Source of the DNA: Tribonema minus
Taxonomy: Eukaryota; Sar; Xanthophyceae; Tribonematales; Tribonemataceae
Reading direction: 5' to 3'
Assembly (NCBI GenBank): GCA_017506865.1
Contig: JAFCMP010000036.1
Location: 124,001-188,000, forward strand
DNA length: 64,000 nt
The position numbers and the translations under genes are program-made. Every line of letters starts with the position of its first letter. Position 1 is the stretch's first letter. The notes below the pieces were generated by a model. The model saw only the letters and a program-made list of their open reading frames with translations. It made no database searches and was not told the DNA's origin. This document shows, piece by piece, positions 1 through 64,000 of this stretch.

Positions 1-1325
1 CCCGTGCGCGCGCGCCAGCTCGAAGGCCTCGTCCGCGCGCTGCGCCATGAGCAGGAACTCGATGGCGCCGCCCCAGTCGCCGGCGGCGGCGCAGTAGCGC
101 GAGACCGTCTCCGCGCCCGCGGCGCTCGCGGTCGCGCGCACGATCGCGAAGGCGCGCTCCGGCTGCGGTGGCGGCGGCGCAGCGGCGCGGCGGCATGGCG
201 GCGAGTATGTGTGAGAGGAGCACGTGCGACGCGCAGCAGCGGGGGGGCGGCGGCGCACACCGGGCGAGCTGCAGTGAGGGTTTGATGAGAGAAGGTTGGT
301 GCTGCTGCAGCGGTTACGGTTTCCGGCAAGCTTGCAATGTTTGCTGGCTGCTGCTGCTGCTGCGTGCAGGCGTCGAGCAAGCCGCACACTCGAAGTGCAG
401 CATGCGCTGCTGCAGCAGGGTGGCTGCTGACAAAGGAGTAGAGGGGGCGTCGCGTGACGAGCTCGCTGGTACCGCGTGCTTCAAACTTTTATCTCGCCAT
501 TACACAAACCAGAGCGGGAGTGCCATGCGCTGCGATGCTCGCCAGAGACGCGCAGTAAAGCGGGGAGGCGAGAGTCACCTGGTCCAGTTGGTCGAGGCAC
601 AGGCGCACGACGGCGTCCATGTCGCGTGCGCGCTCGTGCGCCGCCGCGGCCGCGTCCCACTGGCCCGCCGCCTCGCACGCGCGCGCGTACTGCCCCAGCA
701 GCTTGGGCAGCGTCACCTGCGCGGAACGAGGGAGGAGAGGGGGGAGGAGGCGGGGGGGGGTTGCTGAGGTTAGAACGGGGCCGTTGTGCTTGGCAAAACG
801 TGAATGCTAGGGGAGGAAAGGGGGCATGGGGGGGGTTGAAGGAGGAGCGTTGTGATCGGTGAGATGCGAATGCTCGGCACTGAGCACTGCTGTCCCCATG
901 GCCGCCAGCCTGGCGGCGACTGGCGCCTGACACTGTCCAATTCCGCGATGATGCGCAGAGGGCGGTGATGCGCGGCCATGACTCGACACATAACACGCAG
1001 CGCGGCTGCAGCGCTCAGCGCAGAACAGGCAGGGCCCCCCTCTGCCCGCGCGCAAAACAGGCACCAATATCGCCAAAACACCGAGCAGCAGCGAAGGCCC
1101 CCCCGTCACACTCATGCGCAAGCGGGGGGCGGGGGGGGCGGCGTGCACAGCGCGTCGCACCTTCGGCGCCACCGACGCGGCCTGCGGCATGTTGCGCGCC
1201 GCCAGGTAGATGGCGAGCGCCCTCTCGAAGTGGCCGCTCGCCTCCCACAGCGCCGCCGCCTCCGCGGGCTGGCGCATGTCCTCCAGTATCGCCGCGCACT
1301 CGCGCAGCAGCCGCACGCCGTAGCT

Positions 1326-1381
<56 letters not shown>

Positions 1382-1391
1382 TGCCGCCACT

Positions 1392-1423
<32 letters not shown>

Positions 1424-4400
1424 CGCTGTCTGCTGCTGCCCGCGCCAGCGCGACGCCGCGCCGCACGTCGCCGAGCCGCAGCGTGCAGCGCGCAACACCG
1501 GCGGCGCAGGTGGCGCGCAGCTGCGCGGCGGCGGCAGCGGCGCTGCTGCCAGTGGCGGCGGCGGCGGCGGCGGCGCCGTCGCCGAGGCCCGCGAGCGCCT
1601 GCTGGAACATGCGCAGCGCCGTGTCGCTCTCGCCGCGGAACTCGAGCTGCTGCGCATATGCCGCGCTGATCTGCCTCGTGGCCGCAGAAGAGGGGGGGGG
1701 GGGGGGAGGGCATGGTCAATTGCGCCTGCGCGTCGGCGGCGGCGGCAGCGGCGCGGCAGCGCCTCAGGCGCCAATCTTGCATCAATTGTTGGCATCTGTG
1801 GGCATTGGTCGTTGAGTCGCGTTCGTGGACCAAAGGCGTGCTGGCTCTGGTCATGTTCCCTTACGGTGAGGGCTAGCTTTGAAGGTAGTACTAGATGAGG
1901 CAAGCACACTGCTCAGACACAAGCAGACTTCACACAATAGACAACTCTGACAATCGGGTGGCATCCGCTCGAACACTTCGGGTTATAGTTAGGATCAGGG
2001 CCAGAGTTGGGGTCAGGGCTAGGGGCAGGTCAGGGCCGACCGCAAGTAGTACACCACCACCAACGTTCACACAACGCCAATAGCGCAAGCGTCCGCGCCG
2101 CGCACGCGCCCGCACGCGCATCCGCCCCACTGCACCTCAACAAAAGGTTGCAGTCGACAACAACGACGGCGAACGCACCTCCGGCACCGCGCCCGGCCGC
2201 AGCGCCGTCGCGAGCTTGAGCGCCTGCTCCCAGTGCAGCAGGTCGCGCCGCATGTCGAGCGCTGCCAGCGGGCGCGCGCTGCCCAGCATGAGCTCCTGCG
2301 CGAGGCCGTAGTCGCCGAACAGCGCCGCGACCTCGCCTGCGAGCAGGCGCCGGTCCTCCGCCGCCGCCGCGCGCTCGAGGCCGCGCACCTGCGTTGTGGT
2401 GCGACGCACGTTGATCTTTTGCTGAGCACTGCACACGAAGGTAGGTACGTATGAAGCATGTCACATTGGCGACCGCCGCCACGCGCTCGAGGCCGCGCAC
2501 CTGCATCGTGGTGCGACGCGCATTGGTAATGTCTTGCTGAGCGCCACGCAACACAGGGTAGGCACGTATCATGTGCGCTGCGACTGTCGAGCGGTGCTGC
2601 GCTGCAAGGTAGAAACATGTACACAGCGAGTGCAGACATTGCCGTCGAGCGGGTGACTGTCCTCCGCCGCCGCCGGGCGCTCGAGGCCGCTGCAACGCGG
2701 CGCAACGCACATTGATCTTTTGCTGAGCGCAACGCAACAGGGTGGGCATGTATTGTGTGCGCCGCGATTGCTGAGCAGTGCTGCGCTGCAAGGACTGTAC
2801 ATGTACAAAGCGAGTGGGGACCTTCTCGAAAACACGGGCGCCGCCGATCCTCCGCCACTGTCCTGACCCTGATCCTAATCCTCGCCCTAACCCTACTTTT
2901 TACCCTACGCTCGAAGCCGTGCACCGGCATCACGACAGCGCAACGCGCCTCAATTATGAGCAGCGCTGCGCACCCAGGCACCACTGATGGTATTTGTCCG
3001 CGTCATGCTCAATGCAGCCACAGCGTTCATCGCGCCACAACTGCTGAGCACTGTGCATCAGGGTAGGGCAGGCACACGCGACACCGGTGCAGGGGTCTGT
3101 CTGTGCATCAGCGCCTATGCTGCGCAGCAGCTGCTGCAGTCGCGCCGTTGTCGGGCCGTCGCCGCAAACCAGCGTCGCCAAGTCTTCCGCCAGCCGTGCC
3201 CCCCCCCCCCTCCCCCCCTTCGGTCGCCGCGCCATGCTGAAGGTGAGAGTTAGGTTCAGGTTAACCCTAACCCCTAAGAGGCTGCAGAGCCCCACACAAC
3301 AACAAGCAATGCGGCGCCGAATGCAGTGCCTCAAACCCTATCCCTAACCGTCACCCTAAGGTGTTGAGCGCTGCGCTGTCTCACTACGGGTCCGTTAGGC
3401 TGTCTTGCGAGGAGCGCCGGGGAACATCACATCTGCAGCGTGACGCCGCAATCACTGCGCAGGGCGGCTGAGCAGCTTGCGTGCGCACGCCACCGCTGCT
3501 GCTGCTGCGTGCGCTGCCGCCGCCCTCGATCCCACCGCAGCTGCAGATCACTAAAGCAAGTGCAATCGCACTGCACCCGGGGGTCGCCAATGCGCCGCAT
3601 CTCCGCACCAAACCCGAGGCGCGTTGCATCGACAGCAACATGGGCGTGCAGCAGCAGCGCCGCAGCGGCAGCGGCAGCGCTGCAGCGGCCGCGGCGGCAG
3701 CAGCAGCAGAGGCAGCGACAGCGGCAGCAGCAGGAACAGCGGCAGCGGCAGCGGCAGCGGCAGCGGCAGCGGCAGCGGCGGCACTCACCATGCCGGCGTC
3801 GCCGAGGCGGCGGTACACGCGCGCCGCCGCCTCCACCTCGAGCACCTCCATGGCGCGGTTTGCGAGCGCCAGGAGGTGCTGCCGGTCGCCCAGGCGCGCC
3901 GCCGCCGCCCACGCGTCCTGCAGCCGCAGCAGCGCGAGCGCGCCGCACAGCGCGGCGCGCAGCTCGGCGGCGTCCGCGGCGTCGTCCGCCGCCGCCGCCG
4001 CAGCGCCGCCGCTGCCGCCGCCGCCGCCGCCCACGAGCGTGTTGGCGGCGACGAACGGCGCCGCCGTCGCCGCGGTGAGCGTGCCGTCGGCGAGCTGGCA
4101 CGTGACGACGCCTGCGACGCTCGCGACAGGCGCGTGCCCCGGCGGCAGCGGCCACGGCTCCGGCGCAATCAGCAGCGCGCCGTCGCCGTCGACGCGCGCG
4201 GGGCCCAGCTTGACGGCGGCGGCGCCGCGCAGGCCGCGCGGCGGCGCGGCGTAGCAGTGCAGCGCGGCGCCGTCGGAGACGAGGAAGGCGTCGCGGTCCG
4301 CCTGGTCCCACATGGCGTGCTGCGCGGACGGCGGGAAGGCGGGGACGGCGGTGGTCTCGCCTGGGGGGGAGGGGGGTGAGGGGGGGGGAATGGGGGGTTG

Positions 4401-7400
4401 AGGGGCAGGGGGGGAGGGGGGGTGAGGGTGGGGCACTCGGTGCGAAAGAGACGCCAGGGAGGGAAGAGCAGGAAGGGGGGGAAGGCGATTGTGGTGTCAC
4501 GTGAGAACGGGGCACACTGAGAGAGACGCAAGGGAGGGGAGGGCAGGGGAGGTGGGTAGGTGAGTATGGTATACCCTGTGTGGCACGTGAGAATGGGGCA
4601 CACTGTGCGAGTGAGACGCAAGGGAGAGGAGAGCAGGGGAGGGGGGACGTGGTCGTGTGTTGTAACCTGTGCCTTGTTATTGCAGGCGGCGGGTGCTTCG
4701 GGCTACGGCGTTGCAGCAGCTCATGTCGTCGCCAGCCGTGCATCAACCCAAGCAGCTGGGCATCTGCGGGGGGGAGGGGGGGCGGCGCGCTGATGCACGG
4801 CAGGCCCCCCCCGCCCTCCGCCCTCTGGTGGCATTGGGCACGCGATGACTGGGGCAGCAATGTCTTGTGGGCATGGGTCTTTGAACTGACCTGCGCCAGA
4901 TGTGCTGTATGGGGGGGGGGGGGGAGGGGGATGCATATAGGGGGCAAGGGTAGGGGCTAGGTATGCTATACTGGTGATGGCAGGCATGAGGGGTAGGGTA
5001 TGTATACGGGGGGCAAGGGGCAAGGGTAGGTACGCTACCTGTGGCGGGGCAGTAGATGGTCCCCGCGCCCGCGGCGTCCGCGAGCAGCACGCGCGTGCCC
5101 AGCGCGTTCGGCCAGATGCGGCGCACGGCGTGCGCGTGGCGCAGCGCGGCGCCGCCGAGCAGCGCGCCGCCGTCTGGCAGGTAGAAGAACTCGACGGCGC
5201 CGTCGCGCGTGGCGAAAATCAGCAGCGACGCCGTGAGGGCGACCGCGGTGGCTTCGCCGCGCGCGCCGTCGCCGCGCTCGGGGAACGTTCTGCGGCCGCC
5301 GCCGCCGCCGCCGCCGCTGCCGTTGCCGTTCTTGCTGATGTTGCTGGTGGCGGTGTCGGCGGGGTCGGGTTCGATGACGTGCAGGACGACCTGCGCAGGG
5401 GGGGGGGGGGCGGTAGTTGAGGTATGGAGGAGGTGAAGTTGACGGAAGGAAGTGACGCTCGCCATGAATACCAACGGCTTAAGGGGGACCCAAAAACGGC
5501 GCTGACTCTCTAACCCTAGCTTTTCTTGAACTCCAATGTGTATGCGTGGCGCATCATGCTGTACGTCTCCTCTGACGTCGGCATGACATTGCCCCGCTTG
5601 AAATAACTCAAAATAGAGGCTACGTAAGGTAGGTGCATTACACACACTCCGCCGAAATGTGGCGTCAGCTGCTGCGCCATCGCTGAAGTGAGTGCTGTAT
5701 CGTGTAAAGGTGTGCGCTGGCCCTCGAGTCGCCTTACGCCCATGTCATACGACACACGACACAGCAAGAGCCGCAGCAGCATGCAAACTAATCCGGAAGT
5801 ACTACCTGTCGCGATGGGCGTCGCCCTATCGCTTATTAGCATGTGCTGCGTATCCTTACACGGGCTAATGGAGCGTGCATCACAAGCAACCTCTCCGCGC
5901 GGCGCTCCCGCAGTACAGTCCCCTGCTGAACGGTTCACCTTCTGCAGCTGTGTGTACCGCGACTGTGCCACTGCGGCCATACCTGCCCACAATACAGCCC
6001 CCCCCGCTGAACAGTACCCCCTCTGCATTTGTGTACGTTACTGCACCAAGGCTGTACCTGCCCGCAATACAGCCCCCCCCGCCAATCAGTACACTCTCTG
6101 CATGTGTGTACTTTACTGCACCAAGGCTGTACCTGCCCGCAATACAGCCCCCCCCGCTGAACAGTACACTCTCTGCGCCTGTGTGTACTTTCTTTACTCC
6201 CGCTTGAGGGGCGGAAACCCCATGAAAAATGCGAGATATGCAACTCCTGCGCTCCCATCATTGAGCGTGTGCTCACACGTCTGTGTACTGCGACTGTACT
6301 GCCGCCGCCGCACCTGCGCGCCACACAGCGCCGCCGCGTACTTGTCGTTGAGGCACAGTGCGTCGACGCGGCCGGGGTACTCCTGCTCGCACACGGCGCG
6401 CCCATCGCCGCCGCCGCCGCCGCCGCAGCGGTGGAACGCGGCGCGGTTGTTCATGCCCGCGGCAACGTGCGAGGCGCCCAGCGCGACGAACGAGGGCTCC
6501 ATGGACAGCGTGACGACCAGAGGGCGCGCGGACGCCGTCACTGTCTTGTCTGCTCACAAGGGGGGGGGGGGGTGGGGTAGGTAGGGGAGGAGCGGCCACG
6601 ATGAGAGGAAGTCTGCGGGAGTTTTGGACGCCATTGCTGCCGGTGGCGGCGGTGGCGTTGCCCTGCTCTGCGTGGTGCATTGGATGAACCGCTGCGGTAT
6701 TGGGGCTGGGTGGCGGGTAAGGTGGACGCTTGTGCTGTCAAGGGAGGTCAGAAAGCAGCGAGGGGTGTGAAGGAAGGGGGGGGGTGGGGGGCAGTGCGCC
6801 AACGGCGCCGCTGTGCGGTCCGGTGCATGCAAGGCTCGTGCGTCAGTGATGATGACTTCAAGTAGACATTTCAAGTTGGCTCTCAGAGCTCTACCATCGA
6901 CGACCAGGCATTCGCAATGAGCTCAGGCACAATGACATGTTTGCGCAGACTCTGCACACGCACGTACCGAAAGCCTGCAAGTGCCCGCGGATATCGAGCT
7001 AGCACAGCAGCATGCTCCTGACACATGCGCATACTGAGTGGAGCGCGCATGCGCCCACGGCGCTGCACCGCCGGAGGGCGGACGGCGCGGCGCGCAGCGT
7101 TCGCCAGCCCCCACACGCGCTCTCGTCGCAGCGTCGTCTGTCATTGCGCGGCTCGGCAGGCACGTACATACGGTATCGCCGTGCACTTCTTCACGGCATC
7201 TGCCATCGTCATCACATTTACCATGACACACACACGGCAGCGCGTGACGGCGGCAGCAGCGGCAGCAGCGGCACTTCTCTGCGGCATCTCCCATCGTCAC
7301 CACGCGTACCCTAAACAAGCAGCAGCGTGCAAGGGCGGCAGCAGCGGCGGCAGCGGCGGTGCACCTGTCGCGCACGCCGCGACGTCGACGACCGTCACCT

Positions 7401-10327
7401 CGCGCAGCGAGCTCAGGTACGCGACGCGCGCGCCGCACGCCGCGTGCACCGTCGGCATGCGCGCGAGGTAGTTGAAGACGGCGCCTGCGCGCGTCGCGAC
7501 GGTCAATATCTGCCCGTCCGGGCTCCACGCGACGCTGCAGATGCGCGCGCCGTCGCTCTGGTCGACGGCGACCGCCTCGCCGCGCAGCTCGCGGAAAGTC
7601 GCCATGTCGAGGATCTTGACGCCGCCGTCGCCGGCGATCGCGGCGCGCTTGGTTGCGTCCGAGTACGCCACGCCGAGCAGCCGCCCGGTGTGGAAGCGCC
7701 CGCTGAACTGCTCCTCGCCTGCGGCGGCGGCGGCGGCGGCGGCGGCGCGCAGCGCAGGGGGGGCGGGGCGCGGTGAGGGGGGGGTGCGGCGGCGGCGGCG
7801 GCGGCGCGCGCGCAGCGCAGGGGGGTGGGGGCGGGTTGAGGGGGGTGTGATCGCCGCGCAGTTCAGGGTCCGCTAAGCACTATGCTCACCCCAATCCTGA
7901 CCCTTGCGCTGACCTCAGAGGGGGCGGGGGGGTGGGTGGGGAGGGGCGCGTGGAACGCACGAGATCGCCGTGCAGTACAGGATCCGCTTAGCCCTGATCA
8001 TCACGCCATTCCTAACCCTAGCACTAGCCGTATGCAAGGCCCTGGCCTTATGCGCATCGCCGCCAACGCAGGGTTCACTCAACCTTGACCCTCACACCAA
8101 TTCCAGCCCTGACACAGCTAAGCCTGTAACCCTAACCCTAACCCTAGGGCTCTGGCGTCTTTCACCCCAATTCCAGCCCTGACACAACCTCAGTCTTCAA
8201 CACTGACCCTCACCCTAGGGCTTTGGTGTCAACGCTCACCTATCTCCTTGGCGTGGGTCGAGACGACCACGACGTATCCCTCCGAAAACCCCAGCAGCAC
8301 GAACCCGTCGCCAAACCAGCGGTGGCTCAAAAGGTCCCCGTACTTGGGCAAAAACGCGAGCTCTGTCGGGTTGTCCAGGTCGCTAGGGCTGCACAGCAGC
8401 AGGCTGCGGCCGCCGACGACCGCGCTGATGCAGTTGTCCGCGGGCTGTGCGCCGCCGTCGCCGCCGCCGCCGCCGCCGCCGCCGCTCGCCGCCTGCTTCT
8501 GCACCGCGAACGTCATCTCCGCGGCGGGCGCGTTGAGCTCCGCCTGCGCGAGCGTGTCGCCCGCGTCGTTGCTCAGCGTGAGCGTGCGGTCCTCGGAGGC
8601 GAGCGCGAGCACGCCGCCGCCGCCGCCGCCGCCACCGCCAGCGCCGCCGCCGCCGCCGCGCGACCACGCGCCGCACGTGATGCGGCGCGGGTGCTTGCCG
8701 AGGACGGGCACCTTGCGGCGCGTGCGGCGGTTGTACAGGAGGAGGTTGCCCTTGGCGGTGCCGATGGCGAGCTGCGGGCCGCAGCGCGACCACGCGAGGA
8801 ACGTGGGGTCGCGCAGGCCCGTGTCGAGGCTGAGCACTGCGCGCGCGCCGCGGTCCCAGATGGGCACGACCGCGCTGCCCTCCTGCAGCACCGCGAGGCA
8901 CTCGCCCTCGCAGTCCCACTCGAGCGCGGCGACGCGGCCGCCCGCCGCGGCGAGGTTGATCTCGTCCACGCGCTGCCCATGGCGGTCAAAGATGTGCACG
9001 AGGCCTGCGGCGGGGGGGGGGGAGGGGGAGGGTGAGGGGGAGTGAGCGGGGCGTGTGCGCTGCTGACATGCGCTGTTGTCATGATGATCAGGGCCGTCCG
9101 CTGTCATCTGCAAGGCGAATCAGAATTGTACAGCCACGCAGCGGGGTTGACATTGTCTGCGTGCGCTGGCTGCAACATTCGTGGTGCGCACGCGGTTTGC
9201 GATAAGCGGATTGAGGCGCAAAACGCGTCCGGAGCACCGGCCATTAATGCGAGTATGATGTGTTCGTTACGTCTTACATTCGACACGGTCAAATGGAGCA
9301 TCACTGTTGGCAGCCAGAGGGGCGCGCTGTGTGATCCAGTACCCCTTGCACGCATGACAGGGCCCCGTGAAGAGACCGACCTTGCGCTTGCTGCCAGTGC
9401 AAAAGGCGCAGGGCAGACGTGCACACACCGACTGCGATTCATGATGTGTTTGGGCACGCAGAACGCAGAGAGGTGCACGGCAGCGGGCGCAGGAGTGTGC
9501 TGCTTGCGCGTGGCTTGCGCCTGCAAGCACAAAGAAGCGCGTCAGCGCCATACTGACGTGTTTGATGTCGGCGACCGCACGTGCCTGCAGCTGCCTGCCC
9601 ACAGCAGAGCGCATGCTGGTTGACTGCGTCTCCATTGCAACTTCTCATTGATTACGCTGCCGGCTTTTGTGGTGGCAACACAGCCCTCCACAACGACGGT
9701 TCGTAGGTTTACAAGTGGCGCCGCCTCTCAAGACTACATGTTTTCCAACCAGCACACAGCGCCTGCAAATTGTACACGAAGCACATTGAGCCGCTGTACG
9801 TGTATGTCATCCATTTATCTGATTGTCGGTATCACCGCTGTTGGCGTACTGCTAGCGCGTTTTTTTCCGGGGTAGCGAAAATACAAAATCTACAGGTACA
9901 CTGAAGAATACATCACCTACACATCCCCAACATTCGAGGGTTAAAGCCACGCACAGCACATATTCGCAGTTGCTTAAACCCTCTTGCAGGAATCATAATG
10001 TTCAGCTGATGCAATACTAAATTGCGACGGAAGATGAAGATACTGAGGCGCAACTGCGTTCGATGTGATGTTTCGCACGCCAACTGATCTCTGTTGATGT
10101 CTTCGAGTATGCAGCGCTGCCTCTTGTCAATGAGTCTATGTTGTGACGTTGAAGCTGGTTGCAGGCCATGAAGTTTGCGTCACAAAGCTACTGGCAGACT
10201 TCAGAGCAGCAGCGAGCGACTTACCATTGCGGCCAGCGGTAGCTAGCAGGTTGCCTTCCGGCTGCCATTTGAATATCACTTCGCCCTTGTCATGGTCCCC
10301 CACCCCCACTTTGAAGAGCTTCCTCAT
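1..10327 (-). CDS. WDR19: Intraflagellar transport protein IFT144 (WDR19), N-terminal about two thirds; 3' end outside the window
   Basis: Core subunit of the IFT-A complex, which drives retrograde transport and membrane-protein entry in cilia. Exons on the minus strand: 10327-10225, 9004-8240, 7718-7365, 6540-6314, 5390-5039, 4360-3789, 2388-2179, 1670-1161, 716-579, and 162 to the window edge; phases stay consistent over 1131 codons. The start is the only Met before the conserved N-terminus (MRKLFKVGV), and exon 2 opens with the family motif IFDRHGQ. Exons 2-6 encode the WD40 propellers (PVLGKHPRRITCG, AGMNNRA-type motif). Exons 6-10 encode the TPR-like helices (ARVYRRLGDAGM, ALDMRRDLLHWEQAL, QQLEFRGE, LRECAAILEDM). 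I recalled human WDR19 for comparison and see colinear similarity to roughly residue 900 of about 1340. Oddities: exon 8 carries a Gly/Ser insertion of about 35 residues encoded by a GCC run (1322-1432), and exon 5 has a shorter Gly run. Identification is secure; individual splice sites are inferred. Confidence 0.95.
2465..2950 (-). repeat. Decayed copies of the IFT144 exon 7 acceptor junction inside intron 6
   Basis: The real acceptor of exon 7 lies at 2388/2389 (GCAG before GTGCGCGG). Upstream in the intron, related segments recur near 2480-2520, 2655-2730 and 2900-2950. Each repeats the first codons of exon 7 (gcgctcgaggccg on the plus strand) followed by the same intron sequence (a degenerate gcgcaacgcacattgatc). 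None continues into a full exon. Confidence 0.7.
4430..4645. repeat. Minisatellite in IFT144 intron 5
   Basis: Three degenerate units of about 85-105 bp share gtgagaa(c/t)ggggcacact followed by gagacgcaagggag and purine-rich G tracts (starting near 4433, 4500 and 4586). A decayed copy of the exon 5 donor region is also visible at about 4940-4980, compared with the real boundary near 5039. Confidence 0.6.
5900..6190 (-). repeat. Four tandem units resembling the IFT144 exon 4 donor junction, in intron 4
   Basis: Units of about 65-70 bp share ctgtacctgcccgcaataca followed by a C run, gctgaacagta and ctctctgc. On the gene strand each reads CGGGCAG|GTAC, matching the layout of the true exon 4 donor (GCGCAG|GTGCGG at 6313/6314) and its flanking intron (tgtgtactgcgactgtactg). 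I read them as diverged copies of that junction; relatedness to the exon side is weaker here than in other introns. Confidence 0.5.
7721..8239. repeat. IFT144 intron 2: GC-rich tandem repeats and CCCTAA telomere-type repeats
   Basis: The intron has two copies of a (ggc)n-gcgcagcgcaggggg unit (7721-7840), two copies of a segment beginning gatcgccg(c/t)gcagt (7850-8010), and two copies of a segment ending in ccctagggctt/ctggtgtc (8100-8235). The second of these runs into the exon 2 donor. A short perfect CCCTAA run lies at about 8127-8146. Confidence 0.6.
9005..10224. other. IFT144 intron 1, no recognised feature
   Basis: This 1220-bp intron separates the short first exon from the WD40-encoding exon 2. 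It ends in CCGCAG at 9005-9010 (minus strand). I see no clear tandem copies of its junctions and no coding similarity. Confidence 0.5.
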
Positions 10328-10654
10328 GCTGCACCTCCCTCCAGCTCAGCCCAGCGCCAGTACACGCGAGCAGCGATGTGTCAGGGATCCGGATATCTGT
10401 CTATTGGCTGCACTGCTGTTCTCGTGAGCCCGCACACCACAATGAGCACCTGCCAAGGTAGTGCCAATCTGTTATAACTGCTCAACTTTGCAGTCAGTCG
10501 ACATGCTGTTGGTGGCCACAAAGCCTGGTGCTCCGGCTACTAACCACACTTCTTCAATAAATATTTTTTCCGTTTCACCTGCGAACTTCAAATGTTCAGT
10601 TGAAGTTGAGATCCTGGGATCGCAGAGTGAGGTTTCGAGCACTCAGACGGCGGC
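10328..10654. promoter_or_regulatory. Divergent intergenic region between IFT144 and the reductase gene
   Basis: Only 327 bp separate the start codons of two divergently transcribed genes, so both promoters must lie here or overlap the first exons. The centre is locally AT-richer (ttcaataaatattttttccg, about 10553-10572), unlike its surroundings. I did not find a convincing RFX X-box for the ciliary gene. Confidence 0.55.
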
Positions 10655-13600
10655 ATGAGGGCTCATGGAATCCTTGCGCTGATGTCTCTGCCGGGTTGCT
10701 GCTGCTGGCTGTCGGTGATGCTGCTCGGCACGGCATCCGCGTTCCTCACCATGGCGGCGAACACTGCGGCAGCGGGAGCGGCGGGCAAGTCCACGGTGGT
10801 GGTCACGGGTGCTAGCAGGGGTTTCGGGAGGGCGCTGGCGTTGGAGGCTGCTCGCGAGGGCCATCCCGTCATCGGACTAGCCAGGCGGTCAGCGGATCTC
10901 GACAGCTTGGGCAAGGAGGTGCGCGATTCTACATTTCGGCCAGCGCTGAAAGCTCACCTCATGTACTTGTGCTGGCACTGTCAATCAATCACGAAGAGAT
11001 CTGGTTCGCCGCTTCTACTCGTGTAATAGCCGTCACGAAAAGGCGGTCATCGCTGTAGCCACATGGGTTCTCAGAGGTTTCGTCCGTTTGGGCGCACTAC
11101 ACTACGACTCGAATCATTGAGCTGATAGTTTTGCTGCATATCGCTCAGCACTGCTCAGAACCCAAATGGTATGCTGGCGGCACAGCGCACACCATGATTT
11201 GCCGGTGGTCACCTGCAGGAGTTGCAAGGAGCAGTGGTTGTATGCTGTGCCTCGAGACAGAAGCTAGCACGCCTCGAGTGCCGTCTGGAGTGCAATGGCA
11301 ATGGAGTTAATGCAATAAAGCAATGAGCGGGCTGCCTATTGCACTGTATCAATGCCTTTTCAGTTGCCCAAGCATCAGCACAAGCAATCTCCCAGCACCG
11401 TCTTGTTGAAAGCCACAAAGTCCGGACTCCCTCAACACGACTGGGCCTCTCTGCCGTGAAATGATGCATCGCCACATCAGGCACATGACTACCATATCGC
11501 GGAGCAGCCACTCCTTCGATTGCGTTTGCAGCTGACCGCTCCAGAACCCACTCTGCAACGTCACTGGAGTACGTGGCAGACCACAGCGCTGACCGCTGCC
11601 AGCACTCACACATTCAGCCGCAATATATCAAAGCACGGTGCTGCGCCGCCTGTCATGTGCCGCTGCATCTGGCACTGCGACGCTGGGCCCACATCTGTAA
11701 CCCTTTACAGGAGACCTCGCAACATCCCACGCCGCTCTTACCATTGGAAGGCCGGGATGCGCAGAGAGAGGAGTCTCAGAGCAGCCATGCTCAGAGCAGC
11801 CATGCCCTGGCCCCAAGCCGCCCCCAGGCGCCTCGAGCTGGGAAGCACAATTGCTGACACAAAAGAAGCGAGCAACCTTCCGTTCTGTGCGGGCAATAGC
11901 ACTTTTGAGAAGTCACCAGAACTTGCTGGAGAAACCCCTAAAACCGGATCATGCGGTACCCCTTGGGTATGTAGGCACTAAGCTTTCGGCCATCTCATAT
12001 TCCAACACTCCCCTGTCTCGCGTGCCCCCTCGCGCGCCGCGCGACAGCTCGATGTCTGCCCTCGCTCGTGCGTCCTGGAGTGCGACCTCGGGTTCCCACG
12101 TCTGCACGTCTGCCCACGCCCTCACAGGAGGCCTCGCAATATCCCGCGCCATTGCCTCGCCTTTCGCACGCGCCCCTCTCGCAAGACATCAAGTCATCCC
12201 ACGCCATGCCCCCCCCTGTCTCTCGTGCCCTGTCTCTTTCTGGCGCTGCGCGCGACAGCTCGAGGCCTTCCCCGGCTCGTGCGTCCTGGAGTGCGCCCTG
12301 GGAATCCCCGACAGCATGGCGCGCGCGTCGACGCAGATCATATGATGCGCCCTCGACACACCATTCCTCGCCTTTCTCACGCGCCCTCTTGCAAGTCATC
12401 AAGACATCCCACGCCGTTCCCCCTCTTTCTCCCTCTCGCACTGCGCGCAGCTCGAGGCGTTCCCCGGCTCGTGCGTGCTGGAGTGCGACCTCGGGATCCC
12501 CGACAGTATGGCGCGCGCGACGACGCAGATCATGATGCGCACGCGCCACGTCGGCACGCTCGTCCACGCCGCGGGGCGCCTCGGGCCCATCGGCAACCTG
12601 GCCAAGGTGCGAACGAGCGCGACAGCGCTCCGCGGACGTTGGCTGTGAACCGCGCGTGACTGGCGCCGCTGCGTGCGAACGAACACGGCGCTCCCCCCCA
12701 AACGTCGGCTTGGAATCACAAGTGACTCGCGCCGCTGCCGCCGTCAATGCGGCGTGCATCTGGCGGCCGCTGCCGTGGCGGCGGCGGCGGCGGCGGCGCG
12801 TGTCCCTCGTGCATGGCGGGTCCGGGATGGGGGTGCAGTGCAGTTCAAGTGTGGATGTACGATGGCTGCGACGGAGCGGTCATCAGTAAGGCAACTCTGC
12901 CATGATCGGAGTGTCAGGTAGCCACCATCGTCAAACCCTGTGGTTTGACTGGCACGCAACCCCCACTGTGAGCCTGTCTGTGTTGCCAGCACCTGTACCT
13001 TGCATCTCTGTAAAAACTTCTCCATTCAGTAACCGCCTCACCCTTGCTCCCCCCAACCCCACCCCCCCTTCCCCCCATCCCCCCCTCAGTCCACGGCGAG
13101 CAGCTTCAAGGAGGGCCTCGACGTCAACCTCGTCGCCGTGGACTACCTCACGCGCCGCCTGCTGCCGCTGCTCGGCGATCACCGCGCAACGGGCACGCCG
13201 CCGGCGGCGGGCGCCGCGCTGCGCGAGGCGGCGTCGCTGCTGCCGCCGCGCCTCCTGTCGCGCGTGTGCGTCATCAGCTCCGGCGCCGCGCACACGCCCG
13301 TCGCGTCGTGGTCGACGTACTGCGTCGCCAAGGCGGGGCTGCTCATGTGGGCGCGCTGCGCGGCGGTCGGTGAGCGCTGCTGCTTGCGTGCAAGCATACG
13401 TACCGCATGTATGTAGACTAGGTACTCGTGGTCGACGTACTGCGTCGCCAGGGCGGGGCTGCTCACGTGGGCGCGCTGCGCCGCGGTCGGTGAGCGCTGC
13501 TGCTTGTGCGCTTGGTCACGCCATGCGTCGCTGCGCGCGGCGGCGCGCAACCTCACAACAGGCTGCTGCGAATGTACAGGTGCCCGTGGGCCATTGCGCA

Positions 13601-15527
13601 CTTGCCCCGCTGCCCAGTTCGGCAGTCCACTTGTTTGCAGTGTCAGCATTGTAAAGGACCGAAATGTCATCGGAGGGCTCTGACGCTGTCCGCATTGTGG
13701 ACCGAACGTGACGCTGCCCGCATTGTGGACCGAACGTGCAGCGTCTGCTCCGCTGCGAAGCGCTTGCGTCGCGTCAGCGCTGCGGCAAGGTGCTCGCCCT
13801 GAGGCACGACCTCCTCAAGCACACGTCCCCACTGTGTAATGGTGTCATCTCCATGAGACTCATGCCCGCCTCTTGGCTCGCGGTCAGGGTTGGGGTTAGG
13901 GTCCAGGTGCTGCGGACGCTGACTGGCCATGGACCACGGCGCCTCACAGTAGCGCATCTGCGTCAGGCGCTGCCCGTCATCCTTTCCTCATGCCCGCCTC
14001 TTGGCTGCTTGACCTCCGCGAGTACCCATCCCCACCTTATCATCGTGTGGTTTCCATGAGACTCGTGCCCGCTTTCAAGTAGCCTTGAAAAAAGTTCCGC
14101 GGACGCTGACTCGCTGCGGAGCATGGCGCCTCACACCAACCGTCAGGCATTGCCTATCATCCTTTCCTCACGCTCGCCTCCTGGCTGCTTGCCTGTGACT
14201 CTCCGCTGGCGCCGTATGCAGACCTCGCGCAGTATGGCATCAGCGTCATCGCGCTGTCGCCGGGCGTCTTGGACACCGCCATGCAGGTGAGCGGTCTGGG
14301 ACTAATTAGCAGGCTTGTCGCTTCTACACTTGACAAATGACACTCACATAGGGGCTCAAGAGCCTCGTTTGCATGTTGGCTAGCCCCGAGGCCTCCTTGT
14401 GATCAAGCTGGGGATCCTGCTGTCTATTTGTGTCCAAACAATGGGTACATCTGGAGTGTTGTGTGCCATTTGTCCTTGACCACATGCCAGAGCCGATTTG
14501 AACACACAACGCCATCTGTCCTGGCACGGGACCATTTGTGCAGCGCGTCATGCGAGTTCAGCAGCGTTTTGTGCGCAGATGTGAGCTTGACAGTCCGACC
14601 GGCTACGCTCCGCCGCCGGTGCTGCCGCTGTGGCAAGGCGCCAGCCAGGCACTCACCGCGGGCGCCTGCGGCGCACACTCGGAGCTGTCTTTGCGTGGCC
14701 GCCGCCAACCAGCCAATCAGAAGTGCCTACGCATCTGCCCAGCAACCTCTTTCCCATGCATCTTTGAGTGCCACTGCGGGCGTTGCGTCGGCGTCAGATT
14801 GTTCGCAGGCGTTCCGCTCGCTCGCGCGCTGTAAGGCAGCAGCGGCCGCGCTTTGCGCAGGCTACCTCTGCTGTACTCGCCCGCGCAGCGTTCCGCAGTC
14901 AGCACTGCCTGCGAGAGTCTCTGCGCCATTGTGCAAACACGGGCACCACTCCAATAACAAACGCATCGCTCATCCGGCTGTGGCGCTATGGACAGCATTG
15001 CCCGCCAGAGTCTATGCATCATCATGTAAACACAGGCACTAATTCCAACAATAAACGCATCTGTCAGCCAGCTGCGGGGCTGTACTGCAGTCCTTGCCCC
15101 CCTCCCTCCCCCCCGCCACCGTGTTTTGGTAGCGCTGTACTCAAGTCTTTGCCCCCCCCCCCCTCCCCCCCTCCCCCCTTTCAGCAACGCTGTACTGAAT
15201 TCCCCCCCCCCCCCCCCCCCCACTCAGCGGCGCTAACTCAAGTCCTCCACTCCCCCCCCACCCTGCCCCTTATTGCAGGCCGAGATCCGCGCCGCGGACC
15301 CCGACGACTTCCCCGAGCACGGCCTCTTCACGGGCTACCACGCCGCGGGCGCGCTCGCGGACCCCGCGGAGGTCGCCGCGCGCGTGCTGCCGCTGCTGCT
15401 GCACCACCCCGCCTCGCTGAGCGGCGCGGAGTACGCGGCGGACTCGGACAGCCTCGACGTGGTGCTGCGGCTGTGCAGCGCGGACGCGGACAACGCCGGC
15501 GCCGCCGCCAACGCCGCCGTCGTCTGA
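10655..15527 (+). CDS. Short-chain dehydrogenase/reductase with bipartite plastid-type targeting leader
   Basis: A classical SDR that would reduce or oxidise a carbonyl/alcohol substrate with NAD(P)(H); the substrate is unknown. Exons: 10655-10918, 12451-12606, 13090-13369, 14222-14286, 15279-15527; 337 aa, all phases consistent, ending in TGA. The cofactor motif TGASRGFG is at residues 51-58, the HAAG strand-4 motif is in exon 2, and the catalytic triad is Ser203/204, Tyr217 and Lys221 (STYCVAK). The C-terminal FTGYHAAG segment with a following VAARVLPLLL helix resembles the sepiapterin/benzil reductase branch. Residues 1-30 form a hydrophobic signal peptide ending TASAF, followed by an Ala-rich stretch without acidic residues. 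This fits a signal-plus-transit peptide for a complex plastid (inference). The gene converges with the NAD kinase, and its introns carry copies of exons 2 and 3. Confidence 0.87.
12048..12345 (+). pseudogene. Two decayed copies of reductase exon 2 in the preceding intron
   Basis: Copies start at 12048 and 12259, each just after a gcgacag acceptor-like site. The true exon starts at 12451, so spacing is about 200 bp. The second copy is close to the real exon for about 80 bp, but a 2-bp insertion in the repeated ATCATGATG region creates a stop. The first copy retains only about 50 bp. A still weaker trace with cgcctcgagctggg lies near 11830. These are tandem duplicates of acceptor plus exon, not usable alternative exons. 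Confidence 0.8.
13426..13506 (+). repeat. Near-identical copy of the end of reductase exon 3 and its donor
   Basis: Bases 13306-13386 (the last 64 bases of exon 3, including the YCVAK codons, plus the GTGAGC donor and following intron) are repeated 120 bp downstream with only a handful of differences. One change turns the catalytic Lys codon into Arg. The high identity suggests a recent duplication. Confidence 0.88.
13788..14215. repeat. Tandem repeat in reductase intron 3
   Basis: Three degenerate units share tcctca, (c/t)gcccgcctcttggctgctt and tcc(a/c)tgagact-type segments (near 13850, 13985 and 14165). The last unit runs to the acceptor of exon 4. A separate short duplication, gaccgaacgtg(a/c), lies at 13700-13740. 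Confidence 0.55.
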
Positions 15528-17502
15528 GCGCGCGTGCGTACGGCGGCGCGGCGCCGCGGCGCGGCGGCGGCGCTGCGCACCGTGCCATTAGGCGGCGGCG
15601 CTGCGCACGTGCCCCGCGAGGCGCGGCGGAGAGCGCTCGGCCACTGCGGTAGATGCTCAGCACGCACGGCTGCGTTTTCTGTGCATGACGTGGTATAGAC
15701 GTCCGCATGTGATCCGGAACGCGGCAGCTTTCCGCTCTGATGATCCTGCATTGTACGCTTCGCGCAAGCCCCCCCGCGCGGTGCGCAGCGCGATGGGGAA
15801 CGAGCCGACCGCACACACACGTAATGTGTTGCTAGCCGTGCAAGCGCCCATCTGAAGGACTGTTACTGGGCACTGCCACACAGCCGCAGCGGTAACGCCA
15901 CGCGCGCACGGCAGCATCGGCCCGTGTACATAGGGGTAGGACGCCGTCATGAAATGGCGAGCGACCTATTCTCATCACAGCGCGCACAGTTGAGGTTTAG
16001 CCAGGTGATTTCACCAGCAGCACGGTGGAGCTGCTGAGGTGCCTGCGTGCTGATGCATCAGCCTGCGCAGCATGCCATCACTAATCTTGTCATCAACTCT
16101 GCTGTGCATGTGTATATATACACACCGATTACCCCCTGTGTCATGTGCTGCGTGCGTCACTGTGCTGCTGGGGCTGCCATCCACCGCTTGCATGACATGT
16201 CACACATCTAGTTTAGCCATCTCCACCGAGGAATTGTTGAAGAGCAGCCGAAACCTGTGTTTCCACCATCATGAGATGCTTTGTCAATGTTGCACTCAAG
16301 AACCTGGCAAGGCTGTGCAACTCGACAGGATCCTGCCAGCTGCAGGGATTTCATATGGCCAACGAACGTGGCCTACAATCAAGTGCACATGATCCTTAGA
16401 GTACAAAGCAGCCTACAAGTTTACATGATCCTTCGAATACAAAGCAGTGTACATGCAACACGCTTTGGTCACCGAACGATCACAGGGCGATGGTGGCGCA
16501 TTGGAATATGGTAGCACTGACACAGCGCATGCAACATGGCAGCACAACCGGCCCCGACTGAAAGAGACTGCTGCATCGAGCCCTTCTGTGCACAAAGTCA
16601 CGCCTGCAATCTACTGTTCACAAGAGCTACTGTGTGGGCTCCCCCCCCCCCTCCCCTGCACTCCCCGTGCTGCCGGCGCCGTGGCCGCATTCCTGCGCTT
16701 TCCCCCTGAAAATTGCTGGACAAACATTGGAAAATTGGGGAGGAGCCCTAGATTCGCCCTCCAAAAATAGGGGTGTGCACGATGCTTCTGGGAAAAAACT
16801 GCAACGTGCAACGCCATACACAGGCGCACCACAGCAACGGCAACAAGCCATGACTCGTATCGATGCCACGCGCCGACCGCTGCACTCGCCGGCCGCAGTA
16901 CCTCTGCGTTCTTGTGGCAGAGCAGCCACGAGAGGCGATCGCAGCCCTGCTGAGACAGCACCCCGGAGCTCAAAAGGAGCTCAATGGGGGGAGGGGGGGG
17001 GGGGGGGGCGCTACGCGCACAGGGAACAGAAGGGGGAGACAAAATGCCAACTACTGTCTCAAGCAGCCGGCAAAGGGCCAGCGCACCTCTTGGCAGAGCA
17101 ATACCCGGCAAAGGGCCAGCGCACCTCTTCGCAGAGGGGTACTGCTGTGAAGTCGTCAATCCCTAACCCTAAGGCAACCCCTCTGGCACCACTGGCGCGC
17201 GCGGCGGACGGCGCACCATGGTGGCATCCAGTCCTTGCGACGCCGCGCACGCGCCGCACGGCTGCGTGCGCATGCCGGCGCAGCAGCCCTGCGCCAAATT
17301 GCCCCCCCCCCATCCGTGCCGGCGGCAGGAGCGCCGCGTGTTCTCAACGGTGGCAGCAGCAGCGGCGGCGTTGCACAGCGGCGCCAGCAGCGTCACGTCT
17401 TCTCAGCGGCAGCGCCGCCGCCGCAGCGCGCGCCCGCCGCAGCGCGCCGCGCCCTCTCGGCAGCAGCAGCAGCAGCAGCGCTGCGCAGCGGCGGCAGCAG
17501 CG
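15528..17502. other. Convergent intergenic region between the reductase and NAD kinase genes
   Basis: This is 2.0 kb between two stop codons. It contains a short duplication (ggcggcgctgcgcac, 15569-15609), a duplicated aaagggccagcgcacctctt block (about 17072-17136), and CAG/GCC-rich simple sequence near 17350-17500 adjoining the NAD kinase stop. Long open frames here are low-complexity and show no family similarity. Confidence 0.5.
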
Positions 17503-20500
17503 TCACGTCTTGTCGGCGGGCGGCAGCGGCAGCGGCAGCGTCGCCGCCGCCGCGCCCGCCGCGGCCGCGCCGTCCGTGGCCGTGAGCGCCACCGGCGGCA
17601 GCGGCGGCGTCGGCAGCGCGTCGAGAGGCTTTTGCATGGTACGTACATTCCAGTGGAGCTTCTCGCGGATGCTCTGGAACCAGTCGCCGTCGAGGGGCGT
17701 GAGGTTGAGCGTGGGGAACGGCATCTGCGCGGTCGACAGGCGCACGTACGAGCCCTTCTCCATGGCGACGCTCGCCGTGGCGTCATACGACATCCAGCCT
17801 GTCTCGGCGGCGCGCGCAACGGCGGCGGCGGGAGCGGCAGCGGAGAAGCGCGCGGCGTGTGAGCTGCTGAGGAGTGCGTACTGCGTGAGAGCTGCCTTGT
17901 AAAACCAGGACAGTACTGCTTATGTCGAGGCATACGTCAAAGGTGATGAACGGTGGCGTCGTACGATATCCAGCCTGCGCGCGCGCGGCAGCAGAGAAGT
18001 GCGTAATGCGTGAGCTGCTGTGTGCAACAAGGACGGTACTGCGTACTACTTCTACGTATTTTAGGCATACGTCAGGGTTGGTGAACGGCGGCCTCGTACG
18101 ACATCCAGCCTGTGCGCGGGGGCGCGCGCGCATGCGGCAGCGGAGGAGTGCGCAATGTGTAAGCTCCCTCGTAGAGCCGGGACTACCTACATGCGTCAAA
18201 GACTCAGAGTTGATGAGCGGTGAGGTTGTACAACGTCCAGGCTGCCGGCTGCACAGGCGCGACCTCTCTCAGCACACCTTCCGCACGGCATCGGCGGACT
18301 GGCGGATTCAGTGCGGCAAGTGCAAAGCGTGGGCGCACAAGACGTGCGCGGTCATCAATGACCAGATCAACCTGCAGCACGCCGCATTCACGTGCCACAA
18401 CCGCGCACCGCTGCCCGCGCCAGCTGCCGCTGCTGCCGGCGCTGCGCCCGCAGCCACCGCCTCTGCCGCTGGCGCGCGCAGCGGTGCGCGGTTGTGGCAC
18501 GTGAAGGCGGCATCGTGTTGCGGGTTGATGCGGTCGTTGATGACCGCTCACGTCTTGTGCGCCCGCGCTTTGCACTTGCCGCCGCTGAATCCGCCAGTCC
18601 GCCGATGCCGTTCGGAAGGTGTGCTGAGAGACGTCGCGGTTGTGCGGCCCGTCCTCCGGAGCGCTGCTGCGCGCCGCGCGCTGGAGTCCGCGACGATGGG
18701 CAGCATCCACGCGTCCTCATGCTACATTGGGCAGGTGACCCCGCCTGCAGTGGTCGTCGTAGCAGCCGTGGCAGAAGACGCGAGTCCTGCGTGGGCTGAC
18801 CCAGTGCGTCGCGCCCTGGCCGATCGTGATGAGGCAGCTCTAACGCCCGCGGACTTGAACCCACCTTACACCACACGCGGGAGCACTGCCGTGAGGGTGA
18901 GCCGTAGACTTGCACTCGCAGTGTGTATCGGGCCGTAGGCTTGCACTCGCAATGTGTATCAGCGCCAGCGAGCAGCTCTCACGGCACATGGAATTGCAAA
19001 TTGTCAGCGGCTCGTTCATGCGTGCTGCAGTGTCAGTGCAAGATGCAAATCACGGTAGCTACTGATGCAGTACGTGACGTTGTTAGTCAAGATGATCATC
19101 TTCGCCATGCTACTGGCTGCGTGCTGCTACGTTTTGCTTGAACTGGCACAAGAGCGCCGCTTGAGGGTCTGAATGAAAATCATGGATTCATGCTCACGTG
19201 ATATGCGATTGAGTGTCAGTCTTCCCAGCCCTTTCCGTAAGCGCGCCATGTTCCACAGTCCACCAATGTTGTTCAGCTGCGCGGTCATTACATGATTGAC
19301 GGTCTCATTGACTGAGCCCATGCGCTGTTCACATTCGTTGCGTTGCGTTTGGCATCATGTGCCATGCACGTTTCCGCGGCTATGACCATTCCTATGCTCA
19401 CAACTGTCCTCTCTGCGTGTCAGTTGCAGATGCAGGGGATCACAGGGGGGAGCGGCTCAGAGTTGATAAACAGTGGCTTCGTACGACATCCAGCTTGTCG
19501 GCGGCGCGCGCGGCGGGGACGGAGCGCGGCGCACGCACGAGCTGTCGCGTCAACGTAGCACATCACTGCCTACTACCGACTTTTGGGCGTATGTCAGAGT
19601 CGATGAACGGTGACGTCGGACGACATCCAGCGTGTCGGCGCGCGCGCGGCGGCGGCAGAGGAGCGCGCAATACGCGCGCTGCCGCGTATAATCAGCACGA
19701 CGCTACCTACTTTGAGGCATACTCCAGAGTTGATGAACGGTGGCGTCGTATGACATTCAGCCTGTCAGCGCGCGTGCGCTGCGTTGGCGGAAAAGCGCGC
19801 AATGCGTGCGGCTGTCGCGTCAGAGTAGCACGGTGCTGCCTTCAGTCACGCCTCAAGGCGCCTCATGACACACATGCCAATCGGAAGTACATGCCAAGGG
19901 GGGGCAGATGGACGAGGGGGGAGTTGCCATATGGCGATGTCGTTCAGAAGTGATCGGCAATGCGCATTGAGGCTTTCAAGGTGTTCACAAAGACACATGT
20001 AGAATTCTGGTTGCAAGTCTATGGACATCCGCCATCTGGGCTTTTTCGCGTTCTGAGCGAGAACTGATGACAAATACATGCCAAATGGAAGTGTAGGTAT
20101 GTATGGCTGACCGTCCGCGCGCGCCGTCTCCGGTACACGCACAAAAGATGCGATCAACGTCTGCAGACGCATTACATGTAGGTTCTGGTTGCAAAGTCCA
20201 TGGATATCCACCATCTGGGCTGTTTCGCGCACTAAGCGATAACTCATTACAGGAACATGCCAGATGGAAGCGTAGGTAAGCATGGCTCACCGTCAGCGCG
20301 TGCCGTCTCCGGAATGCGCACAGTGATAGGCACCTCAGAACGCGCATGCCAAATGGAAGCGCAGGATGCCAAATGGAAGTGTAGGCATGTATGGCTCACC
20401 GTCCGCGCGCGCCGTCTCCGGGATGCGCACGGTGATCTCCGACGACGCGCTCGTGAGGATGGGCCGGAACGACAGCGAGTGCGGCGCGATGGGCGTGATG

Positions 20501-23500
20501 AGCGTTGCTGGCACCAGCGGCGACACCATGCAGCCGCCGGCGCTGATGTTGTACGCCGTGGATCCGCTGGGGGTTGCCACTATCAGCCCTGCAATGGAAG
20601 CGGCATAGCGCTAGGGTTAGGGTTTAGGGTCGGGAATAGCGCCGGAGTGCGGCGGGCGTGGCGGCCGAGAGAGGCAAACAGAAAGCAGGAGGCGCGGCAG
20701 CAGGCGGTGACGCGTGGCGGCGATGGCAACGCCGCGCGCGCTCCCCAGTGCGCGCTGCTCGCTGCAGCGTGACTGGCATCGCCGCCGCGAATGCGTGGGC
20801 GTTGCCATCCTCTCTCGACAGGCGCCGCCCCCAGTGAGTCTGTTGCGTGCAGTTGCTTGCAGCGCGCGCGGGAGGCCAGGGAGCGGAAGGGGGGGGGGGG
20901 GCGCCGAGGAGCGCGGGCGTAATAAACGCGCAGTGGACCCTGCGGAAACCGCGCGAGAGACTGCGGCGGTAATCAACATATGCGTTTTGCCGCCCCATTC
21001 AGCTCAGCAGGACCATTGTCGAGGGACTGAGACCGTGTGCGCGCGGCTTTGCCCGTGCTAGCGGTACCGGGCAATGGTGAACGCAGCATGTGGCATCCCT
21101 ACATCAGCGTCGAACTTCACTTCAAAGTAGAAGTATGATACACATGTATGGCGCGCGTGCCGCTCTCGCTGTTGTACGCAACCATTGTCGTGTGACGAGC
21201 ATAGCGAAGACTCCGCTCTTGTCACGTCATATATGAAGCTTGCACACAAAAGTCTTTTGATTGGTGGATACGGTGGTGCTGTTTGACTCGTGGCCAATTG
21301 CTGCTGCAGCGGCGACCACGGTTATTGGTGGAAGGCACTTGCGGCTAACCATCCCTTGCCACCTAGAGCTCCACGATCTTTTGATTCGTTTCCATATGGA
21401 CTGGTCGCACACGCAGTGCAGGGTGAGGGTCAGTGCAGGGTGAGGGTTAGGGTAAGCCACGCCAGCTACCTACGTACCGTCGCACTGAGCGGTGGTGACA
21501 AGCTGGCCGTCCACATACACCTCCAGCGTGCTGAACACAGTTCAGTCACATCAGTTAACTGATGCAACTTAACTGATGTAACTTGCATCAGTTAACTGAT
21601 GTAACTGATTTTTTTGTTTTTTTTTGTTTACATCAGTTAACTATGTAACTGAACTGGGGCTACCACGCTCGAGGCGTATGTGGACAGCCAGCTCGTCGCC
21701 ATGGCACAAGGCGGCGGTACGTAAAAATTGGGTGTAGCTAATCCCAACCCCACCCTGACTCTCGGGCGTGTGTCGACAGCAGCTCGTCGCCACGGCTTAG
21801 GGCGACGGACATAGGTATCTTGGTGTACACCAGATACCTACGTACCGTCGCCCTGAGCCGTGGTGCGTGTACACGCCCTGAGCCGTGGTGACGTGTACAC
21901 CAGATACCTACTTACAGTCGCCCTGAGCCGGGTAACGAGCTGCCGTCCACGTACACCCCCAGCATGCTCACCCAGTGCATGTTAGGGTTAGGGTCAGCTT
22001 AGGGTTAGCCATGCCTGATACCTGCATACCTCGCCTTGAGCGGTGGTGACGTCCACTTACATCTCCAGCGTGCAAACCCAGTGCAAAGTTGGGGCTAGGG
22101 TTAGGTTTAGGGCCAGAATAGGGTTAGCTACGCCCAATACCTACGTACCGTCGCCCTGAGCCGTGGTTACAAGCTGTCCGTCCACGTACACCTCCAGCGT
22201 GCTTCACCCAGTTCAGTTACATCAGTTACACCCAGATACCTACGTACCATCACCCTGAGCCGTGGTGACCAGCTGTCCGTCCACGTACACCTCCAGCGTG
22301 CTCAGCACGCCCGACAGGCCCCTGTTGACGATGAACTCATTGAGCGAGTAGAAGGTGTGCTGCAGCGTGCCCGTCCTGCGCACGGCGCGACAGTTGCGGC
22401 AGCGGATTACAATTAGGGCTAGATTAGGGTCTAGGGTTAGGGTTAGGGTAAGGTAGTGACGGCAGCAGGTTAAAGTAAGGGTTGGGTTAGATTTGGGGTC
22501 GAGTAGTGACGGCGGCGGAGCGCGCGCAGCGATGGGCACGCGCGGCAGCGGCGTCGTTCCGCGTCGGCACGAGCATTGAGACATCAGATAAGGGTTGGGG
22601 TCAGGTTAGATTAAGGGTTGAGTAGTGACGCTGGCGGGTAAAGATTCAAGTAAGGTTGGGGTTGGTGTTGGGTAGTGACAAAAACGGAGCGCGCGCAGCG
22701 ACTCATTAGCACGCACGGCAGCAGCATAGCTCCGCATCGGCACGAGCAGTGAGACGTCAAAAACATGTTCAGGGGAGGGGGGGGGAGAGGGCAGTGAATG
22801 TGGTGTGGGGTCAAAGCGTGCGCTGCTCAATGCAAGACGACCGTGGCGGAGAGCGCACACAGTCCCATGTTGCGTCAGTACGCACGCTCAGTCATCATGC
22901 CAGCCGCGCACAAATGCGGCAGACGTGTGGCATGGCATGTTGAACTCTGCAGTGCTCGACGACGACAATGTGTCGCCAAAGCTGCGCAGCCGCCAGTGGC
23001 AGCCATGCGCGCGGGGGTGCAGACATGCCATCATCCTCTTCCTAACCCTAACCCCAACCCCTGACGCATTCGCGCGCGTCCAACATGCTGCGCAGCGCCA
23101 CAACGCCACCTGCACAGTACGTGCACCTTGTTGGGTTACCCTACCTACCTTGACCCTAAGCCAGGCGCGTGCTACCCCTTACCGTACCCCTGGCGAAACC
23201 CTAACCGCAACTCTAACCCTACACGCACCCGGAGAACACATCGCCTGCCCAAAGCGCGTGCGTAGCGTGCCCGCCATGCGCTCCCCCGCTGCACGCAGGA
23301 ACGCACTCCATCACCCTTACCCCCTGCCCCTAACTTCAACCCTGACCTCACCCCTAGCTTCAACCGGAACCCTGCGACGCACTTGGAGTACACGTCGCCG
23401 CGCAGGCGCGTATGCAGCGTGCATGCCATGGGCTCCTCGTCCGCATTCAGGACGTGGTCGACTGCTCTGGTTGTAACCCTTATTTAAACCCTAGCCCCTA

Positions 23501-24114
23501 GCGTTAACTTCAACCCTTGCCTGACACGCACCGAGTACACCTCGCCGCGCAGGCGCGTGCGCAGCGTGCACGCCATGGGCTCCTCGTCCGCGTGCAGAAC
23601 GCGCTCCATCACCCCATCCCTAACTTCAATGCCTAACTTCAACCCTAACCTACGACGCACCTGGAGTACACGCCGCCGCGCAGGCGCGTGCGCAGCGTTC
23701 TCGCCATGGGCTCCTCGTCCGCGTGCAGGACGCGCTCCATCACCCCATCCCTAACTTCAACACCTAACTTCAACCCTAACCTACGACGCACCTGGAGTAC
23801 ACGTCGCCGCGCAGGCGCGTGCGCAACGTGCACGCCATGGGCTCCTCGTCCGCGTGCAGCACGCGCTCTATCATTGCGCGCGCGTCGCGCATCGAGAACG
23901 GCGCGAGGAACCCCAGCGAGCCGAGCCCCAGCGCGAGCGCGGGCGGTATCGGATGAGCGTCATCGAAGTAGGACGCGGCTTTGAGGGCAGTGCCGTCGCC
24001 GCCCAGCGTCACCATGAAGTCCACCTGCTCGGCGAGGTGGCGCGGGTCGAAGCGTGCGACGTGCGGGAGGAAGCGCTGCGCGGGGTCTGCAAAGGGGGGG
24101 GGGGGGGGGGTTAA

Positions 24115-24147
<33 letters not shown>

Positions 24148-27100
24148 GGCGATTGAGAGGGTGTGCATCTCGTAAATGCATGCATGCCCTGTGTACATTA
24201 CTTCATCGAAGAACGTTCCAGGCATGTGTTGACGCACGTTTTGTTGATGCTTGCTGTGGGCGTGAAGCCATGTACTTCAACTACCGATTGAACGCGCACG
24301 TACGTGCGCATGCACATTGCGCACGCACTCGTGTGCTGCCAGGATGCCAGCTTTGAAGTTCAAACAGTAGGGTCAGAAGTAGGAAAACTCCGCAGCGCGA
24401 CCGCTCCTAAAACCCCAGCCTGAACACGCGAGCTCAGCGGTAGGGTCAGCGGAGGGTAAACTCCCATCCTAACGCTGCAGAGCGAGCGTCCCCGACACCC
24501 CATCCACCTAGCCCTAACCCCAACCCTAGCCCCTAACCCTAAGCACGCACTGTCCGCAGGTCACATCATTGCGTCTGCAGGGAGGTACAGGAAGCCTCAA
24601 ATGCGCCGCTGAACGCTAAAATTAACCCAAAACCTCACTACGCTGTCTGGCCACCTGTGAGGGGGTCTTCCGACGGGTCCAGCAGCACTTTGAGGCCCTT
24701 GTCGCGCTGCAGCCAGTCCACGAGGTCCGCGGTGCGGCGCGCCACCTCCTTGTCCCGCCACTTCTTTATCACCTGTCGCAGTACAAGCGTTGCCACGCGG
24801 CAAAAAGGAGAAGAGCTTCCTCTTTATGGATCCAACTCAAAGTTCGTACAGCTGTAGGTGACAATGTGTGATGGGCGCCAATGCCTTCCACCAATGTTCG
24901 TTTGTTTTTTTCACCAATTTTTATGGCAACGAATCAATAGATCGTACTTTTTGAATTATTGAAGTCACTTGTTGCGGTTGTGAACAGGTTGCGCCTGCTC
25001 ATGAACCGCAGGCGCAGCTCAATGGAGCTCCGCCCCACCCCCGCCCACCCTGCGTTGCGGCCACGCCAACTGCCTCCTGAGGCGAGCGGTGGCACGCACC
25101 TCACCTTCCACTCGCACTGTGAATCTTGAACTGGCAACGCCGTGCGCAGGTTGAGTAGAGCGCTGATGCGCACTGCTGCTGGACATGACCCAAGTGATTG
25201 AAGTCAGGGAAGAGATCACGTCAAGTTGAGTTGCCTCACCGCAGCGCGCTGCGGCCAGCGGTTTCACATCAGCCGCGCTGTCAGCCGAGTCTCAACTTCA
25301 ACTTTAACATCAAGTTGACGTTGTGCTGACAAGAGCAGCCACGCTGCTGCCGATCAACACAAAGCAGGCGCTTGATGTCACGTTATCCAAATGGCTAACT
25401 TCACATGTGAGGTTGCCGCACTGCGACGCGCCGCGGCAGATGGCCCCAGAACCGCCGCGCAGCCCACCCGGAGCGCACGTGCTGAGCTCTAACTTCAACT
25501 TCAACATGCAGTTAAACTTGTGCCGATCGCCAGTCGCCTGCCGCCTTTGCGCTGAGGGCCCCTGGGGGCCTCCTATGGTGGTGATCAAGCCGACCGCGCA
25601 GTATGCGCTCGTGAATACGGAAGCAGTTTCAGGCGAAGCAAGCAACTGCAAAATGCCACCACTGTGTGTCGCAAGGATACATGTGTCGCAAGGATACATC
25701 CGTGCGACACACAGTGGTGGCATTTGCATTTGCTTGCTTCACCTGAAACTGCTTCCGTATTCGCGAGCGCATACTGCGCGGTCGGCTTGATCACCACCAT
25801 AGGAGGCCCCCAGGGGCCCTCCCGCGCAAAGGCGGCAGGCGAGAAGGAAGAAAAGCCATATGTAACGCTGCCGTTCAACACTCAGCACCATGTCAAAGCT
25901 CAGTCGTCTAACTTTGCTTGCAAGGTTGACTCACCGCGACGCGCCGCGGCGGGTGGTCTCAGAACAGCCGCGCAGCCGCTGAGAGCGCACGCGCTGAGCT
26001 CCAACATCAACTTCAACCTCTGATCGAACTTATGCGGACCGCAGCAAGTACACAATGCTGCCGTTGAACACCCAGCACCATGTCAAAGCCAAATCGCCCA
26101 ACTTCACATGTGAGGTTGACTCACCGCGACGCGCCGCGGCGGGTGATCCCAGAACAGCCGCGCGTCGCGCCCGGAGCGCACAATATTGGCGCCTGTGCTG
26201 AGGCCAATCAGCGATTGCGCCTTCTTGTCCGTCAGCACCTGCAGAGCGTGGCACACGTGCAGCAGCGCTCAAAGGTCAGGAATACGGTTGCACAAGCGCG
26301 ACTTATTGGGTCCATTGCTGAGTTGACGTGCCCCTTTTGTGGTGGCCTGTATGTTGGGCAAACTCACCACATGCCCCACAACACACCCTTCGCGCAGAAG
26401 ATATCATATTAAGGTTAGCTCCAGACGTATTCCTGATTGCCAAATACGCCCCAAATACGCCGGATTTGTGTGGTCAAATACGTTTTCATGCAACCGTAGT
26501 CAGGTAAGATGCTGTTGACGCAAGTGCGCCCGCCAGTGCGCAGCGCACACGGGGCGCAGAGAGCGGGGAAGCGGCGGGTTGGCAGGTGTTGCGGCTGCCG
26601 ACTGCGGACTGCAGGAGCGGCGGCTTTGCGCGCAACGTGCCGATGAAACAAACACAGAAGTGGCCGGTGGCGGACAATACCGTAGCACATCAAGACACGC
26701 ACTCGCACGGCTGTGTACTGAGCGCTTGAGCCCTGCGCCAGCCGAAAATTGATGCGCACCGGCGCCGCTGCTTGCAGGGGCCACCGCGCCGTCGTGCAAA
26801 CCATGGTTCTGATGGCCTCTTGCTTCGCTCAATCCTCTGCTGCAGCTGTTTGCTGCTGAGTGTTGCAGCAAGATTGACAGATGGTACGCGATGTAGCCGC
26901 GCCGCCGCACAGTGGTGGCGCCGCTCAGCGTCCTCGTGTTGAGCACTCCGCGCAAATCCGTGCATGCGCACTTCTACTAGTCACAGGGTATATGTGTGTG
27001 AAAGGTGACACGTGCATGCGCCCTTCCAGATAACTGATTGTATCGCAAGTGTGAAAGACTTAAGCTGCAACACGGCTGACGAGGCACCGGCCGGGGACCG

Positions 27101-28735
27101 TCAGCAGGCACCACTGCTGCCGCCGCCGCCGCTGCCGCCACCGCCGCCGCTGCTGCTGCTGCTGCACGCGTGCGCCACTCACCCGCGCCATCGCGGCAAA
27201 CCCCATCACGTACTCCGGGAAGTCGATGGTGCCGCTGTCGTTGCGGTCGAACGCGCGGAAGTACTTGGTCGCCCACTCCTCCTTCATGATGCCAAAGTTT
27301 CGCTTGATGGTCCTCCGGAACTCGTCCCGGGACAGGTACTCCTTCGAGCCGGCGATCTCGCGGAACGATTGCCACTGCGGTGGCGGCGGCGGCGTGCGGA
27401 TCGGCGTGAGCGCAGGCGGCAACAGCAGAGCGATGGGTCAACGCCGGAACTGAGCAATGGGCAAGGCTGTGCTACTTGGTGCCACAGGGGGCGGGCACGC
27501 AGCAGAGGCAAATGGCGGAACTGACTAATGGGCACGGCAGTGCTGCTTGGTGCGGCAGGGGGCTGGCGCGCAGCAGAGGCAGGCACTGCTCAGCGGTGCC
27601 ACAACCGACCAGCTTCGGAGGCGCGTCGTGTGTATCGATCGGCGGCGCAGAGGGCCATAATCAGGGCTAGGGTTGGGGTTGACCCTAAGTGGTAATATAA
27701 CTGCTTCCACGCTGATGAAAGGGTACTGCTGCAGTCAGATGTTATCATGCACCTGGTGCTATGCAAAGGTCGCCACCATGCGTCGGAGCCGCGCTGTTAC
27801 CGCGAATGCAGCAGAGGCCAGGCACTCTACTCTTCAGAGCTCATGTGTTCGATACGAGCGGCTTGAGACATAATGCACTGCAGCCTCCATGTCAACTCCC
27901 GGCGCTCTCTCCATTTGTGCTGCTGTTTCGAGAGGACATGTTTGTGAACAAGCACTGACGGGGTGAAGTGCGAGCCCTCGTACTGAGCGGGAGGGCCGAG
28001 CGGTGCAGCAGTCGCCGTCATGGCACGACGAGATCCGCAGGCCACTGTCTGATCTTGGCAGGTGTACATGGCAGCAAAATGACACAGATGGTGACGGAGA
28101 GCATCAATAAACACAATGGTCAATGCTTTGCACGATCAAGTTTCGGGTGTTGGCGGCAAAGGCTACAAAATTTTAGAGCAAGAGAGTACCAAGCCATGTC
28201 AGTGCTCTGAAGAAAAGGCGCTGAGTTTAATGCCATCGTTTGTGTTGGTCGGTGAGTCGTTTGGCTGCCACGTGGGTCAACCGCATCAGCTAGTCTGTGA
28301 ACGACACGAAGTGGAGGGCAGAAGTCTCACCAGATCCTCCAGCTCCTCAGGAGTGAAGTTTGTCCTAAGCTTGAGCGCTTTTGTGATCTGTGCCCAATCT
28401 TTCGGCAAAGAGAATACTTCAAATCCCTTTCCCGGGGTCGTCGTCAGCCCCCTGCTGCACGCTCCTGCTGCTTCCAATTCTGGCCTGAGCGCCTGTGATC
28501 GTCCTGATCTTCCTGCTCCACTGCTCCGACAATGGCCAGATGGTGGTCTGACGAGAGATGAGCAGCCGCATCTTTGTGCTGCGGCTTCCAATGTCCCTGG
28601 TGAGGCGACGACTGCCTGTGCTCCCCGCCCTGCTCGAGTGCATAGCCTCGCGCCGACTAATCTCCAGCCGGCAGCAGGCATTGTGACTGCCACACTAAAC
28701 TGATTGCGAGGTTCCAGCGGCGCTGAGCAAGCCAC
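17503..28735 (-). CDS. NAD kinase with N-terminal EF-hand module and leader peptide
   Basis: ATP-dependent NAD kinase, making NADP from NAD. Exons on the minus strand: 28735-28331, 27374-27183, 26238-26125, 24772-24655, 24086-23792, 22375-22248, 20588-20400, 17798-17503; 578 aa, all phases consistent. Residues 1 to about 100 are Arg/Ser/Ala-rich and look like an organelle leader; Met19 (28681) is an alternative start. Residues 120-199 form an EF-hand region with one canonical loop, DRNDSGTIDFPE (178-189). The kinase core follows: VIKKWRD, GGDGT (305-309), FYSLNEFIVNRG with Asn-Glu at 387-388, TPSGSTAY (423-430), ITPIAPHSLSFRP, and a C-terminal DWFQSIREKLHWN. These match the animal/fungal-type NAD kinase order. 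A Pro/Ala-rich tail ends the protein. Ca2+ control of activity is inferred from the EF-hand. Its start codon lies 167 bp from the PRP38B start. Confidence 0.92.
17799..19860 (-). repeat. Array of copies of the NAD kinase last-exon acceptor
   Basis: The true last exon begins at 17798; on the plus strand its start reads cgtcatacgacatccagc. Related segments (cgtcgtacgacatccagcct and variants) recur near 17955, 18093, 18228, 19482, 19612 and 19742. Most are preceded by gttgatgaacggtg(g/a) and followed by a tgt(c/g)ggcggcgcgcgc-type stretch. Spacing is about 130 bp within each cluster. The array is interrupted by the inverted repeat at 18262-18645. Confidence 0.87.
18262..18645. repeat. Long inverted repeat carrying a PHD-like zinc-finger fragment
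   Basis: Arms at about 18262-18420 and 18478-18645 are reverse complements with roughly 85-90% identity by eye and a loop of about 55 bp. The left arm reads on the plus strand as WRIQCGKCKAWAHKTC, a Cys-x2-Cys...Trp-x-His-x2-Cys pattern typical of half a PHD finger. The right arm encodes the diverged equivalent on the minus strand. It sits inside an NAD kinase intron and interrupts the junction-copy array. It may be a foldback element or a captured gene fragment; I cannot assign a family. Confidence 0.72.
20067..20336 (-). repeat. Copies of the NAD kinase exon 7 donor junction
   Basis: The true donor is at 20399/20400. Its plus-strand surroundings (atgccaaatggaagtgtagg, then atggctcaccgtccgcgcgc and gccgtctccgg) recur at about 20075-20150 and 20250-20330. 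A weaker trace lies near 19870-19920. Each copy includes the last codons of exon 7 (for PETARAD) plus the donor and about 40 bp of intron. Confidence 0.85.
21235..21410 (+). repeat. Dispersed repeat, copy A
   Basis: A segment of about 175 bp beginning near gaagcttgcacaca, including gcagcggcgaccacgg and ggtggaaggcacttgcggct, and ending near gatcttttgattcg. It matches the reverse complement of 30315-30495 at about 80-85% identity by eye. It lies in an intron of the NAD kinase gene. No transposase or target-site duplication is visible; family unknown. Confidence 0.7.
21470..22235. repeat. Array of direct and inverted copies of the NAD kinase exon 6 donor junction
   Basis: The true boundary is at 22247/22248 (plus strand: tacctacgtaccatcaccct, then gagccgtggtgacc). 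Direct copies lie near 21470, 21835, 21900, 22018 and 22137. Two further copies, near 21662-21722 and 21765-21815, run in the opposite orientation. The first of these reads on the plus strand as LEAYVDSQLVAMAQGGG followed by a GTACGT donor, a clear relative of the exon end LEVYVDGQLVTTAQGDG. TTAGGG-type runs sit between copies. Confidence 0.87.
21536..21655. repeat. AT-rich palindromic repeat, catcagttaactgatg units
   Basis: The palindrome catcagttaactgatg and close variants occur about four times in 120 bp around a T-rich core, with an inverted final copy. It is strongly AT-rich against a GC-rich background. Each unit can fold on itself, and the block as a whole can form a larger hairpin. 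Confidence 0.7.
23218..23780 (-). repeat. Four tandem copies of the NAD kinase exon 5 donor junction
   Basis: The true donor is at 23791/23792. The plus-strand segment acgacgcacctggagtacac, then gtcgccgcgcaggcgcgtgc and the ccatgggctcctcgtccgcg codons, recurs at about 23222, 23372, 23530 and 23656. Spacing is 125-160 bp. The two copies nearest the exon are almost identical to it for about 90 bp and each keeps the CCAG|GTGCGT-type donor; the farthest is strongly decayed. Confidence 0.9.
24088..24146. repeat. Poly-G tracts next to an NAD kinase acceptor
   Basis: Two G runs (about 18 and 30 bases, separated by ttaa) lie immediately intronic of the exon at 24086. On the gene strand they are C runs, forming an extreme pyrimidine tract just before the CAG acceptor. 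Similar C/G runs adjoin several other acceptors in the window. Confidence 0.8.
25210..25990 (-). repeat. Decayed copies of the NAD kinase exon 3 donor junction
   Basis: The true donor is at 26124/26125 (plus strand gaggttgactcaccgcgacg, then cgccgcggcgggtgatccca). Related segments lie at about 25922-26000 (closest), 25405-25490 and 25228-25265. All carry the caccgcgacgcgccgcgg motif in increasingly degraded form, each followed by gaacagccgcgcag-type sequence. Confidence 0.82.
25535..25841. repeat. Near-perfect inverted repeat with arms of about 140 bp
   Basis: The left arm starts cgcctgccgcctttgcgc and the right arm ends gcgcaaaggcggcaggcg. The arms include ggcccctgggggcctcctat and the reverse complement of the same. 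They meet at a short centre containing a duplicated tgtcgcaaggatac. The block could fold into a very stable hairpin. It lies in an NAD kinase intron and encodes nothing recognisable. It resembles a foldback or MITE-like insertion, but no target-site duplication is evident. Confidence 0.87.
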
Positions 28736-28902
28736 ACCAGATCTGAAGATCGTTGAAGTTTCGGATTAAGTTCAACTTGGTCAATGATCAACGCGACCCC
28801 CAACTCTCGCGGGGCGAATCACGTTCATCGCAGGCCACCAGCTGCTTGATTGGACGTCAACACTAAAGGGGAGCACAGCTGCTGTGAAGCTTGCTCGCCA
28901 AC
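28736..28902. promoter_or_regulatory. Bidirectional promoter between NAD kinase and PRP38B
   Basis: 167 bp separate two start codons on opposite strands. A tgattggacg (CCAAT-type) element lies at about 28852-28861 and a gttcaacttggtc/gttcatcgc-type stretch nearby. Both 5' UTRs and the shared promoter must fit in this space unless transcription starts inside the genes. Confidence 0.6.
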
Positions 28903-31900
28903 ATGTCTCGATCAGCGCTGGAGCGGATCGCTGCACGCAAGCTACAGCACGGCGTGGTGGAGGTGGACCACTCTGCCATCTTCGATGAGGTACAGTTCCA
29001 TCGGCTCTTGATCCTGTGTAGGGGCGCTCGTGAATCCCTCTCGACGTCATACATTTAGAACATTTGAATCAAAAAACTGCCGCTGCAGCATTCCGGAAGT
29101 GACGCATGACATCAACGAGAGCGGCAGAACGCCGCCAGCTATCAAGTCTCGTTGCGCTATCCTGGGCATGATGTGATAGTGCAGTGGGGGTCGCAGCAGC
29201 ATCATCCACGACGCACTGATTCGGACAGATGTCAGTTGCCTTGTGGTGCAAATTGATCTGTAGCACGTGCCAGTTGCTGCCTGCTACCAATGTGCGCCAT
29301 TTCTTGTGACATCATGATGCATTCTTACGCTGCCGTGCGCAGGCTGATCAGCTCGCAGAGGGCAGAGAGGTCAAATCCAATGAGCTGCCGATGCACGGAA
29401 ACACAACGTGAGTGAGCTCGAGCTCGCTTTTTTGTTTTCATTGTCAGCTGTTGCACCGCATTGCCGTGCACCCAACCTTCTGGAATATGGTGCCTGCGAG
29501 TGGTCATCTCGTGTATGATACTGCCTACTTCGTACACGGCGATGGTGATGCTCGTCAGCGCTCAGCCTGACTGCTACAAACACGTCACGTGTCAACAAAG
29601 GGACACAGATCGCACCACAAAGACAGCACATGCGGATGGGAGCAACGTCAACTCGCGTTTGCCACATGGTTGCAGGCGGTAAAGTCCATGGTGACAACGA
29701 TCAGCAGAGACACTCTAAGTGGTCATTGGGAGCGTCACTACTGCACCTGAGACCGCTGCAAGACGACAAATCTTCACGCCACATGTATGCCTCATGGTAC
29801 TCTGTTTTGCACAAGCGCGCGACTGTAAGCGCACGAGTCACTTACTGCAGCAAGCGCAAAACACGCTTGTCATGATGGTCAAATCGTGCCTGGCGCGGAC
29901 GCGGCAGCAAACAGTGTGTGTGTAAGGCATGCTGATCACCGCCACATGGCTCAGCAAGACACAGCAGCGCTGCCCGAAGTCGCCATTTGTTGCTGCTTCG
30001 AGTTCGTCGCTCGTGCCATCATTGACATGCACCGCTTGCTGTGCTGCCACACTGCCTGAAGCCTCCATTGATGCTGCTTCCAGTGCCTAGCTGTTGACGT
30101 GCGTCTCTTGCTGTGCCGCTGCCCACACCAGGACGTACAACCTCAACCCGATGCTCTGCCAGACGATCGTCAGCAGCGACTACTTCAAGTCGCTTTACGA
30201 GACGAACAGCTTCCTGGAGGTCGTGGACGAGATATATGAGCGGTGAGCGCTGCCACATGGACGTCTTTTACCTACATGAGAGATGCCAGCACCCACAAAC
30301 CCTTCATTCGCGCCCAGTCATATATGAAATCGAATCAAAAGATCGTAGAGCTCTAGGTAGGTAACAAGGGATGGATAGCCGCAAGTGCCTTCCACCAATG
30401 ACCGTGGTCGCCGCTGCTGCAGCAATTGATCTCGAGTCAAACAGTACCACCATATCCACAGTAGTGAAAAAGACTTCCGTGTGCAAGCTTTTAGCATTTG
30501 AGGAGAACGTGCTTGAAGTTTCAAAACAAAAAAAACAACTTGCACCAAAAAGATCAGCATTAATCTCAGTGCTGAACGGCCCTGAAAGTGATGCTCAGCA
30601 TCGAGGGCATGCTGCAACAGACTGCGCTGCGCTCCGTTGACGTGCGCTGTCGCGTCAGTGGCGCCGGCGGAGCAGCGGTGGTTTAGGGTTAGGTTAGGTT
30701 TAACCCCAACCCTAACGCTAAACCCTAACCCTAACCCAAGACCCGTTGCCACTCCAGCAATGCAATGGAGGGGTGAGGGGCAACTTGGCAGTCGTATACG
30801 TAGAACTGCGCAGAGTACACTCCTGTTGAGGTACGGTTGTGTTAAAGTACGATCCCCGTCCTTCATCCCTTCAACAGCCCCTCCCGCTGCTCGCGCACAG
30901 TGCACAGCCGCGCTGCGCTTGGCCGGGCGCCCGGCGCGTGGCGCACGCAAGCGCGCTGGTGCGGCTTCCATTTGCAGCATGAGCAGACTCTCTGCAGGCA
31001 GTGCGTGATGACAGGCGCACGGCGTGTGCAGCTCTGAGCGGCGCCCTGCTCTGCATGTGTACACACTATACACATCGTGTACGCTATGCGTACCACAGCA
31101 ACGCGCAATTAGAACACGTAATGTCGCGTTGAAGCAAACACCTGATGCTCCCCACCACAAACGCTCACGCTGGTGCAGCGACTCGGGCGAGGCGCCATTG
31201 AGACTTGGACACACGTGCACCCGACCCCCCCCCGCCCCCTATACCCCCCCTCCTTCCTTTGTGCGGGCTCTCCCGCAGGTGTTCGCACTTCGTGCACCCG
31301 CCCATGACCTCACCTGCCCCTTACTCTCCTCCCCCCCCCCCCCCCCGGCACGGCCCCCGTTAGTGCCCGCACGTGGGCCACAGGCAGGGCAACAGCTCTT
31401 GCACCTACTGATGCCCCCCCCCCCTCTCCCCCCTCCGTGCACTCCTCCCCCCGCAGGTGCTCGCACGTCGCGCCGTGGGCCGCCGGCACGTGCAATGGCG
31501 CTTACCCCCTATACCTACCTACCCTCTTGCTCCCGCCCACCCACCCCGCCCCCCCCCCTCCCCCATGCGGTGCCCCCCCCCGCAGGTGCTCGCACGTCGC
31601 GCCATGGGCCGCAGGCACGAGCCGCATCCCGTCGTCCGCGTTCTGCCTGCTCATGAAGCTGTTTGTGATGCGCGTCACGCGCAAGCAGATGGTCGCGCTG
31701 CTCGAGCACAAGGACTCGCCGTACATCCGCGCGGTTGGCCTCCTGTACCTGCGCTACACGTGCCCGCCGAAGGAGCTGTGGGCGTGGTACGAGCCGTACC
31801 TAGACGACGCGGAGGAGGTGAGGAGAGTCACCTTCAACACGTTACTTCAACAGTACATGATGAGTGTTGCGTTGCAGTGTAGAGAGCTGCTGCTGCTGAC

Positions 31901-34252
31901 CAGCCCGTCGCTCGGCACCGTCGGAAGAAGACATCGAGGAGACCAACGCAACAGAGAGGCGATGCCAGTCGTGTGCTGCTGGAAGTGAGTGTACTGGGAT
32001 CTGTCTGTGTACCCGTAAGTGCGACTGCTGTGACCGTCGAGCGTGCAAACGGCAGCGAGCATACAACTGCCAAATGCTCCAACAGTCAGCGACAAGCCTT
32101 TGCGCTAGCGTGCGGTGCTCAACTCGGTCAGGGCGCGAGGCGCCCTCCGCCGCCGCGCGCGTCCGCCGCTGTGACGTCGCTGCGCGCCTGACGCCAGCCT
32201 CTCCGTCATCGCGTCCCTTGCTGCTACACGCACGCGCGCACGCACGCAGCAGGGCGCCCCGCCACCGCCGCGCTGCCGACAGAGCGCCCCCCCCCCTCTC
32301 CCCTCTTGCGCGACCTGCCTGAGCTCTGCCCGCCGTCACTGGAGGGCTTGCTGCCAATGATAGCGCCCCCCCCCCCTGTCCCCCCCCCTTCCCTCTGTGC
32401 GACCGTTCTGAGGTCTGCCGCCATCGCTGACGCGCTGCGCCCCCCCCCCCCCCCCCCCCCTTTGTGTCCTCACAGATAAAGCCAAGCCCGGAGGCGCCGA
32501 CCATGATTGTGGGCGAGTACATCGTCAAGCTCATCAAGGAGATGCAGGTGCGACAGGAGGCAGCGGCAGCGCTGCGCGCGCTGCGTGCGCTGCGGCGGCG
32601 GCAGCGGCGGCGGCAGTGCCTGCGGCGCGCCCCGTCCAGATAAGCACCGGCAAGCGCCGCGCGCGCCTGGCATCGCGCATTGCTGCGTGCTGCGCTCGCG
32701 CGTTGTCGTGTCTTGCGCCGCGTTGTCCGGTTGACCGCTGTGGTACGGTTGTGGCAGTTACGGCAGTTACGGCAGTTGCTGCGGTTACAGACGGGGGGCC
32801 CCACGCCGCGCACTGGCGCCGCATCCGCAACCTGTCGTCGACATCCAGTGTTGGCCCATTATTGTTTCGTCACCAACGGTATGATTGATGTCGCCTGCAT
32901 GCGTGCGCCAAGACTTTGCTGATCCCCCTCCCCGCCCCCCCCCCTTCAACCCCCGCGTGCAGTACTATGGCACCATGCTGCCGCGCATCCCCGTGCCGAT
33001 AGAGCGCAAGATGAAGGTGCACCTGCTGCTGCACCAGGAGAAGAAGAAGCGCGCCGCCGCCAACCAGGCCATCAAGGACAGGTGCGACACAGAGGCAAGC
33101 ACACGCGCGTACGCTCACGAATGCTCACAGTTGGAACGAGACGCGTGAAACAAGTACGAGTACTGTACGAGTACGGGGACGACAATTGTGTACGAGTACG
33201 AGTACTGTCAGGCCATCAAGGACAGGTGCGGCACAGAGGCAACGACGTGAGTGCACGCTCACGAACAACACTCACACACGCGCACGCACACAGAGTGCTT
33301 GCGCGCCGAGGCACGCTAATGAACGCTTGCACTCGCGCGCGCCCACAGAGCGCTTGCGCCCCGAGGCAAGCACGCGCGCACGCTCACGAACACTCACACA
33401 CGCGCACGCACACAGAGGAAGTGCGTGCGTGATCAGGTGATCTATCGCGTGCGCTGTTTGTCCAGACGCGAGACAGGGGCAGGCACGCATACAGACGACC
33501 ACACTTACACAGTGCCTATAAACCGCACACACTAGTTGCAAGCGCTCATATGATGCAGTCTGCGCGTCTCTGCCCATCCAGCCTCCATGCGGCTGCCGTT
33601 ACACTTGCACGATTGCATCGCGGTGGCGGCGATGGCCGTCACAGCGGCTGACAGACACAGCAGGCGTACAGGCCTGCCTTGTGTCATTTCTATCTGAGGC
33701 CGACGATAATCACTGCATCTTGTGTCCGCCGCATGCGCATCGCAACACAACGCGTGCGTACGCGCCGCAGTCCCCCGCCGCGGCTCTTGACGCTGAGCTA
33801 CCGCGACCGCCGCTGCTGCCGCGTGCCGCTGAAAACTGCCGAAATCCCCTGCCCCAGCTGCTGACGCTGAGCTATGGCCGCCACCGCCGCTGCCGCTGCT
33901 GCCATTCGCCGCTGATCACTGCTGCTGCCGCACCATAACCCACCGCCCCCGGGTTCCGCGCTGAGCCGCCACTACCGCCGCCGCCGCTGCTGCATCTCGC
34001 CGCTGCTGCGCGCCGATCTCCGCTCCCGATGCTGAGCCACCGCCGCCGCCGCTGCTGCCGCTCGCCGCTGCTGCAGCCGCTGCCATTCGCCGCTGATCAC
34101 TGCTGCTGTACGCCAAAATCCCGCCCCCGTCTCCTGGCGCTGAGCTACCGCCGCCGCCGCCGCTGCCTCTTGCCGCACCGACATCACCGCTCCTGACGCT
34201 GAGCTACCGACGCCACCGCCGCCGCCGCCGCTGCTGCCATTCGCTGCTGATC

Positions 34253-34292
<40 letters not shown>

Positions 34293-37200
34293 CTGGCGCC
34301 GCTCGCCACTGATCGCCGCTGCTGCTGCTGCTGCCGCTGCCGCTGTCGCGCAGGCTCAGGGCGGGCGTCAAGGTGCGCGCCATCTACGCGGACGAGGAGA
34401 ACGACCCCGCGTGGTACGAGGCCGTCATCGACGCCGTGGAGCGCGCCGACGACGAGGGCGTACCCGACAGTTACTGGGTAACGTTCCCGGAGTACGGGAA
34501 CGCGTCGCTGGTCGGTCTCGGCGAGATACAGCTGCTGGAGTCCAAGGTGGGCAGCGCGTCCGAACCAAAAATCATGTCTGCTGGCTGTGCTCCTCCCTGA
34601 CCAGTCTTCTTATGATCGTGTCGTTCGCAACATGAACGACCTGCAGCTTGTCAAATACGAGGCTTATGGTACCAAAATCGCTGGTACTGTTGGAACACCA
34701 TGGAAGGACTGCTTTTGTGTGCCTGGCGCACGCCCGCGTCGTGCATGGGCGTCGGTACGCGCGGCCGCACGCCGCCAAACCTGCGCGCGCAGCGTCAGGC
34801 GGGCGGGGCGGCAGCGCGCGCTGCTGCTGCCGCGGACCGCACTCCGCACTTGGCCCCAGCAGCGCCTCTCCGTCACGCAGTTGCAGTTGCAGTTGCGGTT
34901 GTACTTAGGCGCTGCAGATCACATGGTCGCAACGAGAGCTGGGGGGGCGGAGTGAAAACCGCCCCTGCGCAGCCAACTGCGCACCGTGACTCTCTCATCG
35001 CTCCAAGCGCGCTCGCGCCCTCACGCCATCCTCCCCCTCGTCCCTCGCCCCCCCGAGGGCGAGGTAGCGCTCAGAATGAGGACTTCGCAGGCCCTCGGTG
35101 CCTGCTGCGGGCACACGTTATGCAGACTGATGAGGCATCTCCAACTTTCACATGACCTTTCTGTTTCTTTCGCGCGCGCCCCCCCCTCCCCTGCAGGACG
35201 AGAGCCGCAGCCGCAGCAGGGACCCGCACAGGGACCGCGAGCGCGCGGAGCGGCGGGAGCGGCGCGACGAGGCAGACAGGGACAAGGAGCGGGGCGGCGG
35301 CGGCGGCAGCGGCGGCGAGAAGCGCAGGAGGGACGACTCCAAGGAGCGGGGGGGCGGCGCTGGCGCGAGGCACAGAGGAAGGTGCGCGCACGAGATAATG
35401 CCTGCGCAACTTTGCTGCGTTGGTGTATGCGCGCGAGGAGAGCGGCTGGCGAGCGGCTGCTGTGTGCGTGCGCGCGTGCGTTCTCGTCTCAAGCAGTGTG
35501 CGTTTCCTTGGCTGACAGCACCAGCTATCATGCTACGCTGTATGAACAGCTACTATTGCACACAAGGCGTGTGCGCGCACTGGACAGGACTGGTGTCACC
35601 AGTTGCTGAGCTGGTGCGGAATCGCTGCGGCGACAGCGCGCCACCAAGAGGCACGCTCAGCACGCACTCGCATTCGCATTGCCAGACCACGCCATTACTG
35701 CGTGCCAGGTACAGTACTTACTGGAGGGCTCGAGACCGGCTCGGCGGCGCGCCAGACGCTGAAGTGCGCTTGCCGCTGCTGCGCCGCTGCCGCCGCGCTC
35801 GCCGCGCCCCCCCATTGCACTTGCGTATGAACAGCGGGCCGTCGCTCGCTGGCTGCTGCCGCGGCGGCGCGGCTCTGCAGCAGCGCGTGCTACGCGCAGG
35901 CCTGCGCCGCGATTGGCCGCCGCAACGTTGCTCTAGCACCGCTTCACGGGCTGACGCAACAGCGCAGCCTCGTGTTGTTTTAGCCCGGGGCGACAGGACA
36001 GTTGGCGCCACGACTATCTCTGTTGTCGAGCGCCTTCGACCAGGACGCTGAGACGCGAGCTGCGTGGCAGCAGCTCCGCAACACCCTGCCACGCTGACCG
36101 CGGAACCTCACGCGCCGCCGCACGCCGCCGCCGCGCAGGCGCGACGACTCGCGGGAGCGGGAGCGGCGGCGCCGCGGCAGCCGCTCGCGCAGCGACTCGC
36201 GGTCGCGCGGCGGCGGCGAAAGCAGCGGCGGCGGCGCGCGCAAGCACGCGCGCCGCGGCAGCCGCTCACGCAGCCGCAGCCGGGGGCGGCATGAGGGGCG
36301 CGGCGGCGGGGGGGCGCGGGGTGGCGGCGGCGGCGGCGGCGGCGATGCGGGGGGGTTTACGGGGAGCATTCTGGACAACCCCGATGCGCTGTATGCGCAG
36401 GTGAGCGGGGGTCTGGGGTGACTTTGGTGGCGCATTTGCTCGCTGATTTGTGAGTGAGCCTTGGGGTGATTTCGCTGGCGCATTTGGTTGCTGGTTTGTG
36501 ACGCTGGCGCATTTGGTTGCTGGTTTGTGAGCGAGAGTGCCGGAGAGAGGAGGGGGGCGCGCGGAAGTGCTGACGTGGAAGGTGATTGTGCGCAAGGGGC
36601 GTGGCAGAGTTAACTGCGGCGCGGATTGTGTGACTTCGCGGTGTTTTTGTGAATGCTAACTTCAAACGTGCGCTCTCCATATTGGTGAGGTGCTACTCAC
36701 AAACACGTGCTTTGAAACATGATGCGAATGAGAGTGCGCCCAGTTGTTTCGACCGCCACTGATGAATGGCGACCGCGTCCTCGTCAGCGACATCAGGGCT
36801 AGGGTTCAGGCCACTCACTCGCCTAGGAGAGTCACCTGCTGCTTCACAACTGGGGGAGGGGGGGTGCAGTTGCGCTTCAGTACGAGCACTGCTGCTCTTC
36901 CCCCCCCCCTTCCCCCCCCCCCTCCCCCCTGACAGCGCACACGCCCCACTAATGATTTCACCATGAACGTGCGCGTGCGCATGCGTGTCTTGAAGAGACA
37001 ACGGTTCTGTGTATGGCGGGCTCGCCGTGGCGTGCGACGTGGCAAGTCCAGACTGCCATGCCGGCATGCGGCAGCAGCGCTGTGTGAGCTACCGGGCACG
37101 TTCGCGCCAGCGTAAGCGCCTTGCCAGACCAGAACAACAAACAGTAGGCATTCACTAGAGAATCAGGAGAGGTGTAACTGTAATGTGATGGCCAGTCTCG

Positions 37201-39394
37201 ACGCACAGTCGCAATCACGTCATCGCGCGCCATACATCCGTCGAGTGCTGATGCTGACTTGGAGGCTAGCATGTGAGTGAGGTCCACATTTCAACAGTTC
37301 GGACACGCGCGAATGCACACGGACAGGCGGCTCGCGCGCCTGCGCACTCTCGATTACGGCGCCGCGTATGGTGATGACGCATTGCCAGCGCGTCGTCTCA
37401 ATCTCGCCCCACGCCTGAGTCTGCACTTGCCTGGTGTAGTAATTATCCCAACCAATCTGTGCACCTCGAGATTATGAAATTGCAACACGCACCAAGTGTC
37501 AAGATTGTAGTAATAAACAGTTCTTCACGTCGTGATGGTTGTGCGATTGAAGGCACGCTCCTCCCCAGCGTGGCGCCTTGCACAACGTTGACGATCCTGA
37601 ACGCATCAGCCTCAACTCGCACTGCGATGCGGCGCTACGTATGGCGAGACCGGTGGGTGGGTGCGTCAACTTCAACTCTTGCTTCACCTTGTTGCAGGTC
37701 GTGGAGAACGACAGGAAGGCCAGCACGGCGGTCGGCAAGGACTACGCATCGCGCCCCACGAGCTACAAAGGCAGCCTGTCGCTCAAGGCGGACCGGTTCA
37801 CAGTGCGCAGGTACAGCCAGCAGTACATGTAGTGTACTCTGAGGTCAAGTAGGGGCGGCCTTTCAAGCTGTAGCATCATAATACTTTGCAGTAGAGTAAA
37901 CTACGCGTCGTGGCCCATCAGCAAGAAGGGCAACCTGTCACAAAAGGCGGAGCGGTTCACCGTGCGCAGGTACGGCCGGGCAGCAGTACACGTGGGTGTA
38001 CTCTTGAGTTCAAGCTGTGTTGGTCTTTTTGATGCGATGGTACGATTTCATGTAGTGGCACATGAGCTATGTGGGCAGCCTGTCGCGCAAAGTGGACCGC
38101 TTCACCGGGCGCAGGTATTTATGCTTGTGCAATGGTACACCTTGTGTACTCCGAGTACACTTGCTGTACATTCGAGGTACAAAAAGGAGAGACGGTGGTA
38201 ATGATGACGCAGTTGCACAGTTGCATGTCATGGCTCACCAGGACTTGCCTATCACTCACGGAGTGCAGGCATGCTTGGGCGCTCGCGTACGGGTTCCAAC
38301 TCATGAAGCTGATGCAACTTCACATGCACGCATCCGGTGCGTCATCTCCTGGTGTGAGAGTTCTCTGAGAAGTCCGTTGCTTATGTTACGGAAGCGCAGC
38401 GCCTGCAGGCAGCGGCTCAGCCCTTCAAACACTCCCCATCACAAGCAGTATCCCTACCCCCTTCCCCGCTGCACGCGCGCGCAGGAAGAGCAGCAGTAGG
38501 AGCCCCGACCGCGCGCGCGCCGCGGCGGCGGCCGGCGGCGCAGCGCGCGGCCGCAGCCGCAGCCCGCCGCCGCGCGCAGAGCCGCGGCGCGAGCCCGCCA
38601 AGATCACCGCGGAAAGTCTCAGGAAGGTGAGCGTGCGCGGCAGAGCATGCTTGATGGGGGCCGATGCGTTGTGCGTGGGCTGCGATTCAGCGAGTGCGAC
38701 GCGTCGGCGTTGTGGTGGTGGTGGTGGTGGTGCCGCTGCTGCCAGTTTGGCAGCGCAATGAAGCGGCGTGTTGCGCGGCGGACAGCCTTGAGATGTCTCA
38801 GCGCGTGAGGCTGACTGCACGGGCCCGGTGCCACTGCGTGCCCGGGCGTGGTCGGCGCAGCTGTCGTACGGGCGTCGAGATGCGCCGCAGCGACGACAAC
38901 TCGGCGTGCACACAGGGAGGGCGACGCGCGCACGGCGCCTGCAATGGTGGTTCTCAACGCACCAGGGCAGCATCTTCCCAAGCGCAGAGCGGTGTGCAGT
39001 GCCTGAGCGCTGCTGCTGCCGGCCGAGGCGCGCGCCCGCCCATTCTCCAAGAGCGCTCACGTGACGCCACTGCCTGGCCTCTTTTGATCAGTTATTACCT
39101 GCCACTGCTGTGCCCGACATGCCTGTACCTCTCCCATGGCGCGCCTGGCGCTCTTTCGCATCGTTCTGCGACTGGTCTTCCGTTTCAGGATGCATGTCTT
39201 CAAGCACGTGCTGTCAACGCATGCAAGCGGCCGCCCGACCGCGCATATCTGTAGCCGAGCCCATCCGCACCAGCGCATATGTCTCATGGCGATCTCAACA
39301 CGCCATGCATGACCCTCTGCGCTTCGCACATGCTGCTGTCGCGCAGGCGGAGGCCCTCAAGCGCAAGTACGGCGACGCGTCCGCCAAGATGTGA
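28903..39394 (+). CDS. PRPF38B: Pre-mRNA splicing factor of the PRP38B type, with Tudor-like domain and RS-rich tail
   Basis: PRP38 proteins act in spliceosome activation. Exons: 28903-28989, 29343-29407, 30132-30242, 31586-31817, 32476-32547, 32963-33081, 34354-34546, 35197-35381, 36139-36400, 37698-37810, 38485-38626, 39347-39394; 542 aa, all phases consistent, ending in TGA. The PRP38 domain spans about residues 40-228: YNLNPMLCQTIVSSDYFKSL, EVVDEIYE, AFCLLMKLFVMRVTRKQM, DSPYIRAVGLLYLRYTCPP, TMLPRIPVPIERK. This order matches human PRPF38B as I recall it. Residues 229-293 look like a Tudor/SH3-like fold (VKVRAIYADEENDPAWYEAV, VTFPEYGN), an addition relative to the human protein. Residues 294-525 are rich in RS/RE/RD dipeptides and Gly. 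The protein ends ALKRKYGDASAKM. Several introns carry copies of their own junctions. Confidence 0.94.
30315..30500 (-). repeat. Dispersed repeat, copy B
   Basis: This is the reverse-orientation partner of 21235-21410, in PRP38B intron 3. The shared core includes ccaatgaccgtggtcgccgc and tgcagcaattgatctcgagt on the plus strand. The similarity extends over about 180 bp. A possible third fragment (tgccttccaccaatg) lies at 24879-24893. Confidence 0.7.
31279..31495 (+). repeat. Two copies of the PRP38B exon 4 acceptor
   Basis: The true exon 4 starts at 31586 after a C-run and CGCAG. Copies at 31457 (nearly identical for about 37 bp: gtgctcgcacgtcgcgccgt, then gggccgccggcacg) and 31279 (decayed, gtgttcgcacttcgtgca) are each preceded by the same C-rich tract and cgcag. 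Splicing to either copy would not continue into the full exon sequence. Confidence 0.88.
33209..33420 (+). repeat. Copy of the PRP38B exon 6 donor plus CA-rich repeats
   Basis: Bases 33209-33240 repeat the end of exon 6 with its donor (ggccatcaaggacaggtgcg, true copy at 33067-33086). It is followed by degenerate repeats of cacgctcacgaacactcaca and gcgcttgcgc segments to about 33420. Confidence 0.83.
33768..34353 (+). repeat. Minisatellite in PRP38B intron 6
   Basis: About seven degenerate units of 60-90 bp share gacgctgagctaccg, (ccg)n/ctgctgcc, and cgccgctgatcactgctgctg. The array ends in a (GCT)n run that forms the polypyrimidine-like tract of the exon 7 acceptor. Confidence 0.8.
37900..38118 (+). 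repeat. Two copies of the PRP38B exon 10 end and donor
   Basis: The true exon ends at 37810. Segments at 37902-37970 and 38057-38115 repeat the codons for SYKGSLSLKADRFTVRR with substitutions (ISKKGNLSQKAERFTVRR and MSYVGSLSRKVDRFTGRR), each followed by a CGCAG|GTA donor. The reading frame of the copied coding part is still recognisable in both. Confidence 0.9.
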
Positions 39395-40334
39395 CGCTCC
39401 TCACCTTGCGCAGGCGCAGCAGCCCCCGCCGCGATCACCCCTTAATACACCACACGCTGAGAGCCTCGGCCTGCGCGTCTGTGCTTGCTGTGTTGTCGTA
39501 TTTTACTGGAGAATTTATCGCGTTGCCTCTGTCGATTCAAAGCGCTATTGAAGTAGACTACATGTCAGTCTAGTGCGCGTCGGCGGCGCGCGCTGAGCGT
39601 CCCCGTGCGGCGCACATCTCCCAGCGCGGGGCGCGCTGCGATGCTGCGCGCGTTGCGCCAGATGCCATGTGACAGTCGCGCACCATTCATGACGAACTTG
39701 AAGGTGCGCGGGAGCCCCCCCTGTCCTTGTGTGTTTACGAATTGAGTATACATGGACCTTTATGGGTGCAGCACTGCTGCTGGCCGAGGTGTGAGCCAAT
39801 CTGTACTCGTTTTAGAGGTACCCGCGCCCTGAGCGAGGATTAATAAAAAAAGTACTTGTATGTGCAAAGCGTGCGTCGTGCACGCCGAATTGGTGCGCGC
39901 TGGCGCGACCGCAGCCGCGCCTCTGGCGTTGGCGCGGCGTTCGCCGCCGCTGCTCGCGCAGACGCTGCGGCGGACGCATGCGTGCGGGTGATTCAGGAGC
40001 TCATGGCTGAAGTAGGGGCAGTGTCCTTGAGCAGAAAGACGAGCTGTTGCGACAAGCGACACACGCGCCACTTGCAAGGTTCGAAAAGGTTGGTTCCTGG
40101 TCATCTGTATTGTACACACCAAAAAGTACACCTGAACAGTACACCTGAACAGTACACCGTGATGCACTCCAGAGGGGACACTGGTATCAACACTGAGCAT
40201 GCATCACGTCAACATTTCAGAATGATCAACTTTATGTACTTTTATCATATTCCACTTGTGGCTGTGGAAATGCCATGTTGTAGGTGTGTCGCCTTGTTTT
40301 CACTCTGGGTGTAGCATGCAAAGCTTGCACGCCG

Positions 40335-40990
40335 CACCCCGCCCCCCACATCACCCCCAACAAAGCACCCGCAAGCGACTGTCCCCCACATACTAGCAGG
40401 GATACTGAACAAAGCTACAAGACTCTCCCCCCACAGACAGACCCGTCTTAGGGCCACCCAGCTCCACGCAGACTCCATCTCAGAGTTTTCATGCAGGCCA
40501 AGGTCACCATAATGGGCCCTGAACTGGAGATTGTGGCTATCTACGTGAACCCCGATATCATAAAGATAAGCAGAGGGAGTCACTGGGCGCCAGGCGCTGA
40601 CGCTAGAAAGAAAGGCTATATAACTAAGCAAAGCATCGCCTCCTTGATGGGCGAGACGGTGGTTCACCGGGCCCCCCATATCACCCCAAACAAAGCATCC
40701 GCAAGCGACTGTCCCCCACACACTAGCAGGGATACCAAACAAAGCTGCAAGACTCTCTCCCCACAGACAGACCCGTCTTAGGGCCACCCAGCTCCACGCA
40801 GACTCCATCTCAAAGTTTTCATGCAGGCCAAGGTCACCATAATGGGCCCTGAACTGGAGATTGTGGCTATCTTCGTGAACCCCGATATCATAGAGACAAG
40901 CAGAGGGAGTCACTGGGCGCCAGGCGCTGACGCTAGAGAGAAAGGCTATATAACTAAGTAAAGCATCGCCTCCTTGATGAGCGAGGTCAC
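40335..40990. repeat. Tandem duplication of a 330-bp unit
   Basis: Two head-to-tail copies (about 40335-40660 and 40667-40990) are roughly 95% identical by eye; gggccacccagctccacgca occurs at 40451 and again at 40781, exactly 330 bp apart. Because 330 is 110 codons, frames stay open through both copies on the minus strand (293-codon frame, 40245-41126). On the plus strand a shorter frame includes PELEIVAIYVNP, vaguely like a retroelement endonuclease strand. I do not claim a protein. Confidence 0.85.
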
Positions 40991-42572
40991 GGCTCACCGC
41001 AGGCTGCAAGCCTGACAAGATATTGCCATTTACCGCTGCGAGTAACTTGTGGTTGGTGCCGTGGCGTGCAGCCGACTCCGCTTGCTCTCCAAGCACGCCA
41101 AGCCGCTGCCTGTCCCTCCTCCGCACGCCAGCCAGGGCTTCCGTTGTGTACTTTTTATTAATTCTCGCTCAGGGCGCGAGAAAGCCCAGATGATTGGCAT
41201 CTAGCTGTAAGGAATCTACATGTCGTATGACAGTCTGAAAGTGTCGCAACGACAATGTACCTTTGTCAATTCTCGGTTAGGGTGCCAACAAGCCCTAATG
41301 GTAGAACCTACATGTGTATTGCGAAACACACGTGCCTTAAAGTGTCTCAGTGCACTTTGACAACCACTTTCTGTCCAAAATCATGTCTCCCCATCGGTCC
41401 CCCCCCCCTGGACTCCGCCATGTGCGTCATACCACGCAACGAGTACCGTATGCCATCTGAAACGCAGTCGACAAGCGGAGCGTATGCGCGCCAGTGCCAA
41501 GGCTATATGACTGGCTTCTTCAGGCACGAACATCCTGACATTGTTTACACTTGTTTACCATGTCTGATGAGCTAGGCCACCATGGCAAACATGGAGGTTC
41601 ATGGCAGTGTTTGCAGCCGCACGAATGGCGCATGACTCACGCAGTTGAAGGTTAAAAGGGGGGCACAGCGAGTACGTACATAGCATGCATATGCTCTCTC
41701 CTCAGCATTCCAAAAACCGAATGATTTCAAACATGCAATATCATACAGGATGACATAGGGCAATCGAGCGCGCAACGATGGCTGCGGCCCGCCATATCAG
41801 ACCAGCAACGCAGCATGAAGCAAGCTGCATAGATGCGACTGGTGGCGACCCACACTGCAGCTAAGCAAGGCTCTGCGCAACATTGTGCTAACTTTGCAAA
41901 CAGCCGCATGCATATGCATACGCCACAACCTCCATACATGATGCAATGTCATGCCGCAGTTGCCAGCGTGCGCTATGCCAACAGCGCCGCGCTGGCACGT
42001 GACACAATTAGAGAACAAGCGCCGCTAATGACAAGTGACCAAACACAACCAGACAACACGCGCGGGATGAGCCAAGCCACGGGCGAAGAATGTGACAGAA
42101 AGCGCGCTGTATTAAACAGGCGACACAGCCGTCTCTCCCCACGCACGTGGTCATGTGATGGTAGCGCCCGTAAACCCAAAACGAGCGGGCTCTAATCGCC
42201 GACCGCTACAAAGCCCCTATCAGAAGAACTGCCAGGGTGCACGGGCTGCGCACCCTATGTACACGACGGTAACAGAAAATGCGTGCGCCGCTCCCGCCAG
42301 ATGGCGCACAGCGAGCCACGCCTGCGCTGAGTACTGGTGATGCGCGTGATCGCTACGATGAGATGACCGCGCGAAGGCGAGCGGCGCGGCGCGTATGCAC
42401 TTCGGGCACCGGATAAGAGGGGCGGGGGGGGTGGGGTGGGGGGCAGTGGTGCGGGGGACACCCTAAGGAAGTGCGGCTCAAACTTCCGACAAACTCAAAG
42501 GCCACGCACGGGGGTGCGCCGCGTACGCCCCTCGCAAAGAAAAGGTGGGAGGGGTGGCGGTGCTCAGCAGCA

Positions 42573-42619
42573 TCTGAACATAAAGGGCGCCCCCCCCCCC
42601 GGGGGAGGGGGGTGCGCCC
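42573..42619. repeat. C-run/G-run hairpin
   Basis: The sequence gggcgc followed by a C run pairs with a G-rich run followed by gtgcgccc, giving a nearly perfect stem of about 18 bp without a loop. It lies about 500 bp downstream of the KH-SAM stop codon (that gene runs on the minus strand). Confidence 0.65.
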
Positions 42620-43117
42620 CAGCAACTCCCCCCCTGCTTGCCGCGCCGAGCAGCGCTAAACCCTAACACACATAGAGAACCCACGGTACGCTGGCGGTGG
42701 CTGCGGTCACCGCTCCCTCCCTCCCATCGCGCTGGGGGAGCGGGGGGGGTCGGTGGCGCACTCGAACGCGCATTTAAGTCCACGAACGAAGAAGAGAGAA
42801 AGATAGGGGGCGCCAAGGCGCTGCGGTAGGGGGGAGGTAGGGGGGGTGTGGGGCAACGGGCGCTGCCCACATCGCCGACACAAAGAGATGGAGGAACTCA
42901 CAGACATATGGCCCCGCGCCCGCAATTTGTGGGGGTGGGTGGGTGGGGGGGGATGGGTGGGGTTTCACCGGACAAAATGCCGATACTCACACATGGCGGC
43001 TGCGCGCTTACGCGCGCGCACAAGCGGTGCTCTGCGCCGCTGCCGCGCTCCTCCCGCCCCCCAGCCCCCCTTCGCTGCTCGCCTGCCTCAGATCGTCCGG
43101 CCGCCGCCGCCGCACCG

Positions 43118-44500
43118 CTATGCGTGCGCCGCCGCCGCCGCCGCCGCGGGGCTGAGCGCGCGCACGGCATTCATGATCTTGAGGCGCGGCCCCTTGGGCA
43201 CGCCGAGCTCCGTGAAGTCTGCCTCCGTCATGAGGCAGACGGCGTCCATGTCGACCTCGTTCTCCTCGAACGCGTGCGCGTACTTGGACAGCTTGAGCGC
43301 CGCCAGCAGCGCGTTGAGCTCCGCCACGGGCTCCGCCGCCGCGGCGGCAGCGGCGTGCGCCGCCGCCGCCACGTGCGCCGCGGCCGACCTGCCCTCCGCG
43401 CCGCGGTCCATCGCCGCCGCCGCGGACCTGGCGCGCTCGCGGCGCACAGGGAGTGTCGACACTGGCGCGACAGCGTCGGCGGCGTCCTCCAGTGCGTACG
43501 TCGCAAAAAGGCTGTCCGTCGTCTTGACGGTGCCGGGCGTGCTGAGCGCCGCGGGGCCCGCCGCGCCGAAGGCCGCGGGCCCGCTGAAGAGGCTCCAGCT
43601 GCGGCCGCTGTGCGGGGAGGCGGGGGCAGAGGTCGTGGGGGAGCCGATGGCGCTGGCGGCGCGGGAGCGGATGGAGCCGGTGCTGCGGCGGTCCAGGTCC
43701 GAGTCGGCGTCGGAGAGGGCGTGCCTGTCCAGGCTGGGGTCGCTGGCGTCGATGACGGACTTGCGGCTGTGCTCCACAGCCGCCGCGGTGATGATGGCCT
43801 GAACCTTGCCGCAGGCCATCTGCACGGCGTGTGGGCCTCCGCGGACAATAACGCGAGCCATCTTCTTGTTGACGACGACCTGAGCCCTGGTCTCCTTGAC
43901 GATGCGGGCAATGGTGGCCCTGTCGCCGAGCACGTCCAGCAGGTGCGGAGGGCAGTCGAGGGACCGGGTGACTGCCGCTTCGACGGCACCTGCCTTGATG
44001 GGAGCCGCTGCAACGTACGCCTCCACGCTCTTGGCTGCGTGCTCGACGGTGCGAACGTCTGGGCCCGTGATGGTGAGCTTGAGGGCCCTCTGGTCCACCC
44101 ACATGTTGCAGCCCGTCTTGTTCTTGAGGTCCTTTATGGTGCTACCGGACTTGCCGATGACCCACCCCACAACCTCCGCGTCTATGTCCATGTCGCAGCG
44201 GACAAATCCCTGGCACCTCTTGATGGAGTACGTGCTGAAGGGAGAGCCCAGGCCGGACAGCAGGCTGAAGTCGCTGGAGGTGCCGTAGTCATGTTCCGTC
44301 AGGCCGGCGCCATAGTGGTGCTGGCTAAGATGGAGGGGCAGGTCGTTGCCCATAAGTCCTGTTGTGCCTGCGCCGGACCAACTGCCCATGCTATACTCAA
44401 ACGGGTTCCACATTTGACCCTCCATTTCTACTGCCATGGGTGACATGCGAGGCCGGTGGTGTGATCCCAGCCTTGATCCTGCCGTTTGCGTGAACGGCAA
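43118..44500 (-). CDS. Intronless KH-KH-SAM protein, Bicaudal-C-like RNA-binding protein
   Basis: A single open frame of 460 aa ending in TAG at 43118-43120. Met19 (44446, MSPMAVEMEG) is an alternative start. KH domain 1 spans about residues 100-163 with the RNA-binding loop in VVGWVIGKSGSTIKDL (GKSG). A second KH-like domain spans about 180-240 (LLDVLGDRATIARIVKETRA) and lacks a good GxxG, having GDRA instead. A Ser/Ala-rich linker follows. A C-terminal SAM domain spans about 395-450 (LLAALKLSKYAHAFEENEVD, LTEADFTELGVPKGPRLKI). KH repeats plus SAM is the architecture of Bicaudal-C/BICC1, which binds and silences mRNAs. The exact function here is unknown. The gene lacks introns although its neighbours are intron-rich. 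Its start lies 45 bp from the end of the inverted-repeat element, which may overlap its promoter. Confidence 0.88.
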   Translation of the reverse strand: MPFTQTAGSRLGSHHRPRMSPMAVEMEGQMWNPFEYSMGSWSGAGTTGLMGNDLPLHLSQHHYGAGLTEHDYGTSSDFSLLSGLGSPFSTYSIKRCQGFVRCDMDIDAEVVGWVIGKSGSTIKDLKNKTGCNMWVDQRALKLTITGPDVRTVEHAAKSVEAYVAAAPIKAGAVEAAVTRSLDCPPHLLDVLGDRATIARIVKETRAQVVVNKKMARVIVRGGPHAVQMACGKVQAIITAAAVEHSRKSVIDASDPSLDRHALSDADSDLDRRSTGSIRSRAASAIGSPTTSAPASPHSGRSWSLFSGPAAFGAAGPAALSTPGTVKTTDSLFATYALEDAADAVAPVSTLPVRRERARSAAAAMDRGAEGRSAAAHVAAAAHAAAAAAAEPVAELNALLAALKLSKYAHAFEENEVDMDAVCLMTEADFTELGVPKGPRLKIMNAVRALSPAAAAAAAHA

Positions 44501-44544
44501 GTGTGTGGCCTAAACGTCGTATTCCGTGTTTGTGGCGCAAACCT

Positions 44545-45373
44545 GCTGGTGCTGGTGCTGCTAGCCGGTGGTGGTGATGCTGTGCGCTGCCGCTGGCGGA
44601 ATGGGTTGCTGCTCGCTCTACAATGAAAGTGAGGTACCGTAGTGTGCTTACGGGATTCCACACACTGCCCGGCGAAAGGAATTTACACTCAACCTCAACT
44701 CGGTTTTTCAGCCATCATTTTTTTGTCCCGTTCGGCCACCTTTTGGCAAAGGCCCCCAAAGGTCACCAAAAATCCCGATGGAGTAGTTGTACAACGGCCA
44801 AGGGTGAGGGGGGATACCATGTGCTGCACTGCAGCGCATCAGCAGCATTTGCGTGCGCGACTCACACTCAGGCCCGCCAAAAAGTCAGATTGAAATTGAT
44901 CTGGACGATGGGATCGGCAGCGAGTTTTTAAGCCGAACGCTGATAAACGCTTGAACAGGCCATTCTCGGAAGCACCTTCAGTGGAAGCACACAGCGCCGG
45001 CCATGGGTGGGGGTGCTGCAGTGCCTCAGGCTGTTGTGCATTGGATCATGAGCATCAGCAGGTGGTCTTCCATTGAATGTTCCCAAGGATTCCAGCACCC
45101 GCATAGCCGCATGAAGTTGGCGTTATTTTTGGATTACCGCGTTGAACTTTTGATCCACTTTACTCCCGTGCACCGCGCCAAGTCTCTCCACCCATCGTGA
45201 CAACCCCGTTCCGTTCGTGTTCGTGGAGCAGACAATCTTCAACTGTCGGTGGCTACCGCTGCGGCGCATGTTGGCTGTCTGCGTGTTCAGTTGACATCTT
45301 TTCAGCATGGTTCATTTTTCATTTCATGGAGAAGTGCTAGTTTGCGCGAGGAGAAGTGCCACAGTAGCAGCAC
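44545..45373 (+). repeat. Left terminal inverted repeat
   Basis: Starts near ctggtgctggtgctgctagc and ends near cgaggagaagtgccacagta. It pairs with the reverse complement of the right arm about the axis near 46249. The left arm has a 12-bp extra segment (atttttcatttc) near 45316. Confidence 0.87.
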
Positions 45374-47137
45374 CTGCGCCCCGATGCTGCTGAATGACCA
45401 GATTGCCAAAGTGTCAAGTTTGCAGCAACTCTGAGCATAGTGACGGGAGTAGTGGGTCTCTTTGGCGGCCTCTTGGTCGCGGCACTGGTCGAATCCTCTG
45501 CAGTGGTCACTGCCCACGATTGCGGCCTGTGCCTCGAAGCAGGTGACGTCCACCCATGAGCGGCAGCTGACGCATGACGTCGTCGTGGCCGGTGACCGGA
45601 AAGGCCGTCGGCAGGCAGCACGATGTTCTTTCTGCGATCCCCTGGGGATGCCAGGAATGGCGTCACGTCCAGTCCTCGTCGCCTAGCCCTGTCTTGAGAT
45701 ACTGCCGCACGATGCGCCCCGTGGCCCGCTTGGTACTGCTGTGCACGATAGTGTCATGTGCCTTGACGCATGGTGCTTGACAGATGCACGCGTGCAAACT
45801 GCTGCCCGATGATTCCTGCAGTGGCCACCAGCCTGAGGCTGAGCCTGCAGTGTGCCGTATATATATACTGCTTCACTCCGATGGACCGCTTCACAGCCAG
45901 CTGCAAGGGCATTCCGTCAAATGCGGTCATCGAGGAGTACATTGGCTCGATGAGGAATGCTGTGCCGGTGGATTGCGTATGTGGCGTTGCGACCTGAATC
46001 CGGCAAGTGCTTGAGTGCACTGCGTGCCATGCGGCACCTGTTGCAGCTCCGCTTCCACCTTATCCGCAAGCACCGTGACGGTGGCGACGGCACCCGCAAG
46101 CGCGCTCTGAGTCAAGCGCCTCTGGCTGCATTGCAACCGCAGAGCAATGACATCAAGTACACCATCATGTGCAGCATCTGCAGCTTCAGTCCCGTCACCT
46201 GCTTGCAGCTGCTGCACCGGCGGCGGAGCTGGCGCCAGTGCTTCCGGGTGCTTCCCAGGCTTAGGCTGTTGCAGTGCAGGGGCCACTGACGGTGACGGCG
46301 GCTGTTCGCTGCTGTTTCTGCTGTGGTGGCGACAGGGCTGCTGGCAGCAGATGTTCCAGCTTGTCAACTGTTGCAGAGATGCGGCAGCTGTGGCAATCGC
46401 CTGCATGAGGGGCAGGTGCGCCACCACTGATACCGCTGCGCCTTGTAGCATCGCTGGAGCGGAAGGCCAGCACGTGCCGCTGCTGCAGGTGCTGGAGAGC
46501 CGCGCTGGCCGCGGGTGCGCCGTTGCAGCCTGCTGCCGCTACTGCTGGAGCTGCTGCAGCAGCCGTTGTCAGGGCATCTGCGACACCTGCCGCACCGGTC
46601 GCTGCCGTCGCCGTTGCCGGTACCGCCGTGTGATTCAGTAGGATATGGGTTTTATGTGTATTTTGTGGCGTATATTTATCTATGCAAGAAACGTACACGG
46701 GGGCGCTGAATGACTGCACACACACCACTGAGCATGGCAGTACTGAAAGCATGATGGTGTCCAAGCACAGTTCCTCAGCACGCGTGCAGCATGCCACGCA
46801 CACGCAAATTGCATGCCACGCAGCAATGTGTACAGCTGTCACTGCGACATATGTCAGGCGCAAGTAGTAGCCACAGGACGATAATGTGTCACCACTGCAT
46901 GCACACCCACAATTGTGGGCCTGATGCGTCTACTGCATAACAGAATCATGCGTGCAACATGTACAGTACAGCACCAGAGTGGTGTTATTGCAAACACCAG
47001 CTCAATGTAATCAGCTTGCGTAAACATGGAATGGCACTCATCTGTCCACTATCTCTTCCTGGACTCGAAACTCTCTGGCTGTGGTATTTTGAAACAAGAT
47101 GTGAACCTGCAGCTCTTCCTCCGACTGCAGTTGCGGG

Positions 47138-47957
47138 GCTGCATACTGTGGCACTTCTCCTCGCGCAAACTAGCACTTCTCCATGAACCATGCTGAAAAG
47201 ATGTCAACTGAACACGCAGACAGCCAACATGCGCCGCAGCAGTAGCCGCCGACAGTTGAAGATTGTCTGCTCCACGAATACGAACGGAACGGGGCTGTCA
47301 CGATGGGTGGAGAGACTTGGCGCGGTGCACGGGAGTAAAGTGGATCAAAAGGTCAACGCGGTAATCCAAAAATAACGCCAACTTCATGCGGCTATGCGGG
47401 TGCTGGAATCCTTGGGAACATTCAATGGAAGACCACATGCTGATGCTCATGATCCAATGCACAACAGCCTGAGGCACTGCAGCACCCCCACCCATGGCCG
47501 GCGCTGTGTGCTTCCACTGAAGGTGCTTCCGAGAATGGCCTGTTCAAGCGTTTATCAGCGTTCGGCTTAAAAACTCGCTGCCGATCCCATCGTCCAGATC
47601 AATTTCAATCTGACTTTTTGGCGGGCCTGAGTGTGAGTCGCGCACGCAAATGCTGCTGATGCGCTGCAGTGCAGCACATGGTATCCCCCCTCACCCTTGG
47701 CCGTTGTACAACTACTCCATCGGGATTTTTGGTGACCTTTGGGGGCCTTTGCCAAAAGGTGGCCGAACGGGACAAAAAAATGATGGCTGAAGAACCGAGT
47801 TGAGGTTGAGTGTAAATTCCTTTCGCCGGGCAGTGTGTGGAATCCCGTGAGCACACTACGGTACCTCACTTTCACTGTAGAGCGAGCAGCAACCCATCCC
47901 GCCAGCGGCAGCGCGCAGCATTACCACCACCGGCTAGCAGCACCAGCACCAGTAGCA
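47138..47957 (-). repeat. Right terminal inverted repeat
   Basis: Reverse-complement partner of 44545-45373. It ends near gctagcagcaccagcaccag, after which a CAG repeat follows in the flanking DNA. Scattered single-base differences separate the arms. Confidence 0.87.
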
Positions 47958-48841
47958 GCAGCAGCAGCAGCGACGGCGCAGGTCTACAGTAAATTACGGC
48001 CAACACAGAATTCGTCTGCATCACGGCTAACCCGCAATTCGTCTTCATAAGTCAGCCTTACACGTTGGGCAACGGCCAGTGCACCATTGCAAATGAGCCC
48101 TTCGTCGTACTGATGCCAGGCAGGGGCGAGTCCGCGAAACCTGCCCTCGTATGCCAACTAGCAAAGCACTGCTTGATGCTGTATTGAGGCTTGTGATCAT
48201 TTGAGACCCAGCCACATTGCGTACAAGCTCCGTGAGTGCTGGACGCTGTGCCTTGTGGCCGTGGCGGGAACGCAACACGCCAAGCAGCACAGGCGTCCGC
48301 ACCGCGCCTTGCGTGTCTGCAGAGGGGTTGGTGGCCTCTCGTTTGCGAGGGAATTCCTCCTTGAAGTTGAAGTTGAAGTATCAGCGCGTAACCGACGTGG
48401 CAGTAGGGTGCTGCTGCCGCTCGCGTGTCGAGCTGGCTGCATAAAGGTCTTCGATGCAAATTAGAGGAGTATGAGTGATGTCACCACCACAAGAAGGAGG
48501 GAGTACCGGTAAGTCAGCACTGCGAGCATCTACAGAAAATGCACCTGTGATCGGGGCAATTGCGGCTGGGCTCGCGGCATGGAACCTGTGTGCTCTGCTC
48601 CGTTCTTATTTCGTCAAGGTCAAGGCAAAGGTGACGACGGTTGCATTCATCTAGGGAGAGAGGACGCGAGCAAGCACTGTCACTGTTGGATATCTAGCAT
48701 GAGCACTCAACTTGAGGTTTACTCGCGAGCTGTGACTTCGGCGTAGCAGCGCAGCCACCAGCGTGCCACTGTGACGCAGACGTCGCTGCTGAGTGCACAA
48801 TGCGACATAAACACAGTTAACAGTACGAGTGGTCGTCATGC
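47958..48841. other. Region upstream of the LRRC9-like gene
   Basis: About 0.9 kb between the mobile element and the LRRC9-like start codon. I see a short (CAG)n run at its left edge, a gaagttgaagttgaagt triplet at about 48364, and no coding similarity. It presumably holds the promoter of the plus-strand gene. Confidence 0.45.
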
Positions 48842-50636
48842 ATGCTGCCGTGCGGATCCTGTGGCCGCAGGCTCTGGCAGGAGCTGCGGGACTTGTGCGC
48901 GGCGAACGGCATCTCCCAGAGGCGCTTCGAGGAGCGCAGCGATGAGGTCGCCGCCATCGAAGTCTTCATGTCGACCATCACCGACGTGGCGGTGCACATG
49001 CAGCACTTCGCCAGCCTCCGGCACCTGGCCATTATGCTTGCGCCCAACGTCAGGAGCCTCGAGGGGCTCAGCGCGTGCGCGCAGCTGGAGACGCTGTACG
49101 TCACGGAGTGCGGGCTGGAGGCGCTGGGCGCGTCGCTGCAGGGCTGCGCGCGGTGAGCGGCCAATGACCTGCCGACCGCAGCGGGCAAGAGCAGTGGTGC
49201 CTTCAGTGAACACGAGCGGTTCACAAATGGGTACCCAACTATGTAGTGTAGTAGCCCGCGGCTTAGACTGGACGAGGCTTTGCCACTACATGGTAGCCCG
49301 CGGCTTAGACTGGACGAGACTTTGCCATGCATGCGCAGATCGAGCGGTAGATTATGCCGCACTTCAGTGCTGGCTCACGCAGCCCCAGTCGAGCAGTGGG
49401 TGCAGGGGTGTGTGGCCAGAACTGTCCTCACCAAATGAGTGGTTGCACCCCGGACCGCCGGCGAGCGCGTTGCTCGCACCTGTTATGGTCATCCCTGCGT
49501 ACTGCACCAAGCGTGTTTGCAGGCCCGCAGCTGAAGCCCGTGCATCACGCACCAGCCCCATCCGCGCTGCGCGGCGCTCCCTCTTGCGCGCCGCGCAGGC
49601 TGCACACGCTAGACCTGTCCGGCAACAAGCTGAGCACTGTGGAGGGCTGCCTCGGCGGCAGCGCGCGCCTGCGGCTGCTCAAGGCCTGCGACAACAGGCT
49701 GCGCGACATGCGCGGCCTCGCAGGCCTGACGGAGCTGCGTGCGCTGTGGCTGTGCCGCAACCGCCTGTCGGCCATCTCAGCGGAGGTACGTGCGCGGCGC
49801 CTAGCCCTAACGCTAACCCTAACCGCAACCCTGAGCACGCTGCGCCTAAAATAACCTTAACGCTAACCCCAACCCTAAGCACGCTGCGCCTAACCTAACC
49901 TTGATGCTCACCCCAACCCTAAGCCCACGCGCCACTGCGAGCCCGTCTTGTGGACTTCAACGTCAAGGCCCTGTCGGACGCCGCTGCTCTCGTGCAACAC
50001 GCATCAAATGAACGAACCAGGCTCTAGCTTAAAGCCTCGGTGAACCTGTTCAGAGAGCACAGCAGCGGTTTCTCGCGTCGCACAAAGTGGCGGTCGGCTT
50101 GTGCCTGCTTGCGGCTGTCTCTGGCAGAATGCGAGGTCTTGCGGTTCTCTTACATTCCCCACAGTGCATCTAGCTGCGCAGGCATGGTTTTGTGGTGCGT
50201 CGCGAGGGCCCCGCATGACAGTGCGTTGTATCCGCGCAGTTCCCTGCTGCCGAAAAGTATGGTACGGATGGCAGATCATTTGGTGCGCCTCAGTGGGTGT
50301 GCTCCCCTGGCGTGCAGAGCATGAGGGCGTTGCTGGAGACAGAGCACTCTCCATGCTCCTCACAGCAGCAACCTGTGTACAGCTTCCAGCAGCAGCTGCA
50401 GCTGCGCCAGCGAGTTGGCGGCAACAGCGCTGGCATCAGCAGCGGCAGGCGCCTCTGCTGGTTGCGCACAGCAGTGAGGCGGTAGTGCGGCGGCAGCGGC
50501 GGCAGCGGCGGCAGCGGCGGCAGCGGCGGCAGCGGCGGCAGCGGCGGCAGCGGCGGCAGCGGCGGCAGCGGCGGCAGCGGCGGCAGCGGCGGCAGCGGCG
50601 GCAGCGGCGGCAGCGGCGGCAGCGGCGGCAGCAGCT

Positions 50637-50672
<36 letters not shown>

Positions 50673-53600
50673 GGCGGGTCAAGAGTACTCTGTGTGCGTA
50701 TTCAGAGCACAACACGTGAGACTCGTCCGCATGGCATAGAGACAGGAGGAGCAAGCAATTTGGACAGCCAGATCTGATGCCGCAACCCACTTTCCCACAC
50801 TCTGCTGCTCTTCCCATCACAACCCAGGAGCTGGCGGATCAGACGGGATGCCTTGAGGAGCTGCACCTTGCGGACAATCCCATCAGCAGCTTCGGCTCGC
50901 TGCAGGCGGCGCGGTCGCTCACTAAACTTCAAGCGCTGACGCTCCGCGACCCCCACTTTGGCGACAACCCCGTGTGCTCGCGGCCGCACTACGAGGTGGG
51001 GTGTGCTGTCTCGCACGATACCTGCATACCCCCGCTTTGCCCCGTGAGGCATGTAGCGTCTGTTTACTACGATAGTCCTGCATCAGCTGTTGAGGCAGCG
51101 GAGTCAAGTGAGGTTGTGCTGCTGCAGCCGATGCAGGAGCGTCCTTGGCATACCTGACACGTACTTCGAAGCATGCATATCCACCACCGGCAGATGGCTC
51201 GCATGCGCAAGTGCATGCTCCGCTGCGGCAGCGCGTGCGTCCAAGGCGCTGCATCGGCGGCTGCTCCGATCAACACCGTTCAACCGCCGCAGCAGCTGCA
51301 GCAGCAGGCGTGCACGTGGCATGGCGACGCACGTGTGTCGCGCACTGTACTGCCGGACCGAAGGCCTGCGCATCGTCTGTCCGCCGAAAAGTGCATGGGT
51401 TAGGTTAGGGTTAGGGTTAGGATTAGGGTTAGGGTTAAGGTTAGGCTTAGGGTTAGGGTTGGGGTTAGGGTTAGGGTTGGGGTTAGGGTTAGGGTTAAGG
51501 TTTGGGTTGGGTTAGGGTTAGGGTTGGCAGAGACTTCAAGTTGTCAGCGCTGTGCCGCCTGCAGCGCGTTGCAGTGTGGATGAGCATGTGGGCCGGACCA
51601 GCAGATGCCGGCGGCAAGGCTTCAAGCAATGCCCCCCCCCACCCTCGCCCTTCTCCCCCACTGCCAATGGCTGACGTACGCCATCAACCACCTGGAACAA
51701 CTGGAGGCGCTTGGCACGCCCGCTCCAAAGGCGTGCAGGCCTAGGGTTGAACTCCACCTACAACTTCTCTACCTTCAACCCCGAACCCTGAATGCTGTTG
51801 CGTCTGGCGCGAGGGGGTCTCATGCAGCCCCCCCGCCCCTCCCCTCCCCACCCCCTATTTGCCCCCTATTCCCGCCGCTCACAGACGTACGCCATCGGCC
51901 ACCTGGCGCAGCTGCGGGCGCTCGACGGACTGACGATCTCGCCGCATGCGCGCGCGCACGCCACCGCCGTTCTCTGTAAGAAGCGCCTCTTTTACGGTGT
52001 GCGCATGCGCCTCTGCGGGCGCCTCGCGCGGCAGGCCGCGCGCCTCGGCCGCGCCCACGCGCACGCGGCGCTGGCGGCGCTGAGCGCTGCCGCTCGCGAG
52101 GCGCGCTTGGTCAACAAGGTGGGCCGCGGCATCGTATTTCAACTGCTGTGGCAGCTGCGCGGTCGGCAAGAGCGTGTAATGAGCGCTGCGGTGATGATGG
52201 TGTCCGGGACTGCCGGCAGAGCGTGTGCACTGAGCGCTGCTGCTCGCGAGGCGCGCGGCGGTCAAGGTTGGCGGCATCGCGTTTTGGCGGCTGTGGCAGC
52301 TGTAGCGGCTGTGTGGTTTTCTCGAGCGTGTCATGAGCGCTGCGGTGGTGACCGGGGTCCGGGAGTGCCGGCAGAGCGCGTGCGCTATCGCAGCAGCATG
52401 TGCTGAGCACTGCTGCAACGGCGGCAGCGGCAGCGGCTGCTGGCGCGATGAGTGCGCGCGTGGCGTTGAGGCGATGGCATGAACAGCGCGCATAGTTTGT
52501 GTCTGCACGTGCGTGTGCGCCTGTTGCGCACGCAAGCACTTGAGCCGCGACAGCCGCCGCAAGTCTCTGAACGCAGGCGGCGGCACGCCGCCCCCCAGGA
52601 TGTCGCACCTACGCTGCCTCTGACCCTCCCCACACAATGCCCACGTCGCGACTGCGCCATTCACACTCCCCGCTGCCATCGCCGTACTATCCAGACGCTC
52701 GAGGCGACACGGTGGGCAGCGGCAGACAGCACCGCGTCGCCACGCAGCGGCAGCAGCGTCGGCGCCGGCGCCGCTGCTGCCGACACACCGCTGACGACCG
52801 CAGAGGACGCGCTCAATGCGCGGCTGGCCAGCGCGGAGGCGGCGGCGCGCGCAGCGGCGGCGGCGCTGGCGGCGCTGGCGGCGGACCTCGCGCGCGCGTG
52901 CCGCGACACGACGGCGCTGCTGCGCGCTGAGTTCGACCTGGGCGGCAGCACGCGCTTCCACGAGGTGAGCATCGTGCGTGTCTGTTGCGCGCGCGCAGCA
53001 GCGGCAGCGGCAGCAGCGCTCCGCGGAGTGGAGGAAACACGCTTAGAAGCCGTGAAAACACAAACATGCGGCATGTGCGCGGTGCTGAGAGGCCTGGCCT
53101 GAAGTTGCGGCTGTATTGTTACGAACCGCTGCTCACTATGCTACTGTGTATCGTTGAGCAGTGGCAGGCTGGGCCAGCGTTGCGAACAGCAACGCTTCTT
53201 GTTCGTTGCGGCGGCCCGTCAGAACGAAGCCATGCGCAGCGGGCCCGAGGCTGCCGCTGAAGCTCCGCTGGTTCGCGCGCAAGCGCCTGCGATATGGAAA
53301 CCTCCGCGGCGATCAGTGAAGTCCAAAGCAGATCCGTGCGGCCGCCGTGTAGCCGTCGACGCAATGCCACGTGCACAAACTCGCGTCGAGGCGTCGAGTG
53401 ACACAGTTTATTTGGGATCGCACGACTGAGCATGTGCTGCCTGGGGTTGGGGGTGCATGAGGCATTGAGTTGGGGTTAGAATTGAGGTTGAGCTCCGCTG
53501 TGAAGGCCGGCTGCGCACTGCAGCGACTCCGACTCGTCAACTGCGGGAGAGAATCTGACTTGTCAGCTGTGGCAGAGGTTCGAGTGCGCCGATGGCAGCA

Positions 53601-56600
53601 ACATGTGCGGGCTGCACCAGCGTGCCGCGCGCTACCGGCCTCGAGGTTGAGGCCGCTGGAGGATGGGTTCAACGGCTAGGGGTAGTGATAACTCTAATCC
53701 TGGCCCCAACTTCAACCATGACCCTAGCGGTATCAGAGAAGATTGGGGGTGGGGTACTTGGGTGTCGTGGGTCTGGGTAGGTTGGGGCAGACGCTGCTGT
53801 AAGGGTCCTCACAAGTGCGGTGTACATGCCGCGTGCTGAGCATTTGCTCGTCCCTTGCTGATGACACTGGGCTGTCCATGAGTGTAATCGCATCTACACG
53901 TGCAAGTGCTTGCAAGCACAGTCTATGTACACAAGAACCTAAGCTGAGCGTTGCCTCCTCTCTTGCTGACGACCCCAGGGCTGTCCGGCGGACGCATTCT
54001 TCCAACGCTGCAGGACACAACTTCAACAGTGCCTGCCAGCATCTCACAGGTACTCGTGAGTGGTTGTCAACCGTGTTCTGCCGACTAAAATAAACCTCTG
54101 GGTTTCGCCGCTGCCCTCCCCCCAGCCCTCATGGCATTGTCTACACCCGAAACAAGTAGCTGCGAAATGTGGCATTGCTTTAGTGCACATACCTAACCCA
54201 TTACGGCGCACACGGACTGGACTGCAACGTGACTGCATGCGACGTGGTGCGGTCTGCCAGTGGCCTGTTCACGAGTGTCGGCTAGCACATGACTGCTTTC
54301 TAGGCGGCGCTTGCACGTCACCAATGCGCCAGTGGAGTACACTACCGTATTACCACCGTACAGCAGAGTACTAGAGTACTGCTACTGTACAGTGAAGGAT
54401 AATTGCTGTCTCGTCACTGCACAGCTGCTGAAATGCACTGCAGTGGAGTACAAATTCTGTACTGCCACTGTACTGCTGCTGAAGTGCGCCTTGTGCACAT
54501 GCTGTCTGCACCTTGAGGGGTGGGAGACAGTACCGCATTCAGCATGTGTAGCATGCACTGCGGCATCTTATCGTGGGTGTGCGGGCAATTGATCTTGACG
54601 TGTGCATGCGGTGCCGACACGTACCCTGTGAAGTTTGACAAGCTGCACATCTCTATCGCACCACAACTGCTCGAGGACCACGGCACCATAATTGCACTGC
54701 TGGCGGCCACCGTATCCTTGCTTCTGCCTGCTGCGCGTTCCCTTAGCGTCTTACCCCTAACTCCAACCTAACCCTGATTATGTACCACGCTGCCAGGTGG
54801 ACACCACCCATGGCGCCGCTTCGTGCGTACAGGTAAACGCAACCTGCCCCCGCGTCCAACTCGCCCCCACCGCACAACACCGCTGCCCACTGACCACCGC
54901 ACCATGCCCCATTGCCCGCTGCCACGCCTCGTTGTCACCGACGACGCAGCGCCTGCGACGTCCACCTGACGCGCGTCGTGCGCATCCAGCACGGCCATGT
55001 CGCCGCCGCCGCCGCCGCCTGCAGCGGCCGCAATCACCACCGCACCTCCGACAGAGATGGCCAGTATCCGCCGCCGTTCCAAGAACCCGCTGCGCACGCG
55101 CCCAGAGACAGTTCCCCGCGCTCCCCGCTTGCGCGCAGTTGCGCCGCGGAGCATGCGTGCGGCGCCTCGGCCGCTGACAGCGCGCGCGGCGCGGCGTCAT
55201 CCGCGGCGGCGCGGCGCGCGCCGCCGCTGCTGCTGTACGCAGGCAGCCCTGTCCATGGCACCCCCATCCAAGCAGCCATTGGGGGGCTGCCGGAGCGCCC
55301 AGCGGCAGTGGCGGCGGCGGCAGCGGCGGCGGCGGCGGTCACATTTTGCAGCCAGCTGCCTGTGCCGCCCATGGTGCGGGAGTCACTGCAACAGGACACG
55401 GCAGCAGATTCGTGCTGCGCGGCGCTAGCGACGCCGGCGGCGGCGGCGGCGCAGCAGGTGTTGGTCTTCAGGGAGCGCGCCGCAGCGCCCGCTGGAGGCC
55501 GAGACTTGCATGTTGAAGATGGACTTGAAGATGATGAAGCTGCGCGGTGTGCGACCGAGGACCCCTCCTCGACGCTGCCGCTGGTGACCCCCGAGTATCT
55601 GGTCGAGTACAGCGTTGAAGAGCGGGACAGCAGTGCGCACGGCAGCAGCGGTTATGAGGCAAGTGGGGATTTGCTGAGTGCGACTTGGTCATTTGGTGCA
55701 CGTCACTCAGGTGTCGGCGTCATATAGCAGTGCTACACAGCGAGAAGGAGAAGAGTGCATATGTGTGCAGCAACTGCCGTTGGGTGTCATGATGCACATA
55801 TTTTGCTCCATTCAGGAGACACATGGCCCGCAGACACGTTGTTGTCATTCTCGGCTGCAGAGGTAGTGTCCATATCCTATAGCCTGGCACTGGAGCGTGC
55901 GTCACTGCGCCTGTGTGTCGCAGCCTCTGAACGGCGCGGCCAGTGAGCACCACCTGGTGAGCCTCTCTCAAACGCTCCTGGCAGCTGAAACGTCCACATT
56001 GGCCGGCATCTTGACCCAGTACACAACAACGCTGGCCTCTGCACACAGAGCACTGCTGCGGCCTTGCAGTGCCGCCGCTGACCGGAAAAAAAACCTACAA
56101 CCCATGCATTATCCAAGCCCTTCCCCCCCCCCTCCCCCCGCCCCTCCGCATGCACACGTGCAAACCTCACCCGTTGTGTATGTTTCGCGTGCGTGCAGGA
56201 GCTGCTGCGGCAGTGGACGGCGGCGCTGACTGGCGGCAGCGACGTGCGCGCAGCGCAGGCCTTTGCTTACCCATTTATCGCGTGCCTGGCGCGATTTGCA
56301 CGCCGCATGGAGCGCGGCTGCATTCGCGACGCCGCCGCGACCACAGGTACGCAGTTTTCGCACACGTCATGCGAATGTCACGTGCGAAGTGTTGAGCAGT
56401 GCTGGCGGTGGTGCTGCTGCTGCCGCGCGTTGTGAGGACGGCTGTGCGCGCAGCGCCGCCTGCGGAGCGCTGCTTCGCCTTGTGATGTCGCCGCGGTGGC
56501 AGACACAGGAGGCAGAGGTCGACGTCCGACGCACTGCAGTGATCAACCAAAGGCGCGCTGCACACTGCGCGCGTCGCAACGACCGTCATTTGCTAGACTG

Positions 56601-59600
56601 TACTCGTTTGTTACATAGAACTGAGAGCTTGCTTGGCACTACTTGCTGTCGCCGAGTACCGGCCAACCCCGCAGCAGTGCTCAGGCTCATGTGCTCAGGC
56701 CTCGCCTGAACTGACGACAAAGCACTTCTCAGGCCCGCCCACACAATCGCAACGCACAGAATTCCATGTTTCACGCTCGCACGCCGTCTCACGCTCGCAC
56801 GCAATCCCGCCTCGCTGTACCCGCCCGTGACACGCAGACGGCCTTCTGGCTGCAGTCACTGAGCATCAGCACCAGCTGTCTCGGCGCTCAGGACCCGTGC
56901 ACACGCCGCCAGCGTGCCAACGCGACGCACTGCGGCTGAGCCTCAGCGGCCGCGGCATCGCCGGCGCCGCCGCGTGGGTGCACCTCGACCGGTACGCGTG
57001 CCTGCAGGTGAGGGCGCCGCATAGCAGCGCTCAGCGCGTGTTTGGTGACGCTCAACAAAGCTGCCTGTGCTTGTGATTATGCTCAACGCTGCTCGAGACC
57101 GGCGCTTCGCGGCGTCGGTGATATGGTGCTTGCAGGGGAGGGCGCCGCGTCGCAGCGCTCATCCAAACGTGTGATGAAGCTCGACTCTGACTGATGCTGA
57201 TGGGTAGCCTTCCAGCGACGCAATTAAAGGCACAAAACGACATGCTGATGTAATTGGGGGCGGGGGGCGGGGGGGGGGGGGGGGAGGCAATGCCTCTCTG
57301 GTACTGCCATAAAAGCAGAGCTGCCGTTCGCGCGTCAAGAGCAGCGCCATGCACCCAGGCCCCCATCAGAGCATTGCGCACCATGACTCTTCGTGGCGCT
57401 CTCTTTTTGTCACCAGCGGACCACCATGTATGCGTAAAGGATTCATTGCGGCATCCGGTGGTTCTTCTCACCACCAGACCGCAGCAGTTCTGGCCTCTTG
57501 ACCTCTGAGAACGCGGCCACCGACATCTTGCGCGGCACGCATCACCACACATCACCCCACGTCAGACCGTCTGCAGACGCCTTTGCTATGCGTTGTGCCA
57601 CACAAGACACCCCTGCCCGCAGCGGCTGCAGCGTGATGGCGCATTACGCAGCGCTGCCGCCGCTGCCTGCCTGACAGCCACCGCACCTCGCCAAGCCCCC
57701 CATGTGACACCTGCAGCACCGCACTCACAATGAACACGCATGCACGTCACTGGTTGGCACCACAGCACAAAGTCAGACTTCGACTGGGCACGTGCTCCGC
57801 TGTCAGCACCGGCGCAGACTCATGCCGCCGCTGCCGCCCCGCTCAAGGCCCGCCATCAGCATCCAGGCAGACACATGCTGCCGCCGCCCTAACCCTAACC
57901 CCAATCCTAACCTAACCCTAACCTACCCCCTAACCCTCGCGTGCGTGCGCAGACGCTCGTGCTCAGCGGCTGCGGCCTGACGACGCTGCGCGGCGCGCCG
58001 CTGCCGCGCTCCCTCACGCGCCTCGACGTCAGCGCCAACGCGCTCGACACGCTAGCGCTCGGCGCGCCCCGCGCCGCCGTCGCCGCCACCGCCGCGCTGC
58101 CGCTTCCCGCCGCGACCGCTTTCTTCCTATCCAAGCTGGCGGAGCACGGCGCCATCAGCGGCAGCAGCGGCGGCGGTGGCGGCGCGGCGCCGCCCGCGCT
58201 GCCGCTGCTGCTGGTGCTGGACGCCAGGGACAATCGGCTGGAGAGTGTGGCAGCGGCGACGGCGGCGGCGGCGCCGGCGCTGTGCGAGCTGGACGTGCGG
58301 TGGAATGGCGCGGGCGACGGCGGCGCCGCGCCGCAGCTGCTTCGCGCCGCCACGCTCGCGTACCCGGATCTGGCACTGCTTAACGGGCAGGTGAGTGACG
58401 ACGCGCGTGTATTTGCGGTGAGGGGGTCGGGCGTGAATGAGGGTAAAGTTTGCGAGCAGAGTTCCGCTGGGTGAAGCAGCTGTGTGTGTGCATCACACCT
58501 TGCGTGGCACCCACCACCAAGACCAGGCTTGCAGCTGCAGCAGAGCACCGCGCTGGTAGGCTAGCATAGGGTTAGGATCACAATTTTGGTTTGATTGGAC
58601 CTCAATGGCCGGATCGTAGCGCGCGGAACTGGCTGCTGTCGCCGGCGCTTGAGCTGTGCCGCGTGCTGCCGGCAGCGCAATGAGCAGTGAGTTGCGTGTG
58701 ATATGGCAGGGTCCCCGCAGCACCACGCGTATCGGCACCAAATGGCTCATAGCAGCTTTGCGACCATGCCCAAGGGCCACCTCAAGCCTACTCTTAAATT
58801 CTAGAAGTACCCCTCGGGCAGGGCTAGGGTTGGGGGTAGGGTTAGCGTTAGGGGGTAGGGTTACATCAAGCGTGATAGGAAGGTGCACGCGTGCTGGCGT
58901 CACGGGTGCGGGCACAAGCCGCACGCTCACAGGCCCTTTCAGCCCGGAGCACACTTGTACCCAGAGTGCTTCGACCAGCGCGGTGGTACAGCCCGACGGA
59001 CAATCTGCCTGAGATGCGCGCGCAGCCGTAGCGTCTGCACACCACCAGACCCACAGCATTTATCAGCGTCTTCTCGTTGCGCCCCTGCTGCGCACGCCAC
59101 AGGCCGTCCGCCCCGCCGACCTGTCTGACACCAGAGCGTCGCCAGTTGCGGTGGCGTGGTGGCGGCTCCAGTGCGGCAACGACGCGCGCGCGCAGCCGCT
59201 GCCGCTGCCGCCGTACCCTGGCATCGAGCGAGGCCCAAAGCTGCCAAGCGCCGCTGCCATCATTGCCGCCGCCGCCGCTGCTGCCGCACAAGCAGCAGCG
59301 ACAGCGCAGTCGATGCCAGAAGCGCCGCCGCCACCACCGGCACCGCCGCCGCCGCCACCGCCGCCGCCGCCGCTGCTGCCACCGCACGCTGCGCCCGCGC
59401 TGCTGACGCAGCTGTGCCTTGCAGGAGTGCCACTGGATGGCAGCAGCGGCGGCAGCAGCGGCGGCTGCGGCGGCGGCGGCGGCGGCGCGGCGCTGCTGCG
59501 CGAGTGCACCGCCCTCACAGCGCTGGACGTGCAGGACACGGGGCTGGGCGCATGCGGCACGCGCTGGTTGGCGGGGCTGCGGCGGCTGCAGCAGCTGGAC

Positions 59601-62600
59601 ATTGGGTGAGTGTGGTGCGGCAGTGCGACGCGGCGACAGAGTGCGGAGCGATGCTGCTCGGCCGTTACGGCGTTTGAGTCCTGAGGGGGGAAGTGGGGAG
59701 GGGGGGGGGCTGTGCGTAGGCGTTGTCATGCTGCAGCCGGTGGAGGTGCGCTGCAAAGATGTGTTATGTTGCATGCGTGGGGCTGCGACGGCTGCAGCAG
59801 CTGGACATTGGGTGAGTGAGGCACGGGGGCGTAACGTGGAACCGCGTGGAGCAATGCTGCTCGGCCGTTGCAGGTCTGGGTCCTGAGGGTTGTGTGTGTG
59901 AGGGGGGGGGGGGGGGGGGGGCTGTGCGCAGGCTTTCCAATGCTGCAGCTAGTAGAGTTGTGCAGCAAAAATGTGTTCAGTCGCCTGCGCACATTTGCGC
60001 TGATGGTCTTGGACATCCTTCATGCGCACCGTCAGGTGCAAGCAAAGCGGGCCGTCTACAGCGTTGTGTCCCGCTGACCGGCACTCGGCACTCTTACCCC
60101 AACCCTAGACCCGATGCCAATGATTACCCCAAGGCAGGCAGTCCAAACCCTAGTTATGATCTCACCCACCCAAACTTGTGCCGCTGTGCTGAACGCCTGG
60201 ATTTCTGCGCTGAACACTCATACTGAGCGCAGATTCCGATTAGGTTGCAGCGGTGAAGCACTTCATCGTTCAAATCGCAGTGTACTGCTCACGTAGAAGA
60301 GATGATCATATGGCGAGCGCTGATACTGTCAGTGCAGTCATCGCCCCCCCGACAAGCTGCATGTGCTGCCGCTGCGGTATTCTCACAACTCTCACCCTTG
60401 CCCTCACCCTACTTGGATACTGCCCTCCCCGCGCAGGTACAACGACCTGCAGGATGAAGATGTGACGTGCCTCTCCGACCTTGCAGAGCTGACGCTGCTG
60501 TGCGTGGAAGGCAACAGGCAAGTGCTCGGAGCGACCACACACAGAAGTATACAACTAGTTTAGATGTTTGTTGAAACGCATGCCAGGGTGGACGCGTGTG
60601 CTTGCGTAATGGCGAGAGGTGGGGGGTGGGCGCGCGGTGGATTGAGTTTGCTCGCACACAGTATGCGAATAGGTGGACAGGGGAGGCATGCTGCTGCGCT
60701 GCATGTAGACACCATGCCTTAACTTTCTATCCAACACTTCAAAGGATCAAGCATGTTCTGTACGAGTATGTGTGCCCTGCACACAGGGTATGTATGTGGT
60801 GAGTAAGTGCATGGGTGGCAACCGACGAGGTGCTCGACGTCCGCTCGCACTTCGAATGCTGCGTCAGCGGAGTTTGAGGATGCGTGGCGGGTGGAGAGGA
60901 GCTTCAAATGCTCTTGGTCGAACATGTCTTGACTTCCAACGGCTGATGGTACAAGTCCAAGTTGCAGTTGCATTCTATCCGAGCTGCCACTTTGTTCAAA
61001 AAGTTTGTGTGATCTGATTTGTCGATGCTGCGTCAGCGGAGTGTGAGGACGCGTGGCAAGTGAAAAGGAACGGTATACACTCTTGGTCAAGCATTTGTCC
61101 TGGACTTCCAAATGGAGGTGGTGCAAGTTCAAGTTGCAGTTGCATCTGCTTCCGAGCTTCCCCTTTTACCCTGGCTGTGATAAAGTTTTGTGTCATATGA
61201 TTCCCCAATGCTGCCCCCTGCTGCAGGCTCACGTCGCTGGCGCCGATGTCGCCGCTGCACGCGCTGCTGCAGCTGTATGTGGTGAGTGCGCACTTCTGTT
61301 TGCACTTGCCTGATGTGACCCTTGTCTACACCTGCCAGCTCGAGCAAGCATTTTGCTGTGCTAGCCCTCAGGCGGCAACAGTGTTCGGGACGTCCATTCC
61401 TCTGGTGTGGCCGTTCGTGTGAACCCCCCCCTAAAACGAACTGCCTGCCCATCAACTTCAAGTTTGCAATCACTTAAGTTCAAAAGTGTATGGCATACTG
61501 TACCCTGCATGGCACCAGCAGCACCCATGTCGTTTGCATCGCACAGGATGGGGAACAGGCCTGAAGAGTGTGAAGTTTTTGAGAAGAGTCTGGGATAGGC
61601 AGCAGCATGTGCATCACTCCTTGCTTGGCACACACCAGCGAGACTAGGCACACAGCTGTAGCACAGTTCTAGCTGGTAGTTAGGTAGGCACATTGCAGTC
61701 ATCGAAAGCTCAAATCTGCATTTCGCAGGTGAAGATTCTTCGGAGAGCTGTTGACCGCTGTTGACCTCGAGCCCTCCCAGCAACACGGCCCGGAGCGATG
61801 CAGCAAACGTCTGCGGCGCTAAAGCATACATTCATGCATCCATCCGTTGATCAATCCATTCATTCACTCAATCATTTGAACTCATTCATTTATTCATCCA
61901 TTCATCCATTCATTCCTCAATTCATTCATTCATTCATTCATGAATTTGCGCAGGACAGCGCGCCGTCGTGAGTGAACTGGACCAGTTGCGTCCTCCGCCG
62001 CAGCTCACCCCAACCGCACGCTCAAGTCGATGCGACAACAAAGTAAATTGAACCTAAACAATCTCGATGTTATGCATGCTGCGCCGCGCGACAGGGCAAC
62101 AACTGCCTGCGCGACGGGCGCGAGCTGGACCGCCTGCGCGCGCTGCCACGCCTCGCCATACTGGACACGGGCGGCAACGCGCTGGCGCAGCGGCGCGCGC
62201 ACCGCGCACAGGCACTATTTGCGCTGCCCTCGCTCAAGGTGCGCAACGGCAGCGCGGCAGTGCGGCGCCGCGCCCCATCGTCCATGTTGTTGTTGTTGCA
62301 CTTGCCCTCGCGCATCATATTGAATTGAATTCCGCTACTGCAGGCGCAACAACGCGCGCACCGCGCGCAGGCACTCTTCGCACTGCCCTCGCTCAAGGTG
62401 CGCGACGGCAGCGCTGCCTTAGGGTTAGGGTTAGCGGTTTGCGGCGCCGCGCTTCATCATCGGTGTTGTCGTCAATGCACGTACTGCCCTTGCGCATTGC
62501 AGTGGAGCGACTTTTGCTGCTGCAGGCGCTGCGCGCGTGCACTTGCGAGGCTCGGCACATGAACGTTTTCCACACAGCGCTGCGCTTTCTGCGTACCAGC

Positions 62601-63998
62601 ACGAGGTGGACACAGGGTAAGGGTTATAGATAGGGTTAGTATTACGGCTACAGGTAAATTACATTTGTCAGAGTTTCGCTTTGTTAGTGCACAACAACAG
62701 ACTAGGTTGGACTTGAAGCTGGTGCACGTTCCTCGGTGGCCAAGCGCTGCTGACGCCTAGATGCCAAGCCGTGCTGCATGTCACTGCGCCCTGCTGTTGC
62801 AACACAGACAGTGGCGCGTACAAAAACAGCCGATTGCAGATTCATCATAGGTACTTCCGAAGTGCACGCGTGCATGTGGTGGGGGTGCGGCACAGAGTAA
62901 AGCGGAACCTGGCTTCGCCTCTGACGCGCATGTACCTCAGTACGACACTCGTCCTGTTGCAGCAACTGCACTCGCGGTACATGTGGCAGCGCGACAACGC
63001 CGGGCAGACAGGCCCTTGTAAGTGCCTGCATAGATATTATGTGTACTTGAAGTAAGTACTTCTATATGACCAATTTTGTGCATGTATGCGTGTGGCAGGT
63101 GCTTGACGGACTAGGCGTTGGCGCGGGGGAGACGGATGCCGCACGGCAGCAGCTCGAGGGTGCTCTGACGGAGGACGCGCTGGCAACTGCTGTGGGACAC
63201 CGCGACCTGAACTCGCTCACAAGTCTGAGTCTCGATCAGGTAGTGCATTCATGAATCCACCAAGGGCGGTACAGCAGGGTGCCGTGGCCTGCATTTTTGC
63301 GCACGAGTCTGAGTTTCATCAGGTATAGGGTTAGGTTTAGGGTTAACTCGAGGGCGCGCTGATGAAGGACATGTCGTCGTGCCGACGACCGCCGTTGGGC
63401 ACCGCGACCTGAACTTGCTCACGAGTCTGAGTCTCGATCAGGTAATGCGTGCACCAATTCACGGAGGGCACTGATTGGGGCGCCGTGGCCTGAAATCGCT
63501 CATGAGCCTGAATTTTCATGAGGCATATGCATTCATGAATCTGTGAATTCATGAGTTCACGGATGACATGAATTGGGGCACTGCGACTGAGCTAGCTCAC
63601 CAGTCGGAGTCTGGATCGGGCATGCGTGTATGAACAATAATGACCGTTTGCATCTCGCGTTAAAGAATGTGGTATCGCTTGCACAATGCGCGGTACCGCG
63701 CTAACTAACCCTGACCCTGGCCTGGTGCTCCCGGCCCTACCGCCAGACTGCGTCTCGAGTGATTATGCGCCGAGAACCATGACATTTCCCATTTGAATGC
63801 ATGCTTCAGTGTTTTGACAATGTTTGCTTTGCCGAAGAGGATCTGACCGACAGGATCGCATCTAACTGGGCCACGGACATTGCACAAGATAGCATGGACA
63901 TTGAGCGGGTACAGAAAGCTGGCACCGATGAGGGTTAGGCGAGGGTTAGGATCGAGGCTAGTGACACGTAAGGGACACTTCAAGCATGAAGAAGCCAC
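48842..63998 (+). CDS. LRRC9: LRRC9-like leucine-rich-repeat protein, 3' end outside the window
   Basis: Large LRR protein resembling vertebrate LRRC9, which has SDS22-type repeats and is linked to ciliated cells. Well-supported exons: 48842-49152, 49599-49785, 50828-50995, 51885-52118, 56856-57007, 57953-58390, 59103-59605, 60437-60517, 61227-61281, 62095-62238, 63099-63239. Probable: 52695-52964, 54950-55658, 56199-56346. Weak: 54797-54832, 55924-55956. One or more exons between 52965 and 54796 are unresolved. The first LRR block includes LHTLDLSGNKL and LRALWLCRNRLSAIS. The conserved NPVC motif (DNPVCSRPHY) precedes a helical part. The linker has DVHLTRVVRIQ and LVTPEYLVEY as in LRRC9. A second LRR block follows, ending in LDGLGVGAGETDAARQQLEG. 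Two introns use GC donors (55659, 60518). The first in-frame Met, 48842, follows a stop at 48818. No gene end is visible. Confidence 0.87.
50488..50670 (+). repeat. (CGGCGGCAG)n and (CAG)n array in an LRRC9-like intron
   Basis: About 16 perfect units of the 9-mer CGGCGGCAG are followed by about ten CAG triplets. The array lies in the intron between the exons ending at 49785 and beginning at 50828. Confidence 0.95.
51397..51526 (+). repeat. Interstitial telomere-type array (GGGTTA)n
   Basis: About 20 units of GGGTTA with a few variants (GGGTTAA, GGGTTGG, GGATTA) span 130 bp. It lies inside the LRRC9-like gene, between exons 3 and 4, so it is not a chromosome end. Confidence 0.92.
51665..51732 (+). 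repeat. Copy of the LRRC9-like exon 4 start
   Basis: The true exon 4 starts at 51885 (acgtacgccatcggccacct). A diverged copy (acgtacgccatcaaccacct, then ggaacaactggaggcgctt) lies 220 bp upstream at about 51676, also preceded by a C-rich tract. Confidence 0.87.
52190..52400 (+). repeat. Decayed copies of the LRRC9-like exon 4 end
   Basis: The true exon end (52076-52118, gctgagcgctgccgctcgcg, then aggcgcgcttggtcaacaag) is echoed at about 52228-52275 (tgagcgctgctgctcgcgag, then gcgcgcggcggtcaaggt) and, more weakly, near 52330-52400. The flanking intron segment (gagcgtgt(a/c)atgagcgctgcggt) is also duplicated. Confidence 0.75.
59700..59960 (+). repeat. Copy of the LRRC9-like exon ending at 59605
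   Basis: Bases 59780-59820 repeat the exon end and donor (gctgcagcagctggacattg, then ggtgagtg; true copy at 59586-59612). The following intron (gtg(g)aacc...gagcgatgctgctcggccgtt) is also duplicated, ending in a G run. The unit is about 220 bp. Confidence 0.88.
60855..61205 (+). repeat. Tandem duplication in an LRRC9-like intron
   Basis: Two diverged units of about 170-180 bp begin near tgctgcgtcagcggagt (60858 and 61027). They share tgaggacgcgtgg-type, ctcttggtc(g/a)a(a/g)cat, ggacttcca and caagttgcagttgcat segments. No coding similarity is seen. Confidence 0.78.
61829..61950 (+). repeat. Tetranucleotide (CATT)n-type microsatellite
   Basis: Degenerate CATT/CATC/AATT repeats (cattcattcattcattcatg near the end) span about 120 bp in an LRRC9-like intron. 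The composition is distinctly AT-rich. Confidence 0.85.
62341..62413 (+). repeat. Copy of the LRRC9-like exon ending at 62238
   Basis: The segment cgcaccgcgcgcaggcactc, then ttcgcactgccctcgctcaa and ggtgcgc, repeats the last 45 or so bases of the exon and its donor (true copy ending 62238). It lies 160 bp downstream and is preceded by its own ctgcag. Only a few bases differ. Confidence 0.92.
63280..63625 (+). repeat. Copies of the LRRC9-like exon ending at 63239
   Basis: The exon end (caccgcgacctgaactcgct, then cacaagtctgagtctcgatc and ag) recurs near 63285-63325, 63343-63441 (longest, with the ctcgagg(g/t)(c/t)gc part of the exon), 63480-63522 and 63575-63622, progressively decayed. Each is followed by cattcatgaat-like intron sequence. 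Confidence 0.9.
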
Positions 63999-64000
63999 AA

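Follow-up and report, generated by a model that had tools for sequence, protein, structure and literature searches.

Local tandem duplication across exon-intron junctions in introns of Tribonema minus, with a probable, moderate preference for the splice boundary

Introduction

Many introns of Tribonema minus harbor direct copies of their own exon-intron junctions, each composed of a stretch of exon, the splice site, and the adjoining intron sequence. This pattern of junction duplication is real and widespread, though not universal. It is probably explained best by recurrent local tandem duplication that is hidden by splicing and that shows an about twofold preference for exon-intron boundaries. 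Random tandem duplication combined with selection on the exons accounts for much of the pattern, not for all of it. The following sections concentrate on the copies in one genomic window, on a sample of introns from other parts of the genome, on the decay of the copies, and on the comparison with a passive model of duplication.

Junction copies in the window

The window is the whole stretch of 64 kb that was analysed (C36:124001-188000); the genome it comes from measures 158 Mb and is assembled into 554 contigs. The genome belongs to a photosynthetic eukaryote, as reflected by 92 exon matches to light-harvesting proteins. Six genes are considered here, all with approximate ends: a WDR19/IFT144 gene on the minus strand (~0.4-9.1 kb of the window), a short-chain dehydrogenase gene with an adh_short domain (~10.6-15.6 kb), an NAD kinase gene with an NAD_kinase domain (within ~17.5-27.4 kb), a PRP38 gene with a PRP38 domain (from ~31 kb), a KH-domain gene (~44 kb), and an LRR-like gene (~48.7-63 kb) whose LRR_4 match lies below the curated cut-off. 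Copies comprising exon, splice site, and intron are present at eight junctions in five of these loci (WDR19, short-chain dehydrogenase, NAD kinase, PRP38, and LRR-like), at donors as well as acceptors, as the sequence-only reading had described. Their geometry is consistent: donor copies lie downstream of the true donor and acceptor copies upstream of the true acceptor. The same reading had found the KH gene free of copies, and its surroundings (42-45 kb) are indeed almost devoid of them (0.00, 0.06, and 0.00 of windows).

The NAD kinase gene, which is read from the minus strand, has copies at two donors. At its first donor (23791..23792; exon end 23792, intron start 23791), Tandem Repeats Finder (TRF) delimits an array of ~2.8 copies of a 131-bp unit at 23505..23873, with the true junction included. 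In each unit, ~75 bp of exon end and ~55 bp of intron flank the donor. Copies of this junction on the minus strand are located at 23632..23720 (96% identity, copied donor 23661/23660), 23505..23589 (92%), 23353..23442 (90%), and 23200..23284 (85%). The second donor (22247..22248, minus strand) is followed by five direct copies downstream, at 22126..22203 (92%), 22014..22073 (87%), 21896..21970 (89%), 21826..21865 (a short copy, 95%), and 21462..21537 (87%), all on the minus strand. Two inverted copies accompany them on the plus strand (21765..21827, 81%; 21664..21742, 77%). Telomere-like motifs also occur among the copies.

Copies are also present at the remaining junctions. In the short-chain dehydrogenase gene (plus strand), the true acceptor at 12450..12451 is preceded by acceptor-junction copies at 12230..12318 (87%) and 12027..12097 (84%), and the donor at 13369..13370 is followed by a copy at 13430..13511 (94%). 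The PRP38 acceptor (31585..31586, plus strand) has a copy at 31428..31493 (86%). A donor of a downstream exon (33081..33082, plus strand), which probably belongs to PRP38 as well, is copied over 34 bp at 33209..33242 (97%). The WDR19/IFT144 acceptor (2388..2389, minus strand) is copied at 2473..2525 (91%) and 2635..2719 (81%), and the donor of the LRR-like gene (62238..62239, plus strand) at 62340..62417 (87%).

Junction repeats in a wider sample of introns

Beyond the window, ~40 kinesin and 10 chaperonin loci were identified in the genome from exons that match these two families. The loci analysed comprise 20 kinesin and 8 chaperonin genes (28 in total). Introns were predicted by a purpose-written profile-to-DNA aligner allowing GT/GC-AG introns; 108 introns were modelled, 11 with odd splice sites were dropped, and 97 were kept. 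The intron models are probably sound, judging from their splice consensus and from the codon pattern of the copies (see below).

With an earlier complexity filter that drops long multi-copy matches (e.g. in L051 intron 2), a direct repeat spanning the donor or the acceptor was found in 35 of the 97 kept introns (donor 21, acceptor 21), distributed over 14 of the 28 genes. The other 62 introns and 14 genes show no junction-spanning repeat, and one gene (L065) has none in any of its ten introns. The sequence-only reading had attributed the pattern to every multi-exon gene; given these counts, this generalization does not hold outside the window. Under the same filter, junction repeats rise with intron length, from 1/20 introns below 400 bp to 7/26 (400-600 bp), 11/26 (600-900 bp), and 16/25 (at least 900 bp). 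An effect of the gene beyond that of intron length was not significant (p = 0.10). When repeats are grouped into families, 44 of 73 touch a junction and 29 do not. These numbers stem from a corrected filter, the earlier one having yielded 42/76 junction families in one analysis and 0.57 of 74 in another.

Head-to-tail direct repeats of the minisatellite type are present in these introns, with units of tens to hundreds of bases and varied divergence. The period is 51-342 bp where young copies adjoin each other, and some arrays contain at least three copies. The earlier description has the copies in tandem, yet they are not always adjacent: in L053 intron 3, a copy of 92% identity is nearer to the exon than the best one (96%), which is found ~450 nt into the intron. 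Likewise, the age gradient suggested for the window has no counterpart in the sample, where identity shows no trend with how far a copy lies from the exon (Spearman -0.11, p = 0.49; 42 donor pairs).

Decay of the copies

Comparison of the copies with their source reveals how they age. Between exon and copy, the mismatch is 0.090 at first, 0.084 at second, and 0.153 at third codon positions. In the 65 copies whose two parts are both of sufficient length, it amounts to 0.100 in the exon part and 0.219 in the intron part, the latter being higher in 57 of them. Both patterns are those expected if selection holds the outer exon and the inner copy is free to change. The predicted order of mismatch would run from positions where the copy changes alone, through those where silent exon changes add to the changes in the copy, to those where both sides change.

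The codon-position pattern is also evidence that most of the copies did not arise as an assembly artefact. One observation would fit such an artefact, namely a 177-bp donor-spanning unit in L051 intron 2 that is repeated with zero differences. The exon parts of the copies, however, diverge by 0.10 on average and carry a codon-position signature that an assembler cannot make, which leaves this explanation with a negligible probability.

The copied splice sites themselves do not stand out from their surroundings. In donor copies, 59 of 66 GT bases are kept compared with 507 of 561 bases in the copied exon (Fisher p = 0.83), and in acceptor copies 82 of 90 AG bases compared with 659 of 752 (Fisher p = 0.39). 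Copied splice sites hence decay neutrally, at the same rate as the copied exon, with no selection in either direction. This result bears on the proposal that the copies are selected decoys, i.e. spare splice sites kept to aid intron recognition or to suppress premature polyadenylation. Intact sites are in fact common among the copies (24 of 33 donor copies retain their GT and 37 of 45 acceptor copies their AG), which would fit such a role. But they are conserved only like the copied exon, and 62 of the 97 introns manage without junction copies. The decoy function that the sequence-only reading had considered is accordingly unsupported, and selection for spare sites appears very unlikely as the origin of the arrays.

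Boundary preference and the passive model

The closest competitor of the favored explanation is a purely passive process, in which duplications occur at random, those in introns or across junctions survive, the preserved exon prolongs the time over which a repeat is recognisable, and a bias toward boundaries is absent. Two biases favor junction repeats in any such process: exons hardly decay, and duplications crossing an exon edge are tolerated. Both were included in simulations of random duplication, in which deletion, small indels, and weak homology-driven growth were varied; part of these simulations also used the earlier complexity filter.

In the 77 introns of at least 400 bp, 0.39 of the 50-nt windows at donors and 0.33 of those at acceptors have a direct copy in another part of the intron. 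Several observations agree with the passive model. Copy density is near-flat over the intron interior (0.18-0.34, ~0.25), and no copies are left at a depth of 150 nt in the exon. As controls, inverted copies and reversed sequence match 0.00-0.03 of windows in the same introns. In addition, the exon part of a copy decays about half as fast as the intron part, so that junction repeats are easier to detect.

The frequency of junction families exceeds what the passive model delivers. The observed fraction is 0.60 (44/73; bootstrap by gene 0.45-0.73), compared with 0.27-0.39 in nine simulated settings. The fit of these settings to the data was rough, the share of introns with any repeat being 0.32-0.86 in simulation and 0.49 as observed. 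Weak homology-driven array growth does not raise the simulated fraction (0.27-0.35). A naive null of uniform placement, with 8.8 junction families expected and 42/76 observed, was set aside, since exon-anchored repeats stay detectable for longer and alignments are shortened.

A second statistic considers only intron sequence 6-66 nt from the edge and is thereby free of exon anchoring. The copy fraction is 0.264 on the donor side, 0.329 on the acceptor side, and 0.233 in the interior, which gives an edge/interior ratio of 1.27. Under the passive model, edges are poorer in copies than the interior because each event puts the new copy inside; the simulated ratios have means of 0.57-0.77 in four settings, and at most 0.001 of resamples reach 1.27. 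For the 0..50-nt edge/interior ratio, the bootstrap by gene spans 0.92-1.46, and the passive setting that is most favorable has an upper tail (1.07) that falls within this span. Within the exon, 75 nt from the junction, the copy fraction falls to 0.08 and 0.06, ~0.2 of the junction value, compared with ~0.3-0.7 in simulation.

We conclude that the boundary preference is about twofold over the passive model, which is moderate and does not amount to an exclusive junction mechanism. An entirely passive origin is therefore unlikely in view of the two simulated statistics. The idea of junction-centred duplication as a general way of lengthening introns is retained in part: a preference beyond the passive model exists, but it is only about twofold and 29 of the 73 families lie off the junction.

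Duplications outside introns

Measured with one metric, copies occupy 0.255 of 2,694 windows in introns, 0.133 of 959 windows in the flanks of tRNA genes (eight loci taken from 60 tRNA matches), and 0.012 of 431 windows in the putative intergenic parts of the 64-kb window. The last value had prompted the assumption that duplication is confined to introns, an assumption weakened by the arrays in the tRNA flanks. Copy density is high at three of the eight tRNA loci, and the process is consequently not intron-specific. A Pfam domain was detected at none of these three loci. At one locus, the array starts inside the tRNA gene and the intact gene sits at the outer edge. The geometry is the same as that of the splice-junction arrays, with another functional anchor, and it lends support to the passive part of the explanation.

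Relation to known systems

Minisatellites resemble the arrays described here in that their units likewise follow one another head to tail, measure tens to hundreds of bases, and differ in how far they have diverged. Unlike in minisatellites, the outermost unit here comprises a splice site and coding sequence, and the placement at boundaries exceeds the passive model. Repair of paired nicks or double-strand breaks yields short tandem duplications of local sequence, and the duplications observed here are likewise short, local, and tandem. We know of no splice-boundary bias for this type of tandem duplication.

Introners shape introns genome-wide in protists, and their families are common to several genes. 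A mobile origin, through an element or introner that makes use of splice sites, might account for the splice sites within the copies, for the two inverted copies, and for the telomere-like motifs among them. Whereas introners are shared between genes, the one array compared with the 158-Mb genome (461 bp of the NAD kinase array, in a search that skips very common words) gave a match at its own locus and nowhere else. By the way they were counted, the repeats of the gene sample can only be copies from the gene that carries them. A mobile process, as had been envisaged for the window, is not supported by this one array and seems quite improbable as the source of the copies.

Intron gain is the subject of a review (PMC3443670), and a duplicated segment crossing an intron-exon boundary has been described for the potato RdRp gene, where a new intron was made (PMC4974935). 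Such intron birth by tandem duplication (ATP2A1; potato RdRp; PMC4974935) shares with the present case a short tandem duplication hidden by splicing. In the potato gene, according to that paper, a new intron arose, whereas the duplications described here lengthen introns that already exist, and do so repeatedly, in many genes, and from the donor as well as the acceptor side. The introns could also be relics of a birth in which an exon segment bearing AGGT was duplicated, a route that is known (PMC4974935; PMC3443670). In this case, the donor context of an intron and its acceptor context should be copies of each other, which they are not: their mean register-locked identity is 0.255 compared with 0.251 for mismatched pairs, and only 2 of 95 introns exceed the 99th percentile in register-locked comparison and 1 of 95 the 99.5th percentile by local alignment. 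Recent AGGT duplication could thus be discounted as the source of most of the introns tested, though such a birth might apply to old introns that have decayed past recognition. As an account of the arrays, it is extremely improbable.

A single junction-crossing duplication is already published. Among the titles and abstracts listed, from a literature in which most subscription papers are absent, none describes repeated duplication of junctions as a general way in which introns lengthen; a general, recurrent process may be new.

Proposed mechanism and implications

According to the favored explanation, short local tandem duplications would arise repeatedly inside intron-bearing genes. A duplication of a splice boundary would be invisible to the protein, because the outermost intact site is spliced and the extra copy leaves with the intron; the outer splice site is presumably the one used. 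Selection would then keep the exon copy on the outside, and the copy on the inside would decay, together with its spare splice site, as neutral intron sequence. Repetition of these events is expected to produce minisatellite-like arrays, by which the intron lengthens from its edges inward, and part of the array growth may be due to unequal exchange. The excess at boundaries might reflect a mutational bias, e.g. breaks, nicks, or polymerase slippage at the boundaries of transcribed genes.

A more far-reaching reading is that, in this lineage, short tandem duplication has its hot spots at the exon-intron boundaries themselves, via transcription, splicing, or chromatin at the boundary. Introns would then lengthen from their edges by stuttering their own junctions, and the spliceosome would have to tell the true site from near-perfect spares. 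This reading is put forward tentatively, as a possibility rather than an expectation. If true, the boundary preference would tie mutation to exon-intron structure.

If the pattern extends genome-wide, it would provide a datable, stepwise record of intron growth, a process otherwise rarely visible, with each array serving as its own clock, set by a preserved exon and a freely changing copy. Splice-site choice would also be put to a natural test in the many introns that carry spare, apparently neutral splice sites embedded in tens of bases of true exon context.

Distribution of junction duplications among genes

The duplications that span a donor or acceptor and extend into the intron are unevenly spread among the genes analyzed outside the window. 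All six kept introns of locus L062 and four of six in L061 carry one; none was found in the 23 kept introns of the chaperonin genes L065, L059, and L060. Beyond intron length, the effect of the gene on junction duplication is not significant (p = 0.10).

Telomere-like motifs

Some junction copies are separated by telomere-like CCCTAA/TTAGGG motifs. These motifs occur at 0.72 per kb in the 97 kept introns of the kinesin and chaperonin genes, compared with 0.49 after shuffling and 0.05 in exons. Within the window, four of the five gene regions contain 0.4-2.3 of them per kb and the PRP38 region contains none; among the putative intergenic parts, four of five harbor none and the remaining one reaches 2.2 per kb.

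Other repeats

Repeats are also encountered apart from splice junctions. At the tRNA locus L067, a unit of about 134 bp starts inside a tRNA-Gln gene and is repeated about three times alongside it (1501-1928); the intact gene forms the outer end of this array. A long imperfect palindrome with an AT-rich center, at 2023-3072 of L074, lies close to a tRNA-Val gene. In the window, a 330-bp tandem duplication (93-95% identity) occupies 40341-40985, where no gene was recognized. Two 81-codon frames that differ very little (44955-45197 and 47301-47543) lie about 2.3 kb apart, inverted relative to each other, and are possibly the ends of a mobile element.

Inverted junction copies

Two inverted copies of the NAD kinase donor-2 junction are located on the (+) strand at 21664-21742 (77% identity) and 21765-21827 (81% identity). 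The donor-2 intron holds inverted and direct copies together, so events other than simple slippage also took part. The inverted signal is high at 18-19 kb and 25-26 kb of the window as well.
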